Shown: positions 1 through 64,000 of the stretch, piece by piece | How positions within the stretch are numbered: the first letter of the stretch is position 1 | How the letters are laid out: each line of letters starts with the position of its first letter | Assembly: GCA_963920765.1 (NCBI GenBank) | Contig: OY987246.1 | Coordinates: forward strand, 23,817,167 to 23,881,166 | Length of the DNA stretch: 64,000 nucleotides | Origin: Ulota crispa | Lineage: Eukaryota > Streptophyta > Bryopsida > Orthotrichales > Orthotrichaceae | Reading direction: 5' to 3' | The notes under the pieces: model-generated | Database searches by the model: none | What the model saw: the letters and a program-made list of their open reading frames with translations, nothing else | What the model was told of the DNA's origin: nothing | Position numbers and translations under genes: made by a program

Positions 1-204
1 AATCAAGCGACTCACTTGAGTCTGCACAAGGTTAATTTGCTTTATGCCTTTGTCGAACAATGCTCAACTCTTTCTCGTGAGGTGATCAGGTCATGAGGAT
101 CATCTTCACTAAGGCATTTGCTATGAATCTCCAAATGAATCCACCAGCACAAGCTTGACATGGCGTCACGCTGGATTAACTCTGCCCAGAAAGCACAAAG
201 CATG

Positions 205-420
205 ATATTTGTTAATTTGAGAAAAAAGCTTTCCCAAAACGGGTTTTAGGGATACTGGATTTTTCATTTGATGATTTAAAGTGAGTATTTTTATAATTCC
301 ATTAGATATTTCATCATTGATGTAAGGTCTTGAAGAAATCATCACAAAATTCACTCTAAGTCACCAAAAAAATCTTCAAAGATCCCAAAATTGATGTTTT
401 TTCCCAAATTAACAAATATT
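205..420. mobile_element. MITE, ATTAATTTGGGAAAA family, copy 1
   Basis: About 216 bases bounded by inverted repeats. The left end reads ATATTTGTTAATTTGAG and the right end, reverse-complemented, reads AATATTTGTTAATTTGGG. It shares an internal block (TTGATGTAAGGTCTTGAAG) with copies at 599-842 and 58,191-58,422, in the opposite orientation to them. It has no coding capacity. The superfamily is not clear because no clean target duplication is visible. Confidence 0.65.
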
Positions 421-598
421 GCTTGCCAAGCGAGAGTAAAGCAAAGACAAGATTCTAGCTAAGCCAACACCTGAGAAAACTAAACAACCTCAAACTCTCA
501 ACAATCGACCTTTTGCTCGAGACTAATTGTCAGTTAGCAACCTTGGTAGGAGGGCAGAAACAAGAGAAGCTCAGCTGCTTGGTTAGTAAGCAAACGCA

Positions 599-842
599 AT
601 ATTCATTAATTTGGGAAAAAAAACCCCTATTTTTGGACTTCTGAAATTTTCATTTGTTTTTTTAGGAATTTTAGACTGAATTTTATAATGATGTCTTCAA
701 GACCTTACATCAATAATGAAACACTCTTAAAGGAATTATCAAAAGACTCATTTTAAATTACCAAAATATTCTTACAAACACAATTAAATTTAGTATCCCA
801 AAATCTGTTTTAGGAAAAAAAATTTCCCAAATTAACAAATAT
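599..842. mobile_element. MITE, ATTAATTTGGGAAAA family, copy 2
   Basis: About 244 bases. The left end is ATATTCATTAATTTGGGAAA and the right end mirrors it (TTTCCCAAATTAACAAATAT). The interior carries TCTTCAAGACCTTACATCAA, the reverse complement of the matching block in the copy at 205-420, so the two are inserted in opposite orientations less than 200 bases apart. Confidence 0.65.
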
Positions 843-1625
843 AATGTTCTAGAATTTTCTAGAGGGAATCAACGCAGTCTTGTCTGAAAACTTTGAAAGC
901 TTGATTCATGTGTTGAGAATAGCCAAATTTGCTTAACATCTCAGCAGAAGGTCCTTCTTGCATGCAGTAGCAGGGTTTTTATCTTCTAGAGTGTAAAGGT
1001 TATCGTGAGCACTTGCTCAGTTGCCCCCCATTCCGAGTGTGGCTTGTTCATTGTTGACAAAGTACCAAATTCAGTAACAAAAATTACCACTTCACGGCTC
1101 CATGGGGTGTTATTAGACTGAATAGAAAAACACTTGATGTAGAGCAGGAGCTTCAGTTCACACTTTCAAACAATGTGTTCTTAATAGACAGCAGTCCAAA
1201 TTGTCAAGTGTTGGACAACTCCCGTTGTAAGTTTGTTGTGAGATTATGACAACCAAATTTAGAGGGGATCACCTGTCCAAGTGCTGGGACTGAGACAGGT
1301 GCTGAGCACGATGGAACAAAGTGTCATCCTCCAGGGTATTAGAGTGTCATCCTCTAGGGTATTGGTTTCAGCAACGGCAGGTTGCAACCTCAAGCTCAAG
1401 ATTGGCATTGGCTTGAACAGTGAAAGAAGGAATATGTGCTACGAGACCTGACATTTAATCTAAGCTAACCTCGGAAAGATGTAGGCAGGAGTCATTTTTC
1501 ACTATGAAGAGAAACACCGCCATTTGTAGCTATTGATACTGGGGAATGTAAACTTTTTCCCTCAAAGCAATAGCACTAAAATGCGTATACCGAAATCCCT
1601 GTGCAATCCATGTGCTTACTATGTA

Positions 1626-2043
1626 CTCCCTCTGTCTCTCTAAAAACATCCAAGAAGCTTCCTTGCAAAGGGTTAACTGTGTTTTCAGTCTGTCAGCTAG
1701 TAACATATGCATTCTAAAATCGATATACCATCTATCAAATGTATGCAAAATCTCCAGGTTTGATGTTACCATTTGGGCACCCAAATTCCATGCAAAAGTA
1801 CCTTATTTGTACATGTTGCCTGTTCCTCATTATTGATGATGTAAAGATTAGTAGCAACAATGGTACCTCATATGGGCAAGGCCAAGCTTGTTAGGAGAGG
1901 AATGCTCTCTAATTGCTTAACTTTTATCCATGAGATCTTTGAACATGACAAACGCTTTCTCAGCGTTTGAAATCAGCGAAGGGAGCTTTTCAGTGGTACA
2001 AGAAATGTGTCTGATTTGGAGCTTTTTAGAGGGACAGGGGGAG
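1626..2043. mobile_element. Stowaway-like MITE (Tc1/mariner type)
   Basis: Terminal inverted repeats of about 25 bases: CTCCCTCTGTCTCTCTAAAA on the left, and the right end reverse-complemented reads CTCCCCCTGTCCCTCTAAAA. The element is flanked by TA on both sides (1,624-1,625 and 2,044-2,045), the target duplication of Stowaway/Tc1-mariner elements, and CTCCCTC is the usual Stowaway terminus. It is about 418 bases long and has no transposase. Two short open frames inside it on opposite strands are shadows. Confidence 0.8.
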
Positions 2044-2993
2044 TATCACTCAAAGCAATACTTGCTGATGTAGGTCGGTACCACCCGAACATGTGTGAAA
2101 AAGAAGTATCTATACAAATTGCAAGTCAAGGTTTTTTTGGCTAGCCTGGTATAAAAATCTAATAGTTTGCCTAGTTGGCATATGCATCTTTTAATCTAGA
2201 TTCAATGAGTACTCTGGAGTAAACTACTAGCGTCGATGGATTACTGAATACCCTCCGGATTTAGACCTGCTTTAACTGCCAATTTTTTTCTAAAACTGTC
2301 TTTGGGCAAATTAAAAAGCGAAATATAAATGTTATGGAACCATCAAGTGAATGTTGCATAACATCAAGCTCCAGGAGAAGGAAAATTTCAACTGAACTAT
2401 AGATTTATGTTGTGTTGTTTAGAAAGTAGCTCTCATTTTTTCAGATAGTCCCTCTCAAAGGACAAGACCGGTGAGAACGGAATTGGACCTGAGCAATATA
2501 AAACACTCAAAGTGTACAAGGTCGTTACGACCTCTTTCAATGCATGTAGATATCTTGGAGGTCGGCCTCAATTCTGACAACCCCTACTCAAATCTGACAA
2601 CCCCTCGAGAGCTCCAGTGTGAGAACCACTACTCAAATCCATGACCACCACAGTAACTTTGAGTCACGAGAGTGACTGAGAACTATCTCACATGCCAACT
2701 TGCACTGACGGCGTTGCCAGGATGTACAAGAATGAGACCTCTCACGGTTCTAGTTAGTCTATTTGAAAGCCTCCATCAAGTCTACAAAAAGAGCAAGGTA
2801 ACGCAATTTGTGTTCTCTCCTTCAATCTGTGTTGCGGGAGTTTGAAATCGTAGGATTTTACATACACTCTTCCCTTTCAAAAAGACGAAATTCTGTGTTA
2901 CTTTGGACTTCTGTAAACAGGAATCGTTAGGGTGACAATTGCTACAGTCGTGCTCAAGATTAGTGTTTGCTTTGTTAGTGCTAATCTTCCCCC

Positions 2994-5035
2994 ATGGACA
3001 GGAACGACAAGCTCATCCCACTGAATCTTGATGGCAATGCCAAAGTGCTGCCCAAATTCGAAGGGACTATTTACTTCCAGAAGACCATGACAAAGACAGA
3101 CGTGCACGGCAATATGGTAAGCACCCCAAGACATTGGACTTGTTTCTATCCAGCTGAAGTCTTCAATGACTCATTTCTCTTGCAGCACTGCTCTTATCGC
3201 TCCATATATAAAGCTTGCTTGATGGGTAGGTTTGATGATGTTGTTGGATGCTTGCTGAGGCAACTTGATCGAGAATTTTCGTCTCCAATTGCTTGTTTGT
3301 TGATGTCCATAGACTGTGCCTCATTGGTTTATCAAAGAGCATGGCGACATGATTCGACGGCATATCTTCCTCAGAACTGTATCATCCAAGCAGTCTTGGA
3401 CAGTGACCCTCAGCATTTCTATCTCAGAAGGAGTGGTACAAGTACGAGCTCTATGTGGCTGGAAGGAGTTTGTCACTTTCCATGGTCTCTTGAAAGGAGA
3501 TCTATTGGTATTCTCATTGACAGAGATAACCAAGTTTGAGGTGCACTTGTATCGAGAAAAGGCTTCCAACTGTAGAGAATCTCATTCTCAGCCTTCTAGT
3601 AGAATGCTTGATGATGCAAAACTATCACCTAAGAAAGCAAAGCAACCGGATGAGTATTTGGCAACTCAAGGAAGAACTCAAGATGCACCCAGGTCGAGTG
3701 GTTCCATTACCAGGAGGACAGCTACTGTTGTCCAAGAGGAACAGGCAGCTTTTGCTACTACACGGGGCTCCTCATCGTGCACAATGGATTTGAAGCTCGG
3801 TTCAGATTTGGTAAGTCCAGCTCGTCCATCAGAGTGATTGGGTTGTGAAGCCAGTCCGTGCACACACACTAACATTTTCTTCACTAAGCACCTATTTTTT
3901 CAAGTTTAGACGCCAAGATCAAGAGAGCATTGCTAATTGGGAAAAACAGAGGGACCATTTTGTACTCCACCTTTAATCCCTCATACCGTAAATGTAGGCA
4001 TAGCTATAGCTCAAAGTTGTAATTTTTTTGAAGTTCTTGGAGGCAATCATTGAGACCTCATTATTATACAAGAAAGTGCATGCTTGTTTTTTCATAACAT
4101 GCTGAAGTGTCCGTAATGGCAAGAAAGTGAAAAGTCCCAGAATCTAATATGGTGTTGCATGCATTTGAGGAACTAAACGAGTCTAACCAGTGTTTTGAAG
4201 CTTCTAAATTATAGTGCTTCCTCTGAGATTTTGTAGGGGAAATTTGACGGAGGTGATTCTCCTGCACACACTGCCCACGACGTTGCAGTAGTCCATAGCC
4301 AGTGCGACCTGAAGCCAAAATGTGACACACCGGTCGGTTCTGTAGAGCAAACCGTGTCAAGAATGAAGGACGATAATCCACAGCAACTTTTTCCAAGTTT
4401 CAGTAAATCCTCACCGCCGAGCTTTTTCAAGAAACTTACATCCACCGGTTTCTCAAATACCAGAATGGGGCTGAAAAATAGAGTCCTGGTAAGCTTTCTT
4501 GCTTCAAAGACCATGGACTCTTGGTAAGATTTCCTTCCACAAAATCCCTTTCTGCTCGCAAATGGTAGTAACTAAAGAGGTTTTCTTTCAAACAGATGCA
4601 ATGGATCAGTGTATGATCAGTGAGGACCATTTCTCTCAAGTCAATGTGCTTGCAAATCATCCTTTTTCAGATGAGATTTGTGCCATGCATGAACATGCTC
4701 TTTTGGCTGCAAAGCTCTGCCAAATCATGCATCAAATGCATTCTATTATTATGAATGCTCTTGTGTATGATGGCGTTCAGGAACTCCCCACAGCCTTTTG
4801 GAGGACGTTCTGCAAAGACATTCACTCCCCTGTAAAGCTGCAAGGGATTGGCGAGGATTCTCCAATACGGACTGTGACTTGTGCACGTCATCAAGGTGCG
4901 AAGCAACATTGGCGACTCCGACTGACAAGTGGATGGAGAGAATTTGCAATGGAGAATAATCTGGAAGTAAACCAGGTGTTGCAGTTCACTCTTGCAGGGG
5001 ACTCGTCCTTTATAGTAAGACGTGTTGACTCTTGA
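2994..5035 (+). CDS. Two-B3-domain protein, REM-like (gene A)
   Basis: Putative plant-specific B3 transcription regulator. Four exons, all joined in phase 0: 2,994-3,116, 3,313-3,810, 4,237-4,488 and 4,781-5,035, each intron GT-AG, giving 375 residues. Residues 42-125 form the first B3 domain (TVPHWFIKEHGD at its start, then GWKEFV and KGDLLVFSL, ending FEVHLYREK). A polar, basic linker follows (residues 126-291). Residues 292-375 form the second B3 (ELPTAFWRTF, SGWREFAMENN, VLQFTLAGDSSFIVRR). B3 domains of the REM group bind DNA or have lost binding; this sequence does not decide which. The start at 2,994 is the first ATG of an open first exon, but residues 1-41 differ from the conserved first exon of the two downstream paralogues, so the N-terminus is the least certain part. 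The last intron was placed by analogy with gene C, where the second B3 also begins right after a CAG acceptor. Confidence 0.82.
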
Positions 5036-6610
5036 ACCAGCTCAATCTACTTGAAGTCTGACCAATTCCCCACATCTGCAGTAGACACTTGGATGCTTGA
5101 ATGCAAACTTGACTGAAGCTTGATCACATTTTTTGTCAAACTTATGGAGCCAACATCTAAACTGATCAAGGTGTGCTTTGAATGCTGCAACGGTTTTAGT
5201 TGAAAACGGGATGTCATTGTCTTTTGTTTTGAAATTCTTGTGTTGACTGACTTCAAGCAGTTTTATCTGCATTTTGTACACCCCTAGGAATCACCTGATT
5301 TCCGTTGCGAAAATTTCGTACGAAACCCAACGTTGTCTAAGTAATTTTGAGTTGATTGTTTCATGTTTCTGGCGTGCTGGACAAATTTAGTGATGCCCTT
5401 AAGCTTTGACTTTCTGCAATGTACCATTCGGGAGGACTAATTTCTACCTTAGAGATTTTATATTGACAAAGTAGCAAATGGTAGGCTATTGATGATCTTC
5501 CACAATCCATGAAAGTTGCTTACTAGACGCAGCAAGCAACGTTGTGCTCTCTGAGGTCAAGTCTTTAAAGTATGTTTGGTTAGAATAGACGAAGTCTTGC
5601 TAAAGTAATGTGTAGAAGTTTCAGTAGAGAACTGTGTCCTTGAAGCTTGCATGCGGTTCAAGCCCAGCAGAGTTTATAAGCAACATAGAGCATTCACAGA
5701 TGTGGGTGGGGGACATGTGGATAGTCAAGTTTGTGTACGCAGTTCGAGACAGTCTTGGCCAGAAATCCTAATTGTAGATGACGAAGTGGACAAGCGAAAG
5801 TATGAAGTCCAAGTTTATTGAAAGGAGCACTCAACCTCACCGAAATTTCAGAGGGATTTTAAACTACAGATAGAACACACATTACCACAATTTAGAGAAG
5901 ATGAGTGTCAAGATTTACATAACTTCCTAATCTTGCTGATTTACATCTATGCAGAACAGATTCCGTCCAAATCTGGTACTGCCTGCTGCCTAAATCTGGT
6001 CTTTGAGTCACCTAGATCTGTAGCTGTACAGGGTCTTTGCTGAACTGAAATGAAAACTTCTAGGAGACCAGCCCTTGAGCTCAAAATTTCCTACAGTCAT
6101 CTGAACTTTCACGGCTCTTCTTGTGAATTTTTTCAAGGGTCAGGTTATTTCTGTTCAAAATTTCCAGCTCTAGTTCCTTACAAGACAATTGCAACAGGAT
6201 AAAGCAAAATAATTACTACATTTTGTGCAGTTGTAGCAGAGGTTCGTCATCCAAGATACCGGTAGATGATCATTTGACCATTGATTACAGATAACAACAG
6301 CAAAGCACTTCGCAAAGAGGAAAACCCCGAGTAGAGTCAAGCGTGTATCACGAGGGGAAATCAACGCTTACCCTGCATTGGCCGGTGCACGTACGCTGGG
6401 TTCAGATCGACCCTTATCGAGCTGAAGATTTTACTCGTTGTTTACGATGGATTACTAACAGAACATAATTTGATTTGTGAAGGAATGTTTCCTATTCTAC
6501 ACTACATGAACGCTTGCTACGGAAGGGACAGTGAAATGAGAAGTACCGTTGTGTTTAGCTTCTGCACCAGGATCGAGTCACTTCCGATTTGAACTCGTCA
6601 TCATTTGCAG
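5036..6610. other. Intergenic region between gene A and its decayed copy
   Basis: The first part is presumably the 3' untranslated region of gene A. No further exon, RNA gene or clear repeat is recognised. Short open frames on the minus strand near 5,042-5,281 and 6,170-6,364 show no family features. Confidence 0.5.
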
Positions 6611-6958
6611 GCAATGTCCCTCTAGCTCATTAAAAAAAATGGTGACAATATTCAAAAAATGTGTTATCTTTCGATCTCCATAGCAGGATGGACTGCAAAG
6701 TGCACAATGCATCGTAGAACTCCAACAACAGCACACAGGTTAGATTTGAATCTGCTTGGAAAAGCTTTTGCAATTTGCACTAGCCTCTTGGACTGCCAGT
6801 CCTTGGTTTTCTCTCGTTCGGCCATAGCCGGATTTGAGATGCACTTATTTCATGGAAAGGCCTGGAGCCGTGTATTTTTCCCTACTCAATCACCGAGAGA
6901 GCGCCCTAATGATTCCGAATTTACTCGAAAGAAAACGACGCAGTCTCGTGAGTGCTGA
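6611..6958 (+). pseudogene. Decayed B3-domain gene copy (gene B)
   Basis: Translating from a TTTGCAG acceptor-like site at 6,604-6,610 gives a protein that aligns with exon 2 of gene A: LIKKNGDNIQK corresponds to FIKEHGDMIRR, and GKAFAICTSLLDCQSLVFS followed by FEMHLFHGKA corresponds to WKEFVTFHGLLKGDLLVFS followed by FEVHLYREKA. The codon matching the conserved Trp of gene A is TAG (6,623-6,625), and the middle of the domain has diverged past recognition. A conserved first exon and a second-B3 exon are not found around it. It is best read as a dead tandem duplicate of gene A. A truncated protein starting at 6,659 is possible but would lack the N-terminal strands of the B3 fold. Confidence 0.72.
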
Positions 6959-8716
6959 GAATGATGAGCAATTTGCTGCCTGATGAATGATCAAAGGTTT
7001 TGCGAAGTCCACCAGTTAGATGGGAAAAAAGACAGTCAATGACTTCGAGGAACATTTTGGCTGACGCTTCCCGCCAGAGCCTTGCATCAGTCCGTTTGTG
7101 ATCAAAACAGCAGGAGCCTTTTTCTCCTTCTGCGAGCCCTGCTCTTCCATCAATCTATTTCAGTTCTGTAACAAACCGTCACGTAAAAGAACACAGGTTT
7201 TTTGATTCTATGTGCATAGAGCATACAAATCGAAAATAAGAGGATGAAAAAATCTCATTACAAAGATTTACTTCAAGCCTGCAAACGAAATACTCCCTCA
7301 ATCTCAAATTAAGTGGCCCTTTTGTCATTTTCAGTAGTCTAAAATCTGTTGTATGGAGGCTTATTGGTCCAAGTATTAAGTAGATTGCAATGAACACATA
7401 CAATGGTATGATCAATGAGATTGGAAAAAAGAAACGTGAGGTTTCAATGAGCCACACTTACAGGATGACAGAGGGAGTGTCCGTCACGTACGCTTTAGTT
7501 TGGGAACAATCGACGTTCTTCCTCTGGAGATCGCTCCGACTGAAACAAAGACTAATCCTGCACAGCACTCCGATGCAAGAGAAAAAAGGAGCACCAACCA
7601 TCCTTCAGCAAATTAAAAGAGGAAACCTGCCTCAAATTATTCGAAAGGTAGTTTAATCTTGTAGCCGAAATAAACAATCGTCGCAAATAGGCTGCTGCAA
7701 ATTTCGAGTCCACAAAAAAGAGTTAAGAACGTTAACTTCCTATAACATGCAATTCAATAGCATCTAATGAACATTGTTGAATTAGACGTGGAGTTTCTAA
7801 GAGCTTCACAACAAGGATAAAAAATGTAACCGTTAATGTATATAATAATGACCTTCTTGCTTACTGATTGCTCGCTCTCGCTCATGTAAAGAACACGAAC
7901 AAGGACATGATTAGTCCGTTGAATACATCAAATTAGCCTTATCACTGCTATTAATTGTATTGCGAAGGTAAATGGCGCCCTGCAATGTTCATTTAGGCTC
8001 AGCGCCTTCGATTGCGAGGTCCTCTGCTGCTGTAGGTTTTCTCCGAGCTCCGTCTCGAATCCATTTTCGTAATGAACTGTGATTCTGGAGATTGTAGTAG
8101 ACATCACAAGCAAGCATTTAGTTTTTTTTAATCGACTGATGATCTCGAGGATCGGACTCACAGCATTCCGAAATGTAGAAACGCCGTTTACAAGAAATTG
8201 AAACTAGCACGGACTTGGCAATGGCAATTGTCTCAAATCACGAGCATGGCACTTAATCATCGTGGGCACCAGAATCAAAGACGAAAGCAGTACTAACTTA
8301 CTTCTGTTTCTTTCCTGGTCGAACAGCCGCCATGATAACTACGCTGTGAATGTGATAAGATAAACAATTGCTGAGTCGGCATCCAATATTGAGGAAAATC
8401 TCGAAGATTTTTTCCCGGATACACCACTTGATGTCCTTGTCTCTCTCTCTCGCTGTCACTGAAAAGACGTAATTTTCTTCTACACTCTGCCATAATTGAA
8501 GACGACCTACTTCAATCTGGAGAGAGTATGTAATCTTTGTCTTGAACGATCAAGGTCTTGTCACGAAAAATTCAGTACTACATACTTAAACTGCATCGCT
8601 CGAGAAGGGACTATCATTCCTGTGTGGATTAAGCTTCTCGCTTCTCCTCTGTATTGCTTCTTGAAGCACAGTAAACTTAGCTAAGAACTTGTTGGAACAA
8701 CATCCATCAAGGCACG
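6959..8716. other. Intergenic region upstream of gene C
   Basis: Holds one Stowaway-like MITE (7,293-7,477). Around 7,520-7,610 there is a short open frame (EIAPTETKTNPAQ) that could be a remnant linker exon of gene B, but the match to the other linkers is too weak to call. No other feature is supported. Confidence 0.45.
7293..7477. mobile_element. Short Stowaway-like MITE
   Basis: About 185 bases. The left end is CTCCCTCAATCTCAAATTAA; the right end reverse-complemented begins CTCCCTCTGTCATCCTGTAA, and both continue with GTGGC or GTGTGGC. TA precedes the left end, but the right flank reads TG, so the duplication is imperfect. The terminus matches the Stowaway pattern but not the longer copy at 1,626-2,043 beyond the first bases, so it is a separate subfamily. 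Confidence 0.6.
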
Positions 8717-10709
8717 ATGAAGCAGGGAAAAAACTTCTTCGAAAAGATTCTGACTACGTCCGCTTTGCCTCCATTCTCTCAACTGGTGCGTTTTCTATGC
8801 CTCGAGTAGAATTCTGATGCATCCTCATTAGACTCTTAGACTGTTGGATTGCTTTCTGTGATTGTAGCTGATGTTTTTCTTGCATACTATTTTAGTGTTC
8901 AGCTTTCAGTAATTCTTAGTTTGCGGATCCTGCTTCAGTAAGAAAAGTGATTTCTATTGTTGTGCAAACTCATGTTTCTTCAGACTCTGCCTGCGCCATT
9001 TGTGCAAGAGCACGGTAACAACATCCAAGAGTTCGTCACTCTTCGAAACATAGCGAACAAGAAAAGGTGGACCGTGAAGATTCACATCTCACTACCTAAC
9101 AGCCGGCCACAAGCTACCTTCTACAAAGGCTGGAGAGCATTTACCACTGCCAATGACATCGTCGTTGGCGATCGCTTAACGTTTGTACTCGTGGCAAAGT
9201 CCTTGTTCGATGTTTTCATACTCAGCCTCCGCGAAAAACCGATTCTCTCTGTGGAAATGCCGAAGTTGCGGCCACATTCAGAAACGAAGAAGACGCTTGG
9301 ACCTCAACACGACCGCGACCTTTCTGCTAACGGCAGCGAGAATTCAAATAACACAAAGAACGAGACGGTGTTATCGGAGGAGATCGAAGAGCAGAAATTT
9401 GTCGCCAAAGCTCCTGAGTCTTCACGAACTCCTTCCGACATGGCCTCTCATTTCTTCGAACCGGTAAGCATAATAAAATTTGCTTTCACTTGCTCTAAGC
9501 TTAAGTGTAGCGCTTCAATTCCGAATTGCTCCGCTTTCTAATTTGTCAGCATTTGAATTAACCTCAACTCTATTCAGCCAGATCGGCGCTTCAATTCAGA
9601 ATTGCTCAGCTTTCTACTCTCTCAGCATTTGAATTAACCTTAACTCTTATTTGTCCTGATCAGCCCTTCAATTCAGAATTTCTCCGCTTTCTACTCCGTT
9701 AGCATTTTAATCAATCTTAACTCTATTCGGCCAGATCAGCGCTTCAATTCAGAATTGCTCCGCTTTCTACTCTCTCAGCATTCGAATTAACCTTAAACTC
9801 TTATTTGTCCTGATCGGTGCTTAAATTCCGAATTGCTCCGCTTCCTACTCTGTCAGCATTTGAGTTAACCTTAACTCTATTTGGCCAGATCGGTGAACAG
9901 AAGAAAGTCCAGCGTGTATCGAAACCAGTGAAGGAGACAACCTTCGAAGCTCAAGATCTAAGCACGCTTCCATACTTTCACAAACGAATTACGAAGTGCA
10001 ACAATTTGGTACGTTCAACCTTTCTTGAGCTGCCATTAGCGATACGATTGTATATGTCTACTTTGCAATTAGAAATTGTGAGCTATGTTTTTTAGGTTAT
10101 AAAATGTCTCTTTGCCACAGTGTTAAATCTAGGGAAAATTTCATGGATACTCCTGAAGTTTGCAATATTTTCATAGATACCCCTGCATTTTCAAAAATTT
10201 CACAAATGCTCTTGGACCAAAAAATTTAGGCGTTTTTTTTTTTGTTGTGCATGTCACTTCCTTTCTTCCTTTGTGCGCACAAAGGGAGAAGGAAGTGACA
10301 TGCACAACAAAACAAATGTCTGAAAATTTTGAAGTTTTTGAAAAAGCAGGGGTATCTATGAAAATATTGCAAACTTCAAGGGTATCCATGAAATTTTCCC
10401 GACAATAAACAGCAATGTTGTGTTCTAATCAGAATGCGCATATTGCACTTTTTTTTTATGCAGGAGATTCCTTGTAGCTTTGTGAAAATGCACTCTACTC
10501 GACTTGGAACTAGCGTTAGGCTTCAGGGCGTTCACGAGAGGTCTGCAGTGTATACCATGGATTGCAAATCCTTAGACGATAAAGGACGTCTGAGGATCTA
10601 CCTCAGAACAGGTTGGACCAAGTTTGTGAATGATAATTCCCTACGGGCAGGGCAGGAACTCATCTTCACTCTCACTGCTGATTCATCCTTCATCGTTAGA
10701 AAGATGTGA
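8717..10709 (+). CDS. Two-B3-domain protein, REM-like (gene C)
   Basis: Putative B3 transcription regulator of 304 residues. Exons are 8,717-8,785, 8,984-9,463, 9,889-10,008 and 10,464-10,709, with GT-AG introns, all phase 0. Exon 1 encodes a short leader (FFEKILTTSALPPFSQL) shared almost exactly with gene D, which supports this start. Residues 24-105 are the first B3 (TLPAPFVQEHGNNIQEFVTL, GWRAFTTANDIVVGDRLTF). Residues 106-223 are an acidic/polar linker. Residues 224-304 are the second B3 (EIPCSFVKMHSTRLG, GWTKFVNDNSLRAGQ, ending SSFIVRKM and a TGA). The second B3 closely matches that of gene A. Intron 2 contains five tandem copies of its 3' end and intron 3 contains a foldback element, both described separately. 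Exons in all genes of the cluster are on the plus strand. Confidence 0.87.
9511..9894 (+). repeat. Five 76-78-bp tandem repeats in intron 2 of gene C
   Basis: Units start near 9,511, 9,587, 9,664, 9,740 and 9,818, each beginning GCTTCAATT-CGAATTGCTCCG or a variant. Units 1, 3 and 5 end in CTCTATTCGGCCAGATC-like sequence; units 2 and 4 end in CTTATTTGTCCTGATC. The last unit carries the real acceptor (CAG at 9,886-9,888). The equivalent intron of gene D has a single copy of the unit start (TTTCAATTCAGAGTTACT near 16,104) and one TTTGGCCAG acceptor, so the amplification happened in gene C. Confidence 0.85.
10132..10400. mobile_element. Foldback MITE in intron 3 of gene C
   Basis: Almost the whole 269-base element is an inverted repeat. 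Left terminus GGGAAAATTTCATGGATACT and the right terminus, reverse-complemented, GGGAAAATTTCATGGATACC match over about 55 bases, and an inner arm (AAGTGACATGCACAACAAAA and its complement) surrounds a loop near 10,270. Open frames read through it on both strands only because of the palindrome. No target duplication is obvious. It lies about 60 bases before the acceptor of the last exon. Confidence 0.85.
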
Positions 10710-12675
10710 CCCTGCTTCAAATGCCGGACTGTGCTCAGGACAGCCATGTTTGTATATGCGAATTAGGCTTTAGTTTGGCTCTTTTTTGCAAGTGGTGCAT
10801 TTTGGTGCCCTTTTTTCTATAGAAGTAGACTCAGTGACAATTTTGGATTTTGGAATTTGTAATATCTAATATCGTTTCCTTTCCAGTATCGAACAGTGGA
10901 AGACATAAGTACAGGATGAAATCGTGGTAAAAAACACTCAATTCCAGCCATGAGTTTTGGAACTTGAATTTTTGGTACGTAGTTGTAGACATGCAGTTTG
11001 AGTGAACAAAATCGCTTGTCTCAGTTTTAAATGTTAATGATGGTGCAAAGTAATTGATACTGTTTTTTATTGCACAAATTCAACTGAGCTCATGCTCACT
11101 CAAGGAGCTCATGTCGATGGATTTTGCAACTCTCTTTGGCAAGATTTTCATAAACCCTACTCCTCTCTCCAAGCATGTCAGTGGTTTTAGATGCTCAATA
11201 TGCAACTACCTCTTTGAAGAGGAGATGAAGGGTTACTTTGTAAGATGTCTTCCTGGTGAAAAAAATTAGGAAACTCACTTCAGTTGAAGTGTGTTCTAGA
11301 TAGCTTTGGATTGGGTCTCTGGAGCTTGACATAGTGGTTTCTTTCTCAATACTAAAGTCCAGCCAGGATTTGGGATTTTCAGAACCCTTAGCACAATCTG
11401 GTCAAATGGCACAACTCCAAAGAGGATCCATAATAGATGGAGACGGTGATCCAAAAATCGAATTCAATCAGATTCAGTATCCTGAACTCTGTATACTCCA
11501 CAATCTTACCAACAAAGACATGCATTTAACAATAACATTATATCCAAATGAGATCATGAAGTTATCCAAGGCTAAAAGCTTATGCTAGGCAAGTTATTAT
11601 GCAGTTTTTCCTGTTCAATGCCGTCTTCTTCTCAACGTGCTCCGTGGTAAGCAGCTGCTGATGATCAGCAAGGATTCTCTCATTCCTTAACCAAGGCTGG
11701 CTTTGATAAGGCAGATAAAGCAATGATAATGCTCTGTTGTGAAGGAGCCTCTTCATGTTTGGCTGCATTTTCTTTAGCAAATTCTCATTGGAACTGAGTG
11801 GCCTCAGTGTCCATGATGTGTCCTGGCATGTTTCACTTGTGGCACCCCAATTGTAAAGAGCTCGGTAGTCAAATAAAACTGCATTTAAAAATATATGGAT
11901 CTCTTAAAACTGGGCTTTTTTTAAGGCACTACATGAAATGTTCATCAATTTCACTACAGCTGTTGGATCTAATAATTAATTGCGACTAATGATAATTGCC
12001 AGTAGTTATGTATTGCATATATAACTCATAACTAATTTAGTTGCCGTGTTATAAGACACAGGTCTGTAGTACTTAAACTAAGAACTAAAACCAACAAGAA
12101 CATAGCCCTTTGCTGTTTAAATCATTACAACTATTAACTACTCATAGTTTATCCAATGGCAATGCATCATATCCTTCAAGTTGGCTTTACTTTTTAGCCA
12201 AATTTTACCATCACCCATGTACAAGATACCAATGACTTGTGACATCAAAGTTGCTGCTTATTGTTGCTTGTGTGAGACTTTTTAAGATCTCAAGATAGTC
12301 CAAACATTGATGTTACATTAGGTAATTGCAAAACAAGACAAGCCATGAAGAACCACTACAAGATAGTACTTCTCTTGTTATCAATACCTTCCAATTGTTA
12401 CTTAATATTATTCTACATGTAGACACTACACTAAGTTCAATAGATTCTTATTTCACAACATAGCATGCTTTGACATGACAATTCCCTATAATCCATAACA
12501 ATTGAGGTGCTTTAACCACAACTAATCATAAATTATTTTGTAGTTTTGTAGTTACAAGTTTTGAAGGCAACTAGCGATTGGAGCTTGTTACGCGACACAT
12601 TCACCATTAAATCAAATTTACAAATTTCAAAAATTCCTTGATTACTTGAATTTTTGTGAAATCTAAAATTGTTTT
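10710..12675. other. Gene C downstream region, nothing further recognised
   Basis: The beginning is presumably the 3' untranslated region of gene C. The rest is increasingly AT-rich with no exon, RNA gene or paired repeat that I can support. Short open frames at 11,054-11,269 and 11,334-11,588 show no domain. Confidence 0.45.
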
Positions 12676-13098
12676 AGGGAATTGATATGTGCACACCCGT
12701 GGTTTGATATATGCACGCCCTCCCTTGAGGTAAATTTTAGATTTTTACCATCAAAAAGTTCAATTTGAAAATTTTGAATTCAGATTTGGACTTAGAGACC
12801 TTGATTTAGTCTAGAACCATAGAGGAAGTTAAAATTGAACAACACCCAATGAAGAAGCTTAGGTAGGATGCCAACTATTACTTTTACTTTGTTTGTAAAA
12901 AAGGTAAGCTTTTTCATTAGGTGTTGTTCAGCTATAAAATTTTATCCTCCTCTATGGTTCTAAACTAAATCATGGTCTCTAAGTGCAAATCTAAATTCAA
13001 ATTTTTCAAATTGAACTTTTTTATGGTAAAAATCTAAAATTTACCTCAAGGGGGGGTGTGCATATATCAAACCACGGGTGTGCACATATCAATTCCCT
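12676..13098. mobile_element. Foldback MITE, AGGGAATTGATATGTG family, copy 1
   Basis: A 423-base element that folds on itself nearly end to end. It starts AGGGAATTGATATGTGCACA and ends with its reverse complement. It is flanked by a perfect 6-base direct repeat TGTTTT (12,670-12,675 and 13,099-13,104), so both boundaries are sharp. The arms meet near 12,890 around CTTTTACTTTGTTTGTAAAA. A second copy with the same ends and interior is at 50,817-51,220. No protein is encoded. Confidence 0.88.
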
Positions 13099-13249
13099 TG
13101 TTTTAATGTAACTTAACAAATATTTCAAACCACTAGGTAACAACAATAGAAAAGTGGAATTATGATTGCTACAGCTCTCCAAAATCACAAAATTTTGAAA
13201 AGCAATGAAGTATGAAGCAAAGAGAAGTAATAAAGCTATGGCCTCCTTA

Positions 13250-13385
13250 ATATCACACTATACACCCTCTCTAATACCACTCTATCCACTCTCTCTAATA
13301 TCACTCTATCCACTCTCTCTAATATCACTCTATACAACTTCTCTAATATCACCTCAACTTCAACAACTATCTCCTCATTTTCTAT
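13250..13385. repeat. 24-bp minisatellite
   Basis: About five imperfect copies of a 24-base unit CTCTCTAATATCACTCTATC-CACT. The open frame across it (repeated LISLYPLS) is a product of the repeat. Confidence 0.8.
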
Positions 13386-14194
13386 AATATCACAGAGATT
13401 TTTAAATGTGATATTACAGAGGGCCCTGTCATTTTAGTAGTATGATAATACCATGCCAGCTGGACTTTGTAGCAAAAAGGGTTTGTAATTCTGTAACCTA
13501 TTCCCCCCTCTCCAACCCAAAGCTCATCACCTTCTGCTGTTTGAGTTTCGAACTATCCTCATCTTCAGGGGTTTTCTGCAGCTAAGTTACTATTATCACT
13601 CTTCAGGCTATTGATATCGTGTAGTCATCTACTACGTCCAGTCGAGACAGTCGAGACACACAACCTGGCTAATATTTGCCAACCTATATTCTAGCGGTTA
13701 TTTATCATCCTTAACCTCTTCCATATGACATTTGAACAAATCTAGAATTAAACTAATCCATGTGCGGAACGCTCAGGATAAACATTGCCTGTTTTTTGCT
13801 GCCGGGCCACGGACTAGAGTTGTTGAGTGATTGGCTACACACTGCTGCCTGGTCGATTATCATTAATTCTGAACAAACTTCTTAAGGATTCAATAGACGT
13901 CTCAAAAATGGAGTGAGGAAGAACGCCTCCACGGACTGAATTATTGATGACATCGAATCGATATCCAGAAACCTGAAATTTTCAAGCCAGTTTTGATGCA
14001 TCCGGTGAGTTCAATGCTGCCTCTTTGTATTCCAGTTTAACTTAAGCGAGCTCGTTTCTTTGGATGCACAGTACGTTACTTCCCAGTGCTGCTTCTTGAA
14101 AAAAAATTATCAACTAGCCTGAGAATTTGGAACGTTCTGGAAATGTCATTGTCTGCTTTTGTCAGCCGGATAAGACAGGAGCTGGAAGTAATTT

Positions 14195-14815
14195 AGAATG
14201 CAAACTGGTGATAGACATCACATTTAAGTGTTGTAACTTGTGAGTAGCACGGACATGGTGATTGCACTAGGATGTCTGTCGATCAACTCAGCTGCAGCAA
14301 GTGTTAATTACTGAACTAATCCAAACAAATCCAAACGAGACGTTTTGTATTTTACTCATATGCCTGGCGATGGACATCACATTTAGGAACTGTACGTGGC
14401 ACGGACCTGATAATTGCATCTCGAATTTCTGTCTTTCAACTCAGTTAGCTGTAGCAAGTGTTAATTACCAAACTAATCCAAACTAATCCAAACTCATCCT
14501 AACTAATCCTAACTAATCCTAACGAGATGTTTAGTATTTTACTCGTATGCCTGGCGATGGACATCACATTCAGGAACTGTAAGTGGCAAGGACTTGATAA
14601 TTGCATCTCGAGTTTGTATCTTTCAACTCAGCTGTAGCAAGTGTTAAAGTGTTAATTACTGAACTAATCCAAACTAATCCTAACGAGACGTTTTGTAATT
14701 TTCTCGTATGCCTGGCGATGGACATCACATTTAGGAACTGTAAGTGGCATGGACCTGATAATTGCATCTCGAGTTTCTATCTTTCAACTCGGCTGTGGCC
14801 AGCGTTGATTACTGA
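14195..14815. repeat. Tandem repeats of about 150-185 bp upstream of gene D
   Basis: About three and a half copies. Recurrent blocks are GCAAGTGTTAATTACTGAAC, GCGATGGACATCACATTTAG and GATAATTGCATCTCGA. Unit length varies because an inner AACTAATCC motif is itself repeated one to six times (most near 14,470-14,520). The array ends about 430 bases before the gene D start codon. Open frames on both strands here are shadows of the repeat. Confidence 0.82.
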
Positions 14816-15246
14816 ATTACCTTGACCAATTCTGAATGACACGTTTTGTACTGTACATGTCATTGAGTTCTTGTTAATTAAGTCAGATTAAGGAAATCAC
14901 TGACATTTGTCCAGCCATGAGGCGATGTTGATGATTACGGGCTCATAAACCACATGATATGATCACCGTCTGTCTGTAACTTGACGTCGTTGATATAGAA
15001 AGCCTAATACTTGCGCGTCATGTCATATTTTAATGTGGACCATATGTGTGTAGAGAGATAATTATGGTCATTAAGCGTGGTGATCTGTGGTCTTGCATGT
15101 GCTAGTCTTCTTTCAGAGAAGTTCATCAGCTTTCCTATTTAAGCTGTATCATCTTCAGAAGGAACCACTCAGAATTGCACTATTTGCTTTGCCACTCCGT
15201 GTATGCTCCATACTAGATCAGTCGGGAGTGCTTTGAACTTCGTAAG

Positions 15247-16306
15247 ATGGAGGAGGGAAAAATCATGTTCGAAAAGGTTCTGACTACGTCGAGCTTGCCT
15301 CCATTCCGTCAGCTGGTGCGTTTCTAGCCTCAACTTTGGTTATTTTCTTCAACACAGTTGTTGGACTGTTGGGTTGATTCAGCACATTGCATATTGTTCT
15401 GGCACAGTTGATTTCTTTGTGCTCAATCTGTGTGCATTATGCAAATTTGTAGCTGAATATGTGCACGGGCCATTACACGAGTAGGTAGCCGTTGAGAGGC
15501 GCTACGTTAGTGCTTCAGTATGAAGAATTATATGTATTATTTATCTCTTATGTGATCAACCGTGTTCTTCCAGATTTTGCCAGCTCGGTTTGTAAGCCAG
15601 CATGGTGATAAAATCCAACAATGGGTCACTCTTCGCAACCCAGAAATTGGAAAGACCTGGACCCTGAAGATCAACATCAATTTTCCTCACAGGCGACCAC
15701 AAGCTCAGTTCTGCGAGGGTTGGAGGGAATTTGTTGTTGCTAATAACCTGGCTATAGGCGATCGGTTAACATTTGTACTCGTGGCTAAGTCCTCGTTCGA
15801 TGTTTTCATATTTCCCAGAAGGCTCTCCGTGAAAAAACGGAAACTGCGGTCTCAGGGTCCATTAATGGCTCATGGAGAAGAAACTGTACTGTCGCCTAAC
15901 GGTAGTGAGAAGTCAGCGATTACATCGAGCGGTCCTTCATTTGTGAGGGAGACTGAAGAAGAGGAGACTGCAACAGAAGCTCTTCTTGCTCAAAGCCCCT
16001 CAGACATGGACTCCCATTCCATCGATCCGGTAAGCAGTTTTCACATTCTCTAAGAAAATGCAGAAACTTAAAATAACAAACTACGTGAAACTGATAGACA
16101 CGTTTCAATTCAGAGTTACTAAGCCTTTATAGATGTATCGATGCAGCAACCTCATAGATACAACTTTTGCACTTCTAATATTTGGCCAGATGATTCAGGA
16201 AAAGGAGAAAGCATGTATCATATGTCAAGTAGCCTCAATGGAAGAGAGTGGCATGATCAAGGTGGACTCAAACTTCCACTGTCCTCGAACGAAAATCGAT
16301 GAGTGA
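15247..16306 (+). CDS. Single-B3-domain protein, shortened paralogue (gene D)
   Basis: Exons 15,247-15,315, 15,574-16,029 and 16,190-16,306, phase-0 GT-AG introns, 213 residues. The leader (MFEKVLTTSSLPPFRQL) and the first B3 (ILPARFVSQHGDKIQQWVTL, GWREFVVANNLAIGDRLTF, SSFDVFIF) are clear orthologous parts of gene C. Exon 3 begins at the conserved TTTGGCCAG acceptor but runs into TGA at 16,304-16,306 before the position where gene C splices to its second B3. That last exon is still visible downstream as a relic (16,600-16,823). The protein therefore probably has one B3 and a short tail ending PRTKIDE. Whether it is functional cannot be told; the first B3 reads as intact with no stops. Confidence 0.8.
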
Positions 16307-16599
16307 TGACTTCTTAAGGTATATCTTTTTTGCATGCCCCTGTTTCCATTTTGTGTTTCATGCATAAATTAAGGGGTTAGATATTTGTTACTAGAATTGT
16401 ATTTGTAGGAACAAGGAGGATTACGAAGTTAAATGATGTTGAACAGGCGTAATCTCAAGGCCACTCTCTGCCTAGAATTTGTACCATAGAAAGTCATAAG
16501 TATCAAACTCAAACAAAACAGTTGACTAAACAGAGTTTGGCACCAGAGGAACTAACGTACAGCAGTGTTCTAACCTATATGTACATTGGAGTTTTTTTG

Positions 16600-16823
16600 T
16601 AGCTTTCTGAGGGTGCACTGCAGTGGACGTGGAACTCGAGTTAAGCTTCAGGGCATTCAGGAACTGGTCGACTGTTGCTCATAGTTCACTGATAGAGGAC
16701 GGCCATGGCGAAACTCTGCCAAATCGTTGAAGGAATTTTGTGAAAAAATAATCTCCTTTTGCAAGATAGAGATTAGTCCTTACTCTCACTGCCGATTCGA
16801 TCTTACTAGTGAGAAATATGTGA
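16600..16823 (+). pseudogene. Relic of the second B3 exon of gene D
   Basis: Sequence near 16,607-16,665 still aligns to the last exon of gene C: CSFLRVHCSGRGTRVKLQGI corresponds to CSFVKMHSTRLGTSVRLQGV. The splice acceptor CAG before it has been lost in a T-run, a TAG follows at 16,679-16,681, and the remainder shows frame changes although LTLTADSI-like and a terminal ATGTGA (near 16,818) survive. The order and spacing match gene C, so gene D once had two B3 domains. Confidence 0.78.
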
Positions 16824-19607
16824 CCTTGCTTTAGATGCCAGTGCTCAGGACAATGACATTCTATTAAGTGATCGAAGTTTTTCACGTGCGATACTTGCTA
16901 TTAGAAGGGGAAGACAATTTTGGATACTTTTTATAATGTCGTCTATGACATTACATAACATTAAGTCGAAACTATGGCTGATGATCCTTCAACTTACTAA
17001 TCTTGGCATGTGAACTTTTTATATAGATTGCATGCATTATCGTTTCTGAATCTTGGCATGTGAATGTTGTATGTAAATTGCATGCATTACTGTTGCTAGC
17101 AAGACAGATTCTTTAATTTCAGCCCATATGTGCTAGGGACAGGGTAGTTCAATAGCTTTCAATTCCTGGTTCCATGGAGAATTTTGGGAGATGTTGAAAA
17201 GGGGACTCGAGATTGGGAAGGGGAGTTGAGATTGAGAAGAGGAGTCGAGGCTGGAAAGGGTGTATAAATTTGACATCCTGGGGTGTATTTTTTGTATGCA
17301 AAGGTGTCTTCAGACATACACTTAACTTTGAAAGAAAGTGTCCTCAATGAATATTATTTTTATGTAAGTTTTCACTTTGAAACGCTAAAAAAACTAAAGT
17401 GTCTCTTGTACTCTCAAATAAGTGATATGAACCCACATGCCTATTCAAAAGTTCTTACTTCTATTTAGTATATGTGGATACTAAGTGAAGAATTTTTTTC
17501 ACAAGATTGTCTTTTGTTTTGAAAGGTGTCCTTATGAAAATCAAATAGTAGAGGAAGGTGTCACCTAGGTTATTTACAAGGGTGTCAAATTAATACCTTG
17601 GTTGGAAAGGAGAATTGCTATTGAAAAGGGGAGTTACAACAAGAATAGGGAGTTGCCCTTGAAAAAGAGAGTTAGGGTTCTTGCCTCTCCATGGCAATGC
17701 TTCCTTGCTAGGAACTCACCATTGACCATTGGCAGTGTTGAATGATTACTTTATTCATCTTCCTTTTCTCTCTTTATTCTTATATTTTTCATCCTCTTTT
17801 GCTACTCTCTTGCTACAAAAGTAATGGTATTTAGTAATAGTCATGTAATAATTTAACTCACCCTATTGAAAACCTCCATTTAGATGACAATATTCATAAA
17901 CTTCTAATCATAGCATATAGTAATGGAAACAACAAAAAACATGTGAACATGTAACAATCATCTTAGTTTGCAATTAGTGTTATTAAGACTAAATATCCTT
18001 AAGAGTATCACAATATTAGATTCCCACTCATAAATTTTATGGTTGAACCTATATGTTTGTAATTAGGTTGGATTTCTTTTTGACATTTTGTTAGAAAACT
18101 TATTTAATTTTGTATAATAAAAAAATTATGTAAATCTTTGTTATAAAAATCAAGTGTGTCCGTGTGTATTTGAGAGCTTCAAACACATCATTTAGAATAG
18201 TTCACATATAGTAATCACTATTGTTCACCATCCAAATGGGTGTGTTTGACAAACACTGTAGTTAAAATTGGTATAATGTACCAATTTGAGATAAAAAAAA
18301 ACAAATGTGTTGAATCAAATCATATTTGCTATGATTGAGAGTCTCACAATTGAAGAATGTTTTTTTCCTATAACAGCATATTAGGTAAATTGGGAAAAAG
18401 AGTACTTTTTGAAACTTTTGAAGGTTTTAGGTGATCACCTAATATCAAGCTCAGCTTTTTTTTGGGTACACGTGCCCTGAGAGGAGGAGTTTGCAAGGGA
18501 AAAAATCTTAGTGGCTCAAACAGAATCTGATACCTTCAATTTTGGTGCATCCTAGTGATGTACAAATTGGGACCTTTGTTTTTCCCAATTTACCTAATAT
18601 GGTGTTGTATGCATATGATTTGGAGTAGTTGAGAATATCTTTGACATGTTTTGTATTTAATCCTCAAAGGATGTACCTTTAGGCCATGTAAACAATTTCA
18701 GGATTTTTTTGTGCTCTACATGTTCTAGTTTTTTCACTACGTGCCAATGAAAAAAAAATTATTTTTCAAAAACAAAATTTCATATCTTTAACATAATTTC
18801 AAATATTTGAAAAAGTTGTAAAAATTGGAAATTGCCATCATTTTTTGAGAGCAATTGAAAAAAATTCAATAGTAAATACAAACTAAGCTTTAAAAAGTTG
18901 AGGTGTTCACCATGGGTGTACATTAAAGTGTAGAACATCATGTTTGAAACCAATATTTTATGTATAGTTAGTTGTACTTAAAAAATTAGTTGTAGACTCA
19001 AAATTTGCATTGAAAATTGATGTTCAATTTTAGAAATTTAGAAATTTAGAAATTGGCATAGAATCTATAGTTGATTATCTTTAGTGTTATACTCAAGACT
19101 CAAGTTTTTAAAAAAAATGTTTGTATGTCTTAAATTTAGATTTAGAGCAATGAAATACAAGATTCCAACATACACTAAAAAGGAAGCTTTTGGTATCTTT
19201 TTATATAACATCTTCTTTTGTAGATGAGTCAATAAAACATCAATATGAACATTTTCATAATGTCTATTAATTGCAAACACATTCAAAATCTCTCAAAAAA
19301 AACATCACATGAAAAATTGCAATTAGTCATCCAAAATTTTGTACCTGAAATTATGCAAAAGCCACATTATAGCTTTGCTTATAGTCCAGGTTTAACCTCT
19401 AATTATCTGCAAGTGCCTTTTTGATTAGTATAATACAAGATACTTTTCTTATGTTTGGAATGGAAACACATCTTTACTACTTTTAAGGTTATCAAAAAAG
19501 TCAAAATATAGATCAATGTGGTTCTAATGAGCTCTTTAAAATTCCAAATTAAAACATCTTGCTAGTAACAAATGCCAATTTTAGTATTTACTATCTCCAT
19601 GAGATGT
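16824..19607. other. AT-rich intergenic DNA
   Basis: Contains a roughly 58-base direct duplication near 17,001-17,092 (AATCTTGGCATGTGAA twice), a purine-rich patch at 17,190-17,260 and one MITE (18,378-18,600). Nothing else is recognised. Confidence 0.5.
18378..18600. mobile_element. MITE with ATATTAGGTAAATTGGG ends
   Basis: About 223 bases with matching ends: ATATTAGGTAAATTGGGAAA on the left and TTTCCCAATTTACCTAATAT on the right, a perfect 20-base inverted repeat. The terminus resembles the ATTAATTTGGGAAAA family at 205-842, but the interior is different. No coding capacity. Confidence 0.75.
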
Positions 19608-19849
19608 TTAACCCTTGAAGGATGGAGCTACTACAATACATAGTATGTATGGTGCTGTATAACTAGCATTTGCTACCAACAAAAAGTTTTAATTTGGGAT
19701 CTTGACTACCTCACTAGAGGAGCATTGATCTATATTCTACCTTCTCTAAAGATCTCAAATGTAATAAAAGTGTGGATGCACTCCAAATACAAGAAAAATA
19801 CACCGTATTGTACTAGTTGCAAAGGACTACTTTGTCCTTTAGGGGTTAA
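19608..19849. mobile_element. TTAA-CCC element T1
   Basis: 242 bases including the flanking TTAA on both sides. Left end TTAACCCTTGAAGGATGGAG; right end reverse-complemented TTAACCCCTAAAGGACAAAG. Its right half (AATACAAGAAAAATACACCG, TATTGTACTAG) recurs in elements ending near 21,413 and 57,023. TTAA target and CCC terminus are the piggyBac pattern. Non-coding. Confidence 0.65.
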
Positions 19850-19852
19850 GGA

Positions 19853-20823
19853 TTAACCCCTAAATGCCCAAGGCCTTTTTGAGCTTCTTGGAATTTCCAT
19901 GAAGCTGAACAATAAACCAACCTTTTTGTAAATTTCATCAAGTTTTTTAAAATTGCAACTATATTAATTTAAACTAAACATGTGAAAGATTACATGGAAA
20001 AACAAAAATACAACAATATCACTTATAGTTTGAAAGATTATAATGTTGAACATGAAGGTGTCAAAATTGCAAAAGTGACTTGAAATCTTCCAATCCTCAT
20101 TTCACATGTCAAATCTAAAAGTTGGTCTTCCAAAAAACATGAGGTTTAAGGTCATTATATGCTTAACTTTAATCAATTTACGGCTTTCAAAAATCTACTC
20201 CTCTATTTTTTTAAATGAATTTCTAACGTAGATTTTCCTCCGAGCTGTACACCAAATAGTACATTTAGGTTGCTCCATACTAATTTCTCAACATTTTAGA
20301 CTATATAGATATTTACCATGCCGATTACAATAACTTTTGTCAGAATGTACTGCAATAAACAATGGAGGAAGAAAGGAGAGGTTGGGCGCAACAACAAGCA
20401 CCAAAGCCAAAGAAAAAGGAAATTGGAACTTTAGACAAAATTAGGAATTCTTGTAGCATAAAGAGAGTTGCATGCCCCTCCAAGTGGCCAAGGATGAGTT
20501 ATGAGGTAACTTTGCCAAGGTAAGGAAACCTAATTGTGAAAGGCAACCTAAATGCACTATTTGGTGTAGTGTATTTGAGTTTCATTTTCAAAATTTTCTA
20601 GTGCTCAAAAACTCAAGATTGCAGTGGACACCCTTGTACAAAATCTTGAGTAGAAAAATTATCAACATTCATTTTCAAAATCAAATTTTTGGTATTGAAA
20701 ACTAACTTCAAAAAAATCTTGGATTGAATTTTTTTCACTAAAAATAGTGATTTGATATGATTTTATTCATCTTTGAGGTTTTGTAAACACTCAAATTGGG
20801 TGCTTTAGGCTTGTAGGGGTTAA
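19853..20823. mobile_element. TTAA-CCC element T2 with a nested TA-type element
   Basis: 971 bases, TTAA to TTAA. Left end TTAACCCCTAAATGCCCAAG; right end GCTTGTAGGGGTTAA. Its sequence is collinear, in reverse orientation, with the 654-base element at 49,662-50,315 except for an insertion at 20,250-20,566, which accounts for the greater length. It starts three bases after T1 and shares its right TTAA (20,820-20,823) with T3. No protein. Confidence 0.75.
20250..20566. mobile_element. TA-duplicating element nested in T2
   Basis: 317 bases with inverted ends CACCAAATAGTACATTTAGG and (right, reverse-complemented) CACCAAATAGTGCATTTAGG. TA lies on both sides (20,248-20,249, 20,567-20,568). Comparison with the uninterrupted relative at 49,662-50,315 (GAGCTCTAATGTATTTGAG) shows exactly one TA there, confirming insertion with TA duplication. 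A second copy is at about 57,174-57,485. Likely a Tc1/mariner-type MITE. Confidence 0.82.
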
Positions 20824-21530
20824 CCCCTAAAATCCCCAGCGCCCCAAATCTAGCCTCTCCATATTCAATAGTTTGTTGACTTTGACCATTGTAATGTTTT
20901 GATTTGTGCAGTGAAAACTCACCAAATTTTTCATACATCTGCAGACCTTAACCCTTAAATGTCCCAAGCAAGGTCCGGGAAATATTTGAGATTTTTCAAT
21001 AGGTGTCATTCAATTCTTGTATTGAATTGGTTTATCAAGGACCACTTTCAGTTATTTTCTCTAGTTCATACTATAAATAAAAAAATCAAAGATTTTCAAT
21101 TGGTTCTTAGCCAAAGATTATAAATTGTAAACGGTTTTTTCTCATTTCAATCAGCTAACATTGAACTAGCGGTCAGTTCTTCCCGGACCTTGGTCCCAAA
21201 AGCATAGTAGATACATTGCCGTATATTTGGCATTTGCTTCCAATAAGAAATTATAAATTGGGATCTCAAATAGCTCACTAGAACCCTGTTTATCTATATT
21301 CCAACTTCTTTGTTGATCTCAAATGTAGTAGAGGTATGGATCCATTCCAAATACAAGAAAAATACCCCGTATTGTACTAGTCACAGAGGGCCTTTCTCAC
21401 GTTTAAGGATTAAGGGTTAAGCCTAACTTGTGGCCAACTCTCCTAAATGTTGTTTTTGAACTTGCAATGCTAAATTATTTGCAATGAGATCCAACACAAC
21501 ATGAATTTGGGCTGGGCGCTCAGGGGTTAA
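20820..21530. mobile_element. TTAA-CCC element T3, with T4 inside it
   Basis: 711 bases. Left end TTAACCCCTAAAATCCCCAG followed by CGCCCC; right end reverse-complemented TTAACCCCTGAGCGCCCAGC. The left TTAA is the same one that closes T2. A further TTAA-CCC element occupies 20,948-21,413. Confidence 0.68.
20948..21413. mobile_element. TTAA-CCC element T4 nested in T3
   Basis: Left end TTAACCCTTAAATGTCCCAA; right end CACGTTTAAGGATTAA, with a second TTAA at 21,417-21,420, so the right boundary could be either. Its right portion matches T1 and the orphan end near 57,023 (CCAAATACAAGAAAAATAC). Non-coding. Confidence 0.6.
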
Positions 21531-21599
21531 TGCAAACGAATGAATTTGTGAATGACAGAGTTCATCCAAGCTTCGTAACTACATCGACTGCCTTGTGGT

Positions 21600-21787
21600 T
21601 GGTTCAGGAGCCAGCCTGGTTCAGGAGCCAGCCATTTCAGGCAAAGCCTTCTTCTGCATGGCCACCACTGCCCACTTGCACCCTTGTCACCTCACCTCCG
21701 AGTTTCTTGCTGCTCGAGAGGTTTCGTTTTCGTTGAGCGCTTAGGGTTTGTGTTTGTGCGCGACTATTGGACCTCTTGGCAGGCATT
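21600..21787 (+). promoter_or_regulatory. Probable 5' leader/promoter-proximal region of HSBP
   Basis: GC-richer than the element-filled DNA that ends at 21,530. It contains a direct repeat of GGTTCAGGAGCCAGCC (near 21,600 and 21,618) and pyrimidine-rich stretches. I see no clear TATA box and no consensus heat-shock element. Confidence 0.4.
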
Positions 21788-22084
21788 ATGGATTCCAGCG
21801 GCCATGGACAAGCGCAAGGGCAGCAGCACGAGGCAGGGGACGCGACTACTCAAAAGACCGCAGATTTGACGGCATTTGTGCAGAACCTGCTGCTCCAAAT
21901 GCAGACGCGGTTTCAGACAATGTCGGAGTCTATCATCACAAAGATCGACGACATGGGATCTCGCATTGACGAGCTCGAGAGGAGCATCGGTGAGCTGGTG
22001 AAGGAGAGTGGTGCATCCGATCCTGTGCCCATGCCTCCCTCCAACTCTTCATACCAAGAACTCCGGGGCGGTTCCACAAAATGA
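21788..22084 (+). CDS. HSBP: Heat shock factor binding protein
   Basis: 98 residues in one exon. HSBP is a small coiled-coil protein that binds the trimerisation region of heat-shock factors and dampens the heat-shock response; it acts in cytosol and nucleus. Residues about 24-63 are nearly identical to what I know of plant HSBP: TADLTAFVQNLLLQMQTRFQ, then TMSESIITKIDDMGSRIDEL, followed by ERSIGEL, a continuous heptad-repeat helix. The N-terminus is Gln/Gly-rich and the tail (PVPMPPSNSS) is Pro/Ser-rich, as usual in plants, where the protein is about 80-90 residues. The ATG at 21,788 was chosen over an upstream in-frame TTG. The gene stands alone, 260 bases beyond the element cluster. Confidence 0.92.
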   Translation: MDSSGHGQAQGQQHEAGDATTQKTADLTAFVQNLLLQMQTRFQTMSESIITKIDDMGSRIDELERSIGELVKESGASDPVPMPPSNSSYQELRGGSTK

Positions 22085-24196
22085 GTGCCATGATGAGAAC
22101 TCTGGAACAGCACACATGTGGTGAGATCTTGCATCGCCTTGGCTATGGCAGTGGTTTATTCGAAGACGTTACACAACATTTTGTGATCAAGCGGTTTGTT
22201 GTCGTAAATTTATCGAGCTGATGTTGATTGGACTTTCTTTCTCGGTTTCTCAGTTATTTGTAGAGCGTAGTTTTGCAATTTTGCAGACAGGTCTTGCAAT
22301 GTCGAACGGAGTCGAGGTAACAAGCTCCAGAATGTCACCAGAGGTAATAGAGAGTCACCAAGAAACTTTTTGCTGGCTTCCCTAGGTTGGAAGATACATG
22401 GATTATCATTGTAGCCACTCTTCTGATAGCATTTTTTTAGGTTCAACATATCTTTGTTCAAAGGTTTTATACTCGGCCACAGATTTGGATTACGGACGTT
22501 GTGCTGCTGATCCTCTGAGTTGCTGCGAGATTATTTTTAGTAGGTGAGGGGTTCAATTGACTGCAGATATTGCAGATTCTGTGTCACTGGCAATCTGGTT
22601 GATGCCACTTTTTGAATGTAAATATACTTCAAGGATATCATGTTTTCTCGTTTCAAAGCTTAATTGAATGGCCTGACAATTTTGGCTGTTTCTATAACAT
22701 TAGGAGCAATTTTGAGATTATGTAGTAGCTTCTACTTTATGATTTCTATGAATTGATCTGATGTGTAGAATATATATAAGTGAGAACATGCTGTTTTGCT
22801 TAATTACTCTCCTATGTTTCATGGTATAGGATATTTTGTCGAGATTTTTTGTTCCGTGTAGAATCTGTAGACATACTGAAATGGTTATTGTTGTCGACGG
22901 TAATCGAGTGGATATCTCTGAGCTTGTGAGAGGATTTTCATGCTTTGATCTGATTTGTCTTATGCCCTCTTGCCAGTAGTGCTGATAATTGAAAGTTGGA
23001 GAATAGAATTACGGTTAAGTTCATGTGTATATTTGCAGTCCAAGTATGACAAAGCTTGATATGTAGCTATAAGTCTAAGGTTTGCCTGCATGTGATGGCG
23101 GCTTCTGATTTTGGACAGACTTATGACTGCATCGAGTGCTCAAACGTGAAGCAACTCTATAGACCCTTGCTACTAGGAGTCTAAATGTCCAAGGACTCCG
23201 AATAGCAAGGCATTGTTTCTTCAAGTTCTTTTTTAATTTTGAAAAAAATGACACCTATATGTTCGTTATGCTGTAGATTATTTACAGAAAAGTAATGCCC
23301 GTCAGTTTCGGGGATTACCCTTCAGTATGTGGAACATTTTGTTCATGGTGATCAATATGGGAGTTGCACACTTTTGTGCACTTAGGTGATTTGCAACGTT
23401 GCAAGAGCTTGTCCTTTGCACCTGTGTATGAGTAGTTCTTAGTTGTCACAGATATTCATCAGATTGTTATCTACTGAACAGCCATCAAATTTGGACCTTT
23501 AGAAAGAGTACTGTTCTCTCATTCGTTTCCGTTGGTTTTCAACATGACGAATGGTTTCAGTCAATTATACCTTTGCTTATCAGGGCTTGTGGATACATAA
23601 AGTATAATTACAGTTTGAGCTAGCAGAGTTTGACACCGTATTAGACAACCTTGGGGATATGAACTTGGCTTGGACACATAAGTAACATAGTTTTGAACAA
23701 CCTTGAATTTTATCGGTATGTCTAGCTAGCTTCATATTATAAACCTTCCTTCGATTATGCATCATCCAAATTCAGTCGAGTCCAAGGCTTACTTTGCATC
23801 ATCCCCGTGGAGTTCCTCACAATATATCTTGTACCTCGTTTAGCGATGTTTTTGTGTCTTAGGTCGAACTGAAGCCTCTCTTGGGGAATTTCAATGAATT
23901 ATAAACTCCACCTTTGACTTGATTGTTTGTGACGCCTTTGTAATTTGCAAATTGAACACAACGATTCTCAGCTTTCAGATTATCCGGTCCATTTTGCACA
24001 TGTCATGACAATTGGTACTTGACTATGAATACAGCTCATCTCAGAACTTGAATTGATGGAGTTGGAGCTCAATGTATGCAGTGATTTGGTTGTGGTCTAT
24101 GAAAAATTAGCCAAAATTTTATAGCTTATTCTGCTTTTACAAGAAGCTACGTGGTACACTCTTGCTTGCCTTGTTCCCAATAAGCACAACATGTGC
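22085..24196. other. Downstream of HSBP, no gene recognised
   Basis: The first several hundred bases are probably the HSBP 3' untranslated region. Base composition remains more even than in the repeat-filled regions and no paired repeats are visible, so part may be transcribed, but no open frame shows a domain. Confidence 0.45.
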
Positions 24197-25024
24197 ACTA
24201 CACTAATAATGGTATTTAGTGTTAGCAACACTAATTACAAACCGCAACACTAAATGTCAACAATTCCCTTAATGTTACCAATATTAAATGTCAACCTATA
24301 CACTATTTGTCAACTATTGTAATTTTTGGGAGTAATTTTTTTACAAGTTTACATTTAGTGTTAGAAATTGGTTCATTTTTATTACAACAAAAAAACATAA
24401 ATTAAATTCATGAGTTAATATCTAAACAACTATTTGGCGCAAACTACAAACTTGGGCCAAATTGAGTTTGTCCATTAGATTAGAATCATTGTCATTGTTC
24501 ATTAATGAAAAATGATAAATAATATTCAAAAAATTCAAAATCCAAAAAATCCAAAAATCCAAAAATTTGAAATAATAGTAATAATAATAATAATAATAAT
24601 TTCTTCAAAAAAATATTAATTTTTTCTCCAAAAAAGGGTTAATTTTTTTATTTAATGTTATAATCTTGTGTTCCCAAAGTTCCCAATGAAGTTTCCAAAG
24701 TTCCCATATGACATTCCCAAAGTTCCCAATGAAGTTTCCAAAGTTCCCATATGGCATTCCCAAAGTTCCCATATGATGTTCCCAAATTTCCCATAGGACG
24801 TTCCCATAGTTCCCACATGACGTTCCCATAGTTCTCACATGATGTTCCCATAGTTCCCACATGATGTTCCCATAGTTCCCATAGTTTGGAGGAGGCAACA
24901 AAGCGTATTGTGCATAAAAAGAAGGCAACTCTAAATGCAAACTAGTTGAGACTTAGTGTGAGTGAAGTTAAAGTGCAGGTAACACTATTAGTACCATAAC
25001 ACTAAATACCATTATCAGTGTAGT
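24197..25024. mobile_element. Inverted-repeat element with CACTA-like end and inner minisatellite
   Basis: About 828 bases. The left end reads ACTACACTAATAATGGTATT and the right end reverse-complemented reads ACTACACTGATAATGGTATT, both continuing TAGTGTTA. The left end is preceded by C, giving CACTA, but the right is not, so a CACTA assignment is tentative. The interior holds a TAA microsatellite (24,578-24,600) and a minisatellite (24,668-24,890). Non-coding. Confidence 0.65.
24668..24890. repeat. Minisatellite of TTCCCA-AGTTCCCATATGA units
   Basis: About ten or eleven imperfect copies of a roughly 21-base unit such as GTTCCCATAGTTCCCACATGAT. It makes long open frames on the minus strand (repeated MGTLGTSYGNFGN-like), which are repeat translations, not genes. 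Confidence 0.85.
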
Positions 25025-27646
25025 TCACATTTGTTACTATGCTTGTTGTTTTCTACATTGAATTGAGAGGCGCCTCACACTATGCTCCATGTCCCATTAA
25101 AAAAAATTTGAAATTTTGTTTAATACAAAGCCAAAACTTGGGATTTAGTGCTTCATATTATGTCCAAAGATCCAATTTATTTGGCCCACATGGTAAAACT
25201 TTTTGAAAGTTTTGATACCAAAGAAGGTGCAACTACATTCAAATTTGGGGTGACCATTTAGCTAAACCAAATTGCCAATCTAAGTAACACCAATATTTTT
25301 GCATGAAATATTCACAATGTTCTCTGGTATATCTTTATGTTGTTAATAACCCAACAAAGGTAGGATCTTGCATTGAGGTAGGACTTTTAGAGATGGGACT
25401 TGGGATAAAGGGCGAAGTGCCTAAGTAGTTAGATGCATGTAGTATTCAATGTAAATCAATGAGGCCTAATTATCCACATGTAATTAGCAGCCACTTGAAA
25501 AAAATTCCAGAAACCAAAATTCCAGAAACCCACAAGTTGGCTTCCAGCTACACAACACTCTGTAGTATACAGGAGAAGAACTTTATTATATTCTTTGAGA
25601 AGCAACTTACATTGTAATCCATATTCTTGTTATGCACAATATCTATTACATACACGTAGTTAGTAGAAGGTATCAAAGGTTACAAGGAGAGCCATTAATG
25701 GAACGCCATACAAGCTACCTTCAATGTAAGCCAAAATTCTAAGTCCTTTTTTGGTTGCCATCTAGAACGAAGAAAGACAAAATCTCACAATTGCTAGAGA
25801 GTACCATGTTCCAAATATTATTTTTATGCTTTGAAGTGGAACTTGGCATTAACAAAGGATATTGTTTAACCCTTAAACGTCAAAAAGAACATCTTTTGTC
25901 CTCCCGTTTCAATAAAAGATTATGTACTACAAAAAGAAGTTGTTTTTTGTTTTCTTTTTATCAAAGTGATTGTAAACATATGATCCATCATGGAAGGATA
26001 CAAAATTTATAATTAGATGCACTCATATTTTTAGGTGACCCAAATTGTGAGAAGATTCAAAATCACGGTGTAAGGTTCCAAGCAACTCTTCTTGAAATTC
26101 CATGGGGCACCATGCATTGTTGACTTTTACGGCATTAAGAAATAATATTATAATTGCTAAGCACTTGGTGCTATTGTAAAGAGTACTATAGCTGGACTAG
26201 TCATGGTGACTAGTGCAGCATTTAAGGGTTAAGTACTATCTCAAATTTATGCTAAACTTTGAGATTAAATAAACTCTATCAGGTTCATGGAACCATCCAA
26301 AACAAAAAGAAAAAAAAAATTAAACAAACAAAAAATGAAAAAAAAGTCTTAGTCACAATATAAATTATAAAAAATTCCTGTCATTACTATCCATGCAGGT
26401 AGGTGTTTTCGGCGGTGAAATAATGTAACAAAAGAAATGTAATTTTTTGGTCTCAATTTGCTAAGGTTTACAATCTATTGATTGCACAATTTTTTTGCCG
26501 CGACTCAATTACGTAGAGAGAATATCTGGACTTGTTGAATAATGTTATGATTGTTACAACTAGTGTTTTGGGAGAATTGACAAATCGAGTGTTGCAATTA
26601 AATGAAAGTGTAAGCAGATTTTTATTGGACTTTGAAAGTACAAGTTAAAATTGGTCTCATTTTCCGAAAAAAGAAGATCTAATTATGATACAAATAGATA
26701 CAAATAGAGGTAGTAACCAAAGTAGATTTGTGAAAATTTGATTTGATACAGGAAGTGAAGGATGGTAGTTGGTTGATCTAAAACCTCACCAAACAGCCTA
26801 ATATACTAGTGAAAATGAAATTGTGAGCCTAAAAGAAGCACACATCTACTTACATACAAGGGTAAAAGTAAAATTTGCCGTTATTTGGAGTTGGTTGATT
26901 GTATCTTCAATCTTGACTTTAACTTAATTACATTTTTTAGATTTAAATATGAAACAAAATTTTCAAGTTCAATCTTCTAGTGGTAAGTTTCTACCCCAAT
27001 GTGCATACGCCAAGTGAAAAGATTAAAGTTTTTCTACCTTATGTTTACAAGTAATTCTAATTCAATATACCAAACCTATCTAAACCATGATATCAATGGT
27101 TGTGCACTAAAATCATTATAAAAGTAAGTTTTCTTAATAAATGACAAGCTTGCCTCTATCTTTTTCCAAATCCTCTCTTACCTTTTACAAGGTTTTCAAA
27201 TGAGAGAAGCTCCATTTTTGTTAACAACCAAAAATAATTAAAATTTGCCCCCAACTTGTGGTTGATCAATAATGTCATGAATGGAGTGTCCAACTCTTGT
27301 ATTTGGAAATTGAAGACATTTGTTTTGTTTTGTTTTTTTTGGACTTTGTCAACTCTTGGTTTTCTTTACGACATTTTAAAGAGACTTTGCAATTGTCCAT
27401 ACTAATAACGTCTTGTTTCAAGTTCTTCATTAAACTATGAATTAGTCATACTTAACAGGACGTTTTTATCATATTCTCATACTTAGAAACATCGTATGCC
27501 TATAATTAGATATATTAAAAGCTTGCTTTGGCTTTTTGTATGCCTATAATTAGATACATAGTTAAAGTTTCCTTTGCTTTTTTTTACTTTTCTTCAAAAT
27601 TTAGTTCTTTCCCAAAATCATGAGAACAAACCAAATGGCCTCTCAT
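25025..27646. other. AT-rich intergenic DNA
   Basis: Contains the short TTAA element at 25,866-26,232, an A-rich run at 26,300-26,345 and a roughly 60-base direct duplication near 27,490-27,590 (TGCCTATAATTAGATA twice). Nothing else recognised. Confidence 0.5.
25866..26232. mobile_element. TTAA-CCC element T5
   Basis: 367 bases. Left TTAACCCTTAAACGTCAAAA; right end reverse-complemented TTAACCCTTAAATGCTGCAC. The interior is unlike the other TTAA elements. Non-coding. Confidence 0.6.
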
Positions 27647-28383
27647 CAATCCATCCATCCATCCATCATTGCCGTTTATCCATCCATTCATCCATCTTCT
27701 CATACATTCATCATCCTCTCATCCATTCATCCATCCATTCATCCATCCTCTCATACATTCATCATCCTCTCATCCATCCATCCTCTCATTTATCCATCCT
27801 CTCATCCATCCATCCATCCTCTCATCCATCCATCCATCCTCTCATCCATCCATCCATCCTCTCATCCATCCATCCTCTCATCCATTCATCCATCCATCCA
27901 TTGATTCATCCATCCATTTGTCCATCCTTTCATACATCTATCCATTCATCCATCCATCCATTCGTCCATCATTACCATTTATCCATCCATCCTCTCATCC
28001 ATTCATCCATCATCTCATACATCCATTATTCATCCAACCATTCATTCATCCATCATTATCATTTATCCATCCATCCTCTCATCCATCCTCTCATACATCC
28101 ATTATTCATCCAACCATTCATTCATCCATCATTACCATTTATCCATCCATCCTCTTATCCATTCATCCATCCTCTCATCCATCCTCTCATACATCCATTA
28201 TTCATCCAACCATTCATTCATTCATCATTACCATTTATCCATCCATCCTCTCATCCATCCATCCACCCATTCATCCATCATCACCATTTATCCATTCATC
28301 CAACATTACCATTTGTCCATTCATTCATCAACCCACTCATCCATCATGACCATTTCTTCATCCATTCATCCATCCATCCACCA
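27647..28383. repeat. Long ATCC-type microsatellite with higher-order units
   Basis: About 740 bases of ATCC/CATT repeats. It starts as ATCCATCCATCC and becomes a mixture with CTCTCATCC and TTATCC. Between about 27,975 and 28,240 a longer unit of about 80-100 bases (TTATCCATCCATCCTCTCAT, then CATTATTCATCCAACC) repeats about three times. All plus-strand frames stay open, giving a 341-residue Ile-His-Pro-Ser repeat that is not a gene. It lies about 2.4 kb upstream of the first sure ATG9 exon. Confidence 0.93.
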
Positions 28384-28639
28384 CCACTTGTTCGTCCGCA
28401 GGTCGTCCGCGCTTCCATCCTGGACCACCACCGTCAACCCCAGTCAAACGGAGGGAAAATCAAAAATCCCGAGGGATATAAAACACATTCAATTGCAATA
28501 TGCCGGTTCAACTGGCCGTGTCCCGAAGCACGAGGCAACAAAGCCTTGCACTTGCACTTGAATAAGCTTACTGTACCACCAGCGCACCAGCCGTCGTGAC
28601 GAGAGAAGAAGTTGAATGAATAGCCGTCGCCGCCCGTCT

Positions 28640-30552
28640 CTCGCAGGTCGCGGCGCAACTTCAATTTTGCCTCGGAACCAGCTCCGGCGACGGACGGACC
28701 GCCATACTCTTAACTCACTTTGATTTGTCTCAATCCTCGTTGCCGCACATCAAAACCTGCGCTGCTGCATTGACCATCGCCCCTTCCCCTGCCATGCCCT
28801 GCCCTCGACTAAACTTACAACAAGACTGAGTGAGCCCTTTGAACGCAAGCGCAACACGATTGGTTCTCTGATGATCTAATTTTGGACAACTTTTGATTGG
28901 CGTCGTTTCGCAAGCTTATATTACCCTCACCGGCCTTTTCGTACACAACGCTCATTACCATGCCTCAATAAGGCATTCGTGCAATCGGATCCATGATTGA
29001 GCGCTTCGAATTTAGGTTTGTCCGATTTTTTACTTTTGACGGAATCGGAGAGAGAGAGCGAGCGAGAGAGAGAGTGATGTATGCGAGGTGGTGCAATTGA
29101 CGGGGCTCTCGAGGTCGGTGCCTGTGGAATCTTTGGGAAACCCTAATTTGGAGGAGCGGGGAGAGTCGGTTGTGTAATTTGCGGGTGTTAGGGTTTGGCA
29201 TACGAGGTTTGCATATGGCGTGGTGTCGAAGGAAGGTTTGGTTGACGTGGCAGAGCGGGGTGGATTGTGAGAAGCTTGCAGCGGGAGGGTGAATTGGCGA
29301 GCAAGCGTCGGGTCGGAGGGGGGAGGGGAGAATCGTGGTGTGTGTATGAAGAGTTCTCGTTAGGGAGGGAGTGGCGGGGGTGGCGTCCTCTCGGGTTGAA
29401 AGGAAGGGTGCGATCGTTGGCGTGGAGTGTGGAGGATGAGTGTATCATGCAGGCGTAGAGATTGATGCGGGGAATTCGTCGTGTGTTTTGCAGCTTTATT
29501 CGGCGGTTTTGTCTTCAAAGTTCTAATTGGAGTACCAGGGTGAATTCTGCTGATCGGAAGCTTTCTCGCCTACGGAATGTAGGCGCTATCATCGTCGATT
29601 GGAGTGGAGATTGGCGGCCTCCTCAAGTTGCGACATTGCTGAGCTAGGTTAGTCTCTCTTCTGTGAATACAATCAATTGGCGGTTAGGCCTTATAATTGG
29701 TTCAATTGTGGTTCAGCTCATGGGCGAGCAGGATCGCAAAGAGCTCTCATGCAAATTCAATACTATCAGAGCCTCTTCGTCTTATGATTTCCTTGTCATG
29801 CTGCCAAAAAAAGCATCGGTGGAATAAAGTATTGCCAATCTGGCGTTCCTTTTTAGAGAGCCGAGTTCAAGACCGGAGACAGCATCTAGGTTAGGAAGGT
29901 TAGGAACGATCGAATGTCGCTTTTATGAAATTTGACTCCAGATTTCGGTGCGCTTAGTGATAGATGAACACATGATCGAATTGCGGAGTGATGGAATTAT
30001 AGTCCTCGGTTTATCTTTCAAGTGACGTGTGATTTTGCAGTCCCGTGAATTTTAAGTTGCATATTGGCACTCAACCTGTTCTTGAGGACATCGATCTTGC
30101 TCTCTTCAAATGAAGTCGGGGAGTTCTGCGAGGAGTATTTGGAGATTTTAGATGCTCCAACCTCAAAATCGTACGTGGAATCTCTCAGTTGGTTTAGGTT
30201 TGTGCGTGTCGCCGGTTTTCTTGAGGGCATAGACCGGAGGAAGATTAGGAGTGCACGGCCATGGAGTCAACCTTTGCTGGACGGCCTTTGCAGCACCAGT
30301 GTATTATCTGACAATTTTGAATTGCTCTGTTCATTATTTGACCTTTCCAGAGCTTCATGGTGTTTTATGCGTTTGATGGATTCAGGGACAGTGGACGAAT
30401 GCCGTGCTGGATCAGTATGCGAGCAATGTTTTGGTTTGTAAGGCGGGTTTGCGAGGCGTTTGCAGTGTGCTGAGATTAGCAGAACCTTGGGGACCAGAGT
30501 TAGAAGTAGGTGGTTTGGCGCGGCTGGTGCAGCCCGCTGGCTGCCTCAAATT
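28640..30552 (+). promoter_or_regulatory. Probable promoter and 5' untranslated region of ATG9
   Basis: GC-richer than its surroundings. It includes a GA-rich tract (29,048-29,073, GAGAGAGAGCGAGCGAGAGA), which is common near plant transcription starts, and several donor-like and acceptor-like sites that could belong to a 5' leader intron. No open frame in it resembles the conserved ATG9 N-terminus. Exact start of transcription cannot be told. Confidence 0.4.
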
Positions 30553-30597
30553 ATGTTCCGCAACAATGCAGTCTTAAGAGGCGTCCAGCATGGATTG
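30553..30597 (+). CDS. ATG9: Candidate first coding exon of ATG9
   Basis: The first sure ATG9 exon begins at a CAG acceptor in phase 0 and has no start codon, so an upstream coding exon is needed. This short ATG-led frame (MFRNNAVLRGVQHGL) ends in phase 0 before a GT (GTCTGT) and would join in frame. The frame is open upstream to another ATG at 30,460. Against it: the donor is poor, and the usual plant ATG9 N-terminal motif with Trp residues and GESPL-like sequence is absent. Another exon further upstream is equally possible. Confidence 0.3.
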
Positions 30598-30830
30598 GTC
30601 TGTATATCCTTCATATACCTAACTTTTTTCTTTTTTAGGGTTTCCATGTGTTCATGGTTAATGATGGATGCACATCTGTCAGCCTTGGTGACTCATTCAT
30701 TAGCTCTCCAATGTTGTATTCTCCTGTTTAGAACGGCAATACGTATGTTTTATGCTAATAAGGCAACAAGGATGTGCCTTTTTCGTTGGAGCTGTTCTTT
30801 CTGACTTGAGAGGAGATTGGTTTCCTGCAG

Positions 30831-33800
30831 GCTGAAGTGGAGCTGCCTGAGTATCACCGGCTTTCTAGTGGTGAAGATGCTGCAGGTCCCCCGGACTTCT
30901 TTCGAGGTGAAACTTTCAAGTGGGGAGCAGTGACTGATCTTGATGATTTCTTTCAGCGGGTCTACCAGTACTATTGTGATAAAGGCTTCTGGTGTATCTT
31001 CACTCAGTGGTTGTGCGAGCTTGTCTCGCTGGGGTTCACCATCGGCTTCTCTGGATTCCTTGTATTATTTGTAAATTGGCCGGGTTTACTCAATGCCAAG
31101 TGTGGTATAGATGCTATCGACGAAGGGAACTTACATAATTGTGATCTTGTAAAAGAGGCACTTCATGAACATCCGCTAACTCCGTTCACTCTTCTCAAGC
31201 TCTTCTTCGTCGCCTATCTTGTCCTTCTCTCCGTGTATTGGTTATTCTGTTTCCTGCGATTTTTTATTCAGCTGCGCGATACACTTGAAGTACGGCACTT
31301 CATACACAGCAGGTGCGTGCCTTCTGAAGATATCATTGGAAGGATTGTAATTTTCTATTTTGTCTCTTGTCTCGCTTGGTAGTTGCTGAGTACGTGGAGT
31401 TCTTTAATACTAGGTCAGAAATTTGTTATAATCTGTCACCAGCAATTGTGTAGTTTGTTTCTTAGATCTAATGTTCATTTATTCCAGAAAAGGTTCAGCA
31501 GTTAGATATGCTAACGTGTAGCGTTTTCTCCTGGCAGTCTCGCTGTTTCAGAGAATGAACTGCAAACAATGGCCTGGCCGACACTGGTTGACAAAATTGT
31601 GCAGTTGCAACAACATGAACGGCTTTGTATTGTGCGACAACTTTCTGCGCATGACATAGTTAGTCGCATCATGCGGAAAGAAAACTATCTAATCGGTCTA
31701 TTGAACAAGGGAGTATTAGGCCTAGATGTGCCTTCGTGGGTGCCAGGGGCAGGGCCTATGCTGAACCATGGCAGAAAGCGGCTAGTCTTGACAAAATTGG
31801 TTGAATGGAGCCTCAACTGGTGCATTCTCCAGCAAATGTTCGACAGGTAACGAACTGTCGATTGTTGTCACATTCTCTATATAATGTATTTGGCGAGAAA
31901 ATATCGAGAGGATGCTTGTTCAATTTGATTAAAGGCAGTAGTGCAAATGGTGATTGAAAGCTTTCTACTGAGTAACATCAATGGGCCTGTTGTCCTCGTA
32001 TTCTTGACCAACTTGTGATTTTAACTGTGCTTTGTAATTTTGTATTGCAGTAACTTTTTGATTCACAGAGACTTCACAAGTAACCCTGTACGCCTACGCA
32101 AGAGATTGGTGTTGCTGGGCGCTACTATGTTGCTCCTGTCACCTTTTTACGTGATATTCATGTTCTTTTTATTCTTACTTCGGAATGCTGAATTATTCTA
32201 CCATAATCCTGCATCGATGAGTTCCAGACGGTGGTCGAATTTGGCGAAGTGGAACTTTCGAGAGTTTAATGAGGTAGCAACTCTGGTCCATATTTCATTT
32301 CCATTTCCTATGTTCCGAGATTTTTTCTATTTTAGGGTGTCGAGCCTGGTGAGCAATGTTTAGCAATTTCAACTGGACTATAATCACTATGTCTACTAAT
32401 GCCGACGTTCTTGGTGTCTCTCTATGCAGCTGGAGCATATGTTCAAGCACCGTGTGAATTCCAGCTATAAGCATGCTGTGGAATATGTGAAGCAGTTTCC
32501 GTCCCCTATTGTCAGCATGATTGCGAAACTTGTTTCGTACATAGTTGGTGCATTTGCAGCTGTTATTATTTTAATCTCGTTGATCGACGAATCCCTTCTG
32601 GAAGGCCATGTGAGTGCTCTGGCTAGCTCTAAATTATCGATATGGATCTCTGTTACCTTTGTAATTGGAATCAGTGTGCTTGAATCATGCATTTGAAATA
32701 TTCAAATCTGGAACCTTTAGCGTGGTGTGATTGATTTGTCCCTATCAAACGGATACTTTTGTTTGCATATGCAAGCCAACTGTGATGTATATTCCTCATC
32801 TGTTGTTTGCAATTTCCGAGATTTTAAGAGGTTTTATCTCTTTGTTTAAACGATTTTGTGACATTTGTGATTGAACAGATTGGAAGGCACAATTTGATCT
32901 GGTATACAGCCTGCTTTGCAACGGTCTTGATGATCAGTAGGTCGTTGATTATGGAGGACTATCAGGTCTTCGATCCACTGGGGGTCATGCGACAGATTTC
33001 AAGCCATACCCATTACATGCCCAAACACTGGCGAGGTGTTGAAAATACAGAAAGTGTTCGGTTAGAGTTTGAGGGTCTGTTTAAGGTACAAACTGTCGTC
33101 TTTTAATCTTGACTTCAAGTTAATTTTGGTTTCATCTGGTGGTCGAATTTTGAGAGAAAATGTTCCAATTTGGGCGGTAGAAAGGATTGTGCACTCTATA
33201 ACCACTTTTTGGTACTTTCTGCGAAATACGATCCGCGACGGCTAGTACCGTGATGTCAATCAGTTCGATGCTATTTACAATCAGTCCTTGGCTAATCTTA
33301 TTTCGGTTGTGAACTGTTTATTGATATACAGTACAAAGCAGCGCTGTTCTTTGAGGAGATACTGTCCATCTTTGTTACGCCCTTCATTCTTATCTTCGCA
33401 TTGCCAAAGGTGAACCCATCGCTTAAACTATTTTTTTTGATTAAGCAAAATTTATTTTTCTTCTTGCAATAGGTTTGAATATATATGATAAAAGGCAATG
33501 TGTAACCTGTTCCTCAGCAGTGATACTTTACTGAGGTTCTGAAAACTAATTTTTAGTTGCTTGGCTGTGTAGTGCGTGGAAGATTTGCTGCTATTTGTTG
33601 AAGATTTCACCGTTCATATTGAAGGTGTCGGCCATGTCTGCAGGTGAATATGTTTTTCTGCCTTGATTGTGGTTCCAAACGAGAGGAGTTGGCTTTACGA
33701 GAGGAGAGTACATTCAGTATGTTTGGTAGAAAACTTCTTGTAGGTATTGCAAAGAAGTAGAACACATTCCTTTCCTTGTGAAGGCCCTGAGTGCGGTTTT

Positions 33801-35157
33801 CACTCAAATTAAGACTTGATTGCGTTTCCTTACACGCTGTAATTGTTTGCAGCTTGAGTGTCTTTGATTTTGAGCATCATGGAAACTCCAAGTATGGATC
33901 TCCATTTCATACCAGTAAGGATCGACGTAGCTCACAAGGAAAAATGGAAAAATCATTCGTCAGGTAATACAGACTGCCGTCATCGTTATCATCTTTATTG
34001 AGCGCTAATCTTGCCATTTCATTTTATTTTGTTACTAATTTGGACCTATTAATAAGAGAACTTACATGAAGGAACTTTTACTGAATACATATTGGACCTA
34101 ACCACGGGATATAAAGATTGAGTTTTGTTGTTTAAATGATTATTGTCTACTTAAGAGTGCTAACTATGGTTTGGGATCACTTTGCTGTCTGTTACACAGC
34201 TTCAAAACCAATTATCCCAACTGGGAACCCGACGGCAACGGTAAGCAGTTCATGTCGGTGCTGGCGGACTTTCGTCTACGAAACGAAGAGAACGACCTGG
34301 CAATGGGTCGGCTGTTTTCCTCTGTTCGCTTACCGCAACCACCCAATCAACTCAGACCTTGGGGGGCTCCAATGCCAGGGCCAGTGCCTGGGAATTCTCT
34401 TTACACCCGCTCGGTGAACTCAACTGTTCGGGATAGATTTGGACACAACATTCCTTTTGCTCGGCCTTCCTCCATGAACGGATCGTACCCCGACCTGCAA
34501 AATGATCCGGTTGCTGAGAATTCTGAGCATATGTACTGGCTGGACAAGTTCTATACAGCGTCTCAATCACCCCAAAACTTAGAGTCAGGCCTCTTGCTCG
34601 ATATCAGACATACTGGCGATGGTGGGGCAACGGTCTCGGATGGTTATGGTACCAGGCATGGGGGTGTGGAAGACTCAAGTTTACCGAGTACTACTAGGGT
34701 TGATGAGATAGAGAGATTGAACAGAGTAGGTATGAACTTGCAAGCTTCCTCGCGAGGAGCAGGAATACTTGGGAACCAGGGGCCCGGGCATGTAGCAGGT
34801 GAAAGTAGGTGGTGGGCTCGGAGAGGGCCTGGTTCCATCATGGGTACAACACCTGGAGAGAGTTCATTCGAGCCTCCCATGTTTACCCGAGGTGGTCACA
34901 TAGCTGAAAGTCAGGACGATTTCTATGAAAGTGAAGAGGATCTTCATGAGCGGGACTGGTCATCGCAACGGCACACAGGCAGGGGGACGTTCGGGAGCAG
35001 TCAAATCTCGGAGCTGGATGATGGCAGTCCCAACTTGGAATTCCCGTTTGGGGACGTGTATCAAAGACCTCGACGAGAATCTGGGCCTGCTGCTTTGGAC
35101 GCTGCGGAAGCAGCGGGTGGTGGCCCGGTGGCGTCAGACAGCAGCAGTCCAGACTAA
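30831..35157 (+). CDS. ATG9: Autophagy-related protein 9
   Basis: ATG9 is the multispanning lipid scramblase on Golgi-derived vesicles that seeds and expands the phagophore with ATG2. Exons: 30,831-31,312, 31,538-31,846, 32,051-32,273, 32,430-32,609, 32,879-33,085, 33,332-33,409, 33,573-33,643, 33,853-33,963 and 34,200-35,157; every intron is GT-AG and every junction keeps frame. They encode 872 residues before TAA; Arabidopsis ATG9 is about 866. Family landmarks in order: EVELPEYHRL; CELVSLGFTIGFSGFL (membrane); HPLTPFTLLK; VYWLFCFLRFF (membrane); LSAHDIVSRIMRKENYLIGL; VPGAGP; EWSLNWCILQQMFD; LLLSPFYVIFMFFLFLL (membrane); SSRRWSNLAKW, NFREFNE; HMFKHRVNSS; QFPSPIVSMIAKLVS; ESLLEGH; HTHYMPKHWRG; FVTPFILIFALPK; FTVHIEGVGHVCS; KYGSPF, SSQGKMEKSF. 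The cytosolic tail (exon 10) keeps NYPNWEPDGNGKQF and is Gly/Ser-rich with acidic patches. Only the first few residues upstream are unresolved. Confidence 0.97.
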
Positions 35158-36786
35158 CCCAGACTTTCATTATTGTGCACATACGCGCCTGGAACTCTCT
35201 CAAATAATCATGATAGGTAACTCGTTGGCTGTTGTGTGTGCTAAGTTTCCATCACTCTCTGCCTGGTTCTACGTCTACATTTTTTTTAGCATTATTTTTT
35301 CATTTGTTTACTACTTCTTTTTTTTTTGTGGATTTTTCCATTTTGCTTTCCTGGTTCTGGATATTTCTTATCGAAGTCCTAGACCAAGAAAGCACTTATA
35401 GCGCCCTCTAGGGTATCAACTTAATGTTGCTAATGCAGTTTGGTAGATTGTGCTCATACAAGTGTAGGTGTACTTTTACCTGGTACTGTCAATGTCATGG
35501 AAACCATACCACAAGGATTCTAATTCCATTGTTCTGCTAGAATTTTGGATCAATTCATAGCGCTTAGCGAGGTAGATTCGAGTTTTATGTGGCGTAGTTA
35601 GTAGAGAACCGCTAGACTCTTCATTATCGCTACTCTTATGACCAGAATTACTCTGCTGCTGCTTGGATTGGCTTAAGTAGATCATGTCGTTAACAAAAGA
35701 CTCTGCCTTTTGTTGCTTCGCAGAGCTTGATGCAGCCAGGACATCACTTGGAAAGAGCAATCAATTGCTATGTCATCAACTCATGTCTTCAAGCTGGTGA
35801 AGAAATTATGTTGATTCACACTATTTTTTTTCTGTGCAGAATTCAATCATTTTTTGTCTATGCAGGAGCTGAGCGTCAATGGAACTCATCTGCCCAGTAT
35901 ACGGCTTCTTGTCCACCTGTATACAAAGGTAGAAAAAGAAAAGCTCCACTGCACTCTTAGTACAGAAGGGGTTGTATGGAGGAAGAGCAATCTTGCTCAA
36001 CATCTTACCTCTTGCACAGGGTTTACCGTGCTAATCATTCAGGCATCCTCATGGCTTGCTATACTGCCATAAGTGCTTTTGTTCACCAGGCCTGTTAATA
36101 TATACTTAAGTCCCTGTACAAAGTGTCATTTGAAATCTATTTTTTGGTGCCTTGTAGCCCGCTTATTTTGCTCGTTGCGCCTGTGCGCCCCCGCTTGTGC
36201 TTACTCTTCTGAGTCTTTCATGTACCTCATGTTGTCTTTTCTCTTTTTGCATTATATTTTGGATTTTCGAGCAATGAGTTGGTCCAGAATGTTCATTGTG
36301 CTCTACCGAAAGTCTACAGCAGTCAATGTAGTATGTTGGCAATATTAGCAGTGATAGTTCTTGTTAACTATTTGGACTCCGGTGGACCTTGGTCACGTCA
36401 AAGATGGAGGTTTAAGGTATTTGCTCCAGACAATCCTGTGTATATGGAGAACATTTCACGTTGGTAGGAGGATGGATAAGAGAAGGCTTAGGAGGGTCTT
36501 CTCCAAGGGAGGTAAGTACGCAAGGGCCTGCACTTATTTATGGTTGGGAGTTTGTTGTTGGTCAGTGATTTCACGTTATACTTCAAACAGCTTCTTAGAT
36601 TGTATAAGGTATCATTTGCATTTTTCAGAATAAAAGGTTGTGCTACAATGAAGGCCCTGGCTTTGAGGGTTTCCTTTGCATGAGATGCTGATAGTGGGGA
36701 ATTTCACAACCTTGGTGAGAAAATGAACCGTGGAGGGCGTATGATTTATATGCCATGGTGTTACTTCTAAGAAGCGTTTATTCTGT
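35158..36786 (+). other. ATG9 downstream region / probable 3' untranslated region
   Basis: Begins directly after the ATG9 stop. It contains T-rich stretches (35,280-35,340) and an AATAAA (35,629-35,634 region not seen; an AATAAAA occurs near 36,630). Open frames of 60-90 residues lie on both strands but none shows a domain or keeps a splice pattern. No second gene is supported. Confidence 0.4.
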
Positions 36787-38212
36787 TTAACCCCTAAGCG
36801 CCCCAACCGTTTTCAACAAGATTAGGGTTTCGGGAGCTACGACTTATGTGCATCGCATCTCAGTCAGTCGGATAATCCAGAAAAAGTGACCATTGAAAAT
36901 AGTGGAACACCTATTTAGAGAATTTGCAAAACTTACGAACAATTGACAGTGGGTGATGGGAGATTATAACATTTGATCAAACATGTAATGACAATCTCTT
37001 TTTTTGGCAAGTACTTGTTACTTATTGATTTTTGCAAAATTCTAGAAGCCCCTAATTCACCTTAAATTTGTGAGTAGTAAGATTAGATGTGAATGCACAC
37101 AATTGCAAATTAATGAAGATTATTGTACCTTACTAGCAGCTTTGGCAAAAATTAATTCTTGAAATATTTGCCTAAATTTTTCATAATTATGAACATTGGT
37201 TGCCTAAAATTTGGAAAATGATTTCTAAATAGTGCTAAAAAAAGAAACTATACAAAAAGGTGCTAAAATAAGAATAAAAACACTACCAAATAAGTTTTGT
37301 AATTACATTGACTTACACATAGATCACAATATAAAATTTGAGCTCAAAGTTGCAAAATCATGCAACACACATACTTCCAACTCATTTTTGTCAACTTCTC
37401 TAAATGTTCATTGTAGAATTATTTGCTAGATAATTTTCATTTTATTGAAACACAACCTCACATAAAAAGTACAAGCAAAAGTTAGTTCATAAATACAATA
37501 AGCATTAAGGCAACATGAGAAATTAGCAACTACCATTTTTTTCATGAATGCCATCTTATCAATGAATACTAAAATGAAGATCATCTCAAATTGTTGATCA
37601 TATCAATTCGATACAATAGCTAACCACCTCATTTATAGTATTTGACTTGAATGAATGCCTAAATATATACATTTTTTTTTGAAAGTGACTAATTTTTTTT
37701 TTAACTTATTTTTTAGTTGCCTAATCAAGTTTTTGCACTTTAATTAATTATTTGACAAGCAAGTGCCAAACTTGCTAGTAAGGTATGGTATACTTTTTGA
37801 AGATGTTAAGTTTTAAGTCTTTGAACTAATGTATGCGGAAAATGGTGACCAATACAATTGGTGAAGAATGCCACATCAAAGGTTTAGAACATGCTTGAGC
37901 TGTTAATTGGCAAATCTTTCACCACCACAAAGTACATACAAGGAAGCTTGCAACATGTATTGATTGCTTGCAATCTATTGTATAAGATGTTGCTTGCCAC
38001 CTTGTCTTATATAGTGTTCCACCCAATTGAGGCTTGCAAGGCATGCATACAACATTTGGCTTGCTCTATTATTACTCCAATTGCATGAACCACTTGAATG
38101 TCTTGATCATTGTAGTTTACAACAAGGTCAAAAATTTATATCTTGTGCTTCAGAGAGGCCTATGAAATCCTATGAGTGCACTTTTAGTCCTCTTGGGGCA
38201 ATCAAGGGTTTA
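36787..38212. mobile_element. TTAA-CCC element T6 with a nested TA-type element
   Basis: Left end TTAACCCCTAAGCGCCCCAA. It is collinear with the element at 53,121-53,890 (shared GTGGAACACCTATTTAGA, AGATTAGATGTGAATG), but is interrupted by a 656-base insertion at 37,128-37,783. The right end (GGGGCAATCAAGGGTTTAG) is decayed and no longer shows a clean TTAA. Confidence 0.65.
37128..37783. mobile_element. TA-duplicating element nested in T6
   Basis: 656 bases. Ends CCTTACTAGCAGCTTTGGCA and (right, reverse-complemented) CCTTACTAGCAAGTTTGGCA, a 20-base inverted repeat with two mismatches, flanked by TA on both sides (37,126-37,127 and 37,784-37,785). The host element resumes on the far side in line with its relative at 53,121. 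Probably a Tc1/mariner-type MITE. No transposase. Confidence 0.8.
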
Positions 38213-38464
38213 GGTCATATTTCAGTCAATTCCTCTAAGAAGGTATTTATAGGTGCCCTTAGATACTTAAAGAAGTTATTTATCACAAGTCTTTCTCACT
38301 TGTCATATCAACAAGGTGATGACATCATCCCATGCCATGTCACCATCCCCATGGCCATGTCACCACCCCATGGCACATCATCATCCCCATGCCATGCACT
38401 TATACCCAACCAGTTGTTTAAAAAAAATTAGTTCGCCAATCAAGCCCCCATCTGTGTGTCCTCT

Positions 38465-39017
38465 CACTAGAAGAAACCCAAGTTTTTCTTGACGCATTTT
38501 TTTGGACATCCAATTTTTTTATGTTACAATTGATGTTAAAATTCACAAGTTTGATGTCAAAACTAACATCTCTGTGTTATGTTTGATGTCATTGTTAAAA
38601 CAAAAAAAAAGTGGATGTCCAAAAACTAAACGTCCAAGAGGACAAAAATTGTCCTTTCAATGCTAGAAAACACCCCAAGGGTGGAAAAAGAAATTTTTTC
38701 AAATTTTTTTCTTGAAAGTGGTCAAAGAGATGTGCTGCATCATTGAATGCCAAAAATAACTGCTTTCAATTCCTCCATATTTTTTAACACACCAATTTGT
38801 AAAGAGATGTACAAGGTCTCCTACTACCCTTTTTGTGAGGGCAACATACACTATTGACTTTTCCTTCTTTTGAGGAGAATATTATCTCTCATGTACACAT
38901 GCCACATACTGGTCACTTCTCTTGAACAGTGCACTCTCCTTGGTCTGAGCCCCAAGTTGACCGCAGGTCTAGGGTCTGTCCTTTAAGGGTTAATAAAAAC
39001 ATGGGTTTCTTCTGGTG
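38465..39017. mobile_element. Possible CACTA-type remnant
   Basis: Left end CACTAGAAGAAACCCAAG; right end reverse-complemented CACCAGAAGAAACCCATG. CACTA plus AGAAA is typical of CACTA (EnSpm) termini. The 3-base flanks (TCT and CCT) do not match. A TTAA-type right end (CCTTTAAGGGTTAA) lies just inside the right terminus, so the structure is composite and the boundaries are uncertain. Confidence 0.45.
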
Positions 39018-39668
39018 CCTATCCTTGTGCCCTTATCCTGAAGGACTACCACCGATAACAAGATCTAAAACTATCAAATTATGTATATCGATGTGAATCT
39101 TCTTAAAAATGTGTAACAAATGACAATCCACATGAGAACGTGAAAATCAATCACGGTTTGAAATTTTTTGTATGTTTAAAATCTTATAATATACATTAAG
39201 AACCTAGTACTTTGAACATGTATGATAAAACAAAGCATATTTTTTATGGCAGGCTTTTCATCGAGTTCCCTTCATATGATTATCAATCATGCAATACATA
39301 CCATAGTCTGACATAGCATTCGTCTATGCGAAGACTAAAATTTCACGGTTTCCGTCCAAAGTGATTCGTTTACATTTATATGGAAGATGGTTGACGTTAT
39401 TTATGTAATTATTTCATCAAATGTTGTATATTCATGTTTGGATAAGGTCAACTTTTATAAGAGAAACGTTTAGATAATGTCAAGGTCCCATTCTTTTTTT
39501 GTATTGGGTTTACTTAAATGGAATGTTTTTTTAAAACCAATGTTTGGATGTGGTCAAAGTTTTTCCTTGCCTAAGGCATTGACCTTATCCAAGCATTATT
39601 GTATATGGTCATCGTGGACAAATGTTATGTTTTTTCAAATTGGAGAGGATCATAAAAGTTGAAACTGT

Positions 39669-40435
39669 TTAACCCCTAAAGGACCAAAGAGCCCAATATG
39701 GTCAAATGGGGTTCTTGGAGGTATAAAAGTAGATAAAAAAGACATTGCATGCTCAAGTTTTGGTCTACCACTCAAGTCCAAATGGAGCTAAAAGTCCAAC
39801 AAAACTTTTGGATTAGCTTGTTCCTCGAAGCGTCTAGATTTTGCACCCAAACATTTGAATTTACTATTTTTATTATTAAAACTATTAGTGGGAGTGTATA
39901 TAGGCATTGTACATTGCATTGTGGATGGAGGAATTTTGGATGGGATGGGTTGGAAGCCCACACTCCCATTTATAGGGGAGAAGGTTGATCACTTTTTTTT
40001 TTCTCGATTGGGCAAGGTTTTTGTAGCTCTAAAATAGTGAGCCGGGTAGATCCACTTACTTTGAATGACCATAAGTTTTGGAGTTTTTTTCCCATTTGAG
40101 GAGGTTTTTTTTCCCATCAAGTATAGCTAGACACGGTCTCAAGGGATCAACCATTAGGTTTTTTTTTTTGGGAAAAAATCACATCAAAGTCCAAAATCCA
40201 TATTGTGAATTGATACCCAAATTAACAAATATGAGATTCTCAATGGTGAGGATTTTGCAAATTTACTTCAATTTGAAATCAAACTAGCCTTAAACTTTTG
40301 ATTTATATTTGGGTATAGAATGGCCGGTTTGGATTGTGTGAATATTGGTTGGACTTTCTAAAAATTGAGGGAATGTGCTAAAGGTTCCATATTGGAAGTA
40401 TGCTAAATTTTCTTAACAAGATGCTTAGGGGTTAA
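39669..40435. mobile_element. TTAA-CCC element T7
   Basis: 767 bases, TTAACCCCTAAAGGACCAAA to GATGCTTAGGGGTTAA. Only the first seven or so bases of the ends match each other. A piece resembling the right end of the ATTAATTTGGGAAAA MITE (CCCAAATTAACAAATATGAG, near 40,212) lies inside. Short open frames show no domain. Confidence 0.6.
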
Positions 40436-42376
40436 GTATCTAACTATCTATATATATATAATTGAGTACATTTTTAAATTATGTCATTGGTGGTTGTCCT
40501 CCATCTCATTGGCTAAAGATTCTATTAATCCCTCATGTTCTAATAGAGAGGGAGAAAGGAGAGGAAAAGACATCCAAAAGGAGCATGAACATCACAAAGG
40601 GAGTGGAAAAGGCCCCAAACGGAGTGGAAATGGCCCCCAAAGGGTTGGTGAAAAGTCATAGAAATTATGAAAACTCATTGAAATTGTGAAAAGTTACTGG
40701 ATGCATCACTCCGTTAGTACCCAAGCACCATTGTATGTAGACATTGTGAACAAATTTTTTTTTCAAATTTAAGAGAATCATAAAAGTGGAAATAGTTTAA
40801 GTAATATAATGTTGTTTACTAGTAATATGCAATAATGAAAGTGAGTTGTGTTGAACATGTTTTAATTGTGTTATTAACGGTTCAAGGTAGTGATTTTCCT
40901 ATTTCAAGGTGCTAACCTTGTATTATTGAAGTTTTCAAAATAACTCTTATTTGTCACAAATTTTAGTATGTGTTTCTTAACATTTTCTAATAATTTTATT
41001 TTGACATTAATCAACTAATAAAAAATAAAAACCATGCCACACTACAGTGATAGTTTTGGGCAATTTTTTTGATGTGCTATATTGTATTACTTCTTCAACT
41101 ATTTATAAAAAAAAAATTGAAAAAAAAGGGCAGTAGATATCATATTTGGCATTGATCAATAGACAAATAGTACTTTTCTCAAATGAGTCTAGAAATCTAG
41201 AAACAAATTATATATTTTATGCTCAAAATTTGGTGTGATAACCACAAATAATGTGGTTATCCTTACAAAAGAATTATGGATTATTGAGTAGTCAAGTAAA
41301 AAATAGATTTTTGGGATCAAATGTCTAAAAATAATAATTTTGAGTGCTTTTTTAAGATGAACAAGCTTGAGCATGTAGGGGTTAAAATTGGTTTATTTTT
41401 GTTCTTATCAATATAAAAGAAATTATTAATCTTTGTTACAAATTTAACCATAGGATCTTATGTTAGTCTTATGCAAGGAGTCATAGTGAAAGTTTCATGA
41501 GGTTTGACCATATAGATTGAGAGATATGATCATCTGAGGTTGGTACAAAAAGGTTTTTTTACCTTTGTCCAAAGCTTTTGGGCCCCTTTGATTATATGTT
41601 GTGAACATTTTTTATACTCTAGGTGCTGAAGAGATTTGTTCAACATACTTTGAATCATGTTAGGCATATTTCTATAAGTTTCCATGAGCAATGCTATTGC
41701 TTTGAGATGCTTTGAGCAAACACAAATGAAGGATCCCAATATATTCTCTTTGTATTCCTAGCATGTCCTCAAATTTATTCCCAACTTTAAGAATGGGCAT
41801 TCCATTCCTTCCATCATCCAATGCTCCCTACAAATGAAATCACTTGTCATTAGTCCAAGACACATGGAAACTTCCTCCTATGACATCAAATTCTCCCTAA
41901 TACACTCATCGCTCCATTTTACTCCCTCTGTCTCAAAAAAAAAGTATATTAAAATTTGTTTGGGATTAAAAAGTAGTAACAAAAAATTGTAATTGGAAGG
42001 TAACATGTATTAGGTTTAAACTATTCCAATCCCAACTTTAAGGTTTTTAGAATTAACTTTCTCTAAACAGAAGGAAACCAATTTCAAAATTTTGCCATTT
42101 CAAGTGTTTTTTAATTGTTGCCTGCACTTTAAAAAATGGTTGAAGTGTGTCAATATGATTGTAAGTAAAGAACAAGTTAACCTAATTGTTCAAATTGTCC
42201 CATCTATCAAAGAACCAGATCTTGATGTTCATACTTTTGATGATTCCAACTTAATGATAGGCACTTGCAAAAAAGAATCACAAAATCAAGTGTGCCATGC
42301 AAATGACAACAATCAAAAAACATGAAGTATCCAAAAAATATCATTTAATATGTCAAGTAATTCATTTTTATTTTGA
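40436..42376. other. AT-rich DNA with degenerate element fragments
   Basis: An orphan TTAA-type right end (TGTAGGGGTTAA) is at 41,374-41,385. The block 41,440-41,730 is homologous to 53,960-54,250 and 55,480-55,740 (ATATGATCAT with GGCATATTTCTA), so it is another TTAA-element interior whose ends have decayed. A CTCCCTCTGTCTCAAAAA sequence at 41,927 looks like a single Stowaway end without a partner. Confidence 0.5.
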
Positions 42377-43318
42377 TTAACCCATAAAGTTCTAGGCTAA
42401 GTTTTCACCAAAACCACCCTAAAACTGCCATTTCTAGTACAAGTATCAAATTTTAGAAAAAAAACAAATTTTGACATATGTAGCTGCAAGATCTTGTACT
42501 ACACTAGTATCAAAAGATGGGAAAAAAAGTTCAAAATTTTTCACCTTGTGGATTGTAAGATATTTGAGTTTGAATTGACAAAAAGCCTTGTTTTGTCCTT
42601 GGAAAAAATGTAGACAGCTGCACTTCACAAGGCCATATTTTTATGAATTTTTCTTGAAATGGTTGTAATTTTTTGGATTTTTTCTTCAAAGCAAATTGGG
42701 TACACACGTGAAAATTTTCAAATCGTTTGGAATTGTTCAACACATAGGATAAAAATAGTAAGTACAAAGAAGTAGAGAATGATTCAAACCACTAAATTGT
42801 TGAGAATGTAATTATGAAAATGAAACATTCCAATACGAATGGTTGTAATGTGGTAATAATCAATCTACATCTTTGGGTTTTGTTTAGGGTCCAATATGTT
42901 GAAAATTGAGTAAAATAAAGGACTTCAAAGTTTATTTTAGAGTGGAGAATCCATAATTGCCCACAAACAAAAACTCCTCATAACTTTCATGTCATTGCTT
43001 GAAATTGAATGATTCAAAGCTTCCCATGTATTAGAAAAAATTTGAAGAACCAATTTCAAATTTTTTTTTTAAAAGAAAGTGAATTTTAAAGAAGTTTTTG
43101 GGCTGCCTAGACAGGTAGTCCTCTCCAAATTTTCATAAATCCTTGCATAACTTCTTTAACAAATGTCAAAATGAAAAAAAAATTTGATGCCCACATAGAT
43201 CTTTGAATTTCCCACCTTCAATAAAAGCTTCAAAAATTCACACAAAATAGCTTATTCAAAGGTACATGCCCGAAATCCCATTTGTCCCCCAAAGGAACAG
43301 TGGTCCTTTAGGGGTTAA
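42377..43318. mobile_element. TTAA-CCC element T8
   Basis: 942 bases. Left TTAACCCATAAAGTTCTAGG; right end reverse-complemented TTAACCCCTAAAGGACCACT. The right 130 bases match the arms of the palindromic element at 60,208-60,934 (CATGCCCGAAAT, AGATCTTTGAATTTCCCACC), while the middle matches, in reverse, the element that runs off the window end (GAATGATTCAAACCACTAAA). Confidence 0.65.
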
Positions 43319-43465
43319 GCAATAGACATAAGCATAGATTAGGTTTCTTTTTAGCAAAAAATCAAGTCAAAAACTAACCACAAGTTTGTTTAGACAAAAA
43401 TTAAGTCAAAACAGTTGGGTTTGTTTGAGACAAAGGGGTTACATGATAGAGGTAGTCACATGGAG

Positions 43466-43712
43466 AATGCTATTTTGTGAGCGGGGATTTTTGAGCCGTG
43501 AGCCATGAGCCTAGATTTTTTGTCAAAATAATCAATTTCATCTATAACCATTTACATAGGGTCTCATAATTGTGCATTTTAAACCTTTATCTTTTGAAAA
43601 AGTTAATATTCTAAAGCTTTTTCTTTGATTTTGAGATCAAAAGTGATTCTTGCTCACCAAATCCTGGCTCACCGCTCATAGGTTCACCATTTTACGCTCA
43701 TTAAATAGCGTT
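43466..43712. mobile_element. MITE, GCTATTTNGTGAGC family, copy 1
   Basis: About 247 bases. Left end AATGCTATTTTGTGAGCG; right end reverse-complemented AACGCTATTTAATGAGCG. Interior GTGCATTTTAAACC and GATTTTGAGATCAAAAG recur in the copies at 49,093-49,342 and 54,818-55,056. The ends also contain repeated GAGCC/GCTCAC words. Superfamily unknown. Confidence 0.7.
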
Positions 43713-44454
43713 GTCTGATTGAGATATTTTCTCTTCACTATTGAAGGAGAAGAATGGGGTGAAGAAATATTTGCTTGCAAATTTTTCATCTTTGTTCGTC
43801 TCCTTTCCTTGCTAGTTTTTGCTTAACTGTTGCTTTTCCCTTTTTAGTCGTCATTCTTCCTACTTTCAAGGTTGCTCTTCTCCTTTTAATTATTCTCCAT
43901 TCTCCAATCTCCACCACCTAGAAAAACAGAGTCACACCTTCTTCTTGGAGAAGTGCTCCCATTGTATCTTATTTTCACTTGCACAGTTTTCATTCTTCAG
44001 AAAATTTTCAATCTCAAAATAGGTGTAATTACCCTTAACCCTTTTAAGGACCAAGCAACCATATTTTGGCCGTAGGGAGTGGTTTTTGACCTATAGATTA
44101 AAATTACTCAACAATTTGGAATTTGGTCTTGAAGAACGCAAGTAATCACAAGAATTTTGCATCCATATGAAAAAACAACAATGGAACCAGGTTTGTGAGT
44201 TTGAAAAATAATGGTATTTATATAGCATGGCCTTAAAATACGTATGTAGTTTTTGTCAAAGACAAATTAAAGAAATAACACAAGACATCAAATATCCAAG
44301 AAGAATGTCAAACTTTGATTGCACAATCCTAAATAATTTCAAATTGCTTAATAAATATGCTTATATTGTTTCTCCTTATAGTAGTAGTATAATTGTAGTA
44401 TTTGAAAATCTACTAAAATAGTGTTGTCATTTCATCTTTGAAATTGTCCAACAT

Positions 44455-45106
44455 TTAACCCCTCACCGCCCATGGTATTTTTCAGTGTCTCAGAATTTGC
44501 TTGAAAGTGAACAAAATGCTTGCATTTTGATCAATCTTATCAATTTTCTTTGAAGCGCAACTGTACAAATTCAAAGTAGACTTGTTATAGATCACATAGG
44601 AAAAGAAACCACAACAATATCACTTGTGGATTGAAAGATTATAATGTTTGACCATGAGGGTGTTAAAATTGCAAAAGTGATTTGAAGTCTTTCACTCCTC
44701 TTTTTGCATCTCAAACCTAAAACTAAGGGTACCAAAAAAACCTAAGTATGGAAAGTACAACATTTATAACCCCAATCAATTTATGGCTTCTCAAAATCTA
44801 TTCTACGATTATTTTAATTGAATTTTTAATGTGAATTTTTCTCCAAGTTCTAGTGTACTTGAGGCTCATTTCCAAGAGCCTTTAACACTAGAAAGTGAAG
44901 ATTTGCTATGGATACCCTTGCACAAAATCTTGAATAGACAAATCACTTAGATTCATTTTCAAAATCAGACTCCTAATATTGAAACTAGACTTTTGTAAGA
45001 GTTTAAAAATAATAATAATCACTGAAAAAATCTTAGAAAGAAGTCGCACATCTCTAAATAAAATTCAAAGGGGCCAATTTGGACCCCTTGGGCAGTGAGG
45101 GGTTAA
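44455..45106. mobile_element. TTAA-CCC element T9
   Basis: 652 bases. Left TTAACCCCTCACCGCCCATG; right end reverse-complemented TTAACCCCTCACTGCCCAAG, an 18-of-20 match. Interior is the same family as the elements at 19,853-20,823 and 49,662-50,315 (GAAAGATTATAATG, GTTAAAATTGCAAAAGTGA). Non-coding. Confidence 0.8.
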
Positions 45107-46669
45107 GGCCAATTCTTGATTTTTTTTCACCAATTGCATTTTCCATGACATTTATCAAATTTCTTATAGAACCATTTTAGGGTAGCAAAAAAAGTGGGAT
45201 TTTTACCCTTTTTGTCCACTTAGCTACACCTTGTGATTGCTAGTTTTATCTATTTTTTGTGATATTAGTCTTATTGGAAAGGTGGAAAACCCTGCTTTTT
45301 AGAAATGTAAGGCTCTTCTCAATCAAAACTTGCATGAAAAGTTAACATTCAAAACCACACCAACATGAAAATTAGAAATTTTCCACACATGGCTCATTTA
45401 ATCATTATAATATTTCACCTCCAACAATAGATCTAGTTGTAAATTGATTCATTACAAAAAATAAGATGTCCTTTGCATTCATTTAGTTGGATTATTCAAA
45501 CTCAATCCTTATTTGATTCAATTGCACATTTAAGCTTACCACCCCTGTTTTTAGAGAGTTTTGTGAAAATGTGTGTGGTCCTTAAAGGGAATGTCAACAT
45601 CTCATGCTTTTCAAATTATTTTTATCAAATGAAAATGTGATTTTTGTAAAGCTGTTGAGACACGTAAGCTTTACCAAAAGGTCGAGATTGATTAAACTTA
45701 TAAATATACTGAAATCATAGACCTTATTTAGACAAAATATTTTGTACAAAAATAGGACTATAATAAATTTAAAAATAATTATTTAAAGACAAATCTGATT
45801 TTGAATCTACATAACGATGACCATGATGACCATACCATGCAAGGCAAATACATAAGAAATCAAGGATATGAGATAAAATATAGAAAACTCTGATTTCCAT
45901 TGTAAAATAATATACAAATGAGGCGTTTGTGGTAGACTTGAAAGCATATTTCACATTAACACGTGGATTTATTACCACAAGAGGAGCAATAAGTCATGAG
46001 CTTTATTATGGATGTTGGGTTGTTCTTGCAAACCACGCAAGGTTTGCGACATTGATTTAAAGCTGAACAACACACACATTTCACAAGGAACTTCTCTATT
46101 CTCGGCAAGCTATTTTTTCTTTTGCCAATTTCACATTAAAACCTCACGTGTCTGAGTTTGAAATTGCAAATGCATTGTGGAAAGAAAAGAAGCTCATAAT
46201 ATATGCATTTGTTCAAATAAACTAGGATTATATTGACCATGTTTGTGTCAACGAAGACATAATGTAATGGTTGATGCCACCATTTGTGCAACCACGTTTC
46301 ATACATGTAAGATGCATGTAAATTGATCCTCCACATTGACACCATGCAAGTATGTTGTAAATAGTGATGCATTGATGATATTTGATGATCCATTGTGAGT
46401 TGTGACTGGTACCAATACTATTAAAATTTGATATAGGAATTAAAAAGAAAACACCATGTGTTAAAAGAATAAAAATTGGTTTTTTATCCTTCCACAAAGT
46501 TAAGTTTATTTGTCATGAGTCATGCCTATGCCATTATAATATGCTTTACGCATGATAATTGGATTCTTCCTTGTTTTTTAGAATATCCATTAAGCCTCCT
46601 TTGTTCTCCCTTTGTTACACCAAACAGTGCTCGACTGCTCGTAGCATACGTTCCCTTTTTAATAGGTCC
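45107..46669. other. AT-rich DNA, nothing recognised
   Basis: No paired repeat, exon or RNA gene that I can support. Open frames of 60-90 residues on the minus strand have no recognisable features. Confidence 0.5.
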
Positions 46670-48156
46670 TTAACCCCTAAAGTAAAAAGCTGAGTTTTTT
46701 TTTTTGGGCAACATAATGATTTTGGGCAGCTCACTTCAAATGAGTTTACTTTTTTATTTTTTTCTTTGAAATTGTCACACATGATGTGTCTAAGGAGTGG
46801 CTTTAAGGCAAGCCTCTCTAATTTGTGCATTCTATAAATAAATGCACAAATTAACAAATTAATTTCCAGGAGTATGCACAAATCAAGCCCACATTTCCTT
46901 TACTAAAAAAGACCTTATCAGCATGTGGGCATAAAAGCCAAGCGTGACGCAAATAATGAAGTTAACAAAGACCTCCCTCCAGTCTTGCCTCACCATTTAG
47001 TTTGTCTCCGACCTAAAGATTTGAGTTCTAATATCTAGAATTTTTGAGCACAGTTGCAATAGTCATGGGACAAGCATACCATTGCTCACATTGAGCAAGA
47101 TTTATGTGCCATCAAGGATGCCTACTCGAGTGAACTGGTTTTGATTGTATCATTGGATGGTTGCAACAACATTGCAACTTTGTTTCAAGAAGCTTGGAAG
47201 ATTGTTGAAGGTCGCTTGAGTCACTACACAACTTTTGTGGCGGCTTAACCACCATGTTTCCTAACATGGCCACAATTGAATCCAAATTCTGTTCTTCAAC
47301 TTTTGAAGGATGAGCATCATAAATTGTTGCTTGGCCTCTCGCTTGAGGGGGTGTTATAGTGCAAGCAGTTCCATGCCTTGTTACAATTAATTTGATATCA
47401 AATATGCGCATAACAAAGTTTAATTTGTAAATTTGTGACAATGCACAAATTAACTTTCATGATATGCACAAATTAGCTTAATTTGTTAATTTGTGAAAAT
47501 GCACAAATTAGAGAGGCATGCTTTAAGGTCCAATACTTTTCATAACTTTTGACTTCATGGTTCAAAAGTTATTACATGATATATAGTTTTCTTTGCTCGG
47601 CAAGCCGCCTAGGGAGCTCAAATTTTTATTTCAAAATTATATTTTTTGAGTTCATTTTTAAATTTGGTTCTTTAGATTAATATATGCATGGGAATTGGGA
47701 AGCTTTGAATCATACAATCTTGATTAATGAGATGAAAGTAATGAGGAGTTTTAGTTTGCAAGTAGGTATGGAGTCTCTCAAAACCATACCTACTTGCAAA
47801 CTAAAACTCCTCATAACTTTCATCTCATTAATCAAGATTGAATGATTGAAAGCTTCCCAAGCATATCAAAATCTAAAGAACCAAATTTAAAACAAAAAAC
47901 AAAAAAATGTAATATTTAAAGAGGATTTATGAGCTGCTCGGATTGCTAGCTAAGCAAAAAAACTACACATCATGCAATATCTTTTGAACCATGAAGTCAA
48001 AAGCTATGAAAATTGTTGGGCCTTATAGTTACTCCTTAGACACATCATGTGTGAAATTTTTTAAGAAAAATATGAAAACCCCATTTGTAGTGAGCTACCC
48101 AAATTTGCTATGTTGCCAAAAAAAAAAAAAACAATGTTCAAAGCTTTAGGGGTTAA
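46670..48156. mobile_element. TTAA-CCC foldback element T10 with a nested hAT-like element
   Basis: 1,487 bases, TTAACCCCTAAAGTAAAAAG to AAAGCTTTAGGGGTTAA. Its two halves fold on each other: CATACCTACTTGCAAACTAA and its complement meet near 47,780, and the outer arms (CACATGATGTGTCTAAGGAG and complement) continue outward. The left arm is split by a 712-base insertion at 46,809-47,520. The element at the window's right edge (63,299) is the same family. Non-coding apart from the insert. Confidence 0.8.
46809..47520. mobile_element. hAT-like element nested in T10
   Basis: 712 bases with an 8-base duplication CTTTAAGG on both sides (46,801-46,808, 47,521-47,528) and ends CAAGCCTCTCTAATTTGTGC and (right, reverse-complemented) CATGCCTCTCTAATTTGTGC. 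An 8-base duplication and CA..TG ends are typical of hAT. On the plus strand, near 47,140-47,370, broken frames read LTTMFPNMATIES and KDEHHKLLLGLSLEGVL, which resemble a motif I associate with plant hAT-type transposase relatives; stops and a frame change interrupt it. A dead, internally deleted copy. Confidence 0.78.
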
Positions 48157-49092
48157 ACAATAATATGGAAATATATATATATAGTTATTATGTATCCCTT
48201 GCTCTTGTATGGTGCCACTAAATGCAAAACCATGTGTGTGCTAATCCCTTCTCTTCCTTTACTCCTAGTTGTAACGTAATGACCTATTTTCCTACTGTAG
48301 GATTTTTATTATGATGTATTTTAGAATTAAACACTAATTTTGATACTAAATCTGCAAAAGATCATGCTTTTAAGTACCATTTCCAAGATTTTATACCATA
48401 TATTAACACGCATAACAATATTGACTTGAGACAAACCATAATGTCATCTATTGTAGCAAATTTGTTTACGTTTCAAACTCTCTTGCAGTTTTTTCAAATG
48501 ACTTCTATCAATCATCTAATCTATTCCATTTTGTCATACTTTGGTAATTTCAAATACCTCTCATATGTGATTGGATTGATAATGCCCAAACAATTGGTCA
48601 ACAACCATAGATTGGGCTTGCAACATGAGCTTCAAAATTGTGGGACAATCGGAAGTAATAAAACCTCTAGAGTAAAAGTAAGACTACACGTTTGGTTGAC
48701 GCTTCAAGGCATATATGGAATTATTGTCATATACCTTCAAGGCTTCAACTTTGCAACAAAAAGTAGCTTCTAATTTTGACCAGCAAGACTTCCAATATCC
48801 AAATTCAATGCCGTTACGTACCAATTTATTTGTGAGATAATAGAACGTAAAATTCACCATGGCAAGAAGCCCCAAATACAATGACTAAAATAGAGAAAGA
48901 TTGTTATGAAATATTTTGACTCCATTGAACCATCAAAAACTCACAATTGTGGATTGTATGTAAAATAAAATTAAAAAAAAAAAAAAAAATCATGTGCAAT
49001 TGCAGCACACATGTTTTACATTATTCACATCTCTAGTGACTTTGTCGCTGTCACACTCTTCTTCATTGGTATCTATTTTTTGGAAATTGGAC

Positions 49093-49342
49093 AATGCTAT
49101 TTGTGAGCGTAAAACAATGAGCCACGAGTGGTGAGCCAAGATTCTATGAGCAGGAACCAATTCTAAACTCAAAATAGATGAAAAGTTTCAAAAAATGACA
49201 ATTCTTCAAAAATTAAAATTTAAAAATGCACAATCATAGGCCCCTATGTACACGATTAACACGATTATAAGTAAAAATTAGTATTATGACCCAAAAAAAT
49301 CAAGCTCACAGCTCACAAACCTCCACTAACAATATAGCATTC
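49093..49342. mobile_element. MITE, GCTATTTNGTGAGC family, copy 2
   Basis: About 250 bases. Left end CAATGCTATTTGTGAGCG; right end reverse-complemented GAATGCTATATTGTTAGTGG. Inserted in the opposite orientation relative to the copy at 43,466, judged by AAAATGCACAATCATAGG against its complement. Confidence 0.62.
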
Positions 49343-49661
49343 CCCCATGAGCTACATGTCCTAAACCTTGTTTAGACCTCTACCCACTATCTTCCTCTCC
49401 AATGCTACCAAAATTCTCACCAAACCCGTGAACAATAATCTCTCCTATCAAAATCACCGTAGCTCTAGAAATTTCAAAAATTGTACAATTAACCCCAGTA
49501 CGCCAAGGTAGGGAAAAAATTTCTTGGCAGAAAATTCATCCAAATCTTACCTCAAATCACGAGTGTCGATCATAACACTAGAAAAATTCGGTGAAAAAAT
49601 GAACGAAGTCGCCAAATCTCTTCCCAAGTGAGCATCAAGTTCGTCAATGAAACTATCAATA

Positions 49662-50315
49662 TTAACCCCTAAATGCTCAAATGACCAGATTTGGGTCGTT
49701 ACTAAACTTTGAAGGTGAATAAAACCTTATCGGTTCACTATTTTTTGTATTATTTTATTCCATTATAAGTTTGTTTTGAAGCCTATTTTCAGTATCAAAA
49801 ATCTCATTTTGGAAATGAAAGTTGACCATTTTTCTACTCAAGGTTTTGTATAAGGGTGTCCACTGCAATCTTGAGTTTTCTAGTGTTGGAAGATCTTGAA
49901 GATGAGCCTCAAATACATTAGAGCTTGGAGAAAAATCCACATTAGAAATTCATTTAAAATATATATAGGAGTAAATTTTGAAAGCTGTAAATTGATTATG
50001 GTTAGACATGTAATGACCTTAAACCTCATATTTGTTTGGTGACCAACTTTTTAGTTTTGACATATGAAATGAGGATTGGAAAACTTCAAGTCACTTTTGC
50101 AGTTTTAACACCTTCATGATCAAGCAATATAATCTTTCAAACTGTAAGCGTTACTGTTGTGTTTTCTTTTCCATGTAATCTCTAACATGTTTCGTTTGAA
50201 TTTGTATGGTTACAATTGAATTTTTTTTAATGAAAATTATGAAAGGGTTGGTTGATTGTTCAGTTTCAAGAAAATGCTAGGAAGTTCAAAAAGGCCTTGG
50301 GCATTTAGGGGTTAA
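49662..50315. mobile_element. TTAA-CCC element T11 (uninterrupted reference copy)
   Basis: 654 bases. Left TTAACCCCTAAATGCTCAAA; right end reverse-complemented TTAACCCCTAAATGCCCAAG. It is collinear with 19,853-20,823 minus that copy's insert and with 44,455-45,106, so it defines the full length of this family. Non-coding. Confidence 0.82.
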
Positions 50316-50434
50316 TATACATAATGGATGAATGTGTATGTTGTTCATTCTCTCTAGTTCTATCCACTTGTTCCTTACTTGCTTGTATCGTGGGATGTGT
50401 GTCACTCAACCAACAAAAATACAAGAAATTAAGT

Positions 50435-51292
50435 GGAAATTACAAATGGGGGCATGAAAATGAAAAACATTACAAATAGGGGCACAGTTTCAAAATAATT
50501 ATAAATAGGGGCACAATTTCAAAATAATTTTGTAAATTTTTGTATTTTTTTTTGGTTTGGACATTGGTTGATTTGAATACATCACATTAAATGTTAGCTA
50601 ACTTCCAAAAAAATTAGAGGTCTCCAAAAATTGCCATCCTCATTACTAATTAAGATTCCTTTATTTATACTTGATTTGGAGAGGCCTTTAATTTTTTTGG
50701 AAGTTACTAACATTTAATGTGATGTATTTAAATCAATCAATGTCCAAACCAAAATAAGTTACAAAAACTTACAAATTATTTTGAAGTTGTGCCCTTATTT
50801 ATAATTAGGGAATTGATATGTGGACCCCCACCCTTTCAGTTACTGTACCACACCCCAAGGAAAATTTTAGATTTCTACCATCAAAAAGATGAATTTGAGA
50901 ATTTTGAATTCAGATTTGGACTTAGAGACCATGATTTTGTCTAGAGCCATAAAAAAGTTGCAATTCAACAACATCCAATGAAAAAATTTAGGTAGGGAGA
51001 AAAGTGTTACTTTTACTTTTGTTTGTAAAAAAAGATAAATATTTTCATTGGGTGTTGTTGAATTGCAACTTTTTATATGGTTCTAGATTAAATCATAGTC
51101 TTTGAGTCCAAATCTGAATTCCAAATTCTCAAATTCAACTTTTTGATGGTAGAAATCCAAAATTTTCCCTGAAGATGTGGTATAGTAATTGAAAGGGTGT
51201 GGTACACATATCAATTCCCTCATAATTATTTTGAAACTGTAACCCTATTTGTAGTACATATTTCATTTTCATGCCCCCATTTGTAATTTCCC
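50435..51292. mobile_element. Foldback element interrupted by a second foldback element
   Basis: The outer element begins GGAAATTACAAATGGGGGCA and ends with its complement. The arms also pair through AATAGGGGCACA-type repeats and TTAATGTGATGTATT. Its right arm is split by the 404-base element at 50,817-51,220, so its own length is about 450 bases. Confidence 0.82.
50817..51220. mobile_element. Foldback MITE, AGGGAATTGATATGTG family, copy 2
   Basis: 404 bases with the ends AGGGAATTGATATGTG and CACATATCAATTCCCT, the same as 12,676-13,098, and the same interior (CAGATTTGGACTTAGAGACC). ATAATT lies at 50,811-50,816 and 51,222-51,227, a 6-base duplication with one extra base on the right. Reading across the junction restores the outer arm TTTATAATTATTTTGAAAC, proving the nesting order. 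Confidence 0.88.
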
Positions 51293-51690
51293 AAAAAATT
51301 AGCCTTGGGCCAGGGACTCAGCTCCAGCCAATGCCTCAATTGACGTCTCTTCCCCCGGCTTGGAAAGCACTACCAGGGGCTCCGGTGGAATTGTGGAAGC
51401 GGGCCCACTGGCCTGGGTATGCCCCACATGGGAAGCAGCTCCCCCATGCACGCGTGCACCGGAGAGGAGGCGCTCTTGTGCCATTTGCCGCCCTACGAGC
51501 AGCTTAGGGCCACCGGACTTGGTCATGCGGGCTCCACCTGCCACGTGCCCTAAGGTTTTTGGATTTAGTAGATGCTCGGGAGTCAGGAGCCGGGACTTGC
51601 ATGGTTCCCGTGACCCCCCCTGCTCCCGCACCTGTTCTGCTATGCCGGCGACCCCGCATCCATCTTCCAACCCGCTGCCTCGTAGTTAAT
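51293..51690. other. GC-rich island of unknown origin
   Basis: About 400 bases of roughly 60% GC, immediately after the foldback element and surrounded by strongly AT-rich DNA. Both strands have open frames over 100 residues (plus 51,360-51,689; minus 51,299-51,670), a usual effect of high GC. I recognise no domain in either. It could be a captured gene fragment or part of another mobile element. Confidence 0.5.
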
Positions 51691-53120
51691 TTGTCGGTTT
51701 GGCAAACATTTGGTCGAAGTCAATGAAAAATGGTATGCCCTAGTGTTCGGGGAGAAATTTTACCCTCACGGGCTGAAATTTGGCATTTTCCAGTTTCAAC
51801 TGGATTTTCACTAACATGCTGGTTATTTTCTATAAAATTTTAAATTTCTACTGTAGTAATACTATATTTAGATTTTTTGGAAAAAAGGACCGGTTTACTA
51901 CCCGGTAATTTCAAATTTCAACTAGGTTTCTTACAATTTCAACTAGCTGCCACTACACTAACCGCTGGTTCTCCCCAAACCTTGGTATGTCCAACCTCAT
52001 GTTGGAGTTAGATGACATGCCATATGGTGAGATCAAAGTGGCAAAATCTCATTGTTTCTATAAACCAAGGTAAGAGTAACAATTTGTCCCCTTATTTTGG
52101 TGTTGTTCAAGGCCGGGTCACACCAAATGAAACCAATGTTTCAAACCAAAGGTTTCTAAAAAACAGGTGGTTGCATTTACATTGTCGTGTAAAAGTAGAT
52201 TCTTTGATTTATTGAGGCCCACTTTGTTGGTATATTCAAAAAAGTTGGTCTTGAGAATTCACAAACCGGTGTCTCAAACCTCCTGCCCTAGATTGGTGGA
52301 GAGGTTATCTTTAGTAGAACAAGAAAACTTAAAAAGTGATTATCCCCCATTTTTCCAAGAATACAAGTTCCTTCTTTCATCTGTTTCAAACCGTTGATTT
52401 TGGCTTGTGTGGCACCAGCATCAGTGTTATCCTCTAAAATTTTAGACTAAATTGGAGTTTCTAAATTCAAATCTACATTCAAAATTCTTATATTCAATCT
52501 CTTAATGATAAATATCTAAACTCTCACATTTTTTGACTAGTGAAAAAGCTAACATTTTCAACCCTAGCCCCATGTAACGGCATGCCATCTAACCTCAACC
52601 CTCAACGTGCCCCTAGTTCAACAAAAAAAAAAAACCCATAAAAGACTCATACTTTTGAACCCTAAATCCAATTCAAATAAGAAACGTAGTGTTGCATAAC
52701 TTGTACAGACCTCTCACACAAAAAAACATTTTGGTCAAAAATCCCATTGGTACAAGCTTGCCCAAAATCCGTTTTGTCCCTAGTAGGGACAACATGCTTT
52801 TAGGAGGTAGGAGAGGTAATGAAATTAAGTAACCCAATCCATAGAAGATGTTACCTTCTTGTTATCAAACAATAGAAACATGTTCTCCTAGAGTCATAAA
52901 TGTTCTTAATTTCACCTCAAGGTTCACTTCAAGAAAAATATAATATTTGAAAAAAATAGACGGGTACACTTTGTGCTTACTAAAAAACTCACCCTTGGAT
53001 TGCTTTTAGAACATAGCATTTGATTACTTTACGACCACGGAATTGCGCTTATTCATAATTTTCTAGACAAGCAATTCACTTGAGTGATCCATGATTTATT
53101 GCAAAAGTGCTCTTCACTCA
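51691..53120. other. Intergenic DNA with degenerate element ends
   Basis: A stretch at 52,735-52,805 (AAGCTTGCCCAAAATCCGTT) matches the right ends of the TTAA elements closing near 54,802 and 56,156, so a decayed TTAA element probably ends there. No gene recognised. Confidence 0.45.
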
Positions 53121-53890
53121 TTAACCCCTGAGCGCCCAAGCTGATTTCACCAAAATTAAGGTTTTTAGAGTCCGACAATTTTGATGCATTGTATCTCAGT
53201 TAATCAAATGATTTACAAAAAGTGATCATTGAAAATAGTGGAACACCTATTTAGAAAATGGCTTGCAAATTTTGGGAACAACTGATTGTGGGAGATGGGA
53301 GATTATAAAATTTCAAATAACATGTGATAACAAAATTTCAATTTTTGGTAGGTAGTTGCTATTTGATGATTTTTACAAAATTCTATAAGCCCTAGATTCA
53401 CCTTAAATTTTGTAAGCAGCAAGATTAGATGTGAATGAACACAATTGTAAATTATTGAAGATTGCACTTCTTTTTATGTCAAGTTTTAGGGCTTCAAATT
53501 GCTATTGAACGGAAAATAATGACCGACACAGTTGGTGACGGTTGCCATAATAAAGGTCTAGAACATGCTTAAGCCCTTGCCAACAGCTTTCCCGCTATCA
53601 CAAAGCTTACACAAGGAAGCTTGTAAGGGATATTGACTGGTTGCAACCTATAAAACGCTACTTGCCACCACGCCCCTGTTGCCCCGTACGGTGTTTTACC
53701 CAATCAAATATCTTGCAGCACTTGTACAACATTTGGCTTTCCTTTGCCATTACTCCATTGGTGTGGACAGTTTGAATGCCTTCATAATTGTAGTTTATAG
53801 CAAGATCAAAAAGTTAGACCCAGTGCCTCAAAACAAGGCTTTGAAATCATGGGAGGCAATATATGAGGCACTGGGGCACTCAAGGATTAA
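53121..53890. mobile_element. TTAA-CCC element T12
   Basis: 770 bases. Left TTAACCCCTGAGCGCCCAAG; right end GGGGCACTCAAGGATTAA. Uninterrupted relative of 36,787-38,212. Its right TTAA (53,887-53,890) is also the left TTAA of T13. Confidence 0.7.
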
Positions 53891-54802
53891 TCCCCAAACA
53901 CCCAAGGCCATTTTGTCTCAAGAAAAACACTAAAACCGCCCTTTTCAGATATGAGATCCTAAGATAAAAAAAATTATATTTTCTAAAAATTTGACCATAT
54001 AATCTTACACAAGACTCAAGCAAGAAGCTATATTGAAAATTTTATGAGTTTTAACTATATGGATTGAGAGATATGATCATTTGAAGTTAGAATATAGGGT
54101 TTTTTTGACCTCTGCCCAAAATTTTTAGACCCTTTTTACCACATTTTATGAACAATATTTGCAACATGAATGTTGTAGAGAGTTGTGCAACATGCTCAAA
54201 TCATGTTAGGCATATTTCCGCAAATTTTCAAGATCAACAAAGACATGGAACACACCCTATGTGGCCCTGCATTGCAAACATTTGCTTCAAGTTCATGCTA
54301 CATTGGGATTTTTTTGCAAACCAATTTTTTGAGGGCTGATTTTGAGTTACAAAAATCCAAATAGTAGCTTGTAAGACATTATTTACCTTTATTGACAACC
54401 ACAATTTTTTTGTTGAAAAAATGACCAAATCTCTAGTAGGTATTGCATTTTGAATACCATTTTATATACCATAAACAAGAATGTATGTATCTAGTACACT
54501 ATTGCTTTGAATGTACTCCAATGAAGGGTCATGCCTTCATTGGTTGCTTTTGAGAAAAGTCCATGAAAAATGGTCTGCCTAACTACCCATCGAAGTCTTG
54601 AACAAAAAAACCCTTAAAATTCCAATAATTTTTAACCATAATTTCAATTTCAAAAAAAAGTGTACTCACGCATTAGCCCTTGTAGAACTCTATTTTAGAA
54701 TAAAAAGTCCTTAAAAATTTATCAGAGCCCAATAGAACAGGCTTGCCCAAATTTAGTTTTGTCCTTTGTGACCCATGAAGACAATGGGCTTTTGGGGGTT
54801 AA
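53887..54802. mobile_element. TTAA-CCC element T13
   Basis: 916 bases. Left TTAATCCCCAAACACCCAAG; right end reverse-complemented TTAACCCCCAAAAGCCCATT. The interior (GGATTGAGAGATATGATCAT) is shared with 41,440-41,730 and 55,480-55,740. Non-coding. Confidence 0.7.
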
Positions 54803-54817
54803 AGACCAAGAGAGGAG

Positions 54818-55056
54818 AATACTATTTCATGAGCGGAAATCCATGAGTTGTGGGTTGGGATTTTTTGTTAAAATAATAAATTCCACATATAGTCATGTAC
54901 ATAGGACTTTATAATTGTGCATTTCAAAGTATTATCTCTAGAGAAACTTGTTGTTATTTGAATTGTTCCATTGATTTTGAGATGATAATCTATTCTTGCT
55001 CCCAAAAACTTGAATCCTTGCTCACGACTCACCGTTTTATGCTCACCAAATAGCGT
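54818..55056. mobile_element. MITE, GCTATTTNGTGAGC family, copy 3
   Basis: About 239 bases. Left end AATACTATTTCATGAGCGG; right end GCTCACCAAATAGCGTCG. Same orientation and interior (ATAATTGTGCATTTCAAAG) as the copy at 43,466-43,712. It lies only 15 bases beyond T13. Confidence 0.65.
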
Positions 55057-55369
55057 CGTCCGACCAAGAGATACTTTAAATTCCAAAAAATGTGAAGATG
55101 AGTTCCAAATTAAAGTCAAATGATTGACTTTTCAAACATAAATTATGACCCATGGACCATCTCCATGCAGTTGGAATTTGGATGCATGGAATCTACCAAT
55201 TCTTCTCAACAAATCTAAAAAAACCAAAATTAAATCAATTGTAAAATTAACCATAGAATGAAAGGTACTAAGTTATTACAATATTACCTTTTTCTCTACT
55301 TTTACAATGTTTAGTTCTTATCATAACAAATTTTAAGCATATTTTGTCATAATAATATTTTTTGAAGTT

Positions 55370-56156
55370 ATCTCGGTTCCTAAAGGACTAAGTGTATTTT
55401 TTCTTAAGAGAACATTCAAAATTGTCGTTTCTAGTCATTTGATCCCAAAAGTAAAAAGTATGTTTTTCCTATTTTGTAAAAATCCTACCCTATGATCTTA
55501 CACTGAATTTGTGCGAGAGGACATAATGAACGATTATTTTGTGAGGTGTGACTGTACAAATGGAAAGAGGTGATCGTTTGAAGTTAGTATAAATTTTTAG
55601 TTTTCATTTGCCCAAAATTCTGAATGCCTTACATTTGCAAGTTGTGAATAATTCTTGTACTGTGGGTGATGAAGAGATTTGTTCATCATGTTCTCAACCA
55701 TGTTAAGCATATTTCTACAAGTTTTCATGTCCAATGGTATTAGCAAAATTTTGAACCTTCTAGAGGGTCCCTAAAAATCTGTGTCGCTCTACATAACGGA
55801 GGTGAACGAATCAGTAAAAATAATAATAATAATAATACTAAAATTTCCGTGGCACATCATATGACACACTGCAAAGGTCAAAAATGGCAAATTTTGACAG
55901 TCAGAAATGGCAACTTTTTTATCTATATGCACATCTTTCAAGTGGAGGTAGGGGCCTTCTGGAGGGCTCAAAATTTTGCTAATGGAAACATGGAATACAC
56001 CCTCCATGGGCTTGCATTGCAAACACATGTTTGAAATTCACATCACATTGAGATTTTTTGCAAAATAATTCAACAAAATTGGTCAAAAATTCCAATAGCA
56101 CAAGTCTGCCCAAAATCCACTTTGTTCTCCAAAGGGACTTCATACTTTATGGATTA
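55370..56156. mobile_element. Degenerate TTAA-CCC element
   Basis: Interior and right end are homologous to T13 (GCCCAAAATCCACTTTGTTC, then CTTTATGGATTAA). The left end is decayed to CGGTTCCTAAAGGACTAAG with no TTAA. A TAA microsatellite (55,820-55,840) sits inside. Confidence 0.5.
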
Positions 56157-56243
56157 AAAAATTATGCTTTGAAATAGAAAGTTGGATTCAAGGTGAAATG
56201 AACATGTCCTCTATAAACTTTAGAGTAAGTGTAAAGAAAGATT

Positions 56244-56472
56244 TTAACCCTTGAACGGCCCAAAAGCCCTTTGCGGCCGTATGTGCGGTCATATGTACAG
56301 ACGTATTTGAGCTACTTTGAGGGCTTTTCAAAAAAAATGCACCCACCATCATACAATCCTCCAATATGTATGGTTCTAACACTTCATTTCCAGTTAATTC
56401 AAACTTCTAAATATTGACTGCAATTGTGTTTGGTACCATATCTCTAGAGCTCAAGAGCCCTTCAGTGGTTAA
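56244..56472. mobile_element. Short TTAA-CCC element T14
   Basis: 229 bases. Left TTAACCCTTGAACGGCCCAA; right end reverse-complemented TTAACCACTGAAGGGCTCTT. A small palindromic patch (GCCGTATGTGCGGTCATATG) follows the left end. The interior is not shared with the other elements. Confidence 0.55.
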
Positions 56473-57173
56473 AATCTATACCAAACAATTTCTAAAAACT
56501 AACACAACAATCTAATAACACACGGATGAAGAACTAAACTTTTATTTGCACGGCATCTACTTAAGTTCATTTATTGCTCAAAATTTAAACACTTGGATAT
56601 AAGGGATTAAAGAATACGACAATTATGAACAAAGTTTTGGTTTACACATCCCAATTCTAAAAGTGCTCAAGGATAAAATAACTCTAGCACACTTTTGAAA
56701 TCTTTGTTAGTAAAAATAAAAATCAATGCCTTTGGTGACGCGCATTGATCAACTCCATTCCTCCACCACCATGAAAGACCCCTCAACAAACACAAAAATT
56801 CATGTGCATACACATAGTATATACACTGGTGAATAATTGTCATTCGCTATCAACAAGAAATTTTAATTTGAGATTTTTAGTAGCTCACTAGAACCGCACT
56901 GATCTATTCTCCAAGTTCTTTGCTGGTCTCAAACGTAGTCAAGGTGTGAATTCATTCCAAATACAAGATAAATATCCCATATTGTATTGGTTGTAAAGGG
57001 CCTTTCAGTCGTTTAAGGGTTAAAGAGATTCAACTAAACAAGTAAAAAAATTTAGTGTTAGAGATGATTAATTACCTCGACTCCACTTGCTTACAATCAA
57101 GTTGGTTTGGGCTTCTACCTTGTAGCCCTAAACACAAGCTCCAATCGCCAACTTTTTTGCTAAATGTATTAAA

Positions 57174-57485
57174 CACTTAATATTGCATTTAGATTGCCCC
57201 ATCAACTAATTCCTTGACTTTTTAAAATATATAAAGACTTACTAATTCTACAATAACATTCATCAGTAATTACTACAATGAACAAATTTTAAAGGACCTA
57301 ATACTGATAACAACAAAGTTGCAAAAAAAATTAACAACTTTCATACTGTAAACCTTACAAAATCAAAAATATTTAGAGAGTTGCATACTTGCATATGCCT
57401 CAAAATGATCAAGCAATGAGTCATGTGGTAACTTTTAGGATAAGGCTGCCCGATTGTTGAGGCAACCTAAATGCAATAATTAGTA
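57174..57485. mobile_element. TA-type MITE, relative of 20,250-20,566
   Basis: About 312 bases. Left end CACTTAATATTGCATTTAGA with TTGCC; right end reverse-complemented ACTAATTATTGCATTTAGG with TTGCC. Interior words (ATGAGTCATGTGGTAACTTT) match the nested copy in T2. The outer boundaries are accurate to a few bases only. Confidence 0.6.
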
Positions 57486-58065
57486 TATAAATCTTCAACT
57501 CCAAAATGATGTATTAACAGTTTGAAAAGATTATAGGAAAGCCAAAGCTCTCGTGGGGGCTTGGTAATTGGTACACTGCATGTATGTGTTTGTGGGGCTA
57601 GGATGGAAAATCTCATTTCTTTTACTAAAGTAAGAATCTACTCTTATTCTTATTCTTATTTTGTAGTTGGTCAATTTCATCCCCTTTCCTTTCGAAGTTG
57701 TAGATTGAACCAGAGGCTCTGAATCTATGTATAAATTCAAAATTCCTAGATCGAATCCTCAGGTGGTCCTCAGGTGGTAAACATCTAAAGTCTTGTATAT
57801 CCACTAGGTGAAAAAGCTGAGCCACAGACGCGTCTGTACGGTCTGTGTAGCACTACATCATACCAAGCCGTCGTAGGGCAACCAACCTATAGCTGCGACT
57901 GGTGCTCAGGATTACTTTTTAAATAGTGTTTGTTGCTGTGACAGTTGGTTGGGTACACTCTCATTGTTTTTTTTTCGGGTGAAAATTTTCCAGTTCTGAT
58001 AGAGGGGATAGAGCTATGCGGCCTATGCCAGAGCAGTATCTTTCCTCGAAATATCTTCTAATGTA

Positions 58066-59248
58066 AGAGCATCTCCCCCGGTGCTTGTCACAGTTGGCTC
58101 TTTAAGAGATTTTCATCTACTTTTAAAGGGCTCTCGAGTTCCTTGATCTCCACCCATGCTCTTCAAAAATGTGGCACGCGTTATTCATTAAATTGGGAAA
58201 AATTTACATATTGGTATTTTTGAATTTTTCATTTCTAAGAATTTTTAGGTGATTTAGAGTGAATATTATGATGATTTCTTCAAGATCTTTCATCAATGAT
58301 GAAATACCTTACAAGAATTATCAATAAACTTGCTTCAAATCATCAAAATATTCTCACAAAAGCAAAATTTAGTATTCCCAAAATACATTTTGGGAAAGTG
58401 CTTTTTCCCAATTCAATGAATAACAAATTGTGACCTTGCACTTCAACATGCCCAACAAATAATCATTTGACCACTCACCAAGGAAAATAGAGGATAAAGT
58501 TCTCTAAACATAGGATGAATAATGTTTTGAAGGGCCATTGCGAGACATGCTAGGATAGAGTGTCTTGAGAGGGGTTGAAGAGGGCCCTCAACACTTTTCA
58601 TCCACTTTTGGCAAGTGTAAGACCCTTGGAGCAAGGGTTTTTTTTTTTTGGCAAATTTTTGCCTAAAATCTTACCTCAAAAATTGTCTGGCTATTAATAC
58701 ATTGAGAAATTTGGATGGAAACGTGGATGAAATTGCCGAACCCCCCTTCACCAAAAAACCCAATTCGCCATATGTTGGATCAAAGTAGCTTATATTAGTA
58801 GATTTTTGAATGAACCTCCACATCACATTCATTTTGTCCAATTTTAGTCAAATTTTCCTTACATGCTTGCATTCTAGGGTGCCGGCTAGTAGTGTTTAAT
58901 TTCTTGGCAAAAATCTACCAGAATCTTACCTCCAAACATGAGTGGTGATCCTAACACTGGAAAATTTCTTGAAAAAAATGGATGAATTTGCCAAAGCCCT
59001 CCCCACGTGTGCACCAAATTTGCCAGCTTTTGGATGAAAGCTACTAATATTAGTAGATTTCCTAGATGAATGTTCACATGTCGTTGATTTTATCAAACTC
59101 TATCCAAATTTTCCTTACCTGCTGGTAGGGTGGGGTGCGTGTCGCTCTATCATGAAAAAACCAAAAATTAAACGCTGCCGGCTGGTCTACCCCAGGACAA
59201 AAACATAAAACAAAACCCCGCCTTGGAGGGCACCGGTGGAGATGCTCT
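58066..59248. mobile_element. Inverted-repeat element with AGAGCATCTCC ends
   Basis: About 1.18 kb. Left end AGAGCATCTCCCCCGGTG; right end reverse-complemented AGAGCATCTCCACCGGTG. It carries a MITE (58,191-58,422) and an imperfect duplication of about 260 bases (58,642-58,880 against 58,905-59,130; CTTACCTC, ATTAGTAGATTT, TTTTCCTTAC). The flanks on both sides align with consecutive parts of the sequence around 59,900-60,010, so it was inserted into a copy of that sequence. No transposase seen. Confidence 0.65.
58191..58422. mobile_element. MITE, ATTAATTTGGGAAAA family, copy 3
   Basis: About 232 bases. Left TTATTCATTAAATTGGGAAA; right TTTCCCAATTCAATGAATAA, a 20-base inverted repeat with one mismatch. 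Interior TTCTTCAAGATCTTTCATCA matches the copy at 599-842. Nested in the 58,066-59,248 element. Confidence 0.75.
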
Positions 59249-59379
59249 GAGGGGGACAACAAATTTCTTACTATTCCTTCAGAAATACACTGGTTGGGTA
59301 CCAAATCTGTTAAGTTTAGCCACTTTTGATGAATTCTCACCAGTTGAATTTTGTGCATTGGCCAATATCTTTGATGGTC

Positions 59380-59605
59380 CAGCTTTCAAGGACTCACGAG
59401 AAAATGGTGGGTGTGTGGATACCAAGCTTGCAAGGCCTCACGAGAAGGAGGGGTGAGGGGGAATCAAGGCATCAAGCTTGGAGGGTGTGTGGAAATCAAG
59501 CTTTCGAGGACGCACGAGAAGAAGGAGGGTGCGTATGAATCAAGCTAGGACTCACGAGTCACGAGAAGGAGGGTGTGTGGGAATCAAAGCATCAAGCTTT
59601 AACAA
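59380..59605. repeat. Minisatellite with units of about 40-60 bp
   Basis: Four to five irregular copies built from AATCAAGCTTTCGAGGAC, CACGAGAAGGAGGG and GTGTGTGG. Plus-strand frames through it are repeat translations. Confidence 0.75.
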
Positions 59606-59833
59606 TACAGCTTGGTTCTCAAAGATCACTTTTCGCTGCTTTTTCTATTCAAGTAATGATTTGTTTACACTTGCGTAGCGATATGGGAGTCAAAAGAATC
59701 CATTTTTAGCTTAAAGTCGGCCTTGCTATCAACTATTAGAATCATGGGAATTATGGCATCTGCAACTTGCACCAGTGAGATGGGTAAAATGGGTAGTGGG
59801 AAACGAACCCTTCAGTAAACCGAAGTTGCTATG

Positions 59834-60125
59834 TTATTCATCACGAGCATCGATGAACTTGCAGTTTGGTGAAGTGAGCTTGAATGATTTTGTCAACCTC
59901 CAGGTCTGATAGATCTTGGCCAGTGCATTATCTTCCCTGCAAATATCCTCCAATGTAAGGGGGGGCAACCGGAAGTGCATTCTGATCCTTAAGAAAAACA
60001 CTGCCCTTGAACTTCGCATTGCCGTACAATTTCTGAAAAGCCTTCCTGAAGTCCCTTAGTACGGTTCTATAACGATAAATAAATAAATCATCCTCATCCC
60101 AACCCATTGAGAAACGAAGGGACAT
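59834..60125 (-). pseudogene. Unrecognised coding-like fragment
   Basis: Two overlapping minus-strand frames look protein-like: GWDEDDLFIYRYRTVLRDF with KAFQKLYGNAKFKGSVF (from 60,125), then LTLEDICREDNALAKIYQTW with RLTKSFKLTSPNC ending at a stop near 59,834. The frame changes at a run of seven G on the plus strand (about 59,959-59,965). A diverged second copy near 58,020-58,065 preserves the protein frame (LTLEDISRKDTALA), which suggests past coding. I do not recognise the family. Intron structure is possible, since a TTTGCAG lies at the frame change. Confidence 0.4.
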
Positions 60126-60207
60126 CTCCTAAGGTAGGAAGCTCTAATTTGGACCAGACATTTTGAATGGACTATATACGGGTCACAAAAACAATGTATA
60201 AAGGTTC

Positions 60208-60934
60208 TTAACTCTTAAAGGATCAACTGTCCCCTTGGGGGACAAATGAGATTTCGGGCATGCACCTATGGTTGGACTACTTTGCGTGATTTTTTGAATT
60301 TTTTATGGAAGGTGGGGAATTCAAAGATCTATATGGGCATCTAATTTTTTCTTCATTCTGACATTTATTGAAGAAGTTACAAATGAATTTCTAGGAAAAG
60401 GTCTAGATTGGGCAGCCCAAAAATTTCTTAAAAATTGCATCAAAAATAAATAAAAATATGAAATAGGTTCTTCAAACTTATTTATGGGTGGGGAGTTTTG
60501 AATCATTCAATTTTCATTGATGAGATGAAAGTTCTGAGAAGTTTTTGTTTGTGTGTAGGTCTGGTTTCTCTCAAAATCACACCTACCTGCAAACAAAAAC
60601 TTCTCAGAACTTTCATCTCATCAATGAAAATTGAATGATTCAAAACTCCCCACCCATAAATAAGTTTGAAGAACCTATTTCATATTTTTATTTATTTTTG
60701 ATGCAATTTTTAAGAAATTTTTGGGCTGCCCAATCTAGACCTTTTCCTAGAAATTCATTTGTAACTTCTTCAATAAATGTCAGAATGAAGAAAAAATTAG
60801 ATGCCCACATAGATCTTTGAATTCCCCACCTTCCATAAAAAATTCAAAAAATCACGCAAAGTAGTTTAGCCATAGGTACATGCCCGAAATCTTATTTGTC
60901 CCCAAAAAGGGGGCTTGGTCCTTTAGGGGTTTAA
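60208..60934. mobile_element. TTAA-CCC palindromic element T15
   Basis: 727 bases forming an almost perfect inverted repeat centred near 60,571; each arm is about 350 bases. The same 61-residue frame is open at 60,321-60,506 (minus) and 60,635-60,820 (plus) because the arms are identical there, so neither is a gene. Left end TTAACTCTTAAAGGATCAAC, right end reverse-complemented TTAAACCCCTAAAGGACCAA. Near-identity of the arms suggests recent origin or conversion. Confidence 0.85.
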
Positions 60935-63298
60935 TGGGTCATATTTTTTAGTTTCAAAAATTGTACTTGTGTAAACATTGTTTTAGGAAATTAAGAGGGT
61001 GACATGCGCCACTGTTGAGTGTGTTTATTGGTCATAATTGTGTTCAGATTTGTCTTTCAATAAAATATAGATATATGTCATACTAAAATAAATGAAAACT
61101 TGTTCTCAATCACGATTTGAGTATTAGAATATGGAATGGGTGCTTGCACGCTTTAAGAGCCTTATTAGAGCATTCTTGGCTTTGTAGTGGTTGCTTTTAG
61201 GTCTAATGTGCTCCATTTACAAGTCGCCTTTGCATCATGAATGCTACCACCTATGATCAAGAATAGCTACCTATGTACCTTTTGCTTTGATAAATTATAA
61301 TTAATTCACAGTAACTCAAAAAAATTCAAATTAAATGGCCACACAAGTGTCTCTTCTTTGAATTTCTACCAAAATATTTCCATTTTACCTAGTTGCCCTA
61401 ATTTTTTACACGGAAGCTCACTTTTGCTTAGATGGTCCATTCACAAGCCTTTAGGGCCTCCTTCACTAGTAGAAAACCCTGTTAGAGGTCATGCTATTTT
61501 GTGTTACGGTGCAGCAGAATTGTGTTAGACTCCCTCTTCTGGACTTCTAGGCCACCTCTGTTGTTAATTTTTGTTACCTATCTTGTTGGCAATAACATGG
61601 CATATTGGAAACTACGTTTCAAATGTACGTAGTATGTTCATGAATGGGAAAAATGTTCCTTGTAAGTATTACCATATCTACACAAACAAGCGGAATCCAA
61701 CGTGGTAAGTCCATGACCGATGACATGGCGTTAATCTACATGGACAATGACTTGGACTAGTAAACTAGCATTTCAAAATCACTTTGCAATTATTGCAAAG
61801 CACATGCAAAAGTCAGTCAACCTAATTAGTATGGGCCAATCCAAATTTCAATGTTCTAGCTAATAACACGTGTACATTCACATAGTTCATCCATGCATTT
61901 CTTCAATCGCAACCACTTTCATTCCGCCTCAACACATTTCTCATATCAGCGGGGGTGTGTGCTTTAATAAAACTTAATCCAAATGGTATCTGTGTATGTG
62001 GTATTAATGTAGCAATATCGAGTAATAGTAAATGCTCTTCACATCACATATTTTTTGGCATGCTTGTTAGATTTCTGATAATTTGCAAAATTGAATTTCA
62101 TAATTCCTATTACTGTTTCTCTATATAGCAAATAATTCCATCATAGCTTCTAGGAAATTTGTAAGAGAAGATACATTCATGTTGTGAGGAAGTTGTTGCG
62201 AGGAAGTTGTTGCAAAGTTTGTCATAGAACATATTAAATTTATCATCAAATTATATTGTAATAATATTCTATATAGCCATGCATAATTGCAATATTTAAA
62301 CTATATCATTACAAAGGCATTGGTATAGATTTAACAATGTAAGGAACAAGAGGATAGTACTAAGAGATAGGTATTTCATTTTTTTTGCCAATTACTACTT
62401 GATATCAAAAGTTTATAAAGATCAAAACTTCCTTTTTGGTATTATTGCCTTGGCAATTTATGGTGTACCAAATTGATTTGAAAAAATCTAAACATGGATT
62501 TTTTTTAATATATATTTTAATTAGACAACAATACATAATTCACACAAAAAAGCTTAAATCCAAATGTTGAGTAGAACATAGGATTTTATTGGACAATCAA
62601 ACAATTGAAAATATAGTTAGAAGAATATTAAATGTTAAAAACAATACCAAAATTAAAGTAAATTCAATATTATATTTCTACTTTGATGCATACATGCAAC
62701 AAGATTTCTTGGAAACCAATGCCCATTAGTAAAAAAATAGATTCCTGCCTTCTTTAAATGTAATGTTGTACTAAAGGAACTAGTAAAAATCCAAGTCCAA
62801 TAAGTACAACAAGCCCTTTGAATTGACAACCTTTAATTGGTGTAAAACAGGATGCACTTTATAAAAGTGGAGCCATTAATTCATAAGCAATAATCGGTAT
62901 GTAAGATGTCCCATTATTCCAAATGTTTTTTGTGACTAGTGTTATTTGTAAACATAGTTGATTTTAGCAGTTGTCACATGCGTATAAAATAAATTTTAAA
63001 TCTCTAAAAGGAATTTTTAAAATTTGCTATGTTCAAATTTGATAAACCATCACTTTCATCATATCTCTAAAATTTGAGGGGCTCAAAGTAAAACAAAAGT
63101 ATAATAAAAACTTTCTTCTACTTATTTTATTAATGTCATTTTCTTTTGAGAGTTCAATTGACTAATTGCTATTTCAAGTTCAATATATCAAAATTACAAG
63201 TGCTTTATAGAATTTGGCTTAATTTTATAGAAGTCTAAAAGCAAGTATTTTTGTAGATTTCTTGCATACAGTTGGTTGATCATATTTGTTATGTTAAA
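60935..63298. other. AT-rich DNA, nothing certain
   Basis: A CACTAGTAGAAAACCCTG sequence at 61,466 looks like a left CACTA-type terminus, but I find no matching right end. A short tandem GAGGAAGTTGTTGC occurs near 62,188-62,215. No gene recognised. Confidence 0.45.
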
Positions 63299-64000
63299 TT
63301 AACCCCTATAGCCTTGAACATCCTTTTTCAGCAACATAGCAATTTTGGACAATTCACCACCAATGGGGTTTTCATTTTTTTCTTTGAAATTTGAATACAT
63401 GATGTGTCCAAAGTGTAGCTTTAAGGTCCGACAATTTTCATAACTTCTGACTTCATGGTTCAAAATTTATTGCATGATATGTAGTTTTCTTTGCTTGCCG
63501 GGTAGCCAATAAACTTCTTTTAAGATTGCGTTTTTTGAATTTTTTTTTGAAATTGGTTTTCTTGCATTCATATATACTTGGGAAGCTTCAAATCATTCCA
63601 CATTGATCAATGAGATGAAAGTTATGAGGAGATTTTGTTTGAGGGCACTTATGGATTCTCTACTCTAAAAGAACTTTGAGTTCTTTATTTTACTCAATTT
63701 TCAATATTTTAGAGAAAAAAAAAAAGAAAGAAAGATATAGATTGCTTATCAAAACATTACAACCATTGTAATTGGAATTTTTTTATTTCCATAATTAAGT
63801 TCTTAACAATTTAGTGGTTTGAATCATTCTCTACTTCTTTTTACTTCCTATTGTTTTTCCATGTGTTGCCAAATGATTTGAAAATTTTCAAGTGTGTACC
63901 CAACTTGCATTGTAAAACAAATCCAAAAAATTACAACCATTTTGGAGTTCTTTTCATACAAATACAACCTTGTGAAGTGCAACTACTTGGATTTTTGCAG
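63299..64000. mobile_element. TTAA-CCC element T16, cut by the window end
   Basis: Left end TTAACCCCTATAGCCTTGAA. The first 350 bases match the arms of T10 (ACATGATGTGTCCAAAG, CTTCATGGTTCAAAATTTAT), and the part from about 63,740 matches the middle of T8 in reverse (TAGTGGTTTGAATCATTCTC). The right end is outside the window. Confidence 0.7.

Follow-up and report, generated by a model that had tools for sequence, protein, structure and literature searches.

Positions 19392 to 64000 of the window, by which we mean the whole stretch of 64,000 nucleotides that was analyzed, hold 15 elements with both ends, one that continues past the window edge, and a few single ends. The ends read TTAA-CCC(C/T)TAAA-N-G-N-CCAA. 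These elements are probably nonautonomous, MITE-like DNA transposons that were moved by cut-and-paste into TTAA by a piggyBac-type transposase, encoded elsewhere in the genome or since lost. PiggyBac, a group familiar chiefly from animals, is the best-fitting known superfamily, as suggested by the ends and the target. Because PiggyBac MITEs are already in print for plants, we count the type as known; the population would be a dense new example of an element type already listed for plants, with its driver unproven.

Catalogue and coding content of the elements

Elements were seeded on TTAACCC, and their ends were paired to give the element set. A matrix over the inner 15 bp, trained on the first set of ends, added three ends that plain seeding had missed (38212, 53890, and 53887). 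Some boundaries given in a sequence-only reading of the same DNA needed correction, namely those of its elements from 36787, 53121, and 20948. The element that starts at 36787 (B1) ends at 38212 and not at 38993; the stretch from 53121 to 54802, which had been taken as one element, is B2 (53121 to 53890) plus I (53887 to 54802); and homology with the sister copies D1 and D3 puts the right end of D2 at 21413 rather than 21420. The first boundaries were used for the end matrix, the fourth-base tally, the copy scoring of the A2 empty site, and the reading-frame list. Corrected boundaries, with the D2 end still at 21420, were used for the comparison with coral TIRs, the between-family identities and coverage, and the flank-junction search, while the flank-duplication counts, the left/right agreement of TIRs, and the CCYYTAAA-site tally used the fully corrected set. 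The features are as follows.

19392 to 19849, no strand assigned: D0/D1; D1 is 19608 to 19849, 242 bp, TTAA on both sides
19853 to 20823, plus strand: A1, family A, 971 bp, with a separate insertion of another type inside (about 20250 to 20566)
20820 to 21530, plus strand: H, 711 bp, sharing the single TTAA at 20820 to 20823 with A1; host of D2
20948 to 21413, plus strand: D2, family D, nested within H
25866 to 26232, plus strand: E, 367 bp
36787 to 38212, plus strand: B1, family B, 1426 bp, TTAA/TTTA, with an insertion of another type of about 0.7 kb (at about 37122 to 37802)
39669 to 40435, plus strand: F, 767 bp
42377 to 43318, plus strand: C1, family C, 942 bp
44455 to 45106, plus strand: A3, family A, 652 bp
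46670 to 48156, plus strand: C2, family C, 1487 bp, with ~140-bp inverted ends and a palindrome in its interior
49662 to 50315, minus strand: A2, family A, 654 bp, with a paralogous empty site at 58898 to 59171
53121 to 53890, plus strand: B2, family B, 770 bp
53887 to 54802, plus strand: I, 916 bp, sharing the single TTAA at 53887 to 53890 with B2
56244 to 57023, plus strand: D3, family D, 780 bp
58898 to 59171, plus strand: paralogous empty site for A2, where the flanks align through one four-base copy, TTAG
60208 to 60933, no strand assigned: C3, family C, 726 bp, a near-perfect hairpin, TTAA/TTTA
63299 to 64000, plus strand: C4, family C, running off the window end

D0 (19392 to 19607), to the left of D1, is an inverted copy of D1's right-end module that has diverged further; alternatively, the two together form one foldback from 19392 to 19849. 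A further candidate at 44035 to 45593, in which A3 is perhaps nested, has good TIRs, yet its right flank is AATG instead of TTAA, and it was kept as doubtful. The single ends at 38993 and 41385 had no partner in the matrix listing.

The 15 two-ended elements range from 242 to 1487 bp. Coverage amounts to 12,321 bp, or 27.6% of 19392 to 64000, counting the cut element at 63299 and the foldback at 19392 to 19849. Between 19 and 64 kb, TTAACCC and GGGTTAA together have 31 occurrences, whereas 200 dinucleotide shuffles gave a mean of 7.08 (standard deviation, 2.77) and at most 18. The first 19 kb of the window has a single occurrence. Similarly, TTAACCCCTAAA occurs 39 times with at most two mismatches, against a mean of 8.93. 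The dense population of TTAA/CCC-ended elements that the sequence-only reading described is thus borne out.

Bare TTAA is frequent, with 420 copies. That abundance is what speaks for an artifact of chance or AT-rich sequence, an explanation to which we assign next to no probability: it is refuted by the enrichment of both TTAACCC/GGGTTAA and TTAACCCCTAAA over shuffles, by inverted pairing that extends past the seeded bases, and by homologous copies that stop at the same points.

The elements' reading frames of at least 55 amino acids were scanned (40 rows, representing 39 distinct sequences). No transposase was found among these 39 frames, as the sequence-only reading had also reported; the scan returned weak, below-cutoff matches to unrelated families. 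Elsewhere in the window, open frames match B3 (at 3313, 8951, and 15556, with a frame at 4493 below the cutoff), ATG9 (at 30810, 31515, and 32025), and HSBP1 (at 21737). B3 is a plant domain, and these genes support the earlier statement that the host is a plant. Comparing ATG9 with solved structures returned no plant entry and did not help to place the host. Scanning the window for Rfam families and tRNAs gave no hits. Exact TIR patterns had no matches in the viral_contigs collection and two in genome_contigs, both on contigs labeled prokaryotic, a number estimated to be not above chance for 18 fixed bases.

TTAA as the target site

TTAA lies on both sides of 13 of the 15 elements, and the other two (B1 and C3) have TTAA/TTTA. 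Beyond TTAA, the flanks match over at least 3 bp in none of the 15, over 2 bp in three (E, F, and A2), and over 1 bp in one (I). Moreover, exactly one TTAA lies between the neighbors in two pairs, A1/H and B2/I, which is expected if one element inserted at the TTAA of the other, with TTAA belonging to the target and not to the element. The initial claim that TTAA itself is the target, with no further flank duplication, agrees with all of these counts.

Because seeding was on TTAACCC, a query without TTAA, CC[CT][CT]TAAA, was run over both strands of the whole window. TTAA precedes 14 of its 21 sites; ATAA, CTAA, or GTAA precedes none; and the remaining seven are preceded by seven distinct words. 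This tally bears on two alternatives. PIF/Harbinger (Tourist-like) transposition, with a TTA or TAA duplication, draws on the fact that TTAA contains both trinucleotides, but a 3-bp duplication predicts a free N in NTAA at one end, and the unselected sites show TTAA and no other NTAA word. We regard this origin as exceedingly improbable; a 3-bp duplication, the outcome that the sequence-only reading had named as speaking against piggyBac, was not seen. Only slightly more credible, and still very unlikely, is a Tc1/mariner-type transposase that duplicates TA, has ends starting with ACCCC, and strongly prefers T-TA-A. Whether a site is occupied or empty, and also where neighbors share a junction, the strings that it would leave are identical to those of a TTAA duplication. 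However, the outer base would then be derived from the target, and yet all 14 of the 14 NTAA-preceded sites are TTAA. Strings by themselves do not tell a TTAA duplication from a TA duplication, but the constant outer T and A favor TTAA. The plant MITEs called Tourist and Stowaway are likewise described as short and noncoding, with inverted ends, but with duplications of TAA/TTA and TA, respectively (PMC10004981).

To look for empty sites, the two flanks of every element were joined through one TTAA and the product was searched against the window, for 16 junctions in total (the 15 elements and the doubtful 44035 to 45593). A full crossing match was obtained for one of the 16, that of A2, whose joined flanks align across the junction to 58898 to 59171 (72% over 276 columns; E value of 2e-35) at a site that reads TTAG. 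The A2 empty site scored 48 with one TTAA copy, 38 with none, and 44 with two. Under a stricter rule of at least 30 bp on each side, none of 161 random TTAA pairs crossed. The check proposed at the outset, a search for empty sites with one TTAA, therefore came out in part: the A2 paralog has one four-base copy, but it reads TTAG, 15 of the 16 junctions gave no full match, and the site is a paralogous one within the window.

Other leads added little. The first unit of the A2 flank repeat (58710 to 58860) gave no informative alignment, and an empty site for B2 sought through its right-flank repeat yielded nothing convincing. The left flank of F is similar to 40718 to 40803, where the stretch extends only 3 bp beyond the single TTAA. 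Two short crossing matches for A1 were set aside, being explained by D1/D2 similarity and a local palindrome.

Termini and superfamily assignment

Among the 30 ends, 26 start with CCC, three with TCC, and one with CTC; none starts with a purine, and nearly all carry C or T at the fourth base. Since seeding used TTAACCC, the uniformity of the first seven bases partly reflects how the ends were selected. Position by position over TIR positions 1 to 15, the left and right ends agree in 6 to 15 of the 15 elements, and in at least 9 at 12 of the 15 positions, with the first three aided by seeding; further inside the elements, agreement drops to as few as 3 of 15. The published hallmark of piggyBac elements is 12- to 19-bp TIRs with CC[C/T]T together with TTAA duplications (PMC2872659), and both features, TTAA duplication and CC[C/T]T-type termini on TIRs of that length, are found here.

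Past the first four bases, the ends are closer to coral piggyBac ends than are their permuted versions. Compared with the best of 11 printed coral piggyBac/CMITE TIRs, a set that omits some right ends and one family containing ambiguous bases, the 30 window ends match at a mean of 9.27 of 13 bases. With permuted window ends as controls, rather than the ends of other superfamilies, a value of at least 9.27 was reached in 2 of 500 column permutations with the first four bases fixed (mean, 7.36) and in 0 of 500 within-end shuffles (mean, 7.32).

Sola3, which has termini and a transposase of its own, also duplicates TTAA. An unlikely alternative is that the elements were moved by a transposase from a different or undescribed superfamily that targets TTAA, the CCC ends being convergent. 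It is favored by the elements' frames, in which the scan found no transposase, and by the distribution of piggyBac given in a beetle paper, which names animals, fungi, and protists and, for plants, no more than occasional cases such as red algae (PMC12732532). The resemblance to coral TIRs beyond the first four bases weighs against it. So does the comparison with Kolobok, the only other TTAA superfamily compared, which shares the TTAA duplications but is described as having RR..YY termini (PMC9587614) in place of the CCC..GGG seen here; with CCC at 26 of 30 ends and a purine at none, Kolobok was rejected.

The piggyBac assignment made in the sequence-only reading stands as the best fit to a TTAA target and CCC termini. 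Membership is probable rather than proven, the class being deduced from ends and target; the 39 scanned element frames gave no transposase match.

Element families and piggyBac in plants

The elements group into family A with three copies, B with two, C with three and a partial copy, and D with three and a fragment, in addition to the singles E, F, H, and I. Within families, aligned stretches are about 69 to 83% identical, which suggests an old population. Identity between families, across 380 end pairs, is 0.551 at TIR positions 5 to 15 versus 0.269 at positions 26 to 60. Family D illustrates this modularity: its right ~210 bp are common at 77 to 80%, while the left parts (30 to ~570 bp) are alike only over the first 12 to 20 bp. 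The proposal that several subfamilies have only their ends in common thus finds support. Several elements are palindromic. The arms of C3 are identical at 340 of 356 aligned bases (95.5%), whereas each arm is 82 to 84% identical to C1 (gaps not counted); the hairpin therefore probably arose after those C copies diverged.

Under the piggyBac reading, the transposase would be supplied in trans from elsewhere in the genome, or would have been lost since. It would recognize about the terminal 15 bp (CCCYTAAANGNCCAA), such that any DNA between two such ends could be mobile. Recognition of ends only would lead to families that are alike only at their ends and to one right-end module joined to different left halves. 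By analogy with Trichoplusia ni piggyBac as described in PMC7351741, the chemistry may involve a hairpin intermediate, TTAA overhangs, and seamless excision. T. ni piggyBac and piggyBat share the TTAA target and duplications but encode a transposase, and the likeness drawn from their descriptions (PMC7351741 and PMC11707139) lies at the level of the target, not of base-by-base ends.

A closer parallel is the coral CMITEs and AmiPB piggyBac-like elements, as reported in PMC2872659. These have TTAA duplications, CCC(C/T)T termini, and similar inner bases, with TIRs of 13 to 14 bp; CMITEs likewise occur in tandem arrays, and one was inserted at a TTAA inside another element. However, CMITEs are ~100 bp with a conserved interior, whereas the elements here are 242 to 1487 bp with interiors unrelated between families, and the coral genome also has piggyBac-like transposases, whereas none was seen in the element frames here.

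The literature on plants is mixed. A review lists PiggyBac as one of seven angiosperm MITE superfamilies (PMC10004981), and another paper places it among the superfamilies present in every group that it studied, one of which was the land plants (PMC4438587). Set against these statements, the sequence-only reading was too strong in treating piggyBac as foreign to the usual flowering-plant superfamilies, although a 2008 grapevine paper, whose relevant passage gives no piggyBac for plants, agrees with that view as of 2008 (PMC2528002). PiggyBac labels in the repeat tables of a fern (1230; PMC6890710), Stipa (1; PMC8319324), and manzanita (121; PMC9113465) were not accepted as proof. Titles and abstract openings in the open-licence literature yielded no characterized piggyBac elements of a land plant, and the literature examined yielded no documented land-plant piggyBac transposase.

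We tentatively entertain, at a lower confidence than the mobilization by a piggyBac-type transposase itself, that some lineage of land plants has, or once had, a piggyBac transposase of its own, which may have been acquired horizontally. Such an enzyme could have driven TTAA elements to radiate extensively, and the exchange of end modules could have given rise to new families, including near-perfect hairpins. To our knowledge, plants are usually described as having no piggyBac or little of it, and piggyBac is a tool for scar-free genome engineering. Densely packed TTAA/CCC elements in a plant genome would suggest either that plants have a native piggyBac system or that some other transposase targets TTAA there, and would show which ends to search for.

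Insertions within TTAA/CCC elements

Two of the piggyBac-like TTAA/CCC elements are interrupted by sequence of a different kind. A1, a family A element (19853-20823, plus strand), carries at 20250-20566 an insertion with different inverted ends, ACACCAAATAGTRCATTTAGGTTGC, and a relative of this insertion is located at about 57170-57490, to the right of the family D element D3. B1, a family B element (36787-38212, plus strand), is interrupted at 37122-37802 by an insertion whose two ends are TACCTTACTAGCA in inverted orientation and which is probably a MITE of another type.

Palindromic and tandem repeats

Three palindromic repeats, with an arm identity of about 82 to 85%, occur at 12674-13106, 50496-50807, and 50801-51226. 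The stretches 12674-13098 and 50805-51220 belong to the same palindromic repeat family (77% identity). Tandem repeats include a long array of ATCC/ATTC-type units (27562-28400) and a TTCCCAAAGTTCCCATATGA-like repeat (24664-24884) in which eight in-register copies follow one another at intervals of about 22 bp.

B3-domain reading frames

Three B3-domain reading frames, along with a fourth that falls slightly under the cut-off, lie in a row across 3313-16050, apparently constituting a tandem B3 gene cluster.
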